Assembly (NCBI GenBank): GCA_903952205.1
Contig: CAJBEZ010000104.1
Coordinates: forward strand, 1 to 64,000
Origin: an uncultured Desulfomonile sp.
GTDB taxonomy: Bacteria > Desulfobacterota > Desulfomonilia > Desulfomonilales > Desulfomonilaceae
Direction: 5' to 3'
Length of the DNA: 64,000 nt
The notes under the pieces were generated by a model. The model was not told where the DNA came from. It ran no database searches and saw nothing but the letters and a program-made list of their open reading frames with translations. The position numbers were made by a program, and so were the translations under genes. Below are positions 1-64,000 of this stretch, piece after piece (the stretch's first letter is position 1; every line of letters starts with the position of its first letter).

Positions 1-1917
1 ATCCTCGAATGACACGATCAGGGACCCCACCGGCCCGCCTTGATCAGCCAGTGGTCTTACCGTTAGTTTAACGCCACGTATACCACCATCTGTCTTGACC
101 GGAAGGTCGGGGTAGATCACCGGTTTCTTTTGAGCGGCGGCCGTTAAAATGGCTGTTCTCAGTTCCATCTGCAGCCCTTCACGCGCCATTTCCACAACAT
201 TGAGGTTCGCCCGGCCGGGGGCAGGACGCAGGAAGTTGCCGGTTTCGCCGTTGACAAAAAGAATGTCACCCTTTTCGTCGGTTATCACCGAGGGCGGGGC
301 GTAATGATGGAGCAGAGCCCTCTTGGCGAGTTCAGCGAAGTTGATGTCTTTGCCCTTCTTCAATGCCTCGTCCATACCTGTTGAGATGTGGTCACGGGTC
401 CAGGATAGATTTTCCGCCATAATTCTGCGGGCGGAATCCATCGATTGTTTCGCCATATAGAACTTCCATTTTCTGTTGACCGGCGCAAAGATGTCAGGCT
501 GATTCCCAATACTTTCCGAAGGGCTCAGGAACAGGAAAGCGCCGGGTTTTAACGCATAATGAAAGGTTGGGATAAGCCGGTTCTGAAGTGCGGGCTCAAG
601 GTATATGAGCAGGTTCCTGCAACTGAGAAGGTCAAGTTTGGTAAAAGGCGGGTCCTTGATCACATTCTGTATGGCAAAGACGATCATTTCACGGATTTCC
701 TTCTTCACCCGGTAACCCGACTCTTCCTTTATGAAAAATCTTCGTAATCTTTCAGGGGTAACATCTATGGAGATGTTGGGCGGATAGGATCCGGAACGTG
801 CTACGGCAATCGCGTCATCGTCAATGTCCGTGCTGTATATCTGGACCTTGAATTCCTGCTTTGTTTCATCCATGTATTCCCTGAAGGTTATGGCGATCGA
901 GTAGGCTTCTTCACCGGTGGCGCATCCTGCTACCCAGATCCTGAAGACATAATTCTCCGGTTTGTGGTCGAAGAGTTTAGGCAGGATTTCCGTTTTTAGA
1001 GTTGCAAAGGCTTCTGAGTCTCTGAAAAAGCTCGTTACGTTAATTAGAAGTTCCTTGAACAGCAGGCTCACTTCCTCAGCATGCTCCTGAAGGTAACGGG
1101 AATAAGAGGCGGTGTCGGTTATGCCATGAGCTATCATCCTGCGTTCTATGCGACGTCTGATAGTGTTTTGTTTATAGAGTGAAAAGTCATGGCCGGTTCG
1201 GGCTCTAAGGACTGACACGATCTTGTTGAGAGCGCTTGTAACAGGGGGTGAAGGGAGTTCCGGTTTTATCCCTTTTTCGAAGAGTGTCTTAACGTAGGTT
1301 GTCAACTGTTCGGGCATTTTTTCAACGGGCATAATATACGTCGACAGACCACTTTGCGCTGCGCTGCCGGGCATGCCGTCATATTTGGCGGTGGTGGGGT
1401 CCTGCACGAAAGATACGCCCCCTGCGCCGTGAATTGCCCTTAGCCCGAGCGTTCCGTCGCTTCCGCTGCCTGAGAGGATCACGCAGATCGCCCTTTCTCC
1501 CTGGTCTTCAGCAAGGGAGCGAAAGAATGAATCTATCAGCATCCGTTGTCCACGAGGGTTTTCTGGCAGACTTAGCTGTAGGACCCCATGAAATATCGTC
1601 ATGTCGCGATTAGGCGGGATCACGTAGACGTTGTTCGGCGCTAACGGCATCTGGTCCTTGGCCTCCATCACCGGCATCGTGGTGGTGCGCTGAAGGATCT
1701 CTGTCAGCATGCTCGCATGACCCGGATCAAGGTGGGGTATCAGCACAAAGGCCATTCCAGTGTCAGGCTGCGTATGACGAAAGAATTGTTCAAAGGCTTC
1801 CAGACCTCCGGCTGAAGCGCCTATACCGATTATCGGAAGGCTGATTTCCTGCTCGTCTTTCCCTTTTGAATCGGGGGACGCTTTAGACTTTTTATCGTCA
1901 ATCTTTTTGAGGGGCAT
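1..1917 (-). CDS. CheB-CheR-PAS fusion protein, 3' end outside window
   Basis: Fusion of a CheB-type methylesterase with a CheR-type protein-glutamate methyltransferase, followed by a PAS domain; such proteins adjust receptor methylation or act in related sensory pathways. The start ATG at 1917 has an AGGAG site six bases upstream. The CheB part carries GIGASAGG (active Ser near residue 35), IPHLDP (His) and LSGSGSDGTLG (Asp). The CheR part has the SAM-binding RIWVAGCATGEEAYS and LSCRNLLIYL. A PAS-like segment (AVITDEKGDILFVNGETGNFL) begins near residue 540. 639 codons are present and the frame is still open at base 1; members of this family often continue into more PAS and kinase domains. 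No receiver domain precedes CheB, as is usual for the fusion. No other chemotaxis gene is visible. Confidence 0.9.
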   Translation of the reverse strand, partial: MPLKKIDDKKSKASPDSKGKDEQEISLPIIGIGASAGGLEAFEQFFRHTQPDTGMAFVLIPHLDPGHASMLTEILQRTTTMPVMEAKDQMPLAPNNVYVIPPNRDMTIFHGVLQLSLPENPRGQRMLIDSFFRSLAEDQGERAICVILSGSGSDGTLGLRAIHGAGGVSFVQDPTTAKYDGMPGSAAQSGLSTYIMPVEKMPEQLTTYVKTLFEKGIKPELPSPPVTSALNKIVSVLRARTGHDFSLYKQNTIRRRIERRMIAHGITDTASYSRYLQEHAEEVSLLFKELLINVTSFFRDSEAFATLKTEILPKLFDHKPENYVFRIWVAGCATGEEAYSIAITFREYMDETKQEFKVQIYSTDIDDDAIAVARSGSYPPNISIDVTPERLRRFFIKEESGYRVKKEIREMIVFAIQNVIKDPPFTKLDLLSCRNLLIYLEPALQNRLIPTFHYALKPGAFLFLSPSESIGNQPDIFAPVNRKWKFYMAKQSMDSARRIMAENLSWTRDHISTGMDEALKKGKDINFAELAKRALLHHYAPPSVITDEKGDILFVNGETGNFLRPAPGRANLNVVEMAREGLQMELRTAILTAAAQKKPVIYPDLPVKTDGGIRGVKLTVRPLADQGGPVGSLIVSFED

Positions 1918-2423
1918 GATGTTCTCCTGGAGGAATGGGCTGACTTAAATGAGCAGATACGGCCCCCTGTTTTATACGGTTTAGGAGGAGGAAAAACGTT
2001 GGTTTGAGTGGTTGAAATGTGGACGTCGTTCCCGATTGACGGCTTACGTTTTTTCTGGCTCAGACAGTGGCTTTATATCGTGAAATTAAGCAGTAAGCTA
2101 AGCTAAGCTAAGCTAAGCTAAGCTATTTTAATTTATAGGGAATAAGTTAGCAACAGAATAATTAAGCCGATCTAAAATGTTTTTTTAAGGTATATAGCAG
2201 TTGGCGTTCTGTCAGGTGTGGTCTCCTTGAGATTCAGGAGAGATAAGACATTAATATCTCAACTTTCGCATTTGGTGATAAGTCAGGGCTGATGAGGGTA
2301 AGGGCCGGAAAACCAAATCAGGCTTACATTATCCAATCTTTTAATAAACCCGAATTTATCTATTTTAAAACAAAGTCTTCCGGCGCCTATTTGTGCTCAT
2401 AAAGGCTTAGAGGCTCCCCATAG
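1918..2423. other. Intergenic region between the CheB-CheR gene and catalase gene
   Basis: About 500 bases without a convincing gene. It lies upstream of the CheB-CheR start and downstream of the catalase stop, so it should contain the CheB-CheR promoter. It holds a perfect pentanucleotide tandem repeat (2094-2125) and, at 2222-2238, a short inverted repeat (TCTCC...GGAGA). No T-rich intrinsic terminator for the catalase gene was recognised. Confidence 0.6.
2094..2125. repeat. Tandem pentanucleotide repeat (TAAGC)6
   Basis: Six perfect copies of TAAGC run from 2094 to 2123, followed by a partial TA. Written in another phase the unit is AGCTA, which includes the palindrome AGCT. It sits about 180 bases upstream of the CheB-CheR start codon in non-coding DNA. 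Short tandem repeats of this type are prone to slipped-strand length change, which could alter promoter spacing; that effect is inference. Confidence 0.9.
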
Positions 2424-3869
2424 TTAATCCAGAGGTATGCCTAGAGCGTCGGCCACCCCTTTGCCGTATGCCGGGTCCGCCTTGAGGCAGTTTCCGATGT
2501 GGCGGATTTTGATCTCTTTAGGGGCGTCTCCCAAGGCACGGGCGGTGTTTCCGAACAGGGCTTTCCTCTGGTCGTCGCTCATCAGGCGAAACAGCTTCCC
2601 TGGCTGCGAGAAGTAGTCGTCGTCCGTGCGATGATTCCAGTGGTCCGCCGCGCCATCTAAAGCAAGGGGTGGTTCGGCGAATTCCGGCTGCTCGCTCCAT
2701 ACACCGTAACTGTTAGGCTGGTAACCGAGGGCGCTGCCATAATTGCCGTCTACCCGCATCGCCCCATCGCGGTGGTAGCTGTTGAATGGGCAGAGCGAAG
2801 CGTTGACCGGGATCAGGTGGTGGTTTACGCCCAGTCTGTATCGTTGTGCGTCGCCGTAGGAAAAAAGCCGCCCTTGAAGCATTTTGTCCGGTGAGAAACC
2901 TATACCTGGAACGATATTGGCCGGGTTGAAGGCCGCCTGCTCAACCTCCGCAAAATAGTTCTCAGGGTTTCTGTTCAATTCAAAGACGCCCACCTCAATC
3001 AGGGGATAATCCTTATGGAACCACACCTTGGTGAGGTCGAAAGGGTTGTAGGGGCAGGTGGCCGCATCCTTTTCCGGCATTACCTGAATGAACATTGTCC
3101 AACGGGGAAAGTCGCCACTCTCTATGCTTTCGTACAGGTCACGCTGATGGCTTTCCCTATCCTTGCCTACGATCGCCTCGGCCTCTTCATCGGTCAAGTT
3201 CTTGATACCTTGCTGGGTCTGGAAGTGAAACTTGACCCAGTATCGTTCATTCTTTGCGTTTATAAGACTGAATGTGTGGCTGCCGAAGCCGTGCATGTGC
3301 CGATACGAAAATGGGATGCCACGGTCACTCATAACCACGGTAATCTGGTGCAGCGCCTCCGGGAGCGACGTCCAGAAGTCCCAGTTGTTGCGTGCGCTGC
3401 GCATGTTGGTCCGAGGGTCTCTCTTGACGGCGTGGTTGAGATCGGGGAACTTGAGCGGATCACGCAGGAAAAATACCGGTGTGTTGTTCCCAACGAGGTC
3501 CCAGTTCCCTTCCTCGGTATAAAACTTGATCGCAAAGCCACGGATGTCACGTTCTGCGTCGGCCGCTCCACGTTCGCCGGCGACCGTGGAAAATCTTGCA
3601 AACAACTCTGTTTTCTTCCCGACTTCAGAGAAGACGCTAGCCCTAGTATAGCTGGTAATATCATGGGTGACAGTGAAGGTCCCGTAGGCGCCGGAACCTT
3701 TGGCGTGCATGCGGCGCTCAGGGATCACTTCCCGATCAAAATGGGCGAGCTTCTCCAGATACCAGACATCCTGCAACAATACCGGGCCTCGCGGTCCTGC
3801 CGTCATAGTGTTCTGATTGTCGGCGACCGGCGCTCCAGCGTTGTTGGTTAGTTTCTTATCGTCCGCCAT
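2424..3869 (-). CDS. katA: Monofunctional heme catalase (KatA type)
   Basis: Breaks down hydrogen peroxide to water and oxygen in the cytoplasm. The 481-residue length fits small-subunit heme catalases. Visible catalytic elements are the distal His near residue 55 ([12 protein letters not shown]), the distal Asn near 128 ([10 protein letters not shown]) and the proximal heme-ligand Tyr in [14 protein letters not shown]. No C-terminal flavodoxin-like domain is present, so it is not a large-subunit catalase. The start is supported by an AGGAGG site just upstream. It stands alone; a broken Fur/PerR-type fragment and a short inverted repeat lie directly upstream on the same strand. For a presumed anaerobe this is an oxygen-defence gene. 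Confidence 0.97.
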
Positions 3870-3903
3870 GTCAAACCTCCTTTGTATTGATAATCGTGGT
3901 TCG

Positions 3904-3920
3904 TTACCGTAAGACGGTAA
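3904..3920. promoter_or_regulatory. Inverted repeat upstream of catalase
   Basis: TTACCGT-AAG-ACGGTAA is a perfect seven-base inverted repeat with a three-base spacer, about 35 bases before the catalase ATG and just after the stop of the Fur-like fragment. It could be an operator or a short leader hairpin. It does not resemble the known PerR box, so the bound factor, if any, is unknown. Confidence 0.4.
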
Positions 3921-3926
3921 GTCATA

Positions 3927-4058
3927 CTAGGTAGTAACTATTCCTAACCGAAAAATTTCTAACCGCTGAGGAGTAATCTTGATACCTCTCTCCTTCCATA
4001 CTTTTCTGAAGAGTTCAAATTCGTCTTCAGGCGAACGATGCGATTGGCGCTGTGTCAA
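3927..4058 (-). pseudogene. Truncated Fur/PerR-family repressor fragment
   Basis: A short reading frame of 43 codons from a TTG at 4058 to a TAG at 3927. Its C-terminal half reads VWKERGIKITPQRLEIFR, which matches the first helices of Fur/PerR regulators, where the pattern G-x-(R/K)-x-T-x-Q-R is highly conserved. The frame then stops, so the rest of the winged helix and the whole metal-binding dimerisation domain are missing. The catalase ribosome-binding site follows some 40 bases later, so there is no room for the remainder. PerR-type repressors often sit beside and control catalase genes, so this is probably the residue of a catalase repressor removed by deletion. An AAGAGG sequence precedes the TTG, so a short peptide might still be made. 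Confidence 0.6.
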
Positions 4059-4423
4059 GTCTAAGCCTCTTATTTAGGAAATATTCTCTATATGTAATTG
4101 AGATGAAACATGACAAAAGAAACAATTAAGCCCAGAAAAATTGGGGGCTTCGGACAATCAAACAGGCCGGAGGATTTAGTTGGTCTGAGTTCCATAAACT
4201 AAGGATCGCTACTGAACAGGCCTCGAATCAAAATTGCCGTCAAACTCGGACAGGTCTTTATGGGTAAAATCGGCCCAAAGGTTCTATGTAAAAATGTTAC
4301 ACTCAAAATATGGCCATTCTACTTGAGAAATGTAGGCTATGGAACTTATTCACAACCTACACTTGACTCAATTTTACGTAATCGTTTCCGGCTGTTTTCT
4401 CTTATATCCGGGTAGTGCCGGCT
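4059..4423. other. Intergenic region between the Fur-like fragment and tatA
   Basis: About 365 bases with no supported gene. It would contain the promoter for the Fur-like fragment and catalase, reading leftwards. An AAGCCC/GGGCTT pair around 4128-4150 could form a weak hairpin but has no clear T tract. Nothing else was recognised. Confidence 0.4.
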
Positions 4424-4636
4424 TCAACTGGGTTCAACTGGTTTGCCCCCCGGTGACGGAATAGCAGTCGATTGGGTTTGAACCGGTTTAGAGGGTTCTT
4501 CTTGTTCAAGGCTTTTTTTAAGCGATTTTATGCCTTGTCCGACTCCGCCCATGATTTCCGGAATTCGTTTTGCTCCAAAAATCAAGAGCACAACAGCAAG
4601 GATTAGAATTAATTCTGTAGGTCCTGGAATGCCCAT
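4424..4636 (-). CDS. tatA: Twin-arginine translocase subunit TatA/E
   Basis: A 70-residue pore-forming component of the Tat pathway, which exports folded proteins across the inner membrane. It shows the family layout: a short periplasmic N-terminus with a Pro-Glu pair (GPTELILIL), one membrane helix, the FGAKRIPEI hinge with the conserved FG, an amphipathic helix (GVGQGIKSLKKSL) and a polar tail. The start ATG is preceded by AGGAG. tatB and tatC are not in the window, so this is a stand-alone tatA copy, which is common in deltaproteobacteria. Confidence 0.92.
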   Translation of the reverse strand: MGIPGPTELILILAVVLLIFGAKRIPEIMGGVGQGIKSLKKSLEQEEPSKPVQTQSTAIPSPGGKPVEPS

Positions 4637-4812
4637 TTGAAACTCCTATAAACGAGTATGACCTTCCGCAAGACAATTCTCAGCGGAACTCAACAATGTG
4701 GTCTTTTTTAATACGACTGGTCTGAGCAGCCTTGATCAACGATCTTACCGATTTATTATCGTAAGTCATTGGACACGCCGTGTCAAATGTACAGATCGGC
4801 CGTCAAAAATTG

Positions 4813-5883
4813 TCAGGTTTGTGTGTCTCTAGTTAGAGTTTGACGATCCCAGGAGTTTTTGTGATTTGCAGTTTCCTTGCGTTCATCACATGGGTCGACC
4901 TCGCAAAAAGAGCATTCGGTTTGCTTACAGGGATCGAGATGGATCAATATGTCAGACATTCCTCTAAAATGCTCAGAAAATAATGATTCCAAATCCTTTA
5001 CCTCACGATGACCATCCACTATCGACATGTCTACCGGAACGCAGAGATGGAAATCCACATGTACTCTCCTGCCCGACTGCCATACTCTCAGTTTATGAAT
5101 ATCAATCCAAATTTCCTTTTTATGAAGCTTCAGCAATTCGGTTATTTCATCGAGTAATTGCGGATCGGAGGCGTGCATGAGGCCTCCGAAAGCCCTCCGA
5201 ACAAGTCCTGTTCCCCAATAGACAATATTGAGGCCCGCTGCGCATGCGATTATTCCGTCGACTCTGTACCACCCAGTCCAGAAAACTAACCCCAATCCCA
5301 TGATTACCGCCACTGACGTGTAGACATCAGTCAATAGGTGTCTCCCGTCAGCTTCCAGAACAATGGATTTTGTTCGTCTACCGACACGGAGAAGGACTAA
5401 TCCAAGAACCAGGTTTCCAACCCCTGACATCATCAGGTAGAACATACCCTGTTGAAGGTTTGGCAGGGATACGGGATTTAACGCCTGTTTCATACCTTCA
5501 AAAAATATTCCCAGGGCCGCTATCAAAATTAGCGACCCTTCAAAACCCGCGGAAAAAAATTCAATTGATCCATGCCCATAGGGGTGGCTTTCATCCGCCG
5601 GTTTGGCGGAAATCAAAACACTCCCGAGGCCAAAAACACTCGCTACAACGTTTATGATTGATTCCAGAGCGTCTGACAAAAGTGCGGAAGACCCGGTGAT
5701 CCAGTAGCCATAAAATTTCATCCCCATCAGGATTACGCCTACGATCACCGCTGCAAGCATTACCCTGTAGTTGGATCTGAAGTCGTTTTCCTGAAGGGAA
5801 CTAATACGCGGGCCGTCAACTTGACTCTGATTGACATCAGATTTCGGCATGTCTTTAGTTCCGAAAGTTGCGCCTATGAACAT
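4813..5883 (-). CDS. Cation diffusion facilitator (CDF) family metal transporter
   Basis: A metal-proton antiporter of the inner membrane that exports Zn, Fe, Mn or similar divalent ions. The 356-residue protein has about six membrane helices and a cytoplasmic C-terminal domain. Metal-site residues expected for the family are visible in SALLSDALESI and HLLTDVYTSVAV, and the loop motif HPYGHGSIE is present. The C-terminal tail has an unusual cysteine cluster (CKQTECSFCEVDPCDE), which could bind metal. The specific metal cannot be deduced. It stands alone between tatA and an exporter operon on the same strand. Confidence 0.9.
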   Translation of the reverse strand: MFIGATFGTKDMPKSDVNQSQVDGPRISSLQENDFRSNYRVMLAAVIVGVILMGMKFYGYWITGSSALLSDALESIINVVASVFGLGSVLISAKPADESHPYGHGSIEFFSAGFEGSLILIAALGIFFEGMKQALNPVSLPNLQQGMFYLMMSGVGNLVLGLVLLRVGRRTKSIVLEADGRHLLTDVYTSVAVIMGLGLVFWTGWYRVDGIIACAAGLNIVYWGTGLVRRAFGGLMHASDPQLLDEITELLKLHKKEIWIDIHKLRVWQSGRRVHVDFHLCVPVDMSIVDGHREVKDLESLFSEHFRGMSDILIHLDPCKQTECSFCEVDPCDERKETANHKNSWDRQTLTRDTQT

Positions 5884-5907
5884 TTGATACCAATTCTGCT
5901 GTTGTCT

Positions 5908-6627
5908 TCAAACCGCCTTGAGAATATTACCGGAATTTTCGTCTTTTAACCGGCCGTCTTCCATCTCCAATATTCTGTCGAATATATCCAGGCTGCGATG
6001 ATCATGCGTGGTCACCAACACCGTTGTGCCATACTTGTGCGCAACATCGCGAAACAATTGCATTACCTGCCTGCCACGAACACTGTCAAGAGCTGCGGTG
6101 GGTTCATCGGCCAGAACGAGGCGAGGCCTGTTGGCTAACGCCCTGGCCACGGCCACTCTCTGTTGCTCGCCTCCTGAGAGCATGTGAGGCAGATTATCGG
6201 CCCTATGTCCGACATCGAGGCTTTCAAGAAGTTGCATAGCCCTGAGTTTTGCGCCCTTTCCTGAAATATCATTGATCTCCAGTGCAAGCTGAACATTTTC
6301 CACAGCGTTAAGAAAAGGGATCAGATTGGCTTTTTGCAGGACATAACCTATAAACCTGCGCCGATAGGACCGTAGGTTTACTTTAGGAATGGGCCCGTCT
6401 GTAATTAGATCTTCCCCTATGATGAGCTTACCAGATGTTGGCGAATTTACGAGCCCTACAATAGTTAGCAAGGTTGACTTTCCAGCGCCGCTTGGCCCAA
6501 GAAGAGCTACTACCTCACCATTTGACATGGTAAAAGAAACATCCTTCATTGCCACGACTTCCGCTTGTCCGCTCCCATAAATCTTGGATAGATTTATGGC
6601 TCGGATAGCCGGACTGTCTACAGTCAT
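5908..6627 (-). CDS. ABC exporter ATP-binding protein (DevA/LolD/MacB type)
   Basis: ATPase that powers the exporter formed with the two upstream genes. At 239 residues it is a single nucleotide-binding domain with Walker A (GPSGAGKSTL), the signature LSGGEQQRVAVARAL, Walker B plus Glu (LVLADEPTAALD) and the switch His (TTHDHR). Its start overlaps the end of the permease gene by four bases. Sequence type and gene order (fusion protein, permease, ATPase) match the DevBCA systems of cyanobacteria and MacAB-like exporters, which move glycolipids, peptides or drugs from the inner membrane to the outside. The cargo is unknown. Confidence 0.92.
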   Translation of the reverse strand: MTVDSPAIRAINLSKIYGSGQAEVVAMKDVSFTMSNGEVVALLGPSGAGKSTLLTIVGLVNSPTSGKLIIGEDLITDGPIPKVNLRSYRRRFIGYVLQKANLIPFLNAVENVQLALEINDISGKGAKLRAMQLLESLDVGHRADNLPHMLSGGEQQRVAVARALANRPRLVLADEPTAALDSVRGRQVMQLFRDVAHKYGTTVLVTTHDHRSLDIFDRILEMEDGRLKDENSGNILKAV

Positions 6628-7835
6628 GACAGGACCTCATTGGGCTCGACCTTCATGGCCTTCCATATACCCAACCCCGCCGACAACACTGAGATCAGCA
6701 ACACGATTGCGGCCAGGGATAAGAGATCGTCGTTATTGATTACTACTTTCCTGGGGAACATTGGGAACACCCATTTGCCGGCATAAAACGCAAACACAAA
6801 ACCCAGGAAACCAAGCAAAAGGGCCTGCTCGAGAATCAGGGCCAGAATCACCGTGTTTCTCGCTCCGATAAGCTTGAGCATCGCAATGTCATGGATCTTT
6901 TCAAGTGTCAGCGTATATAGTATGAGAGCCATGATGATGGCCGAAATGACAATCAACAGCGCTTTGAAAAGTCCAAGTTGTCTTCTGGCCCTGTCTACAA
7001 CCCCTCTAAGAAGAAGTTCGTCTTGTTCTCTTCTTGTGAAGGCCGTTACATCGGCCCAACCTGAAAGTTTCGCCACCACGGACTCAATGCTGGCGCCGGG
7101 CGCTAATCGAACCAAGACTGCGCTTACATAAGGATTTGGAAGGGCCGGTAACTTCGACGATGGTAATCCGGCCCTCTCCACGAGAGACGGTTGAGTCCAT
7201 CCTATGTCCTGTCTGGTGAGCCTTGATTGTCTCGCTTGTCTCTCAAGCCGAATGGCTTCTCCAGAGTAATCATACTGAATTTCAAGAGCGTCCAGAAGAC
7301 TAAAAAAGGCGAGTCCATCTCCACTCATGCTGGTCATTCCTTTTGTAATCCCTACAACTTTGTAATGGTTCTTGCCAAGTGGAACTTCGTCCCCGAGTTG
7401 TAACCCCAGAATCTGATCAGCGATCATTTCGAAATGCGCCGCCCCTAAATTACGACCCGCTACAACAGGAAGCCATTGCCCCTTATCTTCCGGCCAAGAA
7501 AGTCCCTGAACCTGCATTCGAAGAGGGTTATTGTTGTATTCCCGCTGTACGGCGAATGTGACGAAAGATCGGGCGCCGGCTATCCCTGATAAGGCCTGCA
7601 ACCTGTCTTCAATGTTTCTGGGAATCCTGGAGATTTCGGCGAATGGACCTCTTGTGCCATGTTGAACGATCCAGAGGTCGGCCCCTATGTTGTCTACCAG
7701 CAAAGTAGCTTCCTGTATCAACCCCTGGTATATTCCTCCCATTCCCATGACAACCATGAGAAGCATTCCAATACCTAATGCGGTAAGGGAAAATCTTGAC
7801 AGGTTATGACGGATATCTTTCAGAGCGAGATTCAT
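6624..7835 (-). CDS. ABC exporter permease (DevC/FtsX-MacB type)
   Basis: Membrane subunit of the three-gene exporter. The 403 residues have the MacB/FtsX layout: one N-terminal membrane helix after NLSRFSLTALGIGMLLMVVMG, a large periplasmic domain (roughly residues 45-275), and three C-terminal helices, the second preceded by IAMLKLIGARN. The start overlaps the fusion-protein gene by four bases and the end overlaps the ATPase gene by four bases, so the three are translationally coupled. It has a single FtsX domain, as in DevC, so it likely works as a homodimer. Confidence 0.9.
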   Translation of the reverse strand: MNLALKDIRHNLSRFSLTALGIGMLLMVVMGMGGIYQGLIQEATLLVDNIGADLWIVQHGTRGPFAEISRIPRNIEDRLQALSGIAGARSFVTFAVQREYNNNPLRMQVQGLSWPEDKGQWLPVVAGRNLGAAHFEMIADQILGLQLGDEVPLGKNHYKVVGITKGMTSMSGDGLAFFSLLDALEIQYDYSGEAIRLERQARQSRLTRQDIGWTQPSLVERAGLPSSKLPALPNPYVSAVLVRLAPGASIESVVAKLSGWADVTAFTRREQDELLLRGVVDRARRQLGLFKALLIVISAIIMALILYTLTLEKIHDIAMLKLIGARNTVILALILEQALLLGFLGFVFAFYAGKWVFPMFPRKVVINNDDLLSLAAIVLLISVLSAGLGIWKAMKVEPNEVLS

Positions 7836-8989
7836 CTACTGTAAACTCTCAGGCCGTCTGTCAACTGATATGGGTCAGGACCCGTAATTATGGAGTCGTT
7901 AAGTGAAAGTCCCTTCAGAATTTCAACCCTGTCAATGCCCCTTGATCCTAGAGAAACCTCTCTCCAATGAGCCCTTCCTTCATTGGCCAGGTAAACCCCG
8001 GGTGTGGTTTTCCTCCAAACAAGAGCTTGAAGCGGAATATTTATGACATCGTTTTTCCTTGCCGTCTCTATGTAAACTTCCGCCCTTTGCCCAACGGCCC
8101 AGTTTTGAGGCAGGCTTTCCAGGCCAACATCCACTTTGAACTCTCTGGTCTCCCTGTCCACCTCACGTCCGACACGCACTACCTTGCCGTTAAACGCCTG
8201 TTTAGTTTCGGACCGGAATATGACTCGAGCTTTTTGTCCCGCTTTAAGTCCAGCCATGGATGTTTCATCAATCCAGGCGGACACCCACATTTCTCTGGTT
8301 GACACCAAACGGAAAATAGTTGCGCCTGGGACCACTATGTCTCCTACATCACGGTCCCTTCTGACTATAAGGCCTGAAAACGGGCTGTAAATTCTCGTAT
8401 CACCAAGTCGAGCCTGTTGAAAACGAAGCCTCTCTTTGGCCGCCAGGACCTGACGGTCCGCTTCCCTGATAGCGGCGATAGAACGAGCAACGTCCGCTTC
8501 AGCTACTGCGAGGCCCTGAACCGTCTTATCCATAACTTCCTGAGAGATGCTTTTAGAAACCAACAATCCGGCATAACGATCATAATCTTTTTGCGCTTGA
8601 TCAAATATCGCCTTGGATCTTGCCTGGTCAGCCTTCACGCGTTCGACCGTGGCTTCGTCGGCGTTTACTATGGCCTCCTGAGTGCTGACCTCTCTGGCCA
8701 GGTCTGAATCGTCGAGTCGGGCTAAAAGCTGCCCGCTTTCGACCCAGTCGTTCTGATCAGCCAAAAGTTCAACTATCAAACCCTGAATCTTTGAACTCAC
8801 ACTTGTCTGGTAATGGGCTTCAAGAGTTCCTGTTCCCATAACTTCCTCTACAACCTCGCCGTTTAGCGCCACCGATGTTGATACCGGCACAGGTGAAAAC
8901 TTAACCTTGTAGATCACCAATGCGATCAAAATGATCAGGAGAATCCATTTCCAAATCTTTGATAGAATGCTCTTCAGGCTACTATCCAA
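7832..8989 (-). CDS. Periplasmic membrane-fusion protein (HlyD/DevB type)
   Basis: Adaptor that links the inner-membrane ABC exporter to an outer-membrane channel. The 385 residues start with one membrane helix (WKWILLIILIALVIY), then a biotinyl-lipoyl half, a coiled-coil hairpin (about residues 95-195, rich in Ala, Glu, Lys and Arg), the second lipoyl half (YSPFSGLIVRRDRDVGDIV) and a beta-barrel domain. It is the first gene of the exporter operon. No TolC-like gene is adjacent, so the outer-membrane partner must be encoded elsewhere. Confidence 0.9.
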   Translation of the reverse strand: MDSSLKSILSKIWKWILLIILIALVIYKVKFSPVPVSTSVALNGEVVEEVMGTGTLEAHYQTSVSSKIQGLIVELLADQNDWVESGQLLARLDDSDLAREVSTQEAIVNADEATVERVKADQARSKAIFDQAQKDYDRYAGLLVSKSISQEVMDKTVQGLAVAEADVARSIAAIREADRQVLAAKERLRFQQARLGDTRIYSPFSGLIVRRDRDVGDIVVPGATIFRLVSTREMWVSAWIDETSMAGLKAGQKARVIFRSETKQAFNGKVVRVGREVDRETREFKVDVGLESLPQNWAVGQRAEVYIETARKNDVINIPLQALVWRKTTPGVYLANEGRAHWREVSLGSRGIDRVEILKGLSLNDSIITGPDPYQLTDGLRVYSR

Positions 8990-9077
8990 TTATTTTCCCC
9001 TTTTGAAGCGACGTGGAGGACGGTTAAAAATATATACAATTGACGCAATTATTTCTCGCGATTAATCTAGTCGGATG

Positions 9078-9101
9078 ATACTCTCAATTGAGGAGTATAA
9101 T
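9078..9101. promoter_or_regulatory. Inverted repeat overlapping a possible -10 element
   Basis: In the 190-base divergent region between the exporter operon and the hybrid kinase, ATACTC (9078-9083) is mirrored by GAGTAT (9093-9098) around a perfect ten-base palindrome CTCAATTGAG (9083-9092). A perfect TATAAT (9096-9101) overlaps the right arm. This arrangement suits a repressor or activator site over a promoter for the kinase gene, but no good -35 is seen at the matching distance. The assignment is tentative. Confidence 0.35.
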
Positions 9102-9179
9102 CGAATAAAATAGCGCCACGCAAGGACACTTCATTTGATTATCCTGGATTGACGCTTCCATTACCAACGTCCCGGCGCC

Positions 9180-12100
9180 ATGTTTCTATCTGTGAGAATA
9201 CCGGAGACTTCCATTATGGCAGGTTTTCGCAAGAGTCTAAAGTGCAAACTGATATTTCTGGTAATCCTTGGACTCGTTCCACTCGTTCTACTTACACTGT
9301 TCAACAATCTTGAATGGCGCAAAAAAGCTGTTGTCAGGGCTCAAGAACAAGCCCTGGTAGTAGCTGACCATTTTCAAAAACATTTTAACTTTGTTGTGGA
9401 AGAAACCAGACAGGTTCTGAAGGCCCTGGCAGAGGAACCGAATATCAGGGAATTGGACGCCAAGTCCTGTTCAGGTCTTTTTAAGGCAGGTTTTTTTAAA
9501 AAGACGTTTCCTTTTTACACTGATTTGGGGGTGATTGATTCGTCGGGAAAACTGGTATGCAGTGTAATACAGGATTCCGGCCTGAAAGATTTTGCAGGCC
9601 AGTTCTACTTTAATGAAACTTCAACGTCCATGCGGTTCTCAATGGGGCTTTTTCAGAATAACCCCGTCTCAGGCGCCGCTGAAATTGGTTTCGGATATCC
9701 AATCCTTGATTCCGAAGGAAAGTTGAAAGGAGTCGTATTTGCAGTTCTCGACATGGGAATTTTCGATATGCTCGCTAAACAGGAGACAATTCCTCCTAAT
9801 GCCAGTCTAACGGTCATAGACAGTACGGGTACGGTCATGGCCCGTCATCCCGATGTCACACAATGGATCGGACAATCTGGATCTTCCTCCGAAGTTGTAA
9901 AAGAGATTCTGGGTCAAAAGGAAGGGGTAAGGGAAGCTGTCGGGATTGACGGGGTTAGGAAAATTTATGGTTTCAAACAACTGGGCAGTTTCTCCAGGAG
10001 TCCCTATGTGTATGTCGGTATACCTGTTGCTCATGTTACCAGCGGAGCCGACCGTCTTTTGCTCACCAGATTCTTTTGGTTGGGATTGGCTGCTTTAGCG
10101 GGAATGGTTGTGGTATCGGGTCTGTCTTATGTCATGGTGATACGTCACCTGAACACACTGTTGGACTCCACGGAGAAAATCAGGAAAGGTGACCTTAGCG
10201 CACGCACCGGTCTGGATGAACGAAACGGAGAGATTGGATTGTTGGGAAGCGCATTTGACCAAATGGCGGCGTCACTTCAGGAACGCGAAAACGAACGCAA
10301 GGTTTCTCACGAGCAGTTACAGCGGGAGAAACACTTCTCCGACGCACTCATTGATAGCCTGCCCGGTATTTTCTATCTGTTCGATAAACAAGGCAAATTG
10401 TTGAGATGGAACCGTAACGCTGAAAAGGTTACAGGTTATTCGAGTTCTGAAATGTCAAATTTGAAACCTTTGAATCTGATTGCCGACGCTGATAAAAAAA
10501 TGGTGATGGACGTATTCGAGAAAGCTCTTGATAATGTCGATACGTCAATGCAAGCCCACTACCTCACCAAGACAGGGGAGACAATTCCCTACTTTTTTAC
10601 AGGACGAACGATTGAAATTGATAATACAAAATGTGTCATCGGAACAGGGATAGATGTCTCAGAGAGGCAGAGGATAGAGAAGGCCCTGGAGGACAAGGAA
10701 CATTTGCTCAAAATAATCCTTGCGACATCGCCGGTCGGCATACACCTGGCGGAGAACAGGACCATAAAATGGGCCAATGAAGCATGGAACAAGATGTTCG
10801 GATTCAAAGATGAGCCGGACTTCATAGAGAAAAGCGCCAGGATAATCTATGAGTCGGAAGAAGAGTATGAGAGAGTAGGACTTGTTCTTTATTCAAAACT
10901 TGGCAAGGGTGATGTAGCCGAGGTTGATTCAAAATTGAAACGGCAGGATGGATCAAGTTTCGACGCCACAATACGAATAGCAAGGTTAGCTGAATTCGAC
11001 AGTCAAAACGACACAATTGTCGCTGTTGTTACTGATGTGTCCGAACGAGTCAAAAACGAAGAAGCGTTACGGGAAAGTGAAGAACAATATCGTAACCTTA
11101 TTGAGACTATGACTGAAGCTATCGGAATAGTAGACCCGGAAGGAACTCTAACCTATGCCAACAAAAGAGCCTGTCAGATGCTGGGCTGCGCAGAAAGTGA
11201 TTTGGTAGGTCATAAAGTGGAAAAGTTTCTTCACGAATCAAGCAAGAAAACTCTTGCTGTTCAGATGTCGCAACGGAACGTCAGACTATCAGAATCCTAT
11301 GAACTTACGTGGGTTAAGATGAATGGTGAAATTATACATACGCTCGTTTCATCGAGATCCATTTTTGATTCTGAGGGCGTATTCAAAGGCAGCCTTGCTA
11401 CAGCTACCGACATAACTGATCGAAAGCTCTATGAGAAACGGTTGGCGGATTCAGAGAAGAAGATGCGGTCATTAATAGAGCAGGCCCCTATTGGTATCGC
11501 AATATTTCAGGATGGTAAATATTTTTACGCCAACCCAGAATTGATGGCAATGTTCAATTGTGAAGACAGCGCTGAGATCGAGGGACGATCTTTGACTGAA
11601 TTCATCGCTCCCGGGCATCAACATCTTTTTATGGAAAGATACAGGAGGTTCCTTGACGGGAAGCCGACTAGACAGTCTTACCAACTCGAAGGGATCAAGA
11701 AATCAGGCGAATTATTCGAAATGGTGATCTGGCCGAAAACAGTAGAGTACGATAATCAAATTGCAGTATTGGCTTTCATCATGGACGTGTCGGAAAACAG
11801 AAATCTTCGCGCTCAACTTATGCAAGCTCAGAAAATGGAAGCGATCGGGACCCTGGCTGGAGGGATAGCGCACGATTTTAATAACCTCCTGCAGGTAATC
11901 ATTGGATACTCTGAATTAATATTGATGGATAGGAACCTGACCGACAAATTGAGGAAAAGCGTCAAATCAATAAATAAAGCGTCAGTAAATGGGGCTGATC
12001 TCGTCAAGAGGATACTTACATTTAGCCGGAAAACTGAGACGAGACAAAAACCTCTCGATTTGAATCATGAAATAATGCAGACAAAGAGACTTCTTGATAG

Positions 12101-12965
12101 AACAATTTCCAAGATGATTGAAATAGAACTTCATCTTTCAGATGAAATAGGTCCTATAAATGCAGACGCCGCTCAAATTGAGCAGATCATAATGAATCTT
12201 GCGGTGAATGCCCGGGATGCGATGCCGGAGGGAGGCCTTCTTGTTATCGAAACGAGTAACACGACATTAGACTCCGAATATTGCGCAAAGCATATCGAAG
12301 CTACTCCCGGGCCATCTGTACTCCTTTTGGTGTCCGATACCGGGACTGGCATGGACCGGAAAACAATGGAAAGAATCTTTGAACCATTTTTTACTACAAA
12401 GGCTTCGGGAAAAGGAACAGGTCTAGGTTTGGCCATGGTGTACGGAATTGTAAAACAGCATGGGGGCCATGTCACTTGTTACAGTGAAATAGGCGCTGGG
12501 ACAGCGTTCAAAATTTATTTTCCCGCACTTTTCTCGGAAACAGTCTCGCATGATAAAACAGAGATCAGAGAAATAGGGACAGGGAACGAGACGATTCTCC
12601 TGGTAGATGACGAAGAAATTGTCAGGGAAGTCGGTAAGGAACTCCTGGAGGATTTCGGATATAGGGTAATTACGGCAGAAGGCGGCAAAGAGGCGCTGTT
12701 AGTATATGAGGTGGAAAGAGACAACATAGACCTGGTAATTCTAGATCTCATGATGCCTGAAATGGGAGGTAAGGAATGCCTCGAAGAGCTTCTAAAAATC
12801 AACCCATCTGTGAAATCACTGATATGTAGCGGCTATTCAGCCAATGGAGCGGCTAAAGACGCTTCAAGAGCAGGGGCTAGCGGGTTTGTCGGTAAACCTT
12901 ACATATTTAATGAGCTGCTATCCGAGATCAGAAAAATATTGGGCCGGTCTTGCTCTGGAGATTGA
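9180..12965 (+). CDS. Membrane hybrid histidine kinase with Cache, HAMP, four PAS and receiver domains
   Basis: A 1261-residue sensor kinase with its own receiver. Order: membrane helix (about 23-42), periplasmic Cache-like sensor (about 50-290), second helix (about 296-318), HAMP (about 318-370), PAS domains starting near 387, 508, 637 and 761, a DHp domain with the phospho-acceptor His near 898 in GGIAHDFNNLL, an ATPase domain (DTGTGMDRKT, FEPFFTTKASGKGTGLGLAM), and a C-terminal receiver with acidic pair VDDEE and phospho-acceptor Asp near 1189 in VILDLMMPEMGG. The signal is unknown; Cache domains usually bind small ligands. The ATG at 9180 lacks a clear ribosome-binding site; the in-frame ATG at 9216 has GGAG upstream and may be the true start. 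No partner output gene is adjacent. Confidence 0.93.
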   Translation: MFLSVRIPETSIMAGFRKSLKCKLIFLVILGLVPLVLLTLFNNLEWRKKAVVRAQEQALVVADHFQKHFNFVVEETRQVLKALAEEPNIRELDAKSCSGLFKAGFFKKTFPFYTDLGVIDSSGKLVCSVIQDSGLKDFAGQFYFNETSTSMRFSMGLFQNNPVSGAAEIGFGYPILDSEGKLKGVVFAVLDMGIFDMLAKQETIPPNASLTVIDSTGTVMARHPDVTQWIGQSGSSSEVVKEILGQKEGVREAVGIDGVRKIYGFKQLGSFSRSPYVYVGIPVAHVTSGADRLLLTRFFWLGLAALAGMVVVSGLSYVMVIRHLNTLLDSTEKIRKGDLSARTGLDERNGEIGLLGSAFDQMAASLQERENERKVSHEQLQREKHFSDALIDSLPGIFYLFDKQGKLLRWNRNAEKVTGYSSSEMSNLKPLNLIADADKKMVMDVFEKALDNVDTSMQAHYLTKTGETIPYFFTGRTIEIDNTKCVIGTGIDVSERQRIEKALEDKEHLLKIILATSPVGIHLAENRTIKWANEAWNKMFGFKDEPDFIEKSARIIYESEEEYERVGLVLYSKLGKGDVAEVDSKLKRQDGSSFDATIRIARLAEFDSQNDTIVAVVTDVSERVKNEEALRESEEQYRNLIETMTEAIGIVDPEGTLTYANKRACQMLGCAESDLVGHKVEKFLHESSKKTLAVQMSQRNVRLSESYELTWVKMNGEIIHTLVSSRSIFDSEGVFKGSLATATDITDRKLYEKRLADSEKKMRSLIEQAPIGIAIFQDGKYFYANPELMAMFNCEDSAEIEGRSLTEFIAPGHQHLFMERYRRFLDGKPTRQSYQLEGIKKSGELFEMVIWPKTVEYDNQIAVLAFIMDVSENRNLRAQLMQAQKMEAIGTLAGGIAHDFNNLLQVIIGYSELILMDRNLTDKLRKSVKSINKASVNGADLVKRILTFSRKTETRQKPLDLNHEIMQTKRLLDRTISKMIEIELHLSDEIGPINADAAQIEQIIMNLAVNARDAMPEGGLLVIETSNTTLDSEYCAKHIEATPGPSVLLLVSDTGTGMDRKTMERIFEPFFTTKASGKGTGLGLAMVYGIVKQHGGHVTCYSEIGAGTAFKIYFPALFSETVSHDKTEIREIGTGNETILLVDDEEIVREVGKELLEDFGYRVITAEGGKEALLVYEVERDNIDLVILDLMMPEMGGKECLEELLKINPSVKSLICSGYSANGAAKDASRAGASGFVGKPYIFNELLSEIRKILGRSCSGD

Positions 12966-13023
12966 TTAGGCGTAATGACAAACTCTGGCAATTAACGATC
13001 AGGAAAGGACAACATCCTGACAC

Positions 13024-15090
13024 ATGGGTTCGGACAAGTCGGTAGGGAAAAATTCGAAGAAAAAACTGGAACCCACCAAGGTATTCAATGAATTTGAATC
13101 TTGCGAATTTGAACCGGTTTTGTCTGATGTTGAGCTTGTATGGCGTGGAAAGCGACAACTCGAAAAACAGGAAGTTGCGGATTTACGCACGATAGAACGC
13201 GTCCGCATCTCTCCTGAACTCTCCGTCGAGTCCATCAGATCTTCCCATTCTCCTTCTTCCTGGACCAACAAAATTATCAGTGGTGACAATCGTCCCGTAA
13301 TGAATGCCCTACTCCACGGCAAGTTAAAGGATGAAATTCATGCCGCAGGGGGTATCAAATTAGTCTATATCGACCCGCCATTCCTTGTTGGAACTGATTA
13401 TAACATGAGTATCCTCGTTGGAGAGCGCCGTTCTGAGAAGGTCAATGTGTTTCAGGAATTTGCGTATTGCGACTCTTGGAAAAAGGGTCCCGGCTCATAC
13501 CTGAACATGATGTACCAGAGACTGAAAATAATTCGTAGCCTTCTCGCCGATGATGGTAGCCTGTGGGTCCATTGCGACTGGAAAGCGAACTTCATGATAA
13601 GAGCTTTACTAGATGAAATATTTGGGGCGGACGCATTCAGGAATGAGATCATCTGGTATTACACCAACAAGATTCCCGACACTCGTAAGCGTCAGTACAC
13701 TAATGCCACTGACACAATCTTCTATTATGCGAAGTCGTCCAAAAGCGTCTTCAACTGGCAATTCGAAAAACGGGACAAGCCCATCAAGGTCTCCAGGATG
13801 AAGAAGATAGAAGGGAAAAAAGTTTATCCCAAGGGGGACGACGGCAAATGCATTTATGTCACTCGTGAAGAGCGTACCGCAGACAATGTGTGGAAGATTC
13901 CTCTTCTCCATGCTCACCCCGAAATGTGGGGCTATCCGACCCAAAAACCTGTCAGACTCGTGGAACGTATTATTCTGACAGCGACAAACGAGGGAGACCT
14001 GGTCGCCGATTTCTTCTGTGGTTCAGGAACGGTTCTGGAGGCAGCCCAGAAGTTGGAGAGGAAATGGATAGGATGCGACATCGGTAAAATCGCGACTCAC
14101 ACATGTCGAAAACGCATGATAAACTTTATTAAGAAAGACAGTGATCTAATAGGAGCCAGTGGGGCCTTTGATGTTCTGGAAACCGCAGACCCACTTAGCG
14201 CAAGCAATCCAAAATCTTTTGGGTTCCATGAAAGTGATGTCAATTCGGACGGGTATCTCCAGACAACTATCTTTGATTTTGAGTATGGCGCAGATCCCCG
14301 GAAGCTGCAGCCTGCCGATATTACCAAAATGATTTCTCATTCTTTAAACGGGGATTCCGCCACCTTCCTCGCCCCTCGGCATATTTCCATAAACGCTCCT
14401 ATGATACAGGAACTCCTTGATATTTGCTCAAATACAGGGGTCAAGAAGCTTGATGTCATTGGCTTTGATTACGACAATTCCGTAGAACCGTGGATCTTGG
14501 AAAAAGCTGCAAACTTATCAGTGGGTATTTGTCTCAAGAAAGCTACCCGAGAATTCCAATCGAACTCCAAGCCAGGGTCTGACGACCGGGGGTCAGAAAT
14601 TCTTGCCTATTTCAATGCGCAAATGAACGTGGAGAAGTTATCAGTTCAAATTACACTGTTGGATTTTGGTTTGTATTGTGTGGGAATGGATCAGGAAGTT
14701 TCAACTGAAAATGGAAAGACAAAATCGTCGAGAATATTTGTAGACAGCCTCGGAAGACTGGTGAGATCCATTAGTACGCGACATGGTGAAACGCAGATTC
14801 ACATTCTGACCGGTACATGGAGTGACTGGATAGACTATTGGTCTGTAGACTTTAATTATGGCAGCGCCAAACAAATTAGTTCCCCTTCAGGAGACAATTC
14901 GGGTAGTCCCGAGGACAAGCCTGTTTTTACAAGCGTGTGGCACTCATTCAGGACGCCAAAGAAAAGATCTATCGAGTTATCAACTCCTTTCTGGAAATAT
15001 GACAGTCCTGGGATTCGCAAAATTGCTGTTCAGGTGGTGGATGTTTTTGGCAATGAAACAATCAGGGTGATCGAGGCGTTTGCCACTTAG
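13024..15090 (+). CDS. Site-specific DNA methyltransferase (N6-adenine/N4-cytosine, beta class) with C-terminal extension
   Basis: Methylates adenine N6 or cytosine N4 in a specific DNA sequence. The catalytic motif IV is LVYIDPPFLVGTDYN (about residue 115) and comes before the SAM-binding motif I ADFFCGSGTVLEAA (about residue 335), which is the beta-class order found in type III Mod subunits and many orphan enzymes. TQKPVRLVERI is the conserved motif X-like segment. Residues from about 390 to 688 form a long C-terminal part that I cannot assign to a fold; its end (WIDYWSVDF, HSFRTPKKRSIEL) resembles a methylase subtype often paired with a helicase. No restriction or helicase gene is adjacent: the neighbours are a sensor kinase and a transporter operon. 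It therefore seems to act alone, or with a distant partner. Confidence 0.88.
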   Translation: MGSDKSVGKNSKKKLEPTKVFNEFESCEFEPVLSDVELVWRGKRQLEKQEVADLRTIERVRISPELSVESIRSSHSPSSWTNKIISGDNRPVMNALLHGKLKDEIHAAGGIKLVYIDPPFLVGTDYNMSILVGERRSEKVNVFQEFAYCDSWKKGPGSYLNMMYQRLKIIRSLLADDGSLWVHCDWKANFMIRALLDEIFGADAFRNEIIWYYTNKIPDTRKRQYTNATDTIFYYAKSSKSVFNWQFEKRDKPIKVSRMKKIEGKKVYPKGDDGKCIYVTREERTADNVWKIPLLHAHPEMWGYPTQKPVRLVERIILTATNEGDLVADFFCGSGTVLEAAQKLERKWIGCDIGKIATHTCRKRMINFIKKDSDLIGASGAFDVLETADPLSASNPKSFGFHESDVNSDGYLQTTIFDFEYGADPRKLQPADITKMISHSLNGDSATFLAPRHISINAPMIQELLDICSNTGVKKLDVIGFDYDNSVEPWILEKAANLSVGICLKKATREFQSNSKPGSDDRGSEILAYFNAQMNVEKLSVQITLLDFGLYCVGMDQEVSTENGKTKSSRIFVDSLGRLVRSISTRHGETQIHILTGTWSDWIDYWSVDFNYGSAKQISSPSGDNSGSPEDKPVFTSVWHSFRTPKKRSIELSTPFWKYDSPGIRKIAVQVVDVFGNETIRVIEAFAT

Positions 15091-15457
15091 GAGACGTGCC
15101 GGCCGGACTGTGCATTATGGTGAAACCTCTCTGGTAGTTTCATTGAAAAAAATAAAAGGAATCTCGAAATTGGTTATTGCATTATTGTAAGGTCATAGTA
15201 TAGTTGGCATGCCATCAGGTTATGGTTTGATGTCTTAACATCCTAATATTTTTCTCCGATTTTTAGTCTGGCTGTAGTTGATGAAAACTTCAGTTGGAAA
15301 TTTATCAATAATTCATAATGCTGTTTCTTCAAAATAAATAAACAGGACCTTGTTGCATTTGGTAGACAGAGGCCATTTTCAGGTGGTTTTGGCAAACCAG
15401 ATAACGAACTGTAATTTTTTCTGACCCATGTGTTTCAAGTCGAAAGGAGTTGTCGGA
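15091..15457. other. Intergenic region upstream of the LIV-type transporter operon
   Basis: About 365 AT-rich bases between the methyltransferase and the substrate-binding protein; it should hold the operon promoter. A TGAAAC/GTTTCA pair (15121-15126 and 15137-15142) followed by an A-rich run could end the methyltransferase transcript weakly. GATGT-CTTA-ACATC (15229-15242) is a small inverted repeat. No convincing -35/-10 pair or small gene was found. Confidence 0.4.
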
Positions 15458-16735
15458 ATGAAGAGATTCTTCTTGTTGGCTAACCTGATTGTTGGAATCT
15501 TGGCAATTATTTTAGGATCCACATCGTATGCTGGGGACCCCATATTGATTGGCCTACCTACTGCGGAAACTTCGCTTGAGGGAAGAGAATCCATAAAGGC
15601 AGTTCAGATGGCGGTTAATGAGATCAACGCCAAGGGTGGAATAAAGGTAGGTTCTGACAAGAGGCTCCTGGAAATAGTAGTTTCAGACTTGCGTGATTCA
15701 TCGGCTGGAGTGCCTGTATCTGAAGCTCTCCTGGGTCTGGAGAAAATCATAACCGAGAAAAAGGTCAACGCCATCATTATAGGGCCGTTCAGGTCGGAAT
15801 CACTACTGGCGGGTATGGACATTATATCGAAATATAAGGTGCCACTCCTGGCGACCATAGCCATGTCGACAAAATTTGAAGAAAAGATCAAGGAAGATCC
15901 GGTCAAATACAAACATTGTTTCCGGGTTTGTCTCAACTCACAGTCTCTGGTTGAATATCTGGCTCAGACTTTGGGGTTCATGAAAGAGGAATTCGGATTC
16001 GAAAAGCTCTATGTTATGACTCAGGATGTGCTGTGGGCAAAGGGGACCGGCGAAGGAGCGGCTAAAGTCGCCTCTTCAAAAATGGGCATTGAACTTGTGG
16101 GGTCGGAAACTTATCCGACTGGGGCTTCGGATTTTGCACCCGGTTTGATGAAGGCCAAGATGAAAAACGCTCAAGTCATAATGCCGGTATTTGATATGCC
16201 CCAGAGTGGAATCCTGCTCAAGCAATGGAAATCACAAAAGATACCCTCGATGCTTTGCGGATTCATCTCACCCATGGCCGGTCCGGGGGCCTGGAAGATT
16301 TTTGAAGGTAAAATCGGTGGTCTGATCAACTCCAATTTTGAATTAGGTAGCGCCATCCCTGTCGAAAAATATCCTCCAGCAACGAAATTTTACAATGATT
16401 ACCAACAAAAGGTTGGAATTCCTATGGAAGCTGGACATGGGCCGGCTCCTTCCTACGACTCCGTTTATATCTTTGCCGAGGCGGTTGAACGGGCCGGTTC
16501 ACTTGATCCTGACAAGGTAGCCGATGAAATCAAGAAAACGGATCGAGTAGGAGTCATTGGAAGAATAAAATTCAACGAAGGTAATCAGGTAATTTACGGA
16601 GCCGATCCCAAAGAGACCGCCGCTGGTTGTGTCTCTCAGTGGACGGATGATGGGAAAAGGGTAATCGTGTTTCCTAAATCCATAGCGGAGGGAAAAGTTT
16701 TTCTTCCGGAATGGATGAGCGCTATCAAGAAATAG
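15458..16735 (+). CDS. LIV-type ABC transporter substrate-binding protein
   Basis: Periplasmic binding protein of the branched-chain amino acid/amide (HAAT) transporter type. I chose the ATG at 15458 because it follows AAAGGAG and begins directly with a signal peptide (KRFFLLANLIVGILAIILG, cleavage near SYAGDP); an in-frame ATG at 15428 would add ten residues before it. The mature part has the type 1 periplasmic-binding fold pattern IGLPTAETSLEGRESIKAVQMAVNEIN. It leads an operon with two permeases, two ATPases and an acyl-CoA ligase, so the ligand is more likely an organic acid than an amino acid. It is separated from the permease by a 110-base gap with a hairpin. Confidence 0.92.
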   Translation: MKRFFLLANLIVGILAIILGSTSYAGDPILIGLPTAETSLEGRESIKAVQMAVNEINAKGGIKVGSDKRLLEIVVSDLRDSSAGVPVSEALLGLEKIITEKKVNAIIIGPFRSESLLAGMDIISKYKVPLLATIAMSTKFEEKIKEDPVKYKHCFRVCLNSQSLVEYLAQTLGFMKEEFGFEKLYVMTQDVLWAKGTGEGAAKVASSKMGIELVGSETYPTGASDFAPGLMKAKMKNAQVIMPVFDMPQSGILLKQWKSQKIPSMLCGFISPMAGPGAWKIFEGKIGGLINSNFELGSAIPVEKYPPATKFYNDYQQKVGIPMEAGHGPAPSYDSVYIFAEAVERAGSLDPDKVADEIKKTDRVGVIGRIKFNEGNQVIYGADPKETAAGCVSQWTDDGKRVIVFPKSIAEGKVFLPEWMSAIKK

Positions 16736-16773
16736 GTTCCACATGCGATTGTTATGTCGAGCCGGGATTGAAT

Positions 16774-16807
16774 ACGCACTGAGAGCATCAAACAGCGCTC
16801 AGTGTGT
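16774..16807 (+). other. Intercistronic hairpin between binding protein and permease
   Basis: ACGCACTGAG (16774-16783) pairs with CTCAGTGTGT (16798-16807): ten base pairs including one G-U, around a 14-base loop. No T tract follows, so it is not a standard terminator. Hairpins at this place after periplasmic binding-protein genes commonly protect the upstream mRNA from 3' decay, which gives more binding protein than membrane subunits; that role is inferred here. Confidence 0.6.
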
Positions 16808-16845
16808 AAAATAGTGAAAAATTAACGTCATCAAGGAGCGAGGTT

Positions 16846-17718
16846 ATGTGGGAAGTCGCATTAATCTATGGCTTTATCAATAGTGTAATACTCGCTCTAA
16901 CGGCCCTCGGATTCAGCTTAACCTTTGGTATAAGCGGCGTGTCTAATTTTGCCTATGGAGCGATGTACATTTTCGCAGGGTTCGCATCCTGGCTGTTGTT
17001 AAACAAACTGGCGCTTCCATTTTTCCTGTCCGCTGCAATAGCGGTAATTTTGACGGCTGGTCTGGGAGCTGCGATGTATCGCTTCGTTTTGCTCCGGGTT
17101 CGTGGCCTTGTGATATCTGAGGTTATAGCCACTTTCGGGGTCGGTCTGATAATTCTGGAGCTTTTCCGTTATCTTGGATTCTCTGGCTTTGAATACACTC
17201 TTCCTGTCTTTAGTGATGGCAGCCTCCTGATCGGGAACACCTACGTGGATTATCAGCGAATCTGGATAGTTGGAGTCGGCATAGTGTTGGCCATAGGCCT
17301 TTATCTCTTTACTCACTATACAAAGATTGGCCTTGCCTTCAGGGGCATCGCTCAGGATGAGCATACAGCGCTGTCTCTTGGTATTAATTCAGACCGCATT
17401 GCAGGATTGAGCGTAGCTTTTGGGTCAGGTCTGGCCGCTATAGCCGCGATACTGATTCTCCCCCGTGGAACGATTGCGGTAAACGATGGATACGACGTGC
17501 TTATAAACGCTATGGCGGTCTGCATTATTGGTGGGCTGGGAAGCTCTGTTGGCGTTGTTTTGGCTTCATTTCTCATTGGCTATGCCCAGATCATGACCGA
17601 CATATTGTCCGGCCCACATTGGAAAATGATCATATCTCTTGTAGCGATTCTCGTCATACTTGTAGTCAAGCCTTCCGGTCTTCTTGGAAAACAGAAGGAA
17701 CTGGAAGAACGAATATAG
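16846..17718 (+). CDS. livH: LIV-type ABC transporter permease (LivH)
   Basis: First inner-membrane channel subunit of the transporter, 290 residues, mostly hydrophobic with about eight helices. Features of LivH are the N-terminal ALIYGFINSVILALTALG, the GVSNFAYGAMYIFAG segment and the EAA-like loop GIAQDEHTALSLGINSDRI that contacts the ATPase. The start is supported by AAGGAG. It follows the binding protein and precedes LivM, as in most HAAT operons. Gene symbol is by family; the substrate is not leucine by evidence. Confidence 0.92.
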   Translation: MWEVALIYGFINSVILALTALGFSLTFGISGVSNFAYGAMYIFAGFASWLLLNKLALPFFLSAAIAVILTAGLGAAMYRFVLLRVRGLVISEVIATFGVGLIILELFRYLGFSGFEYTLPVFSDGSLLIGNTYVDYQRIWIVGVGIVLAIGLYLFTHYTKIGLAFRGIAQDEHTALSLGINSDRIAGLSVAFGSGLAAIAAILILPRGTIAVNDGYDVLINAMAVCIIGGLGSSVGVVLASFLIGYAQIMTDILSGPHWKMIISLVAILVILVVKPSGLLGKQKELEERI

Positions 17719-17765
17719 AATTTTCATGTACGTAGAACTAATTATCCTGTGAGAGTGGCGCTTAG

Positions 17766-18773
17766 GTGAAACAAAAGAGAAAGGAAAGAATAGACAGAGG
17801 GATCAAAGCTAGATCCGACGACGTGTTCTCACTGAACTCGTTTCGGGAAATGCTTTACGTTGCTGTTCCACCACTTGCTCCGGTCCTTCTGCTGATACTT
17901 TTGCCTCTGGTCCTGCCTTCCTACTGGCAGAAGGTCTTGATATCTACGTGTGTTTTTGCGTTACTTGCCATGAGTTGGGACTTCCTCGTCGGTGTTGGTA
18001 TGGTGTCGTTGGGGCAGGCTCTGTTTTTTGGAGTTGGAGCATATATCGCAGGGGTTTCCAACAAAATCCTCGGATTGCCTATTTGGATCGATCTCCCACT
18101 GGCGACAGTTCTGGGAGGATTTATATGCACGGTCCTGTTGACTCCGGTGCTAAGATTGCGAGGTGTCTACTTTTCCATGGTGACCCTCGTTTTACCGTTA
18201 ATGCTGGAACGTATCGTAGAGGCTGCGGGCATATTTGGAGGTACAGAAGGAATAACGGGTATCAAGGCGTTTCAAAATCCGTTTGTTGAATCATACGTCA
18301 TTGTTTTCGTGACGCTTTTTGCCCTATTCGCTTTTCGACGTCTGGTCACAACAGATTACGGTCTTGTCCTTAAAGCTATAAAGGACAATGACAGGGCTGT
18401 TATGAGCGTGGGAATCAACATTTATTGGATGAAGGCCCAGGCCCTGTTCATAGCAGGTTGCGTAGGCTCTTTTTGCGGGGCTTTTCTAACGCATGTTTAC
18501 GGGTTTGTCGGCATGCCTTCTTTTGCTCTTGACTATTCAATCCTGCCTCTATCTTCGGCTGTAGTTGGTGGTATGGGAACATTTGCAGGCTCCTTTGTGG
18601 GAGCGTTTATTCTCGTCCCGTTGTCTGAAGCGCTTCGAGGTATAGGGGGCTTGAGAATAGTGTTGTATTCATTTTTCCTTGTGTTCTTCATTGTCGCTTT
18701 GCCGGAAGGTATTTTCCACTACATTCAGCGGAAGTATCAGCAATTCGAAAGATGGGTTGAAGTTGACAAATGA
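17766..18773 (+). CDS. livM: LIV-type ABC transporter permease (LivM)
   Basis: Second inner-membrane channel subunit, 335 residues. After a basic, polar N-terminal stretch of about 35 residues it has the LivM pattern of helices, including LAMSWDFLVGVGMVSLGQA and GVGAYIAGV, and the ATPase-contact loop LKAIKDNDRAVMSVGINIYWMK. The start is GTG at 17766 with only a weak ribosome-binding site. Its TGA overlaps the ATG of the next gene by four bases, which indicates translational coupling. Confidence 0.92.
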   Translation: MKQKRKERIDRGIKARSDDVFSLNSFREMLYVAVPPLAPVLLLILLPLVLPSYWQKVLISTCVFALLAMSWDFLVGVGMVSLGQALFFGVGAYIAGVSNKILGLPIWIDLPLATVLGGFICTVLLTPVLRLRGVYFSMVTLVLPLMLERIVEAAGIFGGTEGITGIKAFQNPFVESYVIVFVTLFALFAFRRLVTTDYGLVLKAIKDNDRAVMSVGINIYWMKAQALFIAGCVGSFCGAFLTHVYGFVGMPSFALDYSILPLSSAVVGGMGTFAGSFVGAFILVPLSEALRGIGGLRIVLYSFFLVFFIVALPEGIFHYIQRKYQQFERWVEVDK

Positions 18774-19543
18774 GTGATCAGAATAACCATCAAAAAGACG
18801 CAGGCCTCATTTTGCGAGTCGAAAACCTCAGCAAAAGCTTTGGAGGCGTTAAAGCGGTCGTTAGTGTAAGTTTTGATCTTTATGAAGGGCAATTGCTAGG
18901 CGTAATCGGCCCAAACGGATCAGGAAAAACGACTCTTGTAAATCTCATAACGGGGTTCTTAAAGCCGGATCAGGGCAAGATAGTGTACAAAGGCAAAGAG
19001 ATTAACGGTTGGGCGCCGTATCGAATAGCCAGGATCGGAATAGCCAGGACCTTTCAGATGATTCGACCCTTTGCCGAACTGCCTTCATTCAAAAACCTGA
19101 TCATTCCCTTGTATTCGCCCCGAGTCAAGGCGCTTTCCGGAGGTAAATATGGCGATCTTGACGCTGTGGCGAAAGATTACCTGGAAGAAGTGGGCTTTGA
19201 ACGGGAATCCGCCGTAACATACAAATCCGCCGGCAGTTTGCCTCATGGGTACCTGAAGCGATTGGAATTGGCCAAGTGCCTAGCTCTCCGCGCGGATCTG
19301 ATTATACTTGACGAGTTGTTCTCGGGACTAAGCATAGCTGAATTGGCAAGTATTGTGCCCATAATTGAAAAACTTATTTCAGAAGGAAAGACCGTGATTA
19401 TGATAGAGCACCGGTTACGAGAACTTTTTCGGATTGCTGACCGGGTCGTTGTGTTGAATTATGGCAGTGTGATCGCTGAAGGTATACCTTCTGAAGTAAT
19501 GGAAAGACCAGAAGTCAGAAAGGCCTATTTGGGTTCAGAATAA
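18770..19543 (+). CDS. livG: LIV-type ABC transporter ATP-binding protein (LivG)
   Basis: One of two ATPases of the transporter, 257 residues. Walker A is GPNGSGKTTLV, Walker B is DLIILDELFSGL, and the switch His is in MIEHRL. The signature is the LivG-type variant LPHGYLKRLELAKCLAL in place of LSGGQ. The insert between Walker A and the signature (RIGIARTFQMIRPF) is typical of LivG. It is joined to livM by a four-base overlap, and its stop is directly followed by the ATG of livF. Confidence 0.92.
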   Translation: MSDQNNHQKDAGLILRVENLSKSFGGVKAVVSVSFDLYEGQLLGVIGPNGSGKTTLVNLITGFLKPDQGKIVYKGKEINGWAPYRIARIGIARTFQMIRPFAELPSFKNLIIPLYSPRVKALSGGKYGDLDAVAKDYLEEVGFERESAVTYKSAGSLPHGYLKRLELAKCLALRADLIILDELFSGLSIAELASIVPIIEKLISEGKTVIMIEHRLRELFRIADRVVVLNYGSVIAEGIPSEVMERPEVRKAYLGSE

Positions 19544-20290
19544 ATGCTGGAAATCTCTAATCTTATGGTTTTCTACGAAAACGCCGTAGCGTTGAACGAT
19601 TTCAGCATGACCGTTCAGTCCGGCGGTATCGTTGCTGTCATCGGCTCTAACAGCGCGGGTAAGACAACGCTTATGAACACGTTGTCAGGCTTGATCATCG
19701 ATACCAAGCTCAAAGAGCAGCGTAAAGGTGGGGAAAGGATTACCATATACGGGAAAATAGTTTTTAATGGTGAAGACATAACAGACCTATATCCCAGTGA
19801 ACGAGTCAAAAGGGGCATGGTCCTATGCCGTGAACGTCACCCGATATTTCCGGAATCCGATCTCCTGGAAAATCTATGGATCGCCGGCTACTTGCGAAAG
19901 AAGCCGGAAATCAGAAAAGCGATAGATTATGTGTTTGAGCTTTTTCCAACTCTGGTAAGGCTTAAGAGTCGCAAAGCGGGGTTTCTGAGTGGCGGTGAAC
20001 AACAGATGCTGACCATAGGCATGGCGCTTGTTGTGAAACCGACTCTGTTGCTTCTCGATGAACCGTTACTTGGTTTGAGTCCCATGATGCAAACGACGCT
20101 GGTGGACGCGATCAAGAAAATCAGCCTTGAGACGGGCCTGACAATCGTCATATCCGAGCAATTCGCAAGACCCATACTCCCCATGATAGATCATGGATAT
20201 ATAATTGAGAATGGTATGATGACACTTGATGGAACCGGTCTCGAACTTATGGAAAATCCAGAGGTCAAGGGAGCCTATTTTGGTGTCTGA
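19544..20290 (+). CDS. livF: LIV-type ABC transporter ATP-binding protein (LivF)
   Basis: Second ATPase of the transporter, 248 residues. Walker A is GSNSAGKTTLM, the signature is LSGGEQQMLTIGMAL, and Walker B is LLLLDEPLLGLSP. The stretch MVLCRERHPIFPESDLLENL corresponds to the LivF region that normally reads VPEGRRIFPxLTVxENL. There is a small extra segment (about residues 45-65, KLKEQRKGGERITIYG) after Walker A compared with classical LivF. The ATG abuts the livG stop with no gap. It is followed after 34 bases by an acyl-CoA ligase gene. Confidence 0.92.
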   Translation: MLEISNLMVFYENAVALNDFSMTVQSGGIVAVIGSNSAGKTTLMNTLSGLIIDTKLKEQRKGGERITIYGKIVFNGEDITDLYPSERVKRGMVLCRERHPIFPESDLLENLWIAGYLRKKPEIRKAIDYVFELFPTLVRLKSRKAGFLSGGEQQMLTIGMALVVKPTLLLLDEPLLGLSPMMQTTLVDAIKKISLETGLTIVISEQFARPILPMIDHGYIIENGMMTLDGTGLELMENPEVKGAYFGV

Positions 20291-20324
20291 TTCACAACCA
20301 GTTATGTCGGGAAGTGTTTAAAAC

Positions 20325-21962
20325 ATGTCCGTGTTAGACTATCAGACAATATACGGGGCTTTTTCCGCGATGGCCGCGAAATATCCTCAAAAGACGGCGG
20401 TATACTTTCTCGGGTCCTCCTATTCATACAAAAATGTTTTGGATCTGTCCGAGAAATTCGCGTCGGGCTTATATGAAATAGGGATACGAAAAGGCGATCG
20501 CATCCTGATGTACATTCCTAACTCCATTCAGTTCATTGTTTCCTGGCTTGGGATTCAAAGACTTGGGGCGGTAGCAGTTCCAATTAGTCCCATCTACACC
20601 GCCTTTGACCTAAAATACATGGCCAACGACACAGGGGCGAAAGCCGTCATCTGTTCTGATCGTAACTACGGATACGTTAAACAGGCTATGCCGGACACTC
20701 AGCTTCAGCAGGTCATATTTACAGGCTTGATTGAGTTACTGCCCTGGTGGAAAAAGGTCTTTGACCTCTTTGCTGATAAAGCGCCCAAAGGTAAGGTGGA
20801 AAAAGGCCCCCACGTGTTTTCCATGAGGGACGTGATCAAACGGGGCGCCAAGCCGGCCCCTAATCCTGATTTATGTGATCGGGATATAGCCCAGATCATG
20901 TATACCGGTGGCACTACTAAGCACCCCAAGGGTGTTCCAATGAGCCATGGGTTGTTTCTGGTCTCATCGGAAGAACAACTTGATGTTCGAAATCCCCTTT
21001 TTCCAAAACACGAGGATGTGATCCTTGCAGGCTCGCCATTGTTCCACATAGCGGGGCAGACGTGTTCTCTGGCCACGATAGTTGTGGGCGGCGGGACGAT
21101 GATCGTGTTCCCCAAGGTAAATCTGGACGCTTTTTTTGACGCGATCGAGAAACTAAAAGCTAAGAGCCTTGTCGGGGTTCCGGCTTTTTATCGCATGATC
21201 CTGGAACACGATCGTGTCGATCAATATGACCTTTCATCCTTGAGTTACTGTTTTTCGGCCGCGGATGTTTTGCCTCAGGATGTTGCGAGAAGATGGACGG
21301 ACAAGTTCAACATGCCGGTTTTTCAGGGCTACGGAGCTACTGAAACGTGCGGTGGGGTTATAATGTGTCCGACTGATCGGGAAAGTCCTCCGATGGCCAT
21401 GGGACTTAGCGTTCCAAGCAAAGAAATCAGAGTGACTGAGCAGGAGGGTGTGGACGAAGTTTTTCTGGGAGACCCCGGAGAACTGCTGGTACATTCGGAA
21501 CTAATGGTGTCAGCCTATCTTAACAAACCGGAGGAGACCGAAACTTCCTTTGTGACTATAGATGGAAAGCTCTGGTACCGGACAGGCGACATAGTCAGGC
21601 AGGATGAGAATGGGTTCGTTTACTTCGTCGATCGAACCGTGGACGCTATAAAGCACAAGGGCTACCGTGTTTCCGCATCTGAAGTTGAGGCCGTCCTTCA
21701 AGAACACCCTGCTGTAATCGAATCATGCGTTGTAGGCATTCCGGATAAAAAAGTTGGAGAAAGAATCAAAGCTTTTGTAGTTCTCAAAAAAGATGTCAAA
21801 GGTGTGGCGGGTTATGAACTGACAAAATTTTGCCGAGACCGACTCCCGGCTTACAAGATTCCTCAATATATAGAATTCAGGGACATGTTGCCAAAGTCAA
21901 AAGTTGGTAAGCTGCTAAGGAAAGAAATAAGAAGCGAAGAAAGAAAACGACTGGAAACTTGA
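20325..21962 (+). CDS. AMP-forming acyl-CoA synthetase/ligase
   Basis: Activates a carboxylic acid to its CoA thioester using ATP. The 545 residues have the ANL-superfamily motifs: the phosphate-binding loop YTGGTTKHPKGVPMSH, GYGATETCGG, WYRTGD with the AMP-binding Asp, and the C-terminal catalytic Lys in PKSKVGKLLRKE. It is the last gene of the LIV-type operon and is followed at once by a terminator, so it probably activates the acid the transporter brings in. The pairing of HAAT transporters with CoA ligases is common for aromatic and fatty acids in anaerobes. The exact acid cannot be read from the sequence. Confidence 0.92.
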   Translation: MSVLDYQTIYGAFSAMAAKYPQKTAVYFLGSSYSYKNVLDLSEKFASGLYEIGIRKGDRILMYIPNSIQFIVSWLGIQRLGAVAVPISPIYTAFDLKYMANDTGAKAVICSDRNYGYVKQAMPDTQLQQVIFTGLIELLPWWKKVFDLFADKAPKGKVEKGPHVFSMRDVIKRGAKPAPNPDLCDRDIAQIMYTGGTTKHPKGVPMSHGLFLVSSEEQLDVRNPLFPKHEDVILAGSPLFHIAGQTCSLATIVVGGGTMIVFPKVNLDAFFDAIEKLKAKSLVGVPAFYRMILEHDRVDQYDLSSLSYCFSAADVLPQDVARRWTDKFNMPVFQGYGATETCGGVIMCPTDRESPPMAMGLSVPSKEIRVTEQEGVDEVFLGDPGELLVHSELMVSAYLNKPEETETSFVTIDGKLWYRTGDIVRQDENGFVYFVDRTVDAIKHKGYRVSASEVEAVLQEHPAVIESCVVGIPDKKVGERIKAFVVLKKDVKGVAGYELTKFCRDRLPAYKIPQYIEFRDMLPKSKVGKLLRKEIRSEERKRLET

Positions 21963-22028
21963 AAGACAAACCCGCTTCAGTTTAGCGTCTATATCTGCGT
22001 AACGCCTCTCTGAAGCGGGTTTGTCTTT
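21962..22028 (+). terminator. Operon terminator with 19-bp perfect stem
   Basis: The left arm (21962-21980, starting at the last base of the ligase stop codon) and right arm (22010-22028) are perfectly complementary over 19 bases, with core AACCCGCTTCAG/CTGAAGCGGGTT. The right arm ends in TTGTCTTTTC. The loop is long, 29 bases. It ends the transporter-ligase operon. The stem also has A-rich bases on its left side, so it may work on both strands. Confidence 0.85.
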
Positions 22029-22033
22029 TCATT

Positions 22034-22127
22034 ATCAATTGGTTCATCAAATCGTGAACAAATTTAATATCAATTGTTCCCTTTCACAACAAGGTGAACC
22101 AGTTATCAATTAAGTGTCGCATCAATT
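22034..22127. repeat. Four copies of ATCAATT in an AT-rich intergenic stretch
   Basis: ATCAATT occurs at 22034, 22069, 22105 and 22121, the first three spaced 35 and 36 bases apart; two copies are preceded by TT (TTATCAATT). GTTCA/TGAAC and GGTTCA/GTGAACC pairs lie between them. The region separates the terminator from a small minus-strand gene. The copies may be chance in AT-rich DNA or a binding-site array; I cannot tell which. Confidence 0.35.
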
Positions 22128-22137
22128 AATTTATTTA

Positions 22138-22347
22138 CTAATGAATTCCTCGGCCACAAAATGGGGAAGAGGCAAATTCGGGAGCGTTGCAAATTACAGA
22201 TCTCAAACTGTCCCTATGTGACGCTACCCATCTGCCAAAGCCATCCTCATCCGGCCAAACTTCAACTGCGGGACGATTCCCCTGGGCTTCCACCCTTTCC
22301 TCAAATCCCTCGTTTATATAATCAACAAATTCATCTCTTGCGCTCAT
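22138..22347 (-). CDS. Small protein of unknown function (69 aa)
   Basis: Not recognised. The reading frame starts at an ATG preceded by a good GGAGG site nine bases upstream, which favours a real gene. The product is polar and acidic in its first half (MSARDEFVDYINEGFEERV) with two cysteines near the end (VICNAPEFASSPFCGRG). No signal peptide or membrane helix is seen. It lies 80 bases beyond the end of a histidine kinase gene on the same strand, so it would be downstream of that gene's transcript in reverse order; no functional link is evident. Confidence 0.5.
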   Translation of the reverse strand: MSARDEFVDYINEGFEERVEAQGNRPAVEVWPDEDGFGRWVASHRDSLRSVICNAPEFASSPFCGRGIH

Positions 22348-22427
22348 TGTATATGTCCTCCGTTTAACGGGACGTTTCCTTTATTGGTCATATAGATGCT
22401 GGAAGTTAAAATCGGATTCAATCTTTG

Positions 22428-23615
22428 TTAATATAGAGTGAAACAGAACCTGGAACCGTGGCCAAGACCCTCAGATTCAACCCAGATGCGGCCCCGATTC
22501 CCTTCCAGGATGCGTTTAAGCATGGCGAGCCCAATGCCTGAACCTTCGGATCTCTCGTCAAGTTTAACAAACAATTGGAAAATCTTGGCGTGATCCTCCT
22601 CTTTGATTCCCATGCCATTGTCTTCCACGAAGAAGACAAGGTTACCGCCTTCGTCGCGGTAGCCAACCCTTACATGCGGTTGAGTTTGCCCTCCCATATA
22701 CTTTACAGCGTTTTCCAACAAGTTCTGAAGAACGGTCAACAGTTTGCTACGACAGAATTTCACAACTGGAAGGTCATTTTGGATCTCAATCTGGACTTTG
22801 TTTTGCAATATCCTCGCCGCAAGTAGGTCGGAAGCTTCCCTGGCTATTTCTCCAAAAGCCAGCTCCTGTATTTCATCTTCCATTGTCGCTATCCTGGAGA
22901 GTTTCAAAAGGTCCGTAATAAGTTCTTCAATCCTGTCCGCAGACCGAAAGACGGTAGAGATATTTTTCTCAAGTCTTTCAAATTGACCACTTTTCGCATC
23001 TTTTTCGATCCATCTCAGTAGTCCTTTGATAGTGATTATCGGACCTCTCAGATCGTGAGAAATAGCGTGACCGAATACTTCAAGGTCGGCGTTTTTCGCC
23101 TTCAACTGAGCTATCAGATTTTCTCTCTCTATCTCGGCCTCTTTCTGATCTGTTACATCCTGGATCATTGACATCTTTGATATAGACCCGTCAGGGTAGT
23201 AAAGTGGAGTATTCATAACGTAGTAGTAACGATTATCTTTGGGGCTCTTGACTTCCCATCTAACGGTTTCACCTTTTGAGATCCTGTCATGAACGCACCA
23301 GTCGCAGACGCTGTCTCTTTCGTGCAGAGCCTCATAGCATTTATGACCGGTAGGGTCGTAACCAGTCCTTTCTATAAGTTTTTCATTGATATACTCGATT
23401 TCGTAGTTCGACGAGCAGACATAAATGAATCCGTCAAATGCTCGCAAAATGGCTTCAAGTTTCGCGGAATTTTCGAAACAGACCCTTGCCTCTGCTCCAA
23501 GTTGTTTCTGTAGAGAGCGAAGATGATCCAACTCTTGCCTCATAAAGGCGATCTGCAAGTTCAGACTCTCCAGGCTCGTGTCAAGATGACTCATGACCTG
23601 CTCCCTTAAATCCAA
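22428..23615 (-). CDS. PAS-domain sensor histidine kinase
   Basis: A soluble two-component sensor kinase of 395 residues with no membrane helices. It starts with a short coiled coil (about 1-45), then one PAS domain (about 48-160) followed by a second coiled coil, a DHp domain with phospho-acceptor His in FGHAISHDLRGPIITIKG, and an ATPase domain (NLLENAVKYM, VEDNGMGIKEED, GSGIGLAMLKRI). The PAS domain has a cysteine set (KCYEALHERDSVCDWC) of the kind that binds a metal or senses redox. There is no receiver domain and no response regulator next to it. An in-frame ATG at 23594 is an alternative start. Confidence 0.92.
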   Translation of the reverse strand: MDLREQVMSHLDTSLESLNLQIAFMRQELDHLRSLQKQLGAEARVCFENSAKLEAILRAFDGFIYVCSSNYEIEYINEKLIERTGYDPTGHKCYEALHERDSVCDWCVHDRISKGETVRWEVKSPKDNRYYYVMNTPLYYPDGSISKMSMIQDVTDQKEAEIERENLIAQLKAKNADLEVFGHAISHDLRGPIITIKGLLRWIEKDAKSGQFERLEKNISTVFRSADRIEELITDLLKLSRIATMEDEIQELAFGEIAREASDLLAARILQNKVQIEIQNDLPVVKFCRSKLLTVLQNLLENAVKYMGGQTQPHVRVGYRDEGGNLVFFVEDNGMGIKEEDHAKIFQLFVKLDERSEGSGIGLAMLKRILEGNRGRIWVESEGLGHGSRFCFTLY

Positions 23616-23811
23616 TCATACCGATTTTCTTTTGAATATGTAACGTTGGTAAACCCACGCAAGTTACGGAGGCCCCTCTCCACTGATGACGCGAAGCCGG
23701 TAAATCGTTATTTGGAACAACCGGCGCTCCGAAATGTTACCCATCCTCTACCCTAATGTTATCAGTCCGCCATTCCAAGGTCCGGACCAAAGGGAAAATC
23801 AAACAGCGTTG

Positions 23812-25086
23812 TCAGTCTATTCTTCTTTTAAACAAAGCGGAAGCGCATGCTATGTACACAACAGCCATAACAAAAATTGGAACCAACTGTGGCCATAACA
23901 CTTCCCACCCAGTTCCCTTAAGGAATACTCCTCTCACAATTGTAATGAAATATCTTACAGGATTGAGATAGGTGACATATTGAATGACCAACGGCATATT
24001 TTCTATTGGAAAAGCGTATCCAGATAACAATATCGAGGGCTGGAGGAACATGAAGGATGTAAGAACAGCCTGTTGTTGCGTAGAGCAGAAGGCTGAGATT
24101 GTCATCCCTATTCCGGAAGCGGTGATTAGGAACAGCAAGAAGGACGCAAAAAAGAACCAGAGCGAACCTCTTAAAGGCACGTCATAAATTAGCAGAGCCA
24201 TTGGTGTAATAGTCAAGAGTGTTACTATTTCAATCATAAAGCATGGAATTGTTTTGCCGAGTATAAGTTCCAATCGCGAAATCGGCGCCACCATAAGTTG
24301 TTCAATGGTCCCAATTTCACGTTCTCTCACAATGACCGAGGAAGTAAGGATTATGGCAAGAGCCAGCAACAAGAGGACCACAACCCCCGGCACAAAAAAG
24401 TCCTTTGAATTGAGGTTGGGATTGAACCAGGCTCGCGACGCTTCTGCAAATTCCGGAATTACAAGCCTTGGCGTTGTGGAATCGTACATAAGGCCCTGCA
24501 TGCTGTTGATTCGTGAAGCCAGGATGTCATTTGAGAAACGTTGCAATATGGATTGCGCGTAACCTGAAACAGTGCCTGCCGTAACAGTGTCAACTCCATC
24601 TACAAGGATTCCTATCTCCGCTTTTCGTCTTCCCTGGACACGCCTCTCAAAGTCCGGCGGGATTAAGATAGCCATGGAAGCTTTGTTTCGTTCAAGGTAT
24701 CGATCAACATCTCCATACTGATTTTCGTATGCGACGATCGTGAAGTAGCCTGATTTAGAGAAACCCTCTATGATGTCACGACTTAGCTGGCTCTGGTCCA
24801 AGTCGACCACTACGGTCGAAACATTATTCACGTCCAGGCGACTGGCCGAGCCAAAAATCATCAATTGCAGGAACGGAGCGATAAGTAACATCATGAAGTT
24901 CTGTCTATTTCTAATAATTTGAATGAATTCTTTTTTGACGAGCCATCCGACCCGGCGCAAACTCTCCAGAAATCTCTGTTGAAAGGGCTTTCCACGGGAT
25001 TTATCCTCCAACTGAAATGCTCCAGGAGATTTAAATGCCGCCCCACCGACTTTGGTTTCAGGTCTTTGGATGAACAAGTCTGTCAT
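23812..25086 (-). CDS. ABC-2 type permease (YbhR/YbhS type), second copy
   Basis: Inner-membrane subunit of the five-gene exporter. I place the start at the ATG at 25086, which overlaps the stop of the upstream permease gene by four bases (ATGA); a longer open frame to 25398 exists but would cover 300 bases of the neighbour. The product has 424 residues: a polar N-terminal tail, one helix (MMLLIAPFLQLMIFGSA), a large periplasmic domain with VVVDLDQSQLSRDIIEGF, then five helices including the ABC-2 motif VREREIGTIEQLMVAPISRLELILGK. With its paralogue upstream it should form a heterodimeric channel. Confidence 0.9.
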   Translation of the reverse strand: MTDLFIQRPETKVGGAAFKSPGAFQLEDKSRGKPFQQRFLESLRRVGWLVKKEFIQIIRNRQNFMMLLIAPFLQLMIFGSASRLDVNNVSTVVVDLDQSQLSRDIIEGFSKSGYFTIVAYENQYGDVDRYLERNKASMAILIPPDFERRVQGRRKAEIGILVDGVDTVTAGTVSGYAQSILQRFSNDILASRINSMQGLMYDSTTPRLVIPEFAEASRAWFNPNLNSKDFFVPGVVVLLLLALAIILTSSVIVREREIGTIEQLMVAPISRLELILGKTIPCFMIEIVTLLTITPMALLIYDVPLRGSLWFFFASFLLFLITASGIGMTISAFCSTQQQAVLTSFMFLQPSILLSGYAFPIENMPLVIQYVTYLNPVRYFITIVRGVFLKGTGWEVLWPQLVPIFVMAVVYIACASALFKRRID

Positions 25087-26219
25087 AGGGCATTTTTCCC
25101 CAACTTGCGTGCGACTAGAGCGGTCACTACAAACGCAAACACGAAAAGGGCGAGAGATGGCCAAATTATAGCGTTCCAGCCGACACCCTTGAGGTAAATT
25201 GCCCGGAGTATAGTTATATAGTGTCTTGCTGGAATTATGTATGTGAAATACTGGAGCGACTGAGGCATATTCGCTATTGGGAAGACAAAACCAGACAAAA
25301 GAAAGGTCGGGAGAACTGTCCCCAAGAGAGCAAGCTGAGTCGCAAAGAATTGATTTGACGCTATTACTGAAACAAGAAAGCCTATTGACATGGCGCAAAC
25401 AAGGAAAACACTGGAAATAAAAAACATAATCAACAGACTTCCCTTAAAAGGCACCTGAAAAACATACCGTCCCATCAGGTACACCATCAGCAAGTCTATA
25501 TAGCCTAGTGTAAAATATGGTATTAACTTCCCCACCACTAATTCAATAGGTTTAAGAGGAGTTGACATCAATTGTTCCATTGTACCGGTCTCTCTCTCTC
25601 TTACTATGGTCAAGGAAGTCAGCAGGGCCGATATAATCATCATTATTACCGGTATCAAGCCGGGAATAATGTTGTTACGGCTTTTGAGTTCAGGATTGTA
25701 GACGATACGAATTCTGGGATCCACAGGTGGGGTGACGCGGCTTTGTACAGCCTGTCGTGTAAGGGATTCCATCTTAAAATCGCTATCAAAGGTCGAGGCT
25801 ATTGTTTCCAGATATACGATGGCCAGGTTAGCGCGGCTGGAATCTGACCCGTCTACAATCGCCTGAAGATGGGCCGAGTCTCCTTTCTTCAGCTTGCGAC
25901 TAAAATCAAAAGGAATAACGATCCCCACTGTGATGTGGTTGTTATTAAGATTATTGACAATTTCATTGTAGTTATCTGTTTGAATGATTGAGCGGAAATA
26001 AGTGGATTTGGTCATACGATCTATAAAATCCCGAGACTCTGGACTCTTGTTTTGATCCCAAACAGCTATTGGAATGTCATCAACATCCAGAGACAGCGCA
26101 AATCCGAACAGGATCATGAGCATTACCGGGATACCGAGAGCTAAATACAGGGACCTGCTGTCCCTGATTATTTGTCTGCCTTCTTTTTTGGCTACCGCCA
26201 GTGTTCTGGTAATATTCAT
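25083..26219 (-). CDS. ABC-2 type permease (YbhR/YbhS type), first copy
   Basis: Partner permease of 378 residues. It has the same layout as its neighbour: an N-terminal helix (LYLALGIPVMLMILFGFAL), a periplasmic domain (VWDQNKSPESRDFIDRM), and the ABC-2 segment VRERETGTMEQLMSTPLKPIELVVGK followed by the C-terminal helices. It follows the second ATPase gene after about 60 bases and overlaps the next permease by four bases. The two permeases resemble YbhS and YbhR of enteric bacteria, a drug and cation exporter pair. The cargo here is unknown. Confidence 0.9.
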   Translation of the reverse strand: MNITRTLAVAKKEGRQIIRDSRSLYLALGIPVMLMILFGFALSLDVDDIPIAVWDQNKSPESRDFIDRMTKSTYFRSIIQTDNYNEIVNNLNNNHITVGIVIPFDFSRKLKKGDSAHLQAIVDGSDSSRANLAIVYLETIASTFDSDFKMESLTRQAVQSRVTPPVDPRIRIVYNPELKSRNNIIPGLIPVIMMIISALLTSLTIVRERETGTMEQLMSTPLKPIELVVGKLIPYFTLGYIDLLMVYLMGRYVFQVPFKGSLLIMFFISSVFLVCAMSIGFLVSVIASNQFFATQLALLGTVLPTFLLSGFVFPIANMPQSLQYFTYIIPARHYITILRAIYLKGVGWNAIIWPSLALFVFAFVVTALVARKLGKNAL

Positions 26220-26278
26220 GTATACGGTTTTCCCGATTCTTCATTTCAAGGCAATAACAAAAGGCACGCAGGGAACTC

Positions 26279-27253
26279 TCATTTTTTTGCTGGAGAAGTT
26301 AGAGTCACAAAAACGTCTTCGAGGCTGGGAACAACAATTTCCAACCTTTCAACGATTATTCCTTCTTTAGCCAATATCTCCCTGGTTTTCTCCTTGGCTT
26401 CCTCTGGATTTTGTGTGACCAGGTGGATTGAGCTACCGAACACAGCCGCTTCAGAAAATATGGATTCTTTCTTGAGCAATTCGGACACACGCGTCACTTG
26501 GTCACATTCAAGGTCAATAACAGTTTCCGGCATCCAGTTTGTTTTAAGATCTGAAGGTGTGCCAAGCGCCACAATTTTCCCTGAACTCATCAATGCGAGT
26601 CGATTGCAATATTCGGCTTCTTCCATGTAGTGAGTAGTCACAAAAACGGTAACCCCTTGCGAAGCCAGGTCGTTGATAAGCTCCCAGAAATTCCTTCTGG
26701 AGAGTGGATCAACGCCCGATGTCGGTTCATCAAGGAAAATGACGGGCGGCTCATGAAGGATTGCGCAACCTAGAGCGAGTCTCTGTTTCCATCCCAGGGG
26801 AAGTGATCTGGTAATTGTTTCTGTTTGGTCAGTTAGCCCGGCCATTTCCAGGACCCAGGAGCTGCGTCTTCTCTTGGTCTCTCTGTCCAGACCATAAATC
26901 CCTCCAAAGAAATCCAGATTCTCAGAGACTTTGAGATCTTCGTAGAGCGAAAATTTCTGCGACATGTATCCGATGTTTTTTTTTATGTCTTCACTCTGAG
27001 TTGAGACATCAAAACCGGCAACTGTTCCTGTTCCTGATGAAGGAGTCAGCAAGCCACACAGAATCTTTATGGTGGTCGTTTTTCCCGCTCCATTTGGTCC
27101 GAGGAAACCAAATATTTCCCCCTGTTCGACTTCAAAAGTCACATGGTCGACAGCAACGAAGTCGCCAAAGATGCGAGTCAAGTCTTTTGAAACAACTGCA
27201 ATATGGTCCATCGAGGAGTCCATCCGAGCTGTTGAAATGAGATCCTTGTTCAT
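26279..27253 (-). CDS. ABC exporter ATP-binding protein, second (YbhF half)
   Basis: ATPase of 324 residues with Walker A (GPNGAGKTTTIKIL), Walker B (VIFLDEPTSGVDP) and switch His (VTTHYMEEAEYC). The signature is altered to LPLGWKQRLALGCAILH where LSGGxxQ is expected. This variant is usual in one half of YbhF-like double ATPases. Its start ATG shares one base with the stop of the first ATPase gene (TAATG), so the two are made together. A C-terminal part of about 80 residues follows the ATPase core. Confidence 0.9.
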   Translation of the reverse strand: MNKDLISTARMDSSMDHIAVVSKDLTRIFGDFVAVDHVTFEVEQGEIFGFLGPNGAGKTTTIKILCGLLTPSSGTGTVAGFDVSTQSEDIKKNIGYMSQKFSLYEDLKVSENLDFFGGIYGLDRETKRRRSSWVLEMAGLTDQTETITRSLPLGWKQRLALGCAILHEPPVIFLDEPTSGVDPLSRRNFWELINDLASQGVTVFVTTHYMEEAEYCNRLALMSSGKIVALGTPSDLKTNWMPETVIDLECDQVTRVSELLKKESIFSEAAVFGSSIHLVTQNPEEAKEKTREILAKEGIIVERLEIVVPSLEDVFVTLTSPAKK

Positions 27254-28200
27254 TATATCTGTTTGGAAATGACTGATAAGAACACGTCTTCCATGGCAGG
27301 GGCTATTCTCCTCAACGACTTGATCCCTACGCCGGCCTCATCAAGCTGTCCCCTAACCACAGATTCGTCATTCCATTCTCCCATCCTGACGTGGAGACTG
27401 TCCCCGAAAACATTGACATCGAATATGTTATCACTGATCTTCAAAGCCATCTTTGCTTTTCTAACATCTGACGGGATGATCTCTATCATGGCCCCGGTCA
27501 CAGCCGCCTTTAGATCCTTGGGCGTTCCCAGTTTTATTATTGTTCCCTCTCGCATAAAAGCAGTCCTGGTTGTTCGTTCGGCTTCATCCAAATACGCGGT
27601 GGAAACAAGTATGGTTATGCCTTCCATCAAAAGCTCTTGAAGGATCTTCCAGAAGTCTCTTCTTGATACGGGGTCAACTCCGTTCGTGGGTTCGTCGAGC
27701 AAGAGCACATGGGGACTGTGTATTAGTGCGCATGCGAGTCCCAGTTTCTGTTTCATTCCACCTGAAAGAGCTCCCGCCAGCCTACCGGAGAAAGGACCGA
27801 GTCGACTGAAAGCAAAAAGCTCTTCAATCCTCTGTGGCCGGGATTTCTTCGGGACCCCGAAAAGATCAGCGTAGAACAGCAGATTTTCTAATACAGTGAG
27901 GTCCTGATAGAGCCCAAATCTTTGAGGCATGTACGCCAGATGTTCTTTCACCTTGTCCGGATTTTCCCTAACAGATATGCCGTCTATGAACGCATTGCCC
28001 GACGTTGGATCCAGGATTCCGGCGAGCATTCTCATTGTAGTCGTTTTACCGGCGCCATCGGGGCCGACCAAACCGAAGAGTTCACCTTTTTCGACTCGGA
28101 GGTTCAAACTCCTGACCGCCTTGACCCGGTCAAAATCTTTACAAAGCCCCTCGATCAGGATGGTAGGCGGGGCGGTTTCTTGTCCTTGAGATTCCGGCAT
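27253..28200 (-). CDS. ABC exporter ATP-binding protein, first (YbhF half)
   Basis: ATPase of 315 residues with Walker A (GPDGAGKTTTMRML), a full signature (LSGGMKQKLGLACALIH) and Walker B (VLLLDEPTNGVDP). It follows the membrane-fusion gene with a six-base gap and overlaps the next ATPase gene by one base. In Escherichia coli the equivalent YbhF is a single chain with two such domains; here they are separate genes in the same order. The two probably form an asymmetric pair, since only this one has a normal signature. Confidence 0.9.
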   Translation of the reverse strand: MPESQGQETAPPTILIEGLCKDFDRVKAVRSLNLRVEKGELFGLVGPDGAGKTTTMRMLAGILDPTSGNAFIDGISVRENPDKVKEHLAYMPQRFGLYQDLTVLENLLFYADLFGVPKKSRPQRIEELFAFSRLGPFSGRLAGALSGGMKQKLGLACALIHSPHVLLLDEPTNGVDPVSRRDFWKILQELLMEGITILVSTAYLDEAERTTRTAFMREGTIIKLGTPKDLKAAVTGAMIEIIPSDVRKAKMALKISDNIFDVNVFGDSLHVRMGEWNDESVVRGQLDEAGVGIKSLRRIAPAMEDVFLSVISKQI

Positions 28201-28206
28201 GGCCTT

Positions 28207-29226
28207 TCACTTGACCACTTTTGGGGAGTTATCGCCGACCAGAATGTAACCTTCCGCCGGCATGCCAATTTTCAGTTCCTGATCCTTGTTTGGAATAGTA
28301 ATTTTAACCCGGTAAACCTGTTTGACACGTTCTTCTTTCGTCTGAACGTTCTTAGGGGTGAATTCGGCTCTTGAAGAGATAAACGTGACAACTCCTTCAT
28401 ACTGCTTTCCAGGAAAAGAGTCAGTGGTTATTTGGGCTTTTTGGCCCAATTTAACCAGCCCCAGGTCCCTCTCACCAATGTAGCCTTTAAGCCATACTTC
28501 ATCTATCTCCGCCACTGTGGCGACTGTAGCTCCGGGTAACACAACTTCTCCCAATTCGTTGGCTTTGACCAATACCGCTCCAGACCCTTGGGACCTGAGA
28601 GTTGAATGGTCTATATCAAGTTCGATCCGCTTCAGGTCGAATTTAGCTCTCTCCAGTCTCCCTCGCGCGGCGGTAATTTCCTGATCTCTCGGCCCCTTTT
28701 CCAGTTCAGCCAGTCTCTGGGACGCATTGTTGTAATCCTCTTGGGCCACCTTCAACGCCATTTCTTTGGTGTCAAAGGTTGAAGAAGATATTGCGCCCTG
28801 TTTGTGAAGCGGCAAATAACGTTCGAATTCGTCCCTGGCGTTTTGGAGTCTGCTCTGAGAGGCTTTGGCCACCGCACGCGCGCTTTCAATATCTTCCTTC
28901 CTTGACCCCTCCTCGAGTTGGTCCAAAACGGCCGCCAAGGCGGAAATATCTCCTCTTGCCGATCCCAGCGCCGCTTCAAGCGTGTCAGTGTCCAAGGTTG
29001 CGATGACCTGATTCTTTGTGATTCGGTCTCCTTCTTGAATTGGCAGGGTTTTTATCTGGCCGGCGAGTCTAAAAGACAAGTCCACTTCTGTAGCTTCGAT
29101 ATTTCCGCTTACGAAGACTGTTCCAGCCGCGGGGACCTGGTTCTTGAGATGATGGATTACATAGGTTGATACCGCTCCAATAACGGAAAGAATTGCGGCT
29201 AATATCCCAATTTTCTTTATCATCAC
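28207..29226 (-). CDS. Periplasmic membrane-fusion protein (HlyD/YbhG type)
   Basis: First gene of the five-gene exporter operon. The 339 residues begin with a membrane anchor (IGILAAILSVIGAVSTYVI), then a lipoyl half (GNIEATEVDLSFRLAGQI), a long coiled-coil hairpin (about 90-205), the other lipoyl half (LRSQGSGAVLVKANELGEVV) and a beta-barrel domain. It should connect the ABC exporter to an outer-membrane channel that is not encoded nearby. Similar in kind to the DevB-like protein at 7.8-9.0 kb but clearly a different subfamily. Confidence 0.9.
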   Translation of the reverse strand: MMIKKIGILAAILSVIGAVSTYVIHHLKNQVPAAGTVFVSGNIEATEVDLSFRLAGQIKTLPIQEGDRITKNQVIATLDTDTLEAALGSARGDISALAAVLDQLEEGSRKEDIESARAVAKASQSRLQNARDEFERYLPLHKQGAISSSTFDTKEMALKVAQEDYNNASQRLAELEKGPRDQEITAARGRLERAKFDLKRIELDIDHSTLRSQGSGAVLVKANELGEVVLPGATVATVAEIDEVWLKGYIGERDLGLVKLGQKAQITTDSFPGKQYEGVVTFISSRAEFTPKNVQTKEERVKQVYRVKITIPNKDQELKIGMPAEGYILVGDNSPKVVK

Positions 29227-29579
29227 GCCATCTCTTCGAAGTTATAATACTTAATTACTTCAAATTATTGACAATAGCAGTTATGCGCACTTCTTACAAG
29301 ACCACGATGAAAATCCACCGACAATAACATTCTCCGGCGCCCAGGTTTGTATTCAACGGAAACAACAAACCTCAGAAGAACAAACATATATAATTTCGCG
29401 AAAAAATACATGTCTAGTAAAGATATTAAACTTTTATTTTATGTTTTAAGTATTATTATCTTAAAAGATTGCATTTATTTGTGACTCAAATTAAGTATTT
29501 TTTTATTGACAACCCCAAATCACTGTGATATCCACGGCTCGTCGACCCTAGGTTGACCATCTGGGTGATGGAGAATTAA
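29227..29579. other. AT-rich divergent promoter region
   Basis: About 350 bases between the divergent exporter operon and the helicase gene. It is strongly AT-rich between about 29390 and 29510, which fits promoter DNA. One possible promoter for the helicase is listed separately. No small gene was recognised. Confidence 0.5.
29506..29534 (+). promoter_or_regulatory. Possible sigma-70 promoter for the SNF2 helicase gene
   Basis: A perfect TTGACA (29506-29511) is followed after 17 bases by TATCCA (29529-29534), a partial match to TATAAT, about 45 bases before the GTG start. The upstream A/T-rich tract could act as an UP element. The -10 match is modest. Confidence 0.35.
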
Positions 29580-32500
29580 GTGTTCGGAAAAGTAATAGAT
29601 TTCCAGAAGAAGGCTTCAGAGGCCAGTCGAAGAAGCGAGCTCCCCTCAGAGATAACTAATCAATTTAATTCAGAAGTACTTGATCAGGGGTTAAAGTTAG
29701 CAGAAGCTTCGCGAATTTCGCACATAAATTTTGGTAGGGAAGCATATTTTGCCGTTGTATCAGATCAATATGGTAAGTTATTCAATGTTCACATCATGCT
29801 GGATCCTGATACAAAGGTGCTTTCTAAGGCTTCCTGTGGCTGCTTTCGCTCTTCAACACGCACATATTGCCACCACATTGTGTCTCTTGTCCGTTACGTG
29901 CTTAGACCTGACCCTGAAACCGGTAAATTACGTTCGCTGGGTGACGATTTTCAGGACAGCTTCTGGAATGAAATCAGTTGGTTTGGTTTCAAGAATTTTG
30001 GGGATTCCACGCTGGGATTCAGAGCCGGGGTGAATCATGGAGGTGAGGGCATACGGATAAGCTTTTGTGACAGAAACCAGCGGGAAATCATTGCTTTCAT
30101 GCCGGGGGAACGACTGGTAGAAGAGTTCTTGCATGAATTTTATGACATAATCAAACGGGATATCGACAATTCTGTTTTTCGTCGAATGTATGGATGGAAA
30201 CTGAAGGACCCGAACGTGCCTTCTCTAAGGCGAAGGCCATGGAGATATTCGGAAGACGAACTGGAAATAAACAGGAAGGGGTTGAAATCAGTCCGGCAAC
30301 ATCTTGAAGATAGCATGTGGAACAAGATCGCCAAAGTCGGTTTTCTTGTTTCCGGGCGCAATGGAGGACATTTCAATTTCAGATTTCTGGAATTTAAGGA
30401 ACAACTTATAGTTGAAGGGACGGATGAGGATGAGAACGCTATCCTGAGGTTCATTCCGCCCAGGCCCATGATTGGGGCCGTGATAGATAGAGCCGAAAAA
30501 AAAGGCGTAATAGGCGCTGATTTGTTTATCAATCGTGAACCCTTGAAAACTGGATTCCGGATTGATGTGACTGATGACTCGGAGCTGGTGATCGTCCCGG
30601 TGGTTGAAAATCCGGACCAGGACGCTCCGATGGAAGAACATTTCCTGGACAGAACGCAATTGGAGCGCCAACTCTTTGGGGCTTACTATCTTTTTCCTGA
30701 TTTGGGTTTTTTCAAGATCTCAGCGTTTCCACCATCACTGCCACAGGAATATTTCTCCCCACAAAAGAAAAATGTGATTCCATCCAACGAGATAACAGAT
30801 TTTCTCAATATCTGTGGCGACGCTTTAAAGACTGAACCCTCAATAATTGTTGACGAAAGCCTGCTGAACCGTGAAACGGTAAGTCTCTACGAAAAAGTGA
30901 TGGTTAGTCACCAGACGATATCCAGTCAGGAAGTAACCATAAACATAAATTACCAGTATGACGGTTTCTCAATTTCATTGCGCGACATCGTGGAGGCCAA
31001 AGCCCAAAACCGGCAATACATAGTCAGAGGCAGCAAGTGGGTGGATATCCGACGTCCGGAATTCTCCTGGCTTGATGGGTTGGACAAGGAACCACAGGCT
31101 TCAGGTTCTCTAAATCTATCACGGGCGGAGTATCTTCGCTTTTTGGCTTTGAACGAGAAAGTCGAAAAGAATTATTCATCTCAACGAATCAGGGACCTTG
31201 TTGAAAACCTTGAGGCGCTTAAACCACCTACCCGGATTCCCTCCATATCATCCATGAAGGGAAAACTTCGATCATATCAGAAGAACGGTTATGGATGGCT
31301 CTGGTTTCTTTATCAAAACAGATTTTCCGGGCTTTTATGCGACGACATGGGGCTTGGTAAGACTCATCAGGTCATGGGGCTTATGACTGGGATACTGAAA
31401 AGTTCGGCTGAATCGGCTTCTGAAATAAGGTTCCTGGTGGTCTGCCCAACCACGGTTCTTAACCACTGGTTTGACAAGGTCGTAGATTTCGCTCCGTTCC
31501 TCAATCCATATATATATCACGGAACCGACCGCTTATTCGAAGACGCGTTCAAGGATCACAACCTGGTAATAACCTCTTACGGCATAGCCCTAAGAGATAG
31601 GGAGATGCTCTCCAATTACAAATTCGAACTCCTTGTCCTCGACGAGGTTCAATCAATCAAGAACAAATCCACAAAGACTTATGCCGCAATAAGTTCATTA
31701 CAGGCATCCTGCATAATAGGATTGACCGGAACTCCAATAGAAAATAGCGTAACAGAAATCAAATCTTTGTTTGATATTACGTTACCCGGCTATCTGCTTT
31801 CAGATTCGTCATTTGAAAGCCACTTCAGGGTACCTATAGAGGAGTTTTCCGACCGTGAAGCCAAAGAAAGGCTTACGAGGCTCATAAGACCGTTCACACT
31901 GAGGAGGAAGAAGGAGCAGGTCCTTAAAGAATTGCCGCCGAAGATAGAAGATATACGTCGCTGCAACCTTAGCGATTCACAAGTAATGTTTTACCGGGAT
32001 GTCGTTGAGAATCAGGGAAGAAGTCTCGTCCAGCAATTGCAGGACCCTGGCCAAAGGGTCCCTTATATGCATATATTTGCTATCCTGAACTATTTGAAAC
32101 AGATCTGCGATCATCCGACCCTACTGGAAAAGGGAAGCACTGATTACACCAAGTATTCTTCCGGAAAATGGGACCTCTTTGTCGAATTGCTGGACGAAAG
32201 CATCCGCTCCGGTCAAAAAGTGGTTGTTTTCAGTCAATACGTTAAAATGCTGGAACTAATAGAGGCTTATCTCAAGGACACAGGGGTTGCTTTCACCACG
32301 ATCAAAGGGCATACAAGAAAGAGGGCTGAAGCGGTGAAGAGATTCAACACCGATCCTGACTGTATGGTTTTTTCAGGCTCACTCCGCGCGTCGGGACTTG
32401 GTATAGACCTAACTGCGGCTTCTGTTGTCATACATTACGATCGTTGGTGGAATGCCGCAAGGGAAGAACAGGCCACGGATCGAGTTCACAGGATCGGTCA

Positions 32501-32672
32501 GACTCGAGGTGTTCAGGTCTTCAAACTTTTGACCAGAAACACGCTCGAAGAGAAGATAGATCAGATAATCTCCAGGAAAAAACGTCTCATGGAAAGCGTG
32601 GTAAGGCAGGACGACAAATCCATCCTGAAACATTTTTCACGAGAAGACCTGATAGAGCTTATTTCCTTTTAG
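29580..32672 (+). CDS. SWIM zinc-finger SNF2-family DEAD/DEAH helicase
   Basis: A 1030-residue ATP-dependent DNA translocase of the Swi2/Snf2 group. The N-terminus has a SWIM zinc finger (SCGCFRSSTRTYCHHIV, residues about 83-100), then about 450 residues of poorly conserved sequence. The SNF2 motor starts near residue 560: motif I CDDMGLGKTHQVM, motif II LVLDEVQSIKN (DEVQ), motif III GLTGTPIEN, and the C-terminal lobe with VVFSQYVKM, SLRASGLGIDLTAA and VHRIGQTRGVQVFKL. This layout is common in bacterial HepA/RapA-like proteins that may remodel protein-DNA complexes. Start is GTG with GGAG upstream. It is flanked by an exporter and murA, with no defence partner beside it. Confidence 0.9.
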   Translation: MFGKVIDFQKKASEASRRSELPSEITNQFNSEVLDQGLKLAEASRISHINFGREAYFAVVSDQYGKLFNVHIMLDPDTKVLSKASCGCFRSSTRTYCHHIVSLVRYVLRPDPETGKLRSLGDDFQDSFWNEISWFGFKNFGDSTLGFRAGVNHGGEGIRISFCDRNQREIIAFMPGERLVEEFLHEFYDIIKRDIDNSVFRRMYGWKLKDPNVPSLRRRPWRYSEDELEINRKGLKSVRQHLEDSMWNKIAKVGFLVSGRNGGHFNFRFLEFKEQLIVEGTDEDENAILRFIPPRPMIGAVIDRAEKKGVIGADLFINREPLKTGFRIDVTDDSELVIVPVVENPDQDAPMEEHFLDRTQLERQLFGAYYLFPDLGFFKISAFPPSLPQEYFSPQKKNVIPSNEITDFLNICGDALKTEPSIIVDESLLNRETVSLYEKVMVSHQTISSQEVTININYQYDGFSISLRDIVEAKAQNRQYIVRGSKWVDIRRPEFSWLDGLDKEPQASGSLNLSRAEYLRFLALNEKVEKNYSSQRIRDLVENLEALKPPTRIPSISSMKGKLRSYQKNGYGWLWFLYQNRFSGLLCDDMGLGKTHQVMGLMTGILKSSAESASEIRFLVVCPTTVLNHWFDKVVDFAPFLNPYIYHGTDRLFEDAFKDHNLVITSYGIALRDREMLSNYKFELLVLDEVQSIKNKSTKTYAAISSLQASCIIGLTGTPIENSVTEIKSLFDITLPGYLLSDSSFESHFRVPIEEFSDREAKERLTRLIRPFTLRRKKEQVLKELPPKIEDIRRCNLSDSQVMFYRDVVENQGRSLVQQLQDPGQRVPYMHIFAILNYLKQICDHPTLLEKGSTDYTKYSSGKWDLFVELLDESIRSGQKVVVFSQYVKMLELIEAYLKDTGVAFTTIKGHTRKRAEAVKRFNTDPDCMVFSGSLRASGLGIDLTAASVVIHYDRWWNAAREEQATDRVHRIGQTRGVQVFKLLTRNTLEEKIDQIISRKKRLMESVVRQDDKSILKHFSREDLIELISF

Positions 32673-32821
32673 TCCCTCCAGGCCACGATCAACTCGAGTT
32701 GCCGGCATAATTCTAAAGTGTTATACAGCCTCGTGGAGGCCGATCAGTAAATAGTCTTGTTGACATTCCCTTACCGTTATATGGGGGGATTCGGACAAAA
32801 AACAGTCCAAGGATACGTTTG

Positions 32822-34087
32822 ATGGAAAAGATGGTTATTAAAGGTGGATCGCCGCTGATAGGGTGTGTTGACGTCAGCGGGGCAAAAAACGCCGCTCTCC
32901 CTTTGATGGTGGCGGCAATGCTAACGACGGACGAGATGACCTATCATCGGGTGCCGGCATTAAGAGACATAAAGACCACCAAGCAACTCCTGCTGCAACT
33001 GGGTGTTCAGCTCGACGACTTTACAGCCGGCGCGCTCAGAATCAAAGCCCGCGAGATCACCGACCACACGGCCCCCTATGAACTGGTGAAGACGATGAGG
33101 GCTTCGGTACTGGTCCTGGGGCCTCTAATGGCTCGCGAAGGCAGGGCGGATGTAAGCCTGCCCGGTGGTTGCGCAATTGGCGCTCGTCCTATTGACCAAC
33201 ACCTCAAAGGACTGGAGGCGATGGGGGCCTCGATTGAATTATGCAATGGCTACATTCAGGCTAGAGCGAATCGGCTTCGAGGAGCGAGTTTATCTTTTGA
33301 CATGAAGACGGTAACTGGAACTGAGAACCTTATGATGGCGGCTACGCTTGCAAAAGGAACCACAGTTCTGGAAAACTGCGCAAGAGAACCGGAAGTTTCA
33401 GAACTGGCCCATGTTTTGAATCGAATGGGCGCAAAAATAGATGGAGCGGGCACTGATATCATCACCATAGACGGGGTGGAGCGGCTAAACGGCATTGTGC
33501 ATGAAATAATGCCTGATCGTATAGAGGCTGGAACGCATCTCATGGCCGCAGCGATCACTGGAGGCGATGTTACTGTAAAAGGTTGCAAGGCGGAGCATAT
33601 TGAGTCTTTGCTGGAAAAGCTTTCTGAGGCCGGATTAAAGATAGAAATCGAAGAGAATTCAGTAAGAGTGCGCTCAAACGGAGGTATCAAAAGCCGGAAC
33701 GCTGAAACTAATCCCTATCCGGGATTTGCCACTGATTTTCAAGCTCAATATATGGCTCTGATGGCTCTTGGTGACTCCACTTGCCTGATTTCCGAACAAG
33801 TGTTTGAGAACCGCTTCATGCATGTTCAAGAACTGGTGCGAATGGGAGCCAACATAAGGATTTCGGGTAGAACCGCTTCGGTGCGTGGTGTTCGCAGACT
33901 GTCCGGAGCGCATGTCCAGGCCACTGATTTGCGAGCCAGCGCTTCGCTGATCCTGGCTGCGCTGGCCGCCGATGGTATTACGGAAGTGCATAGGGTTTAT
34001 CATCTTGATCGTGGTTATGAGAGAATTGAAGAGAAGCTGTCCAGTCTTGGAGCGGACATAAGAAGAGCAAAAGATGAAATGCTTTAA
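32822..34087 (+). CDS. murA: UDP-N-acetylglucosamine 1-carboxyvinyltransferase
   Basis: Catalyses the first committed step of peptidoglycan synthesis, transferring enolpyruvate from PEP to UDP-GlcNAc in the cytoplasm. The 421 residues match family length. The active-site Cys is near residue 117 in LPGGCAIGARPIDQHL, and the N-terminal GGSPLIGCVDVSGAKNAAL and DLRASASLILAAL motifs are clear. I chose the ATG at 32822, with AAGGA upstream, over the TTG three bases earlier. It is followed after 12 bases by hisB; murA next to his genes is a known arrangement in deltaproteobacteria. Confidence 0.96.
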   Translation: MEKMVIKGGSPLIGCVDVSGAKNAALPLMVAAMLTTDEMTYHRVPALRDIKTTKQLLLQLGVQLDDFTAGALRIKAREITDHTAPYELVKTMRASVLVLGPLMAREGRADVSLPGGCAIGARPIDQHLKGLEAMGASIELCNGYIQARANRLRGASLSFDMKTVTGTENLMMAATLAKGTTVLENCAREPEVSELAHVLNRMGAKIDGAGTDIITIDGVERLNGIVHEIMPDRIEAGTHLMAAAITGGDVTVKGCKAEHIESLLEKLSEAGLKIEIEENSVRVRSNGGIKSRNAETNPYPGFATDFQAQYMALMALGDSTCLISEQVFENRFMHVQELVRMGANIRISGRTASVRGVRRLSGAHVQATDLRASASLILAALAADGITEVHRVYHLDRGYERIEEKLSSLGADIRRAKDEML

Positions 34088-34099
34088 GAGGTTCTACCC

Positions 34100-34687
34100 A
34101 TGAGAATTTCCGAAATTTCCAGAAAAACATCAGAAACCGACATTCATCTAACGTTGAATATAGATGGCCAGGGACGCTGTTCAATCGAGACCGGCATTGG
34201 CTTTTTCGATCACATGCTCAACCTGTTCTCCATGCATGGTCTTTTTGACATGGAACTGAAAGCGGTCGGTGACCTGCACGTGGATTTTCACCATACGGTG
34301 GAAGATGTGGGGTTATGTCTTGGGTCGGTTTTCCGGGAGGCTATTGGAGACAAGCGTGGGGTCAGGAGATACGGTTTTTCATCGTTGCCCATGGATGAAA
34401 CTCTGGTCAATGTTTCTCTGGATGTTTCCGGCCGACCCCTTTTGACTCTGGTAAACCCTCTCGAAGATAGATCAGCCGGTGATTTCCCTTTGGATCTAGT
34501 AAGAGTGTTTTTCCAGGCGTTAATTGACAGGGGTGGCATGACATGTCACGCAACCCTAATCACAGGATCCAACCCTCACCATGCGGCTGAAGCTCTTTTT
34601 AAGGGATTTGCCCGAGCATTGCGGCAAGCGTTGGAACTGGATCCTCGTGTTGATGACATTCCTTCAACAAAAGGATCCCTCGATTGA
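34100..34687 (+). CDS. hisB: Imidazoleglycerol-phosphate dehydratase
   Basis: Dehydrates imidazoleglycerol phosphate to imidazoleacetol phosphate in histidine synthesis. The 195 residues correspond to the single-function enzyme without the phosphatase domain. Manganese-binding His clusters are visible in FFDHMLNLFSMHG, DFHHTVEDVG and GSNPHHAAEALFKGFARAL. It is placed between murA and hisH with short gaps, so the three are likely one transcript. Confidence 0.96.
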   Translation: MRISEISRKTSETDIHLTLNIDGQGRCSIETGIGFFDHMLNLFSMHGLFDMELKAVGDLHVDFHHTVEDVGLCLGSVFREAIGDKRGVRRYGFSSLPMDETLVNVSLDVSGRPLLTLVNPLEDRSAGDFPLDLVRVFFQALIDRGGMTCHATLITGSNPHHAAEALFKGFARALRQALELDPRVDDIPSTKGSLD

Positions 34688-34708
34688 GTATCATTTTATG
34701 AGGCGGAC

Positions 34709-35314
34709 ATGATTGTTGTCGTTGATTACGGAATGGGCAATTTGCGGAGTGTGCAAAAAGGTTTTGAACGAATTGGATCCAATGCGCTGGTGTCGCGTGA
34801 CATAAAGGATATAGAATCCGCTGACAAGCTCGTTTTACCTGGCGTTGGCGCATTTCCGGAATGTATGAAAAATTTGACTCACCTTGGACTGGTAAGGCCG
34901 ATTCTCGATTTTCTGGGGTCCGGCAAACCATTTTTAGGAATATGTCTGGGACTCCAGCTACTGTTCGACGAGTCGGAGGAATTTGGTTTGAATGAGGGTT
35001 TGAAAGTTATACCGGGCAAGGTTAAGGCGTTCAGTCGAAGTATGGGATTAAAAATCCCTCACATGGGATGGAATCAGGTTATCTTTAAAAAGGACGTTCC
35101 CATATTTGAAGGCATAGCCAACGGATCTTTCTTTTATTTTGTGCATTCCTATTTTGTGGAACCCGCTTTGAAAGCCGACATTGCCACAGAAACCGAGTAT
35201 GGCGTGACTTTTACAAGCTCAATCGCCCGTAACAACATTTTTGCGCTTCAGTTCCACCCCGAAAAGAGCCAGGAAAATGGACTGAAAGTATTAAGAAACT
35301 TTTCCAGTCTTTAA
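34709..35314 (+). CDS. hisH: Imidazole glycerol phosphate synthase, glutaminase subunit
   Basis: Releases ammonia from glutamine for HisF in the fifth step of histidine synthesis. The 201 residues form a class I glutamine amidotransferase with the nucleophile Cys in FLGICLGLQLLF and the His-Glu pair in LQFHPEKSQENG. The start has GAGGCGG upstream. hisA and hisF, which normally follow, are absent; the next gene is an SGNH-type protein, so the his cluster is cut short here. Confidence 0.96.
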   Translation: MIVVVDYGMGNLRSVQKGFERIGSNALVSRDIKDIESADKLVLPGVGAFPECMKNLTHLGLVRPILDFLGSGKPFLGICLGLQLLFDESEEFGLNEGLKVIPGKVKAFSRSMGLKIPHMGWNQVIFKKDVPIFEGIANGSFFYFVHSYFVEPALKADIATETEYGVTFTSSIARNNIFALQFHPEKSQENGLKVLRNFSSL

Positions 35315-35331
35315 ATAATAAATGAATCGAA

Positions 35332-36477
35332 ATGACGGGGAAGATGGCCAAAAAAACTTATATAGCTATCTCAGTTATATTTTTCAATGTATTTGTCCTG
35401 ATCTTATTAATCAACCTCGTTTTTTCCGGACTAATAGATCTTCGGGAATATGTTAGAAAGAAGGAACTAAACCCGGAGGCTTCACACAGTTTCAAACCTG
35501 ACAATCCTGAACTCAGAAAAGTATATCCAGGGATGAGCCAACCTGAAATCTCCAGGGTGATCAGAGAGAATCTCTCAATTACCCAGGTTTATGAGCCTTA
35601 TGTCCAGTTCAAAGAGCGCCCATTTAGAGGGACGTTTATGAATGCGGACCCTAGAGGGTTTAGATCAATAGATGGACAGGAAAAATGGCCCATAGATCGA
35701 GACTGTTTCAATATTTTTGTCTTTGGTGGTTCCACTGCATTCGGGGCGGCAATAGCTGATAATGAGACAATAGCCGGCTATTTAAAGCAACTTCTGAGAG
35801 AAACCAGTGACAAGAAGGTAGCTGTGTACAACTTCGGCAGATGCAGCTACATGTCTACACAGGAAAGGGTACTGCTGGAACAGCTTATAATGAGTGGGAA
35901 TATCCCCAATCTGGCCATTTTTATAGATGGATTGAATGATTTTGCTCATCATAATGGAGTGCCTGCTTTTACTAAAGATTTGACCAAGTTTATGAACGAG
36001 GGTGAAAAACCGGCCTACAAAAAATTAATTGAAGCGTTACCAGTCACAAAATTCTTTTTAGGGTCCAGCGCATCCAAATCAGAAAAACAGGAAGCGGATT
36101 CTTCAAAGATAGTTTCAGATGCAATATCAAGGTACAAAACAAATAAAAAACTGATTGAAGCCATTTCCAGGGAGTTCAATATCAAGACCTTGTTCGTGTG
36201 GCAACCGACATCCTCGTACAAGTATGACCAAAATTACAACATATTTAAAAAATTCGATTACGGGGGGTTTCTTCCATACCTTAAACCTGGATATGAGTCG
36301 ATGGCGAAGGAATGTGCGGCCGGGACGTTTGGGGACAATTTTTTATGGCTCGGAGCCATGCAGGAGAGCCTTAAAGAGCCTTTGTATGTCGACGCCATTC
36401 ACTACAGCGCCAGGATGAGTAAATTGATTGCCGAATATATCGCTGTTGATCTTTCTGCGAAAAAAATAATTCAGTAA
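35332..36477 (+). CDS. Membrane-anchored SGNH/GDSL-type protein (paralogue A1)
   Basis: A 381-residue protein with one N-terminal membrane helix (ISVIFFNVFVLILLINLVF) and a large extracytoplasmic domain. It has SGNH-hydrolase blocks: the Ser in FVFGGSTAFGAA, an Asn block in IFIDGLNDFAH and the Asp-His pair in YVDAIHYSARM. Such proteins act as esterases or transfer acyl groups on glycans and peptidoglycan; the substrate here is unknown. It shares long stretches with the protein at 42806-43981, for example GDNFLWL and KTLFVWQP, so the two are paralogues. It follows hisH by 17 bases but belongs in content to the surface cluster. An in-frame ATG at 35344 is an alternative start. Confidence 0.75.
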   Translation: MTGKMAKKTYIAISVIFFNVFVLILLINLVFSGLIDLREYVRKKELNPEASHSFKPDNPELRKVYPGMSQPEISRVIRENLSITQVYEPYVQFKERPFRGTFMNADPRGFRSIDGQEKWPIDRDCFNIFVFGGSTAFGAAIADNETIAGYLKQLLRETSDKKVAVYNFGRCSYMSTQERVLLEQLIMSGNIPNLAIFIDGLNDFAHHNGVPAFTKDLTKFMNEGEKPAYKKLIEALPVTKFFLGSSASKSEKQEADSSKIVSDAISRYKTNKKLIEAISREFNIKTLFVWQPTSSYKYDQNYNIFKKFDYGGFLPYLKPGYESMAKECAAGTFGDNFLWLGAMQESLKEPLYVDAIHYSARMSKLIAEYIAVDLSAKKIIQ

Positions 36478-36515
36478 CAAAATATCTGGAATTCATAACA
36501 TGTCTTCCTGGATGT

Positions 36516-37940
36516 TTGGTTGTCCGAGAAGTTGAGGATACTCAGTTGCAACTTGACTTGCTGTTAGTAGTTCCTCCCGGAAAGTCACATTACGTAGTGC
36601 CGCCCATTGGACTTGGCTATCTTGCCACGGCCTTGCGCAAGGCTGGATGTGATCGCGTGGGGATTCTTGATTCGATAAAGGAGAATCTGGATGTTCCAAG
36701 ATTAACTGATCGAATCAAGTCACTTGCGCCCAGGATTGTGGGTTTTCAAGTATTCTCAACTGATTTCTCTTCGGTTAGGGCATGTTCTGCAATTATCAAG
36801 AAAATTCTTCCCGATTCATTAATCATTGTTGGTGGCCCTCATGTTTCAGCCAGGGGCGCCGACAGTCTAAGAGATTTTCCCAATGCGGACTATGGTTTCC
36901 AGGGAGAGTCAGAAATTGGCTTGCCATTATTTGCTCGACGGATTCTCGAAGGGGAGGACATACCTTTTGAAGAAATCCCGGGTCTGATTTATCATGATGG
37001 GGTCGGATTAAAAGCCACAGACCGTGTCCTTGTGGAGGATCTGGACTCCCTGGGGTTTCCCGCCTGGGATCTTATGCCTCCTTCATCCTATCCTGACGCT
37101 CCTCAGGGCGCATTCTACAAAAATTTCCCCATTGCCCCCATAGCCACGTCGAGAGGCTGTCCTTACACCTGCGCATTCTGCGGTTCGCCCGTCAACATGG
37201 GTAACAGGCTACGTTTTCGTAGCCTTGGAAGCGTGCTTGCTGAGATGGAATTTCTCTATGAACAATATGGCGTTCGGGAGTTTCATTTTATCGACGACAT
37301 GTTCAACGCTTCCAAAACAAGGGTAGTCGAATTCTGCCGGAAATTGGGAGGCAAGGATTGGGCGATTAGTTACACTTTCCCCAATGGCCTTCGTCTCAAT
37401 ACTCTCGATGAAGAATCTCTCTCCTGGCTGAAAAGGACAGGCGCTTATGCTTTTACAGTGGGGATTGAATCCGGTTCTCAAAGAATACTGGATTCAATGA
37501 ACAAGAAACTGACACTGGAAATGATTCGGGATAAGGTTGGTCTGATCGCTAAGGCTGGAATTGAACCAAGCGGTTTTTTCCTAATCGGTTTCCCTGGGGA
37601 AACCAAAGAAGATATGAAAAAGACACTGGCCTTCGCAAAGAGCCTGCCGCTGAAGAGGGCGCATTTTAGCAACTTTCTGCCTCTTCCCGGAACTGAAGCC
37701 ACGAGAAAACTTATAGAATCCGGTGAGATAACTGAGCCTAAGTGGGAAGAGCTGTCCTATTCCCGCACTCCGTATTCTCCGGTGGGAATCACTAAGGATG
37801 AGCTTAAAGCCTTCCAGCGCAGGGCTTTTCTGGAATTTCATTTACGGCCGAAAATATTACTTAAAATGCTGGGTGAAATTAAAAGTCTTAATCATCTTAA
37901 AACGATAGTTATTAGAGCAAAAGATTATTTGTTCTCCTAA
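36516..37940 (+). CDS. Radical SAM protein with B12-binding-type N-terminal domain
   Basis: A 474-residue enzyme with a cobalamin-binding-like N-terminal domain (about 10-140, PPIGLGYLATALRKAG and IIVGGPHVSARG) and a radical SAM domain with the cluster motif SRGCPYTCAFCGSP (CxxxCxxC). The His motif DxHxxG that binds cobalamin is not seen at its usual place (GILDSIKENL), so B12 may not be ligated by His. Family members carry out methylation or other radical chemistry on lipids, sugars and natural products. The start is a TTG with no strong support. It follows the SGNH protein by about 40 bases and precedes a methyltransferase. Confidence 0.85.
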   Translation: MVVREVEDTQLQLDLLLVVPPGKSHYVVPPIGLGYLATALRKAGCDRVGILDSIKENLDVPRLTDRIKSLAPRIVGFQVFSTDFSSVRACSAIIKKILPDSLIIVGGPHVSARGADSLRDFPNADYGFQGESEIGLPLFARRILEGEDIPFEEIPGLIYHDGVGLKATDRVLVEDLDSLGFPAWDLMPPSSYPDAPQGAFYKNFPIAPIATSRGCPYTCAFCGSPVNMGNRLRFRSLGSVLAEMEFLYEQYGVREFHFIDDMFNASKTRVVEFCRKLGGKDWAISYTFPNGLRLNTLDEESLSWLKRTGAYAFTVGIESGSQRILDSMNKKLTLEMIRDKVGLIAKAGIEPSGFFLIGFPGETKEDMKKTLAFAKSLPLKRAHFSNFLPLPGTEATRKLIESGEITEPKWEELSYSRTPYSPVGITKDELKAFQRRAFLEFHLRPKILLKMLGEIKSLNHLKTIVIRAKDYLFS

Positions 37941-37953
37941 AGGAGATTCTTTG

Positions 37954-38679
37954 ATGCAGAACAAGCGAGCTGAGAAAGATTTTTTCGACAACTTTGTTCA
38001 GCAAAAGGAATACGATGTTTTTGATGAAAAAGGTTACCAGCGAATTCTTTCCGAGTTTAACAGTCTGGTTATGGGTGGGGATGACAAAATCCTGCTCGAT
38101 GTTGGGTGCGGAACGGGAGCTTTCACCAAACGTTTGCAGAGTGGAAATCACTTAACCTTGGGAGTGGATATATCCTTCAAGAGCGCATCTCAGGCGAGTA
38201 AAATTGTGGATGGTTGCTATTTTTTCTCAGGGGACGCCGATAAACTGCCATTAAATGATGAGTCTGTCGATATAGTTGTTTTTAGCGGAGTCCTTCATCA
38301 CTTACCTTCCATGGACAATGCCCTTGCGGAATGTATGAGAATTATGAAGCCTGGTGGAGATTTCTTTGCGTATGATCCCAATGGAGTGAATCCAGCCATG
38401 TGGGTTTATCGCAGCGCTAAATCTCCACTTTCTACTCGGAAGGGATGGACTTTAAATGAGAGACTTCTTTGCAAACAGGAAATAAGTGAAGCTTTGAAAA
38501 AAGCAGGGTTTTCAAATGTAATTTGCAAGGGAATTAGCGGTGTAACTTATAAATACGTCGGGACAAAAACTGGAATGAAAATTTTAGGAATTTACAATTT
38601 GTTTGATCTTTGCTTAGGCCATTTAGGCATTGCTAACAGTCTTGGTTCATTTCTAGTGTCATACGGCAGAAAGGCTTAA
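37954..38679 (+). CDS. Class I SAM-dependent methyltransferase
   Basis: A 241-residue methyltransferase with motif I ILLDVGCGTGAFTKRL and the acidic end of strand 2 (LGVDISF), plus the VLHHLPSMDNALAECMRIMKPGG pattern after motif II. I use the ATG at 37954, which has AAGGAG upstream, rather than the TTG three bases before it. The target is unknown. It lies 13 bases after the radical SAM gene and 21 bases before the flavoprotein gene, so they are likely co-transcribed and act in one pathway. Confidence 0.88.
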   Translation: MQNKRAEKDFFDNFVQQKEYDVFDEKGYQRILSEFNSLVMGGDDKILLDVGCGTGAFTKRLQSGNHLTLGVDISFKSASQASKIVDGCYFFSGDADKLPLNDESVDIVVFSGVLHHLPSMDNALAECMRIMKPGGDFFAYDPNGVNPAMWVYRSAKSPLSTRKGWTLNERLLCKQEISEALKKAGFSNVICKGISGVTYKYVGTKTGMKILGIYNLFDLCLGHLGIANSLGSFLVSYGRKA

Positions 38680-38700
38680 AGGGATAGGACTTTATAACCG

Positions 38701-40035
38701 ATGAAAAATGAAGTGGCCAAAAGGGTGATTATCATAGGCGCCGGCATCACTGGGCTTACAGCGGCGGTGCGCCTTGTTTCCCAAGGTTGTGGCGTAACGG
38801 TGGTGGACTCTTCATCGAGCGTAGGCGGACTAGCTGGTTCGGTAATGGTGGATGGAATACCTGTCGATAGATACTATCATTTTATATGCAGGGAAGATAA
38901 TGATCTGGTCAATTTTGTCGATGAACTGGGTCTGGAAGACAAACTGACATGGAGAGAAGCTGGGACAAGTTGTTTTGTAAACGGTAAGACTTATCCCTTT
39001 AACACGCCTCAGGATCTTCTCAAATTTGATCCCGCTCCATTCCTACAAAGAATCAGATTTGGGATGCACGTTGCCATATCTCAATTTCGAAAGAACTGGC
39101 TAAGTCTCGACAGGATAGCGGCGAAACCGTGGCTGATCGGAAAAATTGGTCGGAAAGCTTATGACGCCATCTGGGACCCATTGCTAAGAATAAAATTTGG
39201 CGAATTCCATGACCAGATCTCCGCCGCCTGGATTTGGCATAGAATCCACAGAGTTTCCAGATCACGTGCCGGCTTTTTTGGTATGAACAGTTATGGGTTT
39301 CTGGAAAAGGGTTGTCACACTTTGATGGAGTCAATGCTGGGAAAATTGCATCAGTTCGAGAACTTTTCCCTGGTTCTTGATTCCAAAGTATCAAGAATTA
39401 GGATCGAGAACAATAACGTGAAGGGAATTGAAATCGCTGATAAAGATCTGATGGAGGCTGATTGTGTAATTTCCACCTGTTCAATTCCTCAATTCCTGAA
39501 GCTTGCCTACCCCTTGGGCCAGTATAGCGCCAGCCTGGCGTCAATAGATTATCTCAATGTGATTTGTGTTCTTCTTGAGATTGATCGACCATTTTCAAAC
39601 AATTTCTGGCTAAACGTCAATGATCCGAGAATTCCATTCAACGGAATAGTGGAAACTACGAACTTAAACCCTCGGCTGGATTTGAAAGGAGGGCGTCTGG
39701 TATACATACCTTATTACTTGAGTCGAAATAATCCGAGATGGTCAATGAGCGATTCACAACTTATGGACGAGAGCTTTTCAGCGCTAAAATTGATCAGACC
39801 AGATTTTTCAGAGAGTTGGGTAATGAAAAAGTATGTGTTTCGTGATCTAAATGCCCAGGCTGTTTGTAAAGTAGGTTTTTCAAAGAAAATCCCGGATATG
39901 CGGACGCCAGTCAATGGTCTTTTCATAACGGATTCGGCCCAATATTATCCTGAAGACAGAACCATGAGCGCATCGGTGAGGCTCGGGATGAGGGTTGCCG
40001 GCCTCGCCGGGCAAGAAGTGGGGCTTGAAAGTTAA
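38701..40035 (+). CDS. FAD-dependent amine-oxidase/mutase-like protein
   Basis: A 444-residue flavoprotein. The dinucleotide-binding start is VIIIGAGITGLTAAVRLVSQG, followed by VVDSSSSVGGLAGS and the ending PVNGLFITDSAQYYPEDRTMSASVRLG. This resembles the protoporphyrinogen oxidase and UDP-galactopyranose mutase group. Proteins of this type are frequent in surface-glycan clusters, where they may isomerise or reduce a nucleotide sugar or lipid. The exact reaction is not clear from sequence. It is co-directional with the methyltransferases on either side. Confidence 0.85.
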   Translation: MKNEVAKRVIIIGAGITGLTAAVRLVSQGCGVTVVDSSSSVGGLAGSVMVDGIPVDRYYHFICREDNDLVNFVDELGLEDKLTWREAGTSCFVNGKTYPFNTPQDLLKFDPAPFLQRIRFGMHVAISQFRKNWLSLDRIAAKPWLIGKIGRKAYDAIWDPLLRIKFGEFHDQISAAWIWHRIHRVSRSRAGFFGMNSYGFLEKGCHTLMESMLGKLHQFENFSLVLDSKVSRIRIENNNVKGIEIADKDLMEADCVISTCSIPQFLKLAYPLGQYSASLASIDYLNVICVLLEIDRPFSNNFWLNVNDPRIPFNGIVETTNLNPRLDLKGGRLVYIPYYLSRNNPRWSMSDSQLMDESFSALKLIRPDFSESWVMKKYVFRDLNAQAVCKVGFSKKIPDMRTPVNGLFITDSAQYYPEDRTMSASVRLGMRVAGLAGQEVGLES

Positions 40036-40130
40036 TGAAGTGTAATGGGAGAGTCGCTGCGGAGTTTCGCCGGATATATAAGATATCGCCGTCTTAAGCC
40101 GGTTTTAATAATTTCAATTAAGGTATTGAA

Positions 40131-41111
40131 GTGAACGTACAAGTGGGAGCAGAATCAATAAAAAGCGAGTACGTGCCCTGTGATCTATGTGGAGCTGTTG
40201 ATCACGAAGTCCTATATTCGAAGATCGATTCAGTTACAAACTGGACCTTCAATGTTGTCGGCTGTTCATGCGGCATGGTTTTTGTTAATCCTATGCCTGA
40301 TGAACAGTCTATACCCCTGCTTTATCGCCAAGATTATCATTTCGAGAAGCCTCTACTGGATTCGCTGTACAAAAAGATGATTGAATTTCTGCCTCCGTCC
40401 AACGAAAATTCCAGGTTGCTCGACGTTGGATGCGGAACCGGCGACTTCATAAAGCACGCGGAACAAGTTGGATGGGATGCAGAGGGAGTCGATTTGATAA
40501 ACTGGAGTCAAACTTATGGAGGACTCAAAATTCGGATTGGAGACCTCCCTTGCATGGACATTCCGGAAGAGTCGTATGATGTTGTAACCGCTTGGGCGGT
40601 ATTGGAACATGTGAGAAACCCTTCTCTATTCTTCAACAAAATCTCAACCTTGATGAAAAAAGATGGCTATTTCATATTCACTGTTCCCAATGTCGCCGCC
40701 CCAGGGATTAGACATTCATGTCATGAAGATGTGCCCAGACATTTGTGGCTATTTACGCCAGGGACTGTTGAATCCTACCTTGATAAGAACGGGATGAAAA
40801 TTCGATCCATATTCCATGATGGTAAAATCTACCGGTCCTATCCTTTTGGGTTGCTGAGGTACACCTGGCATCAGTTGATCGGCAGGAAAGAAATGAATTG
40901 CTCAGTGTATGAAAACAGGTCAGTAGGGCTTCTCCAGAACAGATCTATAGGCGTCCATTTCAAAAGGTGGATAACCGAGGTTTTTGAAAATGTCCCAACA
41001 TGTCAAATCGCATTGGATTTTCTGGATCTAGCGTTGGGCGTAATTATAGCCAATTACTCAAAAATAATAAGAAATTACGGTGTTATTACGGTCATAGCGA
41101 CCAAGGAATAG
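40131..41111 (+). CDS. Class I SAM-dependent methyltransferase with N-terminal Cys motif
   Basis: A 326-residue methyltransferase. The N-terminus has CDLCGAVDH and CSCGMVFVNPMP, a four-Cys set that likely binds zinc, then motif I RLLDVGCGTGDFIKHA and the acidic VDLI. The middle part has AWAVLEHVRNPSLFFNKI. This subtype is common in sugar methyltransferases of polysaccharide clusters. Start is GTG at 40131, 95 bases after the flavoprotein gene. The substrate is unknown but the context points to a glycan or lipid. Confidence 0.88.
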   Translation: MNVQVGAESIKSEYVPCDLCGAVDHEVLYSKIDSVTNWTFNVVGCSCGMVFVNPMPDEQSIPLLYRQDYHFEKPLLDSLYKKMIEFLPPSNENSRLLDVGCGTGDFIKHAEQVGWDAEGVDLINWSQTYGGLKIRIGDLPCMDIPEESYDVVTAWAVLEHVRNPSLFFNKISTLMKKDGYFIFTVPNVAAPGIRHSCHEDVPRHLWLFTPGTVESYLDKNGMKIRSIFHDGKIYRSYPFGLLRYTWHQLIGRKEMNCSVYENRSVGLLQNRSIGVHFKRWITEVFENVPTCQIALDFLDLALGVIIANYSKIIRNYGVITVIATKE

Positions 41112-41136
41112 CAGCCGTACAAAAGGATCCCCCAAA

Positions 41137-41217
41137 ATGAATTCAAAACCGCTTAGCTTGACTCGATTGATTGCAGAGACCCATGAATTACCTGAACGTT
41201 CTCTAGAAACATGGTAG
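41137..41217 (+). CDS. Possible 26-residue open frame
   Basis: An ATG with AAGGA upstream opens a 26-codon frame (MNSKPLSLTRLIAETHEL...) that ends at a TAG in the gap between the methyltransferase and the next SGNH gene. There is no homology I can recognise and it may be chance. It is listed because of the ribosome-binding site. Confidence 0.15.
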   Translation: MNSKPLSLTRLIAETHELPERSLETW

Positions 41218-41287
41218 TTGTTGACATACAATCGTTAATTTGGAAAAACCTGTCTAACCTGTTCTGGTGAAAGGCATCTGATTTAAA

Positions 41288-42721
41288 TTGCCACGTGTAA
41301 TCCAATTCGTTCGTGTCTTTTGGACGCTCATCGGCTTTACTTTCCCTGTGGTCGTTTCGAGTATAGGCTTTCTTGTTCTCTACAATAATCTGGATTCGGG
41401 ACTTCTCATCCTACTCTTGTTGATGGGCTTCAACATCTGCCTTTTGATAATCGCCGGCAAATTAGCGACCAACGCAACCCTTTTGAATTCTTTTAAATTA
41501 GGGGTTATTTGTGTAATTGCAATTTCATCCACGTTTGTTCTGCTTGAAGAGGCTTTTCCGTTAATACTACCTACTGATTATGCACAGGCTAGCCGCTTCG
41601 TGAAACTACCCCAACAGGACCAGAACTACCGGGACTTCAAGCCGGATATGATCTTTGATCAATCCGAAAAGATTTCTACGGAATCAACAGAGGCCCCTAG
41701 TTTTTTTTCGGACGACATCACTTGGCACAAGCCTGGGCGTGCCTACGTGTATTTTGGATATGACCCTAATCAAAACTTCCGATACCTTAATCGGGTGAAA
41801 TGGAATGAAACCGGATACTTCGACCACGACTACAGCGTCATCAAACCCGCAGATGTTTACAGAGTTATTGTGATAGGTGATTCTTATGTAGAATCTATAC
41901 AGGTTCCTCTTAAATCGACATTCCACAAACTTACGGAAGACGCCGCCAACATGTCCGGTTTCACACTTAACAACAAGCGTTATGAGATAATTGCGCTCGG
42001 CAATTCCGGATTCGGCCAGAGAGAAAATCTGGATGTTCTGAGAACCCAGGGGCTCAAGTATGATCCGGATCTTGTAATTGTGACGCTTTCTGGGAATGAC
42101 TTTTGCGATGACGACCCCGTACTCAAGAGAGAATCCATACTCAGTGGAGGAAGCGTCACTCCACTGGTTAGAGGTGTGGCCAATCACGGATATTTTGCAC
42201 TGGCATTTATCATCAAGAGGATTGACGATGTGCAAAGAAACCGTATCAAGATATCTCCAGAATTACTTCAGTGGTCAGGAGAAGACGTCCCGATTATCGA
42301 GAACGCCTGGCGTCGTTCCCTTGATCATTTAAGGGCTCAAAGAGACATTTGTCAGGATAGAGGCGTCACATTCCTCGTACTATATATAGGTTGCGAGATT
42401 GAAGTTATGAATCAAATAGATCCAAGAGAGGCGATAGCTTCTTTGAAAGCCATGGGTGGTCCTCACAAAACGATGGACTGGGATATATCCAAATCAATCA
42501 GGAGAGTTCGGGACTATTGTCAGGAGTTTAATATAAACTTTGCCTGCATGTTGGGGCCATTGTCAAGTAGTCAAAAAGATACGGGTAATAAGGTCTTTGC
42601 AGATCATTATTCATTTTTTGGTCATGAAGTTGTCGCAAAAGCTCTAACTTGCTTTCTCGGGGAGTTTACTGTGCTGGGCGAGACGCTGAAGGATGCTATA
42701 GACACCTGTTTTCAACAATAA
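41288..42721 (+). CDS. Membrane-anchored SGNH/GDSL-type protein (type B)
   Basis: A 477-residue protein with about three N-terminal membrane helices (residues 5-95) and a periplasmic SGNH domain. Catalytic blocks are VIGDSYVESIQV (Ser), IVTLSGNDFCDD (Gly, Asn) and a C-terminal DHYSFFGHEVVAKAL (Asp, His). It is not close in sequence to the A-type paralogues. Start is a TTG at 41288 with a distant GAAAGG, so the N-terminus is uncertain. It is one of five SGNH proteins in this region and may be an acyltransferase or esterase acting on an exported glycan. Confidence 0.75.
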   Translation: MPRVIQFVRVFWTLIGFTFPVVVSSIGFLVLYNNLDSGLLILLLLMGFNICLLIIAGKLATNATLLNSFKLGVICVIAISSTFVLLEEAFPLILPTDYAQASRFVKLPQQDQNYRDFKPDMIFDQSEKISTESTEAPSFFSDDITWHKPGRAYVYFGYDPNQNFRYLNRVKWNETGYFDHDYSVIKPADVYRVIVIGDSYVESIQVPLKSTFHKLTEDAANMSGFTLNNKRYEIIALGNSGFGQRENLDVLRTQGLKYDPDLVIVTLSGNDFCDDDPVLKRESILSGGSVTPLVRGVANHGYFALAFIIKRIDDVQRNRIKISPELLQWSGEDVPIIENAWRRSLDHLRAQRDICQDRGVTFLVLYIGCEIEVMNQIDPREAIASLKAMGGPHKTMDWDISKSIRRVRDYCQEFNINFACMLGPLSSSQKDTGNKVFADHYSFFGHEVVAKALTCFLGEFTVLGETLKDAIDTCFQQ

Positions 42722-42805
42722 TTGATCGAGTGGGGTTAAACCTTTACATTGTAATCTGGATCACAATACACTTTGAATTCCACCATACTGAAAGGTATTT
42801 CACGG

Positions 42806-43981
42806 ATGAAGTTTGGCAGCTTTTTTGGAAGAATATCCAGTTTTTATAAAAATTTAGCCTTAATTGTTCTTAATACGATCATTGTATTGCTAGTTATGAA
42901 TTGGTTAGCTTCCGGAATAATTGATTACCAAAATTATTTGCGAAAGAAAGCTGATAGTGGGAAGTCTCGCTACAGTTTCAAGAAATACGAAGAACCACTC
43001 AAAGAAATGTTTCCAAACTTAGCCAAGAGGGACATTGAAGAACTTTTGGATGACACACGGCATATCTCTCAGAGCTTTGAACCGTACACTCAATTCAAAG
43101 AAAAGCCATTTGCTGGAAAATCTGTCAATGTCGACAGTCAAGGGTTCAGACCGATCAAAGACCAGGGACCATGGCCACCCAATCCTGATTTTATAAATAT
43201 TTTTGTGTTTGGTGGATCTACAACTTTTGGTTATGGCGTGCCTGATGGAGACACCATACCGTCCTATCTGCAGGAATTGTTAAGTTCAAAATATCCAGGA
43301 AGAATTAAAGTATATAATTTCGGTCGAGGCGGGTACATTTCGGTACAGGAAAGAATACTTCTAGAAAAAATGATACTGAGAGATATTGTCCCTGACATAG
43401 CGGTATTCATAGATGGCTTGAATGATTTGGCCCACGAGGATGATCGACCAGCTCACACCAAAGAGCTGACCAAATTCATGGATGAAGGAGAAAAATCACC
43501 TCTCACAAAATGTATTGCGCAGATGCCCATATTCAAACTGATAACTGGTTCCCACACCAAAACAGAGCATGTCCAAGACGATGATTCCAAACGCAGTATA
43601 ACCGACCTCTTGCGCCGATACAAAATTAACATGGAAATGATCCAGTCAACTTCGAGTCATTTCAAAATCAAAACACTTTTCGTTTGGCAACCTGTTCCTG
43701 TTTACAAATGTGGTCATGAATACAATTTCTTCTCCAATTTTGATTATGATGGCTATGTGCCAAGTCTCAAAGTTGGATACCAGGAAATGGTTAAAGTTTT
43801 TCCCAGCGGTGAATTCGGCGATAACTTTCTGTGGCTTGCAGATGTCCAAGAAGGGCTGAATAAATCTCTTTATGTTGATGCGATTCACTACACCCCATAT
43901 CTTTGTCGATTAATAGCTCAGAGAATTGCCGATAAGCTTGAAGAACAAAAAATGATCAAAGATGTTTCCGTCAATAGGTGA
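42806..43981 (+). CDS. Membrane-anchored SGNH/GDSL-type protein (paralogue A2)
   Basis: A 391-residue paralogue of the protein at 35332-36477, alike along the whole length. One N-terminal membrane helix (LALIVLNTIIVLLVMNWLA) is followed by the SGNH blocks FVFGGSTTFGYG, IDGLNDLAHED and YVDAIHYTPYL. The ATG at 42806 has AAAGG upstream; an in-frame TTG at 42773 would add eleven residues. It ends 40 bases before the oppositely directed SGNH gene. The two A-type copies bracket the radical SAM, methyltransferase and flavoprotein genes. Confidence 0.75.
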   Translation: MKFGSFFGRISSFYKNLALIVLNTIIVLLVMNWLASGIIDYQNYLRKKADSGKSRYSFKKYEEPLKEMFPNLAKRDIEELLDDTRHISQSFEPYTQFKEKPFAGKSVNVDSQGFRPIKDQGPWPPNPDFINIFVFGGSTTFGYGVPDGDTIPSYLQELLSSKYPGRIKVYNFGRGGYISVQERILLEKMILRDIVPDIAVFIDGLNDLAHEDDRPAHTKELTKFMDEGEKSPLTKCIAQMPIFKLITGSHTKTEHVQDDDSKRSITDLLRRYKINMEMIQSTSSHFKIKTLFVWQPVPVYKCGHEYNFFSNFDYDGYVPSLKVGYQEMVKVFPSGEFGDNFLWLADVQEGLNKSLYVDAIHYTPYLCRLIAQRIADKLEEQKMIKDVSVNR

Positions 43982-44020
43982 TGTGATTGGTATTGAAAGT
44001 CTCTACGGTGATGTTTTTCC

Positions 44021-45289
44021 TTAATCCATTTTGAGAGGAGGAAGATTTTTGAGATGATTGAAGATGACGTCGGCCAAAATCTCATTCCCTTGCGCTGTCG
44101 CGTGCCCATGATACATTCTTCCAAGTTCAGATCCTGATGGCCCCATATTTGCCATTATTTGAACCGCATCAATAAAAGGGTATTTTTGGTCAGTCAAATA
44201 CTTCACCAATCTTTCTACTCTATTCACTCCGTGTTCCATTGACTCCTGTATGTAATCTTTATGAGGCATTATTACGATTATTGGAAACGAGCCTCGGGCT
44301 GATGCGTTTGCAACGAATCGATCGACCAGATGACACATGACCGAAAAAGGATAATCTTCATCGAATAGATTCCAGGGATAGTGGGGTTTCAAGAAGGTAT
44401 AAGCCGTTCTGGGTAATGATATGCCAATCTGTTTAAGCACAGCTTCATGCCAGTGGAAAAGAGAAACGGTCCAGGGAAACGAGAGACCTGGCAGTTTCTG
44501 GTCCAGTTGATACCAGTAGTCATACTTAGCCAGTTCCATCATGAATTCCCGATCATCCAGCTTGTCGATATCGTCCACAGATTTTAGCGGGTTCGGGACA
44601 AGAACTAATTGGTCGCCCTTCTTGACAAAAACAGGCTTGGTAAGTCTCAACGGATCATTATAGGTATAAAATGGACGATAGATGTTGACAACCCGATTAA
44701 TATTTTCAGGGAGAATGCACAACATAACTATCTTTGAGTTAATCTGATTTTGAAGTTCATGTTTCAGGACCGCTTGGTCAGTCCCGTATCCTCCGACTCC
44801 GAAATTGAGAACATTCTGATTCAATCTTTTTGCCAGGAACGTCTGCCAGGTGCAATCGTCTTGTACGTTGGCGCAATAGGTAAAAGAATCTCCATAAGTT
44901 GATATGGGCGTGTTTTTATAGGAAGTGCAAGTGAGCCGCTCTCCCATGGGTCCATGATTGTAGGTTATGTTATCGATATCCTGGTATGTTATGTCAGGTG
45001 GGTAATCCCATCCCAATAATGGATTAAACATCCTCAACCCACCAACTTTAGCGCTATGGCTGTTGGTTGATGTCTTGGAATCGGATACTATTTGATGTTG
45101 ATTCTGGCTGGTTTGTTTTCTTTGGTCCAATTGAAACTCAATGTTTCTTGCTCCGACCCTTCCAGATATGCGACTGGGGATGGTTTTTTTTAGAAGAATG
45201 TACGCAGACGCCTCTAAAATTATAAATAAAGGCACAAAGGCCAAAATCCAGTAAGCCACTTTTTTTATCATGCTTGGTTTGCTATGCAA
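44021..45289 (-). CDS. Membrane-anchored SGNH/GDSL-type protein (type C)
   Basis: A 422-residue protein with one N-terminal helix (KVAYWILAFVPLFIILEASAYILL) and a large periplasmic domain. It has a GDS block (STYGDSFTYCANVQDD), a middle block (VMLCILPENINR) and a C-terminal MYHGHATAQGNEILADVI, where the His would complete the active site. The TTG at 45289 has GGAGA at good spacing; an ATG at 45271 is also possible. It starts the minus-strand half of the surface cluster on the downstream side of two glycosyltransferase genes. Function unknown beyond the fold. Confidence 0.7.
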   Translation of the reverse strand: MHSKPSMIKKVAYWILAFVPLFIILEASAYILLKKTIPSRISGRVGARNIEFQLDQRKQTSQNQHQIVSDSKTSTNSHSAKVGGLRMFNPLLGWDYPPDITYQDIDNITYNHGPMGERLTCTSYKNTPISTYGDSFTYCANVQDDCTWQTFLAKRLNQNVLNFGVGGYGTDQAVLKHELQNQINSKIVMLCILPENINRVVNIYRPFYTYNDPLRLTKPVFVKKGDQLVLVPNPLKSVDDIDKLDDREFMMELAKYDYWYQLDQKLPGLSFPWTVSLFHWHEAVLKQIGISLPRTAYTFLKPHYPWNLFDEDYPFSVMCHLVDRFVANASARGSFPIIVIMPHKDYIQESMEHGVNRVERLVKYLTDQKYPFIDAVQIMANMGPSGSELGRMYHGHATAQGNEILADVIFNHLKNLPPLKMD

Positions 45290-45383
45290 GACCTTCTCCG
45301 AAAGGCCTCTTGAATATCAGGCCCATCACTAAACTAAAATTAGCGTTTGAGCTAAATTGCCCCGAAATAGGAATTTCCTTGAT

Positions 45384-47105
45384 TCATGGCCCTGGTTCAG
45401 AAAGAAAACGCACAAAATAATCTGACGCTCCTGGTACTTTGTTCCAACCTTCACCAATAAGATTCATGAGCTGAGGTTGCTTTACTACCACTGCCTTAAA
45501 TCCTGCCGTTTTTAAGGCATCTAAAGCCTCATTTCTTTTGATAGCGGCATTCTGAAGAAAGCCCTCGACATCCGTAATTTCTCCGACCGCTCGCACTCCA
45601 GCCATTTTGGCCCAATAAATCTTATTATTTACTGGATAAAACACGGCGATTTTATCTAGTTTGCCCACATGATTATCATTCAGAAAATCTTTAACAGCGA
45701 TCATTTCCATAAAAGTGTCGCTATGAGAAATCTTGCCGGCTGAATAATGCAGTGCCCTGTGACTTTGATCCACGACAAAGCCAATTACCATCCCCATCAT
45801 AAACGCCACCAGCAAAACCGCCTGAATCATGAAGGCGTTGAGCTTGGTGAAGTCTGCGACTTTATATTCAGGAGTAATGACAAAAGCTGTAAAACCAAGA
45901 AACAGGAATGCCGCCACATAACGAATTTCCATTGAAACCAGGCAATAAATTCCTGTACCCGCCAGGCAAATCATCATGAGTGTCAGGAAGACAGACGGAG
46001 GTCGAATCCTTGGATTAGGAAATTCAGCGTTTCTGAACTGGGAAAAAAACCAGATAAGCATGACCAAAGTCGGCGCCCAAATCTGGGTTATTAGATCAAC
46101 AACATTTTTAACGATGGCATTGAATTGGGCCCTCAAGTTGAGAACCGGTTTTATGCCCATTGCCCAGTAGGCTGGATCCCCATGGGGAAAAGTTGACAGT
46201 GTTCCCTGATCGTAGAGCAAGACGTCAGGGTCACTGTGCAAAAGTTTTGGCAAATGAACGGGACTCCCTTCGCCAGCCACATAGTAAGCGTAATTGTAGC
46301 TTCCAACTTCTCCAATTGACAAATGACCCGCCTTCAGAGACTGGGAGATCACCACTGGCGAACTCAGGATTAGCATTACACCTACCGAGAGTAATATTCT
46401 GGGAATCGCCTTTCTCAAAGAACTGCAATGCAGCGCCGCAAGTGCGAACAACAATATAGAGAACGGGAAAAAGAAAGTCTTGCAAACGTAACCTAGCCCT
46501 GTTGTTAACCCTAAACAGGCAAAACCCAAAAAACTGTCCGGCGATCGCTTGATGTTCAGGAGAGCTGTAAGAGACAGCAGCACAAAGATGAATACCAGTA
46601 TGTCCGGGGCTACGATCTGAATCCTCACCCAGATCAAAGACGTAACAAGAAAGATTGAAAAAACCACAGCTTTAACTATATGAGATGGTAAGGGGCAGCG
46701 TTCCCTATCGACTTGGATTTCATCTGTCAACCGATGAACAAAAAAATCACAGGCCCCCATTGCAGCTAAGAAAATGACAAAATTAAAAAACTTTACGGAA
46801 TATAGTTCGTTGAGAGGTGTTGTGGGAACAATATATTCGAATAACGCCAACAGAATTGAATAACCAGGGGAATATCCCAGAAGAACGGCTTCATTCCATA
46901 ATCCCTCACGGAAAGCCTCGGCCATATCCAGATACGCAATGGCGTCACCATTCACATAATGCCTGGTGGTATAAGCCAGGATCCCAGCAGCCAACGCGCC
47001 GAATATCCAAAAACCAATGCGAACTCTTGTATTCCATCGGTTTGGATCGGAAACTGCGTTATTAAAATTTAATACGGTCTCAGCCCAACCCATCTTCGGT
47101 CTCAC
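45384..47105 (-). CDS. Polytopic GT-C-type glycosyltransferase-like protein (tandem copy 1)
   Basis: A 573-residue membrane protein with about ten helices. The first periplasmic loop has YVNGDAIAYLDMAEA, a place where GT-C (PMT/ArnT-like, GT39/GT83) enzymes carry their catalytic acidic residue. Such enzymes use polyprenyl-phosphate sugars and act on the periplasmic side of the membrane. It resembles the next gene along the whole length (for example MAGVRAVGEITD here, MAGVRVTGEIED there), so the two are tandem duplicates. The acceptor is unknown. It shares the strand with the type C SGNH gene. Confidence 0.75.
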   Translation of the reverse strand: MRPKMGWAETVLNFNNAVSDPNRWNTRVRIGFWIFGALAAGILAYTTRHYVNGDAIAYLDMAEAFREGLWNEAVLLGYSPGYSILLALFEYIVPTTPLNELYSVKFFNFVIFLAAMGACDFFVHRLTDEIQVDRERCPLPSHIVKAVVFSIFLVTSLIWVRIQIVAPDILVFIFVLLSLTALLNIKRSPDSFLGFACLGLTTGLGYVCKTFFFPFSILLFALAALHCSSLRKAIPRILLSVGVMLILSSPVVISQSLKAGHLSIGEVGSYNYAYYVAGEGSPVHLPKLLHSDPDVLLYDQGTLSTFPHGDPAYWAMGIKPVLNLRAQFNAIVKNVVDLITQIWAPTLVMLIWFFSQFRNAEFPNPRIRPPSVFLTLMMICLAGTGIYCLVSMEIRYVAAFLFLGFTAFVITPEYKVADFTKLNAFMIQAVLLVAFMMGMVIGFVVDQSHRALHYSAGKISHSDTFMEMIAVKDFLNDNHVGKLDKIAVFYPVNNKIYWAKMAGVRAVGEITDVEGFLQNAAIKRNEALDALKTAGFKAVVVKQPQLMNLIGEGWNKVPGASDYFVRFLSEPGP

Positions 47106-47124
47106 TTTTTGGCAATTTAAACAT

Positions 47125-48846
47125 TTACAGGATCAATATCCAGTATGTTTGAGTTCCTGGCGCCTTCAGCCATCCTTCACCAATGAGTTTTTGCCATTCA
47201 GTTCCCTTGGCTATTACGGCGGTAATGCCCTCATTTTTCAAAAGATCCAGGTACACTGAGCGATCTGCTCTGGATAAATCCAGAAATTTATCAGGGTCCT
47301 CAATTTCACCGGTGACTCTGACGCCGGCCATTCTGGCCCACTGTATTGGTGGGCTGCCAACAACAGCTACATGATTTCCCGAAACTATGCCATGCCTGGT
47401 AAGGAAGTAACAAACTCTTGTCTCTTCGCGATATGCCCTCTGGTAGGAATGTTTCCCATCCTGAAACGACAGTCCCCTCCCGGCTTCATCAAAGCTACAT
47501 TCCAAAACAGATCCCAATAGTAATATTACCAATGCCAAGGATAGCAGTTCACTTGTCCCAAACCTCCCCCAAACCTTCTTAACTGCCCCCTGACGTATTC
47601 CAAAAACAAGACCGGCTGTTCCAGCAAAAAGGAACGGGGCCACATATCTTGGTTCCATGCATGTCATAGCGAACAAGAATATCCCTGATAACGCTGTTAA
47701 TAGAAGCAAAATTTGCGGACTCACTGGAAAAAATCGGCCGAATATAAATGATCCGACGCAAATCTGGAATAGGGCCCACACAAGGATGGCCCATAACCAG
47801 TGCGACTGTTCCGGGATTTCCATAAGATTCCTCAGAAACAACCCTATATGCGCGCCATGATCATATTTTGGATTTATCCCTATCGTCCAGTAAGTGACAT
47901 CAAATGTGAAGGGCCTGGTGCAAATATTTCCGGTATCATAAATTGCGATCCTCGGCTCATTTTGCAGAACTTTCCCCGGATGGTCAGGTACCCCTTGTCC
48001 TCCGATCAATTTGGCGTACACGTGACGTCCGCCCTCTCCATAAGAAAAACTTCCTTTTTTCAAATACAATGCTGTCAACAAGGGGCCTGTTATTAATAAA
48101 AAGCACAGGACAGCAACTGCGACCCTTGTCATGGATTTGCGAAGGGCGCCCACTGAAAAAGCAGCCAAAATAAGGAAGAAAGGAGAGAGAAGGAACATAA
48201 AGGCTTTTGCCAGATAACCAAGTCCCAACAAGATTCCCAGGACAATGAATTTGAAATGGGGCGTCGGATTTTTCCTTATCCACAGCAAAACAGATAGAGT
48301 CAGCAATATCAGGCAAAACACCAACATGTCAGGATTGATCAGTCGTAATCTGACAGACACTACTGAAGTGACAAGGAAGGTCGAATACAGGATGGTTTGG
48401 GTCCACATCCAGGCAAGAGGTTTCTCCCCTGCATTTGTAATGGCCGTATGTTCACGTTTCAAAAAACGTAAGAATATTTCCAGCGCTCCAAGGGTAGCAA
48501 TAAATACTAAATAATTAAGACCTTTAGCACATATAATCTCGTTGAATGGATTGAGTTGGAGCGCACTTTGGAAAATAACAAAAAGCAAGCTGTACAAAGG
48601 GCTGAAAGTAAAATTTGCCGAATCACTCCAGTTAAACTGTTTTATAGCCTCGCCAATCTCAATGTACGCTATAGCGTCATTGTTGATAAAAAAACGGCTT
48701 GAATAAGCGTTTATTCCTCCAATTACAATGGCAAAAATCCAGAAAAATATCCGGATCCTCTTTGAGTTATGAAATGCTGATAGTCTCAAAATTGCCTCGA
48801 AGTGTGACAATAACAACCTACCACAAAACAAGGATTTCTTGACCAT
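47125..48846 (-). CDS. Polytopic GT-C-type glycosyltransferase-like protein (tandem copy 2)
   Basis: Paralogue of the protein encoded by the gene at 45384-47105. The open frame extends to 48957, but I place the start at the ATG at 48846. It then has 573 residues, exactly the length of its paralogue, and no longer overlaps the divergent gene at 48929. The shared core begins at RIRIFFWIFAIVIGG and includes FFINNDAIAYIEIGEA, the probable catalytic loop. About ten membrane helices follow. A short periplasmic C-terminal domain ends both copies. It probably transfers a sugar from a lipid carrier; donor and acceptor are unknown. Confidence 0.75.
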   Translation of the reverse strand: MVKKSLFCGRLLLSHFEAILRLSAFHNSKRIRIFFWIFAIVIGGINAYSSRFFINNDAIAYIEIGEAIKQFNWSDSANFTFSPLYSLLFVIFQSALQLNPFNEIICAKGLNYLVFIATLGALEIFLRFLKREHTAITNAGEKPLAWMWTQTILYSTFLVTSVVSVRLRLINPDMLVFCLILLTLSVLLWIRKNPTPHFKFIVLGILLGLGYLAKAFMFLLSPFFLILAAFSVGALRKSMTRVAVAVLCFLLITGPLLTALYLKKGSFSYGEGGRHVYAKLIGGQGVPDHPGKVLQNEPRIAIYDTGNICTRPFTFDVTYWTIGINPKYDHGAHIGLFLRNLMEIPEQSHWLWAILVWALFQICVGSFIFGRFFPVSPQILLLLTALSGIFLFAMTCMEPRYVAPFLFAGTAGLVFGIRQGAVKKVWGRFGTSELLSLALVILLLGSVLECSFDEAGRGLSFQDGKHSYQRAYREETRVCYFLTRHGIVSGNHVAVVGSPPIQWARMAGVRVTGEIEDPDKFLDLSRADRSVYLDLLKNEGITAVIAKGTEWQKLIGEGWLKAPGTQTYWILIL

Positions 48847-48928
48847 GTATGGAGCTTGTGTATAAATGCCGATAATCAGGAACAAGAAGAAAGTCCACAA
48901 AACCAGAGAGGTCCGGAGGAGGGTCAAG

Positions 48929-51301
48929 ATGAAGGAAAAAAACATGTTCCCTTTCAAAACTGTGCTAAGCTTGAGGCCTCTAATTGATTTCTGGAACAGG
49001 ACAGTTAACTCACCTGAAGCCTCTTGGGGATTATCTCAGGAAGAATTAGTCTCCAAACTGGATGAGGCTATAGAACTTCTAGATCCTATAACTGATTTTT
49101 CAGCTCTGGAAAGGCATCAAGGACTTATAAAGACCTTAATGTCGGCGGTATTTCCGAGAGCTTCCTGGGAAACTCAGCTTGCCGGCGCGTTCCTACCGTT
49201 CCAACTAAGACCTTTTTTCGTGTCACCTCTTTTGAGAAAAAAGATTGTAGGTAGTGACGGGTCTCTCAAGGGCAACCCCTTTCCTGATCAGGAAACCTAC
49301 AACGAAAAACTACTATTGCGTGCCTATTTGATCATCCTGAAAAAGTTCTATGAGATCGACAGCGACCTCGGATCAGCGTTGACCATTATCATCCCGGACA
49401 ACGACACAGGCTTGGACAAGTACTTCAACCTTTTGATTCAGGACAAGTTCGTAATATCCAATAGTCTCTCCGATCCCCCTGAGTTGACCGAGTCCGACAG
49501 GCGGGAAATTCAGGATAACCTTTCGGATATAAATGTTTTGAGCCGCATCATCCCAATTGAAAAATTTGAATTTCAGGGATTCTCAGTCGTTTATGCGGAA
49601 GACGTTACCTCTGAGGCCGTAATATCCAATTTGGAGAAAGAAGCTGTAGAATGTTACTCCTTAAAAAATACAACCGGACTAGCTCTCCTGAAAACGCAGC
49701 TAAGAACCTTATTGGGAGTGCCTGATTTGAAGGTTGGGGTCATGGCCATTGATGGGGATCAGGGTTTCATTTTCAAAGACGCGGGTTTAGGAAACAGGGA
49801 AAATATGTTTCTGTCTCCTATACGTTTTCATCTTTCGGCGTTTGATGGAACGCATTTCCAAACTGTTCTTAAAGACGGTGAAACAATAGTTGTTTCTGAT
49901 CTGTCAATCGACCCGTTAAAACTGCAACCGGATATTGATTTGCTGGAAAAAGACGCAAAATCGTTACTTGTCACTCCTCTAAAATATGGCCAAAAATCTA
50001 TAGGGCTTCTTTGCCTTACTTCAGGGCATCCGATGGAGTTCCAATTTCAACATTCAGGGTTGATAAATAAGATTGTCCCAATTCTCTCTCTAGTCTTAAA
50101 AAATGAAATTGATGAGCGCAATGCAGTGATTGATAGATCTATCCTGGAAAATTGCAGCGCTGTGCACAGGTCAATTCTGTGGCGTTTTCGACAGGTGGCT
50201 ATGGACAGCCTGGAAAATTCCCGGAAAGGTTTCTTTGAGGAATTCGGTCCAGTTATTTTCAAGGATGTTCATGCTCTATATGCGACAGCCGATATTAGGG
50301 GGGCGTCAATCGGTAGGAATAGAAGTATTCAGACAGATCTTGCCAAACAGCTAAATCTTGCTCTGGAAATAGTCTCCGCCGCTGTTTCCAAGAAGGCGTT
50401 TCCAATTCTCGATGAGGCGAGTCATCAGATTCGAGGGCGTCTTAGAAAAATATCCGAAGGTGTAACAACCGGTGATGAACAACCAATCATAGATCTTATT
50501 CAAGCTGAAATTGAACCACTTTTCCCGTTTTTGAGAACTCTCGGGCCGGAATTGGCCAAGGCGATCGACGAATATGAGAATTCACTTGATCCAAAGACCC
50601 GCACAGTTTTCCATGAGAGGCGAGATCTTGAAGAAAGTATAGCCCTTCTAAGTACCACTCTGTCTAATTATCTGGAAAAGGAACAGGGGCACGCTCAGTC
50701 CATTTTCCCCCACTTCTTTGACAAACGTAAGACGGACGGGGTGGACTACGTGATGTATCTTGGAGAATCAATGGTCGAAAAACTCAAGTTCAATGAAGTC
50801 TATGTTAAGAATCTTAGGCTCTGGCAGTTGATCGTTTGCTGCGGGATGGCATGGCATAATTCAGCGATTCGCCCGAGGCTAAAGACGCCACTTGAAGTGA
50901 GTCACGTGGTGTTGGTGAGTCATAGTCCAATTTGCATACGGTTTCGATTTGATCAGAAGAGATTTGATGTCGAAAGCTCCCCATACATTGGTCATGAAAT
51001 AATCAGGTCCCTTGTTGGCGGAGCAACGACAAAAATCGATAATGACAAACTCTCCCAACCTGACAAAATAGCGATCGTGTACTCTCGGCCGGAAGAAGCT
51101 ACTGAAATGAAAAGACATATTTCTTATCTTCAGGACAACCATTACCTGATGGATGATCTTGAATACGTAGAGTTGAATGAACTCGAGGGTATTCAACAAG
51201 GGTTGAGAGCCCTCCGTGTTAGCGTCAATGTTCATTCTGATCAACTTTCAAAAAGGATTTCTGAGATGGATCGCCAGGGTGCTCAGATAGTTTCCGATTA
51301 A
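48929..51301 (+). CDS. Large GAF-like-domain protein of unknown function
   Basis: A 790-residue soluble protein I cannot assign to a known function. The ATG at 48929 has GGAGG upstream; the frame is open back to 48866. A GAF-like segment lies at about residues 260-390 (VGVMAIDGDQGFIFKDAG, then SLLVTPLKYGQKSIGLLCL). A central part (DVHALYATADIRGAS) precedes helical stretches and a C-terminal region with LRLWQLIVCCGMAWHN. No kinase, cyclase or phosphodiesterase motif was found. It is divergent from the glycosyltransferase pair and precedes an LptF-type gene by 41 bases, so it may be co-transcribed with it. Confidence 0.7.
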   Translation: MKEKNMFPFKTVLSLRPLIDFWNRTVNSPEASWGLSQEELVSKLDEAIELLDPITDFSALERHQGLIKTLMSAVFPRASWETQLAGAFLPFQLRPFFVSPLLRKKIVGSDGSLKGNPFPDQETYNEKLLLRAYLIILKKFYEIDSDLGSALTIIIPDNDTGLDKYFNLLIQDKFVISNSLSDPPELTESDRREIQDNLSDINVLSRIIPIEKFEFQGFSVVYAEDVTSEAVISNLEKEAVECYSLKNTTGLALLKTQLRTLLGVPDLKVGVMAIDGDQGFIFKDAGLGNRENMFLSPIRFHLSAFDGTHFQTVLKDGETIVVSDLSIDPLKLQPDIDLLEKDAKSLLVTPLKYGQKSIGLLCLTSGHPMEFQFQHSGLINKIVPILSLVLKNEIDERNAVIDRSILENCSAVHRSILWRFRQVAMDSLENSRKGFFEEFGPVIFKDVHALYATADIRGASIGRNRSIQTDLAKQLNLALEIVSAAVSKKAFPILDEASHQIRGRLRKISEGVTTGDEQPIIDLIQAEIEPLFPFLRTLGPELAKAIDEYENSLDPKTRTVFHERRDLEESIALLSTTLSNYLEKEQGHAQSIFPHFFDKRKTDGVDYVMYLGESMVEKLKFNEVYVKNLRLWQLIVCCGMAWHNSAIRPRLKTPLEVSHVVLVSHSPICIRFRFDQKRFDVESSPYIGHEIIRSLVGGATTKIDNDKLSQPDKIAIVYSRPEEATEMKRHISYLQDNHYLMDDLEYVELNELEGIQQGLRALRVSVNVHSDQLSKRISEMDRQGAQIVSD

Positions 51302-51342
51302 ATATCGAGAGAATAAAAATTTTGTCCAAAAAAGTTTAATAC

Positions 51343-52533
51343 TTGAAACTCATAGATAAATATGTATTCCGTGAAATAAGTGTTTCGTTCCTTTTCTGTT
51401 TTGCTATTTTTCTGGTTACCGGGGTTATAGCAGGCTTTCTTCCGATTCTGCAAAAGGGAATGGAGTCTGGACTGGAGTTGACGATCATATTGTTTCAGGC
51501 TTTGGCAAACGCTCTCCCCGGCACTCTTGTCACAGTCGCCCCTCTGTCTATAGCAGTCGGAATATTGCTTGGCCTGGGTAGGATGGCTTCCGACAATGAA
51601 ATTTCCGCTATCAAGTCCAGCGGAATTTCTATAACTCGACTGCTTCCTCCTGTTTTGACCCTTGGTTTCCTTGGTTTTTGCCTTAGCCTTATGTGCACTT
51701 TGGTTCTTATACCAAAGGGCATCTCAGAGGGCAAAAGGCTTATGTATGAGGCTTTAACGAAACGGATAGATGCGGGGATCGAGGAGCGGGTCTTTTTTGA
51801 TTCTTTGAAGAACATGATTATGTATGTCGAGCAGATTGATTCTTCTTCAGGCCTTATGAGCAGGATATTTATCAGGGAATCATCGAAGCCGGATGATGTG
51901 ACAACAATCCTGGCCAAGAAAGGAAAGGTGGCTACTGACCCTGAAGGTAAGTCATTTATAATGGATTTAAGAGATGGAGTTGTTCTGAAGGAAGACTCTC
52001 GCGGGGATTCCACAGGCAATCTTGCTTTTGAGAGCTATGTTTTCAAGTATCCATTGGCTCAGATTAACCTTGAAAAGGAACAGAAATCTCTTGAGGAATT
52101 GTCAATATCAGAAATTCGAGAGAGGATCCAAACAATAACCAGGGAAACCGGCGACGGCACGGATCAATCAAGGGCTTTTAAGCGAAGGGCGGACATATTC
52201 GCTCGTATACTGATTCTTCAAAGGTTCGTTTACCCTTTTTCCTGTATAGCGCTAGCTTTCATCTCTTTTCCCATTGGTCTTGTAAACTTTGGCAAAGGCA
52301 GACTCAATAATGTCTCGCTGGGACTTGTGGCGATTTTTGGGTATTATGCGTTGACACTGGCCGCTGAGAGAGCCGCTCGCTCCTATTTGATCATTCCGGA
52401 AATTGCAGTCCCCGCTCCCGCACTGTTTTTTATTGTTTTCAGCGTATACTTGATAGACAGGGTTCGCAGGGAAAGGTTGTCAACAGTAGCCGCCATATTT
52501 GATAAAGTCCTGGCAAAATGTCGCAGAAGATGA
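51343..52533 (+). CDS. LptF/LptG-family lipopolysaccharide export permease
   Basis: A 396-residue inner-membrane subunit of the YjgP/YjgQ family, which with LptB extracts LPS from the inner membrane. It starts with the family pattern LIDKYVFREISVSFLFCFA, has helices near 15-35, 55-80 and 100-125, a periplasmic beta-jellyroll (about 130-270) and three C-terminal helices (FARILILQRFVYPFSCIAL). Start is TTG at 51343. The usual partner gene (lptG) is not adjacent, so this is a lone copy. It may export LPS or the cluster's own glycolipid. Confidence 0.85.
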   Translation: MKLIDKYVFREISVSFLFCFAIFLVTGVIAGFLPILQKGMESGLELTIILFQALANALPGTLVTVAPLSIAVGILLGLGRMASDNEISAIKSSGISITRLLPPVLTLGFLGFCLSLMCTLVLIPKGISEGKRLMYEALTKRIDAGIEERVFFDSLKNMIMYVEQIDSSSGLMSRIFIRESSKPDDVTTILAKKGKVATDPEGKSFIMDLRDGVVLKEDSRGDSTGNLAFESYVFKYPLAQINLEKEQKSLEELSISEIRERIQTITRETGDGTDQSRAFKRRADIFARILILQRFVYPFSCIALAFISFPIGLVNFGKGRLNNVSLGLVAIFGYYALTLAAERAARSYLIIPEIAVPAPALFFIVFSVYLIDRVRRERLSTVAAIFDKVLAKCRRR

Positions 52534-52619
52534 AACTTTCTCATTTGAAATAGCGAGACAGAAGATGGATCCAATACATCATTCTCCTCAAGTGACAAAT
52601 CATTTCATCGAAAAATTAA

Positions 52620-53393
52620 CTAATTTTTGAAAGACTTTAATACCGCCGCCATAAAGAAAGTCAGAACTCCTGACGAGATGGCGATTGCTGCAGGCGGGTA
52701 TTCCGCAAAATACCAAGAATAAATTACTAGACAGAACAATGACATCACGATTTGAACAGAAACCAGAGCCTGAAAAAATCGATTCTCAAAAGGCGGCGTT
52801 TCCGGGACATAACACTCTATTTTGGGCCATACCCAAACCACCAGGAGTTCATAAACCAGCAACGACAATATGATTCCCCACAGGACATCGTTTGGGAAGT
52901 GAGCGCCGACAAAAATCCTGGATAATCCTACAAGACTACCAAAAAACAGTAAAATAAACTTGAACATTCGAGAAGGACTAAAATGGGCTAGCGCAAGGGA
53001 TGTGGCGAAAGCGGCGGCGCTGTGACCTGACGGAAATGATCCAGACCGCAATACAGGTCCCAGGAAATGAATCGTCCCTAAGGCTTCTGTTGGCCTCAAT
53101 ACCGGGATTATTACTTTAATGAGGTTAACTGCAATGGACGCGCCAATTAACATAGCTAGCCCAAAGGCGGTGATCCTTGGATTGACAAGGATAAACATAC
53201 CCAAAATGATACCCAATAGTAAGCCATCCCCAAGGGTCGTCATGGATATCCAGAATAGATCTGAAAGATTGGAATGTAAGGAGTTTAACCGCAGGAATAT
53301 TTCTGCGTTGAAGGCGTTAACAAAAAAGGACGTGACTATAAGCCCAAGTAGTAGCAGCAAATTAACTGAAACAGGAAGATTGTGTTTTGCCAT
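52620..53393 (-). CDS. PAP2-family membrane phosphatase
   Basis: A 257-residue integral membrane phosphatase. The three PAP2 motifs are present: KVIIPVLRP (K-x6-RP), PSGHSAAAFA (PSGH) and SRIFVGAHFPNDVLWG (SR-x5-H-x3-D). About six helices surround them. Family members hydrolyse undecaprenyl pyrophosphate or phosphatidyl phosphates on the periplasmic side, and some dephosphorylate lipid A. In this setting recycling of a polyprenyl carrier is a reasonable guess. It lies just downstream of a GT-C gene on the same strand. Confidence 0.9.
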   Translation of the reverse strand: MAKHNLPVSVNLLLLLGLIVTSFFVNAFNAEIFLRLNSLHSNLSDLFWISMTTLGDGLLLGIILGMFILVNPRITAFGLAMLIGASIAVNLIKVIIPVLRPTEALGTIHFLGPVLRSGSFPSGHSAAAFATSLALAHFSPSRMFKFILLFFGSLVGLSRIFVGAHFPNDVLWGIILSLLVYELLVVWVWPKIECYVPETPPFENRFFQALVSVQIVMSLFCLVIYSWYFAEYPPAAIAISSGVLTFFMAAVLKSFKN

Positions 53394-53427
53394 AAGACCT
53401 GTTGCCGGTTACTTTTTTAAACGCGAA

Positions 53428-55164
53428 TCAATATGACTTGTCAGTGGTCAATCCTGAGCCATGTGGGGAAGTTTGATTATCATTTTTCAATACGTAAACT
53501 GCGCCATCCTTTGGAAATACTCTTTGAAAGGGGAAAATTTTCTCGACCGTGTAACCGGGGAGGGGACCTAAAGTCAAAAGGAAATCTTCTCTATCGACCC
53601 ACCACCAACTAAGTCCTGGTTTTTGTACATAACCTTTGTTGTAGCAATTGTAGCCATTAAATTCGAATCCTCCATCCAGTGAACAGGGTGGCACGGCTAG
53701 ATCATTGACGACATAGTCCTGAGCCTGTTTCAGCGCCAATTTTGTCCTGACTAAATCATGAACTCCGCCAACAGAGAAAAGCCCCATAATAATCATAACG
53801 ATAAAAGCGGGAATAAGTGATTTTTTCCAAAAAACAAGATTAAGGGATTTGGCCTTTTCGCTTACAATCCAAATGATAATAAAAACGAAAACAGGGATAA
53901 GATACCGGTCATGATAACCCGTAAACAAAATTGTCCCGGAATAAATCATCGTAAGAGCGAGAGAGAATGTAGACGCCGTAATGGGCGTGTCAATATCACA
54001 TTTTCTGGCTGGAAATAGAATGTTAGAGATCGAGGAATAAGCCATGATGGCTATGGCGAACGCACTCATTGCGGCAAGGTAAGCCAGGCAGTAATACAGT
54101 GTAGGGGGGATTTGCCATACCCGTGGTATGTTCATCAGGTAAGTGTCCTTCAAAAGTAGCGGACCAATACCAAAGTCAATTATGATGTTGCGAAAGAATA
54201 CTACAGACGGGTGAAACATTCCTGTCAGTATACCGGTTTGCAGCAATATGAAAAAGACAGTTAAGACTTTGAAGTAAGTTCGAAAAACTTTCCTTGAGTA
54301 CAGCTCCTTCAGACTTAAGGCAACGACCGGAGAAACAAGAACACTTACATAACCAATGCCAAAGGCCAACCTCTCAGAGAGCAATCTCAGGTATCCATAA
54401 ACGCCCAGCGCCAATGGATCGCTAATCATTCTATGAATGACTTCATGGTCGGTTAACGATGTGCTCCCGAATTTTTTCAGGGCAATTTCGAATCCGACCC
54501 ACGGTATGATCGCAATCAAAACCGTCATCATGAAGATCTGAAATTTCCCCATTTGTCTGGCTTTTGGGTGAATGAACGTAAACAAGATCAGAGTGACAGG
54601 TATGGCGATGGCAATCTGTCGTGTCAGTAAAGCCGCCAAGGCGACTACAAGTCCGACGGCGACTAGAATTCTACTCTGTCGTTCTATCCCTTCAGTAATG
54701 AACAGCGCAGAAAATATCATTATGCCGACTAGAGTCACGTCGGTCATAAACGTAAAGGATTGCGACAGAAACAGAGGATTGGCGATTAAAGTCAGCGCAC
54801 CCCAAAATGCAAGACTACTGGAAGCGCCGGTCCTCTTCAAGAAGACCATCAACGCAACAGAACCTAATACCGCCATGACGAGCACGGACACACGGAGCAC
54901 TGTCACAGAAAAGCCAAAAATTTTTGTGAAAGCGAAACCCCAGATTAAATGTGTGAGTAAAGACGGGCCACCATCTCCCCAACCGGTCGCCGGCACGCAT
55001 CCATCGCAGGTGACTATTTGGAGGGCTTTGATAAATGACCAATCGTCATTAATCATAAACTCGCCGGAGGGACCGATGAACCAGATGATAAAGCCCCACA
55101 CCAGAACCAGAAACAAAGCTGGAGAGACATAAGAATAAAAGGTTTTTTCAGTTCCTAATGACAT
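53428..55164 (-). CDS. Polytopic GT-C-type glycosyltransferase-like protein (third copy)
   Basis: A 578-residue membrane protein with about ten helices. The first loop carries MINDDWSFIKALQ, with an acidic pair at the spot where PMT/ArnT-like enzymes have their catalytic Asp. It is related in layout to the tandem pair at 45-49 kb but is not a close copy. The C-terminal periplasmic part is rich in Cys, Gly and aromatic residues (PPCSLDGGFEFNGYNCYNKG). It probably uses a lipid-linked sugar donor. The PAP2 gene follows after 34 bases. Confidence 0.75.
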   Translation of the reverse strand: MSLGTEKTFYSYVSPALFLVLVWGFIIWFIGPSGEFMINDDWSFIKALQIVTCDGCVPATGWGDGGPSLLTHLIWGFAFTKIFGFSVTVLRVSVLVMAVLGSVALMVFLKRTGASSSLAFWGALTLIANPLFLSQSFTFMTDVTLVGIMIFSALFITEGIERQSRILVAVGLVVALAALLTRQIAIAIPVTLILFTFIHPKARQMGKFQIFMMTVLIAIIPWVGFEIALKKFGSTSLTDHEVIHRMISDPLALGVYGYLRLLSERLAFGIGYVSVLVSPVVALSLKELYSRKVFRTYFKVLTVFFILLQTGILTGMFHPSVVFFRNIIIDFGIGPLLLKDTYLMNIPRVWQIPPTLYYCLAYLAAMSAFAIAIMAYSSISNILFPARKCDIDTPITASTFSLALTMIYSGTILFTGYHDRYLIPVFVFIIIWIVSEKAKSLNLVFWKKSLIPAFIVMIIMGLFSVGGVHDLVRTKLALKQAQDYVVNDLAVPPCSLDGGFEFNGYNCYNKGYVQKPGLSWWWVDREDFLLTLGPLPGYTVEKIFPFQRVFPKDGAVYVLKNDNQTSPHGSGLTTDKSY

Positions 55165-55355
55165 AATTTGAGTGTTTGGACATCACTGTCCCCATTGCTC
55201 CCCGTTTTTAACCCACCCCTTTATATTCGGCTCTTTGAGTGGGATTCTTTTCAAAGAAACATCGGCGATTATACAGCGAGGGGGCAATCATGTAAAGAGT
55301 TGATAACTCACTTGAACTAACAATCTAACGTGCCTGGCTCCGTTTATTCCTTTAA

Positions 55356-56480
55356 TTAGAAAGAGGTTTCCGACAGGACGCTTTCTGCAATTATCTCATG
55401 CGCATGAATATTAGGATGCCTGTCAATAATAACTGATGGATTTTTTCCCCAATGATAATAGGCTTTCGCATATTCCTCCATTGAACTGGTTTTAAGTCGA
55501 TCTATCAAGACTGCCTGGGAATCAACCATTTTACTTTTCAGTTTCTTGAAAGATTCAGGCACGATGGTTAAAGTGTTGTCCATCCCCAGGACTACGATAA
55601 CCATATTGGAGCCGTGTCGGGAACATATAGATTCAATCTCTAGATATGCCGACCGGACTATCTTTTCAGTATCCTGTTCAGGTGTTGGCACGAGCGCCAG
55701 GGATTCTTTCAACCGGACAAGACTTGAGTGCAAAAGGTCATGCGCAATCGATGGAAACTTTCGGCTTAGGCTGAAATTCAAGAAGTCGCCAAATGTGTGA
55801 TGAGAATGGCGGAAAACTTCAAAGTCCAGATCGAAAATAGCGCTCATAAAATCGGGCCTGTGAATTTTGATACTGCCTTCTGGGCCGGAAACGAAGTATG
55901 GATGGGGAAGTAGCCCAAAAAAACTTGGAGCGTAACGAAGCCTGGATCGATCAACAAGCCATGGCGAATACTGTACTAGAACAGTTTTTGGCTTAAATGC
56001 CGGAATAATCTGTCTTGCCAGAGTCACCATCTCTGCAAGACCGTAACTGCATCGCCCGGCGTTCAATGGGCTCACTCCCATTTTTTTGGCCAATTGACTG
56101 CAATATGTATGTTCGGATGGAACGCCAAAACCGAAAGTGAAACTGCAACCTAGCGCTAGAAGACTGTCCACATGACTTCTGGGGGAGCCTAATTGGCCAG
56201 GCGAGCCTACAGAGGCAATACGAAATCCATTGCAGTCGTAATAAACTGGAATTTTGACATCCTTGGAGAGGATCGTCATTCCATTTGAACAAGGAATGGG
56301 AACATATCCGAGCGCGGCGTCAAGTTTGTGCACCGAGCCAATCCACCCCGTAGAACAGGTCTTTATGCTTATCCAGTGCAAGTATGAAAAATAGAAAGAA
56401 ACGACTAAAATGAGTGAAATGACAATCACGATTCCGGAAATCGCGCGCCTTAAAATAATCCATGATAGCCTATCGCTCAT
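55356..56480 (-). CDS. Membrane-anchored SGNH/GDSL-like protein (type D)
   Basis: A 374-residue protein with one N-terminal membrane helix (GIVIVISLILVVSFYF) and a periplasmic domain. The first block is LLALGCSFTFGFGVPSEH, where the Ser is placed as in SGNH enzymes. The C-terminal DRHPNIHAHEIIAESVL matches the D-x-HPN-x-x-G type seen in AlgX/AlgJ-like and related acyltransferases. The Asn block is weak (LVQYSPWLVDRS). Start ATG has GGGGGGAAG upstream. It is the fifth SGNH-type protein of the region and lies just downstream of gyrA on the same strand. Confidence 0.7.
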   Translation of the reverse strand: MSDRLSWIILRRAISGIVIVISLILVVSFYFSYLHWISIKTCSTGWIGSVHKLDAALGYVPIPCSNGMTILSKDVKIPVYYDCNGFRIASVGSPGQLGSPRSHVDSLLALGCSFTFGFGVPSEHTYCSQLAKKMGVSPLNAGRCSYGLAEMVTLARQIIPAFKPKTVLVQYSPWLVDRSRLRYAPSFFGLLPHPYFVSGPEGSIKIHRPDFMSAIFDLDFEVFRHSHHTFGDFLNFSLSRKFPSIAHDLLHSSLVRLKESLALVPTPEQDTEKIVRSAYLEIESICSRHGSNMVIVVLGMDNTLTIVPESFKKLKSKMVDSQAVLIDRLKTSSMEEYAKAYYHWGKNPSVIIDRHPNIHAHEIIAESVLSETSF

Positions 56481-56506
56481 CTTCCCCCCACTAAATATTC
56501 TGGATT

Positions 56507-58978
56507 TTACTCAGGCGTTACATCATCCTCTTGAAAAGTCCTGTCGTCTTCTTCAGTTGAGTCAGCCCGAGCTATGTCCACAACTTGTTCTCCCGGGTCC
56601 ATTCTCACCAGAGTTCTTCCCTGGGTGATCCTTCCTATAACGGAGATTTCCTCCATCCTCAACCTGATAATTTTTGCCCCCGTCGTCAGAATCAGGATGT
56701 GGTCGGAATCTTCGACAACCCTTACTGCAACAACGTCTCCACTTTTCGGTGTTGTCCTTATGGTAATGACGCCTTGTCCGCCCCTGTTGATAGGTGGATA
56801 TTCTTTTAATGATGTTCGCTTACCCAAACCGTTTGCGGTAATAGTGAGTAGAGTCCTGGACTCATCTGAGATAACTCCCATTGCAATTACCGCGTCCCCC
56901 TGGCGCATGCGTATTCCTGTCACACCTCTGGCCTGGCGGCCCATAGGTCTGATTTGATCTTCCTGGAACCTTATTGCCTTGCCCTTACGAGAGACAAGGA
57001 GTATGTGATCATGCCCGCAGGTCAGGTTAACATCGATAAGCTGGTCATCCTGATCAATTGTCAGGGCAATTACACCCGTGGACCTCGGTCTTGAGAATTC
57101 AGCGATAGAAGTCTTCTTGATCTTGCCTTTTGCAGAGACCATGGTGACGAAGCCTTCCTGGCTTAGTTCCGGAATAGACAGCACTTTCTTTATGGTTTCA
57201 GTTTCGTCGAGTTTCAATAGATTCACTATCGCCCGACCTCGACTGTAAGGGCTTTCCTCTGGAAGTTGAAACACCCGGAGCCAATGAACTCGTCCACGAG
57301 TTGAGAAACAAAGAAGAACATCATGGGATGAAGTGAAAAGAATTTGATTAACAACATCCTCACTGGCTGTTTTTGCTCCAATACGACCTTTTCCACCCGG
57401 TTTCTGTGACTTGTAAACGGACGCGGGAACTCGTTTCACATAACCTTTGCTGGAGAATGTAACCACAACATCTTCTCTTGGAATAAGGTCCTCATCCAAG
57501 ACATCAGAGTCCTCATCCTCGAGTATTTCGGTGAGGCGATCGTCGCCAAATTGATCTCTAACTTCTGTCAACTCGGAAACCACTACCTCAAGGATCTTAT
57601 CGTCCGACGCCAGTAGGGATTCGAGTTCATTGATCTTTGCAAGGATTTCTTTGAGTTCCTGGAGAATTTTATCTCTTTCCAACCCGGTAAGTCTCTGAAG
57701 CCTCATATCCAATATAGCCTGAGCCTGAATCTGGGTTAGACCAAAATTAGCCATCAAGGCTTCGCGAGCGTTTTGGGGATCCGGAGATTCCCTGATTGTC
57801 CTAATGACTACATCAAGGTTATCAAGAGCTATCCTGAGACCATCGAGTATGTGTGCGCGCTCCCTGGCCCTGGCCAATTCAAACCTGGTCCTTCTGATAA
57901 CCACTTCTCGTCTAAAATCGATAAAACCCTGCAGTATTTCCTTGAGATTGAGGGTTCGCGGGCGCCCATTGTTGACACACAGCAGTTGTATCCCGAAGTT
58001 AGTCTGTAATTGGGTATGCTTAAGCAGTTGATTTAAAACGACTTCAGGATTTTCATCTCTCTTCAGTTCAAAAACGACTCGCATGCCGTGACGGTCCGAC
58101 TCATCCCTGATGTCTCTAATGCCAGGTATCTTCTTGTCTTTGACGAGTTCCGCAACGTTCTCCACCATCCTCGCTTTATTGACCATATAAGGGATTTCCG
58201 TAACTGCAATTCGTTGATAACCCTTGCCGGCATCCTCGATTTGCGTTCTTGCCCTCATGCGGACAGAGCCTCTACCTGTGTGGTATGCTTCGGTAATTCC
58301 TTTCGATCCAATTATGAATCCCTGGGTTGGAAAATCAGGACCCGGCATGAAACGCATCAGTTCTCTTATCGAAGCTTCTGGATTTTCGATAAGGTGAATG
58401 GTTGCGTTGATGGTCTCAGTAAGATTGTGAGGCGGAATATTGGTAGCCATTCCTACTGCGATTCCTTGCGAACCATTCACGAGTAGGGCCGGGAATCGAG
58501 CTGGAAGGACGACCGGTTCCTGCTGTGTATTATCGTAGTTTGGAATAAAGTTAACTGTTTCCTTGTCCAGATCTTCAAGGACCGCCTGACAAATCTTGGC
58601 CATTCGCACTTCTGTGTAACGCATCGCCGCCGCAGCGTCCCCATCTACACTTCCAAAGTTTCCCTGACCGTCAATGAGAGGATATCTCATTGAAAAAGGC
58701 TGGGCCATTCTTACCATTGAATCATAAACCGCCGTGTCGCCGTGCGGATGGTACTGACCTATCACATCTCCAACCCCCCTGGCGGCCTTCCGGTATGGAC
58801 GGTTCCAGAAGTTGCCGGCTCTGTGCAAGGCATACAGTATGCGCCGGTGTACCGGTTTAAGGCCATCACGCAGATCGGGCAGGGCACGCCCTACGATTAC
58901 ACTCATTGCGTAATCCAGGTAAGATTTCTGGATCTCTTCTTCAATCCCCACTGTGACAATCTCGCCAGATTTAGCCAA
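56507..58978 (-). CDS. gyrA: DNA gyrase subunit A
   Basis: Breaks and rejoins DNA to introduce negative supercoils with GyrB. The catalytic Tyr is near residue 121 in [13 protein letters not shown]; the quinolone-region motif [10 protein letters not shown] has Thr where many species have Ser. The C-terminal beta-pinwheel has the GyrA-box-like [11 protein letters not shown], which favours GyrA over ParC. I place the start at the TTG at 58978, which has AAGGA upstream, giving 823 residues; the frame is open to a GTG at 59041, which lacks such a site. A DE-rich tail ends the protein ([13 protein letters not shown]). gyrB is not in the window. Confidence 0.94.
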
Positions 58979-59089
58979 AACTGATTCCTTCCGTATATCT
59001 CTGACGGGTAAACCCCGAAATTTCACTTGGCATATTAACACACTAGCCGGTTATTGACCAAGATGGAGTTTGATTCCCTTTGAATTGGT

Positions 59090-59119
59090 TTGACATAATA
59101 ATCCAAAGTATGAAATAAT
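59090..59119 (+). promoter_or_regulatory. Probable sigma-70 promoter for the small exported protein
   Basis: TTGACA (59090-59095) is followed after 18 bases by AATAAT (59114-59119), about 32 bases before the ATG at 59152. The -35 is perfect and the -10 differs from consensus at one base. The gene behind it also has a strong GGAGG site. Confidence 0.5.
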
Positions 59120-59151
59120 TAAACGGTTTAATATATTTTGGAGGTCCTGGG

Positions 59152-59490
59152 ATGGATAGAATACTGAAAATGGGCGTCTGCCTAGCGCTCGTAGTGGTTA
59201 TTTCCTGTCCTGCTCTTGTTCTGGCCAAAGCCGGCAGAGACTCAAACATATCAAGCGTCCCCGCCAAAGTCTATGACGGGGGAGCGCGAGTCTTGGATAA
59301 GACAGAAGGAATTCTTAACCAATGCCTTAAGTCGACATTCAGTCTTTTCAATCCTTGTCTGGATGTTGTCAAGATGTGCACGGATGTCGTTTTGAAACCG
59401 TTGAACTATCCCTTCAACTATGTGGAGAACAAGATTTACAAGCCTAAGCATAATAGACATTTAGATATTCCGTCTCCACAAAAACCTTAG
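59152..59490 (+). CDS. Small exported protein of unknown function
   Basis: A 112-residue protein that begins with a clear signal peptide (KMGVCLALVVVISCPALVLAKA), cleaved probably after ALVLA. The mature part is about 85 residues with three cysteines (NQCLKSTFSLFNPCLDVVKMC), which may form a disulfide or bind a ligand, and a basic C-terminus. I do not recognise the family. GGAGG precedes the ATG. It is divergent from gyrA and is followed by a lytic transglycosylase gene. Confidence 0.7.
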   Translation: MDRILKMGVCLALVVVISCPALVLAKAGRDSNISSVPAKVYDGGARVLDKTEGILNQCLKSTFSLFNPCLDVVKMCTDVVLKPLNYPFNYVENKIYKPKHNRHLDIPSPQKP

Positions 59491-59597
59491 TCGCCGAAAC
59501 GGAGACGAGTTATTTCAAAAGAGGGGTTTGAGGAGTTCGGCGCTTAAGCATTGGATCACAAACGGTCCAAATTAGGCGCCAATTTGGAGGGTGTTTG

Positions 59598-60191
59598 ATG
59601 GCGAGGGTCATGGTGTGCGTATTTGGCGCCCTATGTTTGGTTCTGTTTCCAATGTTCGCAAGAGCTGATGGCAAAATTCATTCCAATGGCATAGCGATTT
59701 GTTCGGTAATAATAAATGACATGACCGAGGGGAGAGTCTCGTTGAGACAGTCCCAGGAAATGGCCACCGCCATAGCCAATGCAGGTAACAGGCACTTTGG
59801 CAGGATTACCTGCGGGGATATGTGGTTATATATGGCAATAGTATTCGTTGAAAGTGGATTTAGAAACAACATAGTTAATTATGAAAACTGTAGAGGAATG
59901 TTTCAGGTTCATGCGCCATCATGGGCGTCGAAATTCGGCATTAGGTACGCGGATCTTTTGAATCTTGAAACCAACGCTGAATGTGGTATCCAGGTCTTCA
60001 AATATTACCTAAATTTATACGGTAATGTTGTCCAAGCCTTAAGCGCATATAACAGCGATCACCCTTACGCTTCAAGGAGATACGCCCTAGCGGTGCTGGC
60101 AACTAGAGAAAAAATCAAGAACCGCTACCTCAAATTGTATCGCGCTTATCGCGACGCTCCAATGCTGGTAACTATAACTTCTTTGAAATAG
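59598..60191 (+). CDS. Exported lytic transglycosylase (SLT domain)
   Basis: A 197-residue periplasmic enzyme that would cleave peptidoglycan between MurNAc and GlcNAc. It has a signal peptide (VMVCVFGALCLVLFPMFARA) and one SLT domain with the catalytic Glu in MAIVFVESGFRNN and the CRGMFQVHAPSW motif (GxMQV-like). The AYNSDHPYA segment corresponds to the AYNAG motif. I chose the ATG at 59598, with GGAGGG upstream, over a TTG three bases earlier. Such single-domain enzymes also serve secretion systems and pili, but no such genes are adjacent. Confidence 0.85.
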   Translation: MARVMVCVFGALCLVLFPMFARADGKIHSNGIAICSVIINDMTEGRVSLRQSQEMATAIANAGNRHFGRITCGDMWLYMAIVFVESGFRNNIVNYENCRGMFQVHAPSWASKFGIRYADLLNLETNAECGIQVFKYYLNLYGNVVQALSAYNSDHPYASRRYALAVLATREKIKNRYLKLYRAYRDAPMLVTITSLK

Positions 60192-60253
60192 CTATTCCCA
60201 CTTGTTAGAATTAAAATATAGTCACCCCAAAACCACAGTTTCGAGAGTTATGA

Positions 60254-60490
60254 TTATCTTGGAGGACCATACATAAAAGGACTGGCGATTGATCCAATAA
60301 GATCATACGGATTGACTGGCGTGGGATTGTGATCAGCGGGAATGTAGGGATCGTGTCCCATGGGATAACAGGAGGATACCGGCCCGTTGGGTGGCGCGAC
60401 ATATTGGGGTAGGCAACTTACGCAGCCTGAAAGCCACAATATGTTCATTAATAGTAATATGATCAAAAAATTTGTTATAATTCTCTTCAT
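60254..60490 (-). CDS. Small lipoprotein of unknown function
   Basis: A 78-residue protein with a lipoprotein signal peptide (IITNFLIILLLMNILWLSGC; the Cys after LSG would be lipidated). The mature part is short and rich in Pro, Tyr and Gly (QYVAPPNGPVSSCYPMGHD), with two further cysteines. The ribosome-binding site is weak, and a GTG at 60502 is possible. It converges with the transglycosylase gene. Function unknown. Confidence 0.55.
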   Translation of the reverse strand: MKRIITNFLIILLLMNILWLSGCVSCLPQYVAPPNGPVSSCYPMGHDPYIPADHNPTPVNPYDLIGSIASPFMYGPPR

Positions 60491-60631
60491 GTCATCGCAC
60501 ACTAAAATTATAAAACTATTTTAACCTTTAAAGTTGTTTTGATCAAGGCAAAAATGTAATCTTTCTCCCATTCCTAATTATTGCAGCATTTGACGGCGCT
60601 AATCAAAAAAGTCTTTATTCAATCTGCACAC

Positions 60632-61672
60632 TTAATCTCGCAAATGAAAAACGGAAGGACTCTCTGGATAAATCTCGGTTTTCCCTGCTTGGTCCACCAT
60701 AAGGCATGAAATATTTGGATGTTTCCCCAGGAAAAGTTTGGCCTTGTCTGGTCCGAGCACGAAAACCGCGGCCGAGAAACCATCGGCTCGAAAACCATCG
60801 GGAGCGACTATGGTTACGGATTTGAATCCGGAGGCTGGATATCCGGTTGAGGGATCTAAAATGTGATGATATTGTTTACCATCTTTTTCAAGAACTCTTT
60901 CATAATCGCCTGAGGTAAACACCGCGCTGCTTTCTATATTTACCACCGCTTCTATCCGACCTTTGTCCCCAGGGTCCTGAATACCGATTTTCCAGGGTGT
61001 TCCGTCCCCCTTTCCCCCAAACGCCATTATATCTCCACCGGCGTTCAACAAAGCCGCCATAACACCCTTGGCCTTGAGAATTTCTTCAGCCCTGTTAAGA
61101 GCATAGCCTTTTGCTATGCCTCCAAGATCCAGGGCCATTCCTTCCTCCGGCAAGAAAACTTCATTCTTGTCGGGTATTATCTCAACTTTCCGCCAATTAA
61201 CTTTTTTTCTAGCCTCTTTTATTTCAGATTCATCTGGTAAACGGGGCCCTTCAGGTCCACTGAAGTTCCAGAGTCTCGATAGGGCTCCAATGGTAGGGTC
61301 AAAGGCCCCGCCAGTAAGTTCAGAGATTTCTAGGCTTCTTTGAATGAGTGAGACAAGTTCCGGATCTACCTTTGTTGGAGAATGCCCGGCATTATTGTTG
61401 ATTCGGTTCAGGTCTGATTCTTTATGAAAAGAGGTCAAATCTTCGACACGTTTAATTTCTGTTAACGCTGCCTCGGCAGATTCTTTCAGTTGATTCTGGC
61501 GCCCGATTACATTGACTTCGACAAGTGTCCCCATGAGTATTCTGCCGACTTTCAAACTGGAATTCGAGCTTTTTTCAGAACACGAAACGACGAAAAAAAT
61601 AGTTGAGATACTGAGTAAGAATGCAATTGACATACGTCGCCTAAAACTGTTCAAATTTTGTCTGAAGCGCAT
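60632..61672 (-). CDS. apbE: FAD:protein FMN transferase (ApbE)
   Basis: Attaches FMN covalently to Thr in target proteins such as Na+-translocating NADH dehydrogenase or Rnf subunits, on the periplasmic side. The 346 residues start with a lipoprotein signal (LLSISTIFFVVSC). Conserved parts are LMGTLVEVNV, the SGGAFDPTIGALSRLWNF region, MALDLGGIAKGYALNRA and the metal-binding NAGGDIMAFGG; HHILDPSTGYPASG is also typical. No Rnf or Nqr gene is in the window. Its start overlaps the end of the transporter gene upstream by 22 bases. Confidence 0.93.
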   Translation of the reverse strand: MRFRQNLNSFRRRMSIAFLLSISTIFFVVSCSEKSSNSSLKVGRILMGTLVEVNVIGRQNQLKESAEAALTEIKRVEDLTSFHKESDLNRINNNAGHSPTKVDPELVSLIQRSLEISELTGGAFDPTIGALSRLWNFSGPEGPRLPDESEIKEARKKVNWRKVEIIPDKNEVFLPEEGMALDLGGIAKGYALNRAEEILKAKGVMAALLNAGGDIMAFGGKGDGTPWKIGIQDPGDKGRIEAVVNIESSAVFTSGDYERVLEKDGKQYHHILDPSTGYPASGFKSVTIVAPDGFRADGFSAAVFVLGPDKAKLFLGKHPNISCLMVDQAGKTEIYPESPSVFHLRD

Positions 61673-62571
61673 GTGGATCTCGAGAAAAGTATTTTTATTG
61701 GAATTATCATAGTGAAAAAAGGAAACATATAAACTGCCGCAAGCGTTGGAGACAACGGCCCAAAAAAATATGAAGAAAAAACAATAACAAGAACATTATT
61801 CATGATCGCAAAACTTATTCCGGATGCGAGTTTTTCTTTGTGCCCCCCTTTGTTGATAAGAGCGAAACCCACCAAATAATAAATTGCTGATAGAACGTAT
61901 GCAACGATTACACAGGACACAATGACGCTGGGACTCTGGAAGAAAAAATGGGAATATTTGGAGAATACACCCAAATTGATCGCAGCGAAAATAATCAGCG
62001 AAACAGGAAAATGAAATACAAGGATTCGGTCCAGGAAGTCCATGCAAAACCGTCTTGCCAAAAGCACCCCAAACATGGGCACAAAAACCACCATTGCCAG
62101 TAATCTCACCATTGAATCGAGAGGAATATGAACTTCCGCTCCGGCTAGAATCTTTAGAAGAGCCGGCAACGAGAAAGGAGCAATCAAGGAGGTTACAATA
62201 ACCATACGTAGAACCGGCGCCACTTCCGTTTCCAGTAGATTAGCCATGAACGGGGCCACTACTCCAGTAGAAATCCCCGATAAAAGAAGCACAGGGATTG
62301 CAAAATCCGGAAAGAGCCAATTCGTGATCCAATAAAGGATCGCAGGCAAAAGGATCAGCTTGAATGAAACCAATACGACCAGACGTTTAAGAGCCGTTGA
62401 GGATGTATCCAGGAGGGAATCAAACTTGATCCTGGAAAAGCTCAAGAACATCAGAAACATCATAAAATAAAGGGGGTACGGTCTAAAAGGAGCGCACAGA
62501 TCTGGTAGGAAAATGGCTAATCCTGCGGACACGAATATTACAATCAGGAGAATAAGGTCATTTAACCTCAC
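61651..62571 (-). CDS. Bile acid:sodium symporter (BASS) family transporter
   Basis: A 306-residue membrane protein with about nine or ten helices, of the BASS superfamily (YfeH/PanS-like). The pattern GISTGVVAPFMANLLETEVAP lies at the broken-helix region that binds substrate and sodium. The substrate could be a 2-keto acid, a sulfated compound or another organic anion and is not clear. Its 3' end overlaps the start of apbE by 22 bases, which suggests one transcript. Confidence 0.8.
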   Translation of the reverse strand: MRLNDLILLIVIFVSAGLAIFLPDLCAPFRPYPLYFMMFLMFLSFSRIKFDSLLDTSSTALKRLVVLVSFKLILLPAILYWITNWLFPDFAIPVLLLSGISTGVVAPFMANLLETEVAPVLRMVIVTSLIAPFSLPALLKILAGAEVHIPLDSMVRLLAMVVFVPMFGVLLARRFCMDFLDRILVFHFPVSLIIFAAINLGVFSKYSHFFFQSPSVIVSCVIVAYVLSAIYYLVGFALINKGGHKEKLASGISFAIMNNVLVIVFSSYFFGPLSPTLAAVYMFPFFTMIIPIKILFSRSTCASDKI

Positions 62572-62651
62572 TACTTGATCTCCAATTGGTTTGCCACGCC
62601 CATGTTAGACCGTGACTAAATCAGAACAGGATATTGTCGAATTCAGGAGAG

Positions 62652-63071
62652 CTAGTCTACCGAGGTCTTTGTCCATAACATCAACCCCGTGGCCTCGTCG
62701 TATTGTCTGACCATGATAGGTCCGCTGGATTCCGTTCCATAGAGTTCCGCTGCGAATATAAGTGAACCTTCTCCAAGGTGTCCTCCCAAGCACTGAAAAT
62801 TTTGATCTGACACAACGATGTGGGCATGAGCGAATATCTGTCCATCTTTTTCTGAAATGTTTCCCACACAGGAGACAATTTCATAGGCGCCGTGAAACTC
62901 TCTAAAACTATATCGACGATCGATTGGGTCATAAAAGCCGATGACCACTTTCGTTAGCGCCCCGATCAAAACAAATGATCCGGTTTTAATTGATCTTGAT
63001 AGAAATTCGTCGGTTATAGCCTTCAAGATGTCTTCTCCCTTGGGGAGCCTGGCCAAAAAATTCAATTCCAT
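62652..63071 (-). CDS. PPC/DUF296-domain protein
   Basis: A 139-residue single-domain protein of the PPC (plants and prokaryotes conserved, DUF296) family. The pattern SFVLIGALTKVVIGFYD, the EIVSCVGNIS strand, AHAHIVVSD and CLGGHLGEGSLIFAAELY match the family, where the His residues bind metal. In plants the domain occurs in AT-hook proteins; in bacteria its role is unclear. The ATG at 63071 follows AAGGAG; the longer frame to 63146 lacks such a site. It is divergent from the zinc-ribbon gene by about 100 bases. Confidence 0.85.
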   Translation of the reverse strand: MELNFLARLPKGEDILKAITDEFLSRSIKTGSFVLIGALTKVVIGFYDPIDRRYSFREFHGAYEIVSCVGNISEKDGQIFAHAHIVVSDQNFQCLGGHLGEGSLIFAAELYGTESSGPIMVRQYDEATGLMLWTKTSVD

Positions 63072-63169
63072 ATTTTTCTCCTTAAGAAATTCTTTTGTAA
63101 TCAATGGACGTGAAGGCCCTGCAATTGTAAGATAAACTAAAGACAAACTCTTACCGCGGGAGGCGTTAT

Positions 63170-63463
63170 ATGAAAAGAGGTTTTTGTCATCATTGCGGCC
63201 AATCCCTGGAATTCGATGATAAGGTTTTTCGTAATGACACCTGTCCTAAGTGTGGGTCGGACATTTACTGCTGTCTCAATTGCTCGGAATATGATGAGAC
63301 GGCCTCTAACAATTGTATAGAGCCGCAATCTGAGAGAATTTCAGTTAAGGACCGTAGAAATTTCTGCGACTATTTTGACTTGTCCCCCAAGCAAACCTCG
63401 GGGAAATCAAAGGACAAAGCTGAAGAAGCAAAAAAAAAGCTGGAGGCTCTCTTCAAGAAATAG
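63170..63463 (+). CDS. Small zinc-ribbon protein
   Basis: A 97-residue protein with two Cys pairs (FCHHCGQ and CPKCGSD), then CCLNCSEYDE and a later Cys pair (NNCIEP, FCDYFDL), suggesting one or two zinc sites. The C-terminal 30 residues are charged and Lys-rich (KAEEAKKKLEALFKK). GGGAGG precedes the ATG. The fold resembles small prokaryotic rubredoxin-like or ribbon proteins; the role is unknown. It is convergent with the rsfS gene. Confidence 0.75.
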   Translation: MKRGFCHHCGQSLEFDDKVFRNDTCPKCGSDIYCCLNCSEYDETASNNCIEPQSERISVKDRRNFCDYFDLSPKQTSGKSKDKAEEAKKKLEALFKK

Positions 63464-63540
63464 AATATTGTCTTTAGGTTAAAACCGCTAAGGAGAATAT
63501 TCCCCTTGAAAACTTCAGGCGCTGCTCAGAATCATGTGAC

Positions 63541-63978
63541 TTAAAAGTCGAACGAATCATCATCCAGAAAAGAGTCTTCCACTGCTTGAATTTCTTTAAG
63601 AATCTCAGGAGGCAATTCTTCTTTAGGCGCATCACGCCAGAGACCTTCCAGGTCATAAAATTCTCGGGCTGAATCTTGAAAAATGTGAACTACGACCTCT
63701 CCAAAATCCAGCAGGACCCAGTTGCCCTGAGTTAAGCCCTCAACGGAATAGATCCGGGCGCCATCTGTACGCGCATCAGCGATGATTCCGTCTGCTATGG
63801 CGGTAACATGTCTCGCAGATCTTCCTGAAACAATCAGAAAATAGTCCGCAATCGCCGTCAACTGATTCAGTCTGAGAAGAATAGGGCGCGTAGCTTTCTT
63901 TGATAAAGCCGCATTAAGAAACCTTTGCGCTTTTTCTCTGGAATGTGCGATTGTTAAGTTTTTAGAAGTTTTTTTCAT
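63541..63978 (-). CDS. rsfS: Ribosomal silencing factor RsfS
   Basis: Binds ribosomal protein uL14 and blocks joining of the two ribosomal subunits when nutrients are scarce. The 145 residues show the RsfS/Iojap core: LTAIADYFLIVSGRSARHVTAI, then EGLTQGNWVLLDFGEVVVHIFQDSAREFYDLEGLW. It has an extra acidic C-terminal tail of about 30 residues (AVEDSFLDDDSFDF). The usual neighbour nadD would lie beyond the window edge upstream. Confidence 0.95.
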   Translation of the reverse strand: MKKTSKNLTIAHSREKAQRFLNAALSKKATRPILLRLNQLTAIADYFLIVSGRSARHVTAIADGIIADARTDGARIYSVEGLTQGNWVLLDFGEVVVHIFQDSAREFYDLEGLWRDAPKEELPPEILKEIQAVEDSFLDDDSFDF

Positions 63979-64000
63979 TAGTGATTGGATCCCTGCACGG

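Follow-up and report, generated by a model that had tools for sequence, protein, structure and literature searches.

The locus lies at positions 35332 to 56480 of the window, by which we mean the whole stretch of 64,000 nucleotides that was analyzed, between the housekeeping genes murA-hisB-hisH and gyrA of a Desulfomonile-like bacterium. Every gene named in the original prediction was found in its place as a long open reading frame. Open reading frames were called by a simple method, and the start positions given here are uncurated.

35332..36477, + strand: SGNH1, SGNH protein with a membrane anchor, assigned to the CgnD-like type from its 45% identity to SGNH3; 17 bp after hisH
36516..37940, + strand: B12-binding radical SAM enzyme (rSAM), nearest to the Sden_1168 P-methyltransferase and HpnJ
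37951..38679, + strand: MT1, class I methyltransferase
38701..40035, + strand: FAD enzyme of the PRK07233/NF005560 family (438.9 bits)
40131..41111, + strand: MT2, Methyltransf_23 protein with an N-terminal Cys-rich region
41288..42721, + strand: SGNH2, SGNH-type protein, a newcomer at this position
42773..43981, + strand: SGNH3, paralogue of SGNH1 with a predicted CgnD-like fold
44021..45289, − strand: SGNH4, SGNH-type protein
45384..47105, − strand: GTC1, glycosyltransferase with a predicted ArnT/PMT fold
47125..48957, − strand: GTC2, paralogue of GTC1 (34% identity)
48866..51301, + strand: GAF-domain protein of 811 aa, conserved in the genus
51343..52533, + strand: LptF (Pfam LptF_LptG)
52620..53393, − strand: PAP2 phosphatase, closest solved relative LpxE
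53428..55164, − strand: GTC3, PMT_2-type glycosyltransferase
55356..56480, − strand: SGNH5, DxHPN type, without the block-III Asn

Identity of the encoded proteins

As predicted, the locus encodes five SGNH-like proteins, and the count of at least four sequence types is correct, since SGNH1 and SGNH3 are paralogues and SGNH2, SGNH4, and SGNH5 are separate types. Pfam Lipase_GDSL_2 matched SGNH1 (E = 2.7e-4), SGNH2 (1.9e-4), SGNH3 (6.7e-9), and SGNH4 (2.1e-5), with only SGNH3 passing the curated cut-off; SGNH5 matched no Pfam family at an E value of 0.1 and gave a weak match to an NCBIfam GDSL family (0.0029). Numbering catalytic residues by the first row of each alignment, we found that the SGNH1/3 family keeps Ser149, Gly184, Asn217, Asp369, and His372 in a 17-row alignment, and that in a wider set of 43 rows Ser149, Asp369, and His372 are invariant and Gly184 falls below 90%. 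Both SGNH1 and SGNH3 carry the Ser, Gly, Asn, and Asp-His of blocks I, II, III, and V, the model of SGNH3 has an SGNH fold, and the two proteins belong to the SGNH hydrolase superfamily. SGNH2 keeps Ser199, Asn270, and a side-by-side Asp439-His440; SGNH4 keeps Ser134, Asn197, and His395 but lacks the Asp of the usual DxxH motif; and SGNH5 (4 rows) keeps Ser112 and Asp352-x-His354 and lacks the block-III Asn. Hydropathy predicted four helices in SGNH2 and one in each of the others.

The structure closest to the SGNH3 model was the hydrolase CgnD (8a2n; Foldseek E = 5.9e-14), which aligned over 272 residues with a Z score of 26.6 and an rmsd of 4.3, the next entry having a Z score of 15.9. In a sequence search of the PDB, CgnD was also the best match to the SGNH1/3 family having a stretch that passes alone (E = 2e-5); four designed PPR proteins ranked above it by E value had no such stretch and were taken as noise. 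On the model and these matches, SGNH1/3 proteins are CgnD-like in sequence and fold over most of the chain. Sequence searches of the PDB gave no match for the SGNH2 and SGNH5 families and only weak ones for the SGNH4 family, to a designed scaffold (E = 0.026) and a GDSL protein (0.27).

The original prediction had proposed modeling the SGNH proteins against AlgJ/AlgX and PatB. SGNH3, the one protein modeled, proved CgnD-like, and neither AlgX/AlgJ nor PatB was among the best 50 matches listed for it, which by itself excludes nothing. A passage of PMC9487903 describes the AlgX, AlgJ, and PatB1 O-acetyltransferases as circularly permuted, with the order H-S-G-N; in all five SGNH proteins Ser precedes His, so that the order is not the permuted one. 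SGNH4 did match ALGX, below threshold (E = 0.008; 16.3 of 26.5 bits). MBOAT proteins had 0 matches in the host genome and are present in 5 of 18 genomes of the family; a genus relative (G002) carries one inside the locus. Because the host genome is 99.99% complete and has no MBOAT, AlgI-type acyl transfer is not supported in the host, and we rejected an AlgJ/AlgX/PatB1 identity for the SGNH proteins on catalytic order together with the missing MBOAT. Nor was an AT3 domain fused to SGNH, as in OafB or OatA, found among the locus proteins scanned, and the SGNH proteins have one to four predicted helices; a separate AT3 acyl donor could still be encoded elsewhere in the genome.

The three GT-C enzymes that had been predicted were recognized by different routes: GTC3 matched PMT_2 with 34.3 bits (cut-off, 26.1), a model of GTC1 adopted a GT-C fold, and GTC2 is a paralogue of GTC1. 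GTC1 and GTC2 themselves matched no Pfam family; of their GT-C family, 8 of 20 members matched PMT_2 at E = 0.01 or better. With the GTC1 model, which is of moderate confidence (pLDDT 78, 8 sequences), Foldseek ranked ArnT first (E = 1.7e-6), and all 21 matches with E values up to 0.022 were GT-C enzymes or GPI-transamidase subunit U. The modeled fold of GTC1 is that of a GT-C transferase of the ArnT/PMT type. Since the fold search gave GT-C, we set aside adenylating-enzyme matches in the PDB, which were at chance level (E = 0.6 and worse), and Pfam AMP-binding matches, which came from 3 of the 20 members at 0.003 or worse. In a tree that omits the partial GT-C protein of G001, GTC1 and GTC2 form separate clades, and the GTC2 of G012 groups with the genus (99/98).

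The predicted B12 radical SAM enzyme, two methyltransferases, PAP2 phosphatase, and LptF are all in the locus. rSAM scored below the cut-off for every NCBIfam family among the matches listed, including the HpnJ (152.2 of 577.6) and Sden_1168 (168.4 of 575) equivalogs. The label "FAD mutase-like" had to be replaced: the protein passed the NF005560 (PRK07233) cut-off of 252, and UDP-galactopyranose mutase was rejected on this family score and on 32 PDB sequence matches led by protoporphyrinogen/amine oxidases. With a score of 212.8, LptF passed the Pfam LptF_LptG cut-off, and it stayed below the TIGR04407 equivalog cut-off (190.6 of 230 bits). The PAP2 protein found LpxE as its best solved match (8.6e-15), and we read in it K-x6-RP, PSGH, and SR-x5-H-x3-D, the last two of which are LpxE motifs. 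K-x6-RP is given as an LpxE motif in PMC6581854, which also describes LpxE as cleaving C55-PP. In a different library from that of the LpxE match, the protein scored below cut-off for SepP (6e-10) and PRK11837 (8.6e-8); judged by sequence, it could be a plain undecaprenyl-pyrophosphate phosphatase.

The reported absence of Wzx, Wzy, GT2, and GT4 genes holds for this stretch and fails genome-wide, there being a classical exopolysaccharide locus on contig C37 (L189) with Wzz, Wzy_C, a sugar transferase, GT4, GT2, GtrA, PMT_2, and another SGNH protein.

Conservation within the genus and beyond

The relatives are draft genomes, in which absences (G003 to G005) often reflect contig ends. Comparisons of GTC3, MT1, MT2, PAP2, GAF, and SGNH5 were made within fetched loci, and GTC1 homologues were sought genome-wide in 21 genomes, with G013 to G017 outside that set. 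The original prediction called for a comparison of co-occurrence across relatives; it held within the genus and, beyond it, for some parts only. In the genus, hisH-SGNH1-rSAM-FAD-SGNH3, SGNH4-GTC1-GTC2, GAF-LptF-PAP2, and SGNH5-gyrA form a backbone with few exceptions, and since this backbone is largely syntenic in six other genus genomes, the grouping of the genes is not due to chance. The exceptions are G004, which lacks SGNH5 beside PAP2, and G001 (one genome, 83% complete), which keeps SGNH1, rSAM, FAD, and GTC2 and jointly lacks SGNH3, SGNH4, and GTC1. Close orthologues of rSAM occur in all 7 genus genomes and in G012.

Other positions vary. MT1 is missing from its slot in all five readable relatives, SGNH2 from its slot in three of three, and GTC3 from between PAP2 and SGNH5 in three of three. 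The LptF-PAP2 slot is empty in the host, holds the MBOAT gene and a gene for a 321-aa protein in G002, and holds MT2, adjoining LptF, in G003, G004, and G006. In relatives SGNH2 is found elsewhere, either in the company of PfkB and HAD-like genes or adjoining a PMT_2 gene (as in G008, G009, and G012), and is therefore a newcomer at this locus.

Outside the genus, only sub-modules were found. Of 8 strong SGNH1/3 copies, 4 have a GTC1-type gene no more than 4 kb away, the adjacency failing in G011, G016, and two copies of G012; conversely, of 9 GT-C copies in G007 to G012 only 3 adjoin an SGNH gene. SGNH4 lies beside or near a GT-C gene in G014, so that three of the four SGNH types (SGNH1/3, SGNH4, and SGNH2) recur in such company. 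The link of hisH to SGNH1 spans three genera, and hisH-SGNH1-rSAM-FAD and PAP2-LptF-GTC2 were each seen in one genome, the latter in G012. LptF is present in 17 of 18 family genomes, the host having one further LptF/LptG-family match (C29:19045), and is the LptF that these bacteria generally have. Among 10 other-genus genomes having LptF, 9 lack these neighbors (two of the 9 on short contigs, with the LptF of G014 and G015 at a contig end), and its link to the locus may therefore be an accident. GT2 genes lie near GT-C relatives in G014, in G017 (with DegT, Gfo/Idh, and hexapeptide genes), and on C28 of G007, where the clade is unresolved; a GT2-like gene, read by eye, follows the G008 copy.

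Among 69 loci of SGNH1/3 relatives from many phyla, a NodU-type carbamoyltransferase is nearby in 22 and SxtJ in 15. SxtJ and DUF5989 (SxtK) are small membrane proteins, and among literature titles on SGNH with SxtJ, SxtK, DUF5989, or carbamoyltransferase, none named a joint system. This association is perhaps a more novel lead than the locus itself, and it offers a possible role for SxtJ-type proteins. It would be a bold reading, and a doubtful one, that the broad CgnD-like SGNH family works with NodU-type carbamoyltransferases and SxtJ/DUF5989 in trans-membrane carbamoyl transfer or editing of surface glycans, much as MBOAT and SGNH proteins do together for acetyl groups, and that some Desulfomonile-group copies left the carbamoyltransferase and paired with ArnT-like GT-C enzymes as a two-part decoration machine.

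Interpretation and comparison with known systems

The recurring gene run probably decorates envelope lipids or sugars at the outer face of the inner membrane, and the predicted decoration of a lipid-linked product from the periplasmic side fits the ArnT-like GT-C fold, the LpxE-like phosphatase, LptF, and the anchored SGNH proteins. Instead of a single new pathway, the locus seems to be a patchwork in which two or three small modules are combined. We tentatively favor small decoration modules gathered between housekeeping genes and serving periplasmic GT-C glycosylation of a membrane glycolipid, most likely lipid A/LPS core. The modules would be GTC2 with the LpxE-like phosphatase and LptF (A), the GT-C transferase GTC1 with anchored SGNH3 and SGNH4 (B), and SGNH1 with rSAM and the FAD enzyme (C).

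The acceptor and the chemistry, in contrast to the modules and folds, are inferred. In the cytoplasm, the radical SAM, FAD, and methyltransferase proteins may modify the sugar or the lipid that carries it. GTC1, GTC2, and GTC3 would use a polyprenyl-phosphate-linked sugar, whose synthesis and flipping depend on genes elsewhere, and join it at the periplasmic face to the glycolipid before LptF exports it; the PAP2 enzyme would remove a lipid A phosphate or recycle undecaprenyl pyrophosphate, and the SGNH proteins may cleave or rearrange esters on that product. Overall, the likeliest activity is the glycosylation, from the periplasmic side, of lipid A/LPS or of some other glycolipid fed by polyprenyl donors, accompanied by removal of phosphate and editing of esters.

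A single new decoration pathway with SGNH acyltransferases, as originally proposed, now seems improbable. The gene functions are compatible with it, and the MBOAT gene in the G002 locus and the weak ALGX match of SGNH4 point the same way, but the MBOAT-free host genome and the unpermuted, CgnD-like SGNH1/3 proteins contradict acylation of the AlgI/AlgJ type, and outside the genus the genes split into sub-modules that are widely spaced or lie on separate contigs; the general nature of LptF and the absence of MT1, SGNH2, and GTC3 from these slots in readable relatives also speak against one pathway. That variability could also reflect a site of frequent recombination flanked by stable housekeeping genes, with unrelated surface and lipid reactions and a synteny that is mere common descent. 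The changing LptF-PAP2 slot and the occurrence of LptF and SGNH2 elsewhere with other neighbors agree with this explanation, which we regard as unlikely, though deserving more weight than the single pathway: SGNH1/3-GTC1 pairs recur in genera g2, g4, and g5, GTC1 lies near SGNH4 in g9, and PAP2-LptF-GTC2 and SGNH1-rSAM-FAD recur in g7.

More doubtful still is that an isoprenoid (a polyprenyl carrier or hopanoid-like lipid) is the substrate of rSAM and the FAD enzyme and that GT-C and SGNH proteins finish that glycolipid, not LPS. Weak resemblances to HpnJ (152 bits) and to HpnE (70 bits) suggest it, but both scores are far under the cut-offs of 577.6 and 283.05, and PAP2 and LptF point to lipid A. 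Among seven other loci, PRK07233 genes in other bacterial families lie beside GT2, LPG_synthase_TM, and GT87 (L225), LPG_synthase_TM (L227), UbiA (L228), or GT2 and a B12 radical SAM gene (L229), with BacA at most three genes away in L226, whereas in L224 and L230 the neighbors amount to no more than a PMT_2 match below threshold and a membrane protein with DUF2298.

The GTC1-SGNH pair recurs as a compact unit that can be tested on its own. Among the titles listed for Desulfomonile with lipopolysaccharide, and for B12-binding, radical SAM, and SGNH proteins with glycan, none concerned the envelope of this group; the locus therefore supplies specific genes to target when lipid A and glycans are studied in Desulfomonile-group bacteria.

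The gtrABC serotype-conversion operons pair a GT-C decorating enzyme with a polyprenyl-phosphate sugar that feeds it, and the locus would resemble them in this respect but lacks GtrA and GtrB; neither a polyprenyl-phosphate sugar synthase (GT2) beside a GT-C gene, in Gtr or Rgt style, nor a flippase was found in it. To ArnT, GTC1 is alike in fold only (~11% identity), and no arn genes were recognized in the locus; with ArnT/PMT-type enzymes GTC1 also shares an acidic first-loop residue, its Asp53, which does not vary across the 20 rows of the alignment and which we presume to have the role it has in the GT-C class. The lipid A/core galacturonosyltransferases (Rgt) with LpxE/LpxF are similar in gene content, GT-C enzymes being combined with an enzyme resembling lipid A phosphatases and with a gene for LPS export, but the locus has no RgtE-type bactoprenyl-phosphate sugar synthase. 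Passages of PMC7663294 and PMC6581854 describe RgtD and RgtF as transferring GalA to lipid A positions freed of phosphate. Like the AlgI/AlgJ/AlgX and PatA/PatB1 systems, the locus has periplasmic SGNH proteins in a glycan setting, with MBOAT in the homologous region of G002, and it differs from them in the unpermuted order and the MBOAT-free host genome. The closest solved relative of SGNH1/3 by fold, CgnD, releases the crocagin core from its leader peptide, according to a section of PMC10070186, and its cluster also holds a carbamoyltransferase (CgnI); unlike CgnD, SGNH1/3 proteins are membrane anchored and located with GT-C enzymes.

Gene order and its conservation within the genus

The window is the leading 64 kb of a contig 116 kb long, from a draft genome of 4.78 Mb (99.99% complete). 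In a named scan of GTDB genomes, the closest SGNH3 relatives came from MAGs labelled Desulfomonile, Syntrophaceae or 'Deltaproteobacteria bacterium'. The genes are arranged as follows.

Gene order in the window (SGNH, SGNH-like proteins; rSAM, B12-binding radical SAM enzyme; MT, methyltransferases; FAD, PRK07233-family enzyme; GTC, GT-C glycosyltransferases; PAP2, LpxE-like phosphatase)
Plus strand: murA-hisB-hisH-SGNH1-rSAM-MT1-FAD-MT2-SGNH2-SGNH3
Minus strand, after SGNH3: SGNH4-GTC1-GTC2
Plus strand, after GTC2: GAF-LptF
48866-51301: GAF, 811 aa, GAF being its sole recognised domain; oriented divergently to GTC2, 41 bp before LptF
Minus strand, after LptF: PAP2-GTC3-SGNH5-gyrA

Intergenic gaps are 10 to 38 bp from hisH through FAD, 19 bp for GTC1-GTC2, 41 bp for GAF-LptF, 34 bp for PAP2-GTC3 and 26 bp for SGNH5-gyrA.

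Conservation was counted over the six genus relatives (G001-G006), with genomes whose contig covers the slot as denominators. SGNH1-rSAM adjacency is found in 6/6, as is the GAF-LptF pair, the 811-aa GAF protein being kept in all six; hisH adjoins SGNH1 in 5/5 and FAD adjoins rSAM in 5/5, the FAD gene being split in G001 and present only as its first 49 residues in G004. GTC1-GTC2 are paired in 5/6 (exception G001), SGNH3 is present in 3/4, PAP2 lies near LptF in 4/4 and SGNH5 adjoins PAP2 in 3/4 (exception G004). MT1 was not found between rSAM and FAD (0/5), nor MT2 or SGNH2 between FAD and SGNH3 (0/3), nor GTC3 between PAP2 and SGNH5 (0/3); contig ends of the closest relative, G005, fall at all of these slots and make it uninformative there. 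SGNH3, SGNH4 and GTC1 are missing together from G001, their place being occupied by a different methyltransferase that matches MT1 at 31% across 107 residues.

Relative to G002, most decorating genes (SGNH1 64%, FAD 67%, SGNH4 65%, GTC1 56%, GTC2 56%, PAP2 61%, SGNH5 51%) have diverged faster than their neighbours (MurA 84%, HisH 80%, LptF 78%, GyrA 89%), rSAM (79%) being the exception. The G002 locus also holds two further genes, whereas a genome-wide search returned no MBOAT match in the host genome:
L037:9688-12073 (G002): MBOAT and a 321-aa protein without a Pfam match, between LptF and PAP2

Modules in other genera

The original prediction read these genes as a candidate new surface-glycan modification locus, pointing to periplasmic decoration of a lipid-linked product. 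The gene set and its mixture stand as observed, and their co-occurrence is largely kept across the genus; only sub-modules persist beyond it, and a reading as one new pathway is not supported.

Among the 11 other-genus genomes (G007-G017), G012 keeps both PAP2-LptF-GTC2 and hisH-SGNH1-rSAM-FAD, and G011 keeps hisH-SGNH1. LptF is present in 17/18 family genomes and lacks its window neighbours in G007, G009-G011 and G013-G017 (copies at contig ends in G014 and G015). SGNH4 homologues (E below 1e-100) occur in 4/11. In G010 and G017 they adjoin a 624-aa protein that has nine predicted helices and lacks a Pfam match; in G014 a GTC1-type gene, a GT2 and a methyltransferase lie nearby; and neither of the two G007 copies has any of these neighbours.

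Strong SGNH1/3 homologues (E below 1e-60) number 8 copies in 7 of these genomes. A GTC1-type gene lies within 4 kb of 4/8 (G007, G009, G010 and G017, from three genera); by our estimate, which assumes about two such GT-C genes per roughly 5 Mb, chance would give well under 0.1 of 8. Viewed from the GT-C gene, 3/9 copies in six genomes (G007-G012) are SGNH-adjacent, the G008 copy sitting on a 3.2-kb contig. In a tree of 20 GT-C proteins, GTC1 and GTC2 form separate groups; the LptF-linked G012 copy falls with GTC2 (99/98) and the G014 copy with GTC1 (100/99), the deep positions of the copies on G007 C28 and G009 C11 are weakly supported (64/44), and the GTC1-clade copy found at 0.63 Mb in G010 has no SGNH neighbour. 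The following G017 gene set looks like an amino-sugar donor set of its own:
L053:865-7700 (G017): GTC1-type gene, then hexapeptide, Gfo/Idh, DegT and GT2 genes, then SGNH3

In G001, G003, G004 and G006, SGNH2 homologues are accompanied by PfkB and HAD-like genes, and the setting is similar in G008, G009, G012 and G014; this block, common to several genera of the family, is seen in L248, L250, L252, L253, L254, L255 and L256 (Pfam scans cover L253 and L255). A PMT_2 glycosyltransferase gene directly precedes it in G008, G009 and G012 (L248, L250 and L252). The G007 homologue adjoins a carbamoyltransferase, and those in G011 and G017 have other neighbours.

FAD and carbamoyltransferase loci

The FAD family exceeds the cut-off in 7/297 sampled phylum genomes, including the host, and seven loci were read in the six others.

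Genes near the FAD gene
L224: sub-threshold PMT_2 match
L225: GT2, LPG_synthase_TM, GT87
L226: BacA, within three genes
L227: LPG_synthase_TM
L228: UbiA
L229: GT2 and B12 radical SAM
L230: DUF2298 protein

These neighbours point to a putative role in polyprenyl-linked sugar chemistry, and the PRK07233 genes of other Desulfobacterota families (L225-L229) may mark a polyprenyl-sugar module.

Distant SGNH1/3 relatives were collected in 69 loci (1.19 Mb) from Melainabacteria, Omnitrophota, Verrucomicrobia, Rufibacter and others. A NodU-type carbamoyltransferase occurs in 22/69, an SxtJ-like protein in 15/69 and both in 13/69 (L065, L069, L076, L089, L109 and others), the family names resting on one Pfam-scanned member each; SGNH and carbamoyltransferase lie within 2.5 kb in 19. 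Because four of the 22 are Rufibacter loci of identical arrangement, these are not 22 independent events. A small membrane ORF of the DUF5989 (SxtK) family adjoins SxtJ in each of the three small frames that were scanned (L075, L076 and L089). Two further loci of the host lie outside the window:
L183:7786-13895 (C105): carbamoyltransferase and SxtJ
L189 (C37): classical EPS locus with Wzz, Wzy_C, sugar transferase, GT4, GT2, GtrA, PMT_2 and another SGNH
Two proteins with F5/8 type C-like ends flank the C105 pair and resemble SGNH only weakly (27% to SGNH3, E 5e-6; Lipase_GDSL 6.6e-4, below cut-off).

Protein folds and proposed mechanism

The predicted SGNH3 model (mean pLDDT 91.7, from 43 sequences) is nearest CgnD among PDB entries (Foldseek 5.9e-14; VIA-align Z 26.6, rmsd 4.3, 272 aligned; next entry Z 15.9), and CgnD, according to an excerpt of PMC10070186, separates the leader peptide from the core of crocagin. 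The GTC1 model (pLDDT 78.1) has ArnT, AftB and ALG9 as top Foldseek matches, and its VIA-align list consists of GT-C enzymes and their relatives (Z 14 to 23), a similarity that among helical proteins speaks only for the fold. LpxE is the nearest solved protein to PAP2; LpxE enzymes also cut C55-PP (a section of PMC6581854).

Gene content, the SGNH3 and GTC1 folds, module conservation and the lack of an MBOAT match in the genome are observed; the enzyme roles that follow are inferred. The GT-C enzymes would use polyprenyl-phosphate sugars, as suggested by their fold and by GT2 neighbours in G007, G014 and G017, and the presence of LptF and PAP2 suggests lipid A or LPS core as the acceptor. The SGNH proteins would hydrolyse or transfer ester groups, and rSAM, FAD and the methyltransferases may act on the donor or carrier, rSAM and FAD being the least understood members of the locus.

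The template for the proposed mechanism is the transfer of GalA to lipid A by RgtD and RgtF, described as such in a passage of PMC7663294. AlgJ, AlgX and PatB1 are circularly permuted (part of PMC9487903), whereas none of the five SGNH proteins is. We read the locus as a new variant, modular in build, of the periplasmic decoration systems already known.
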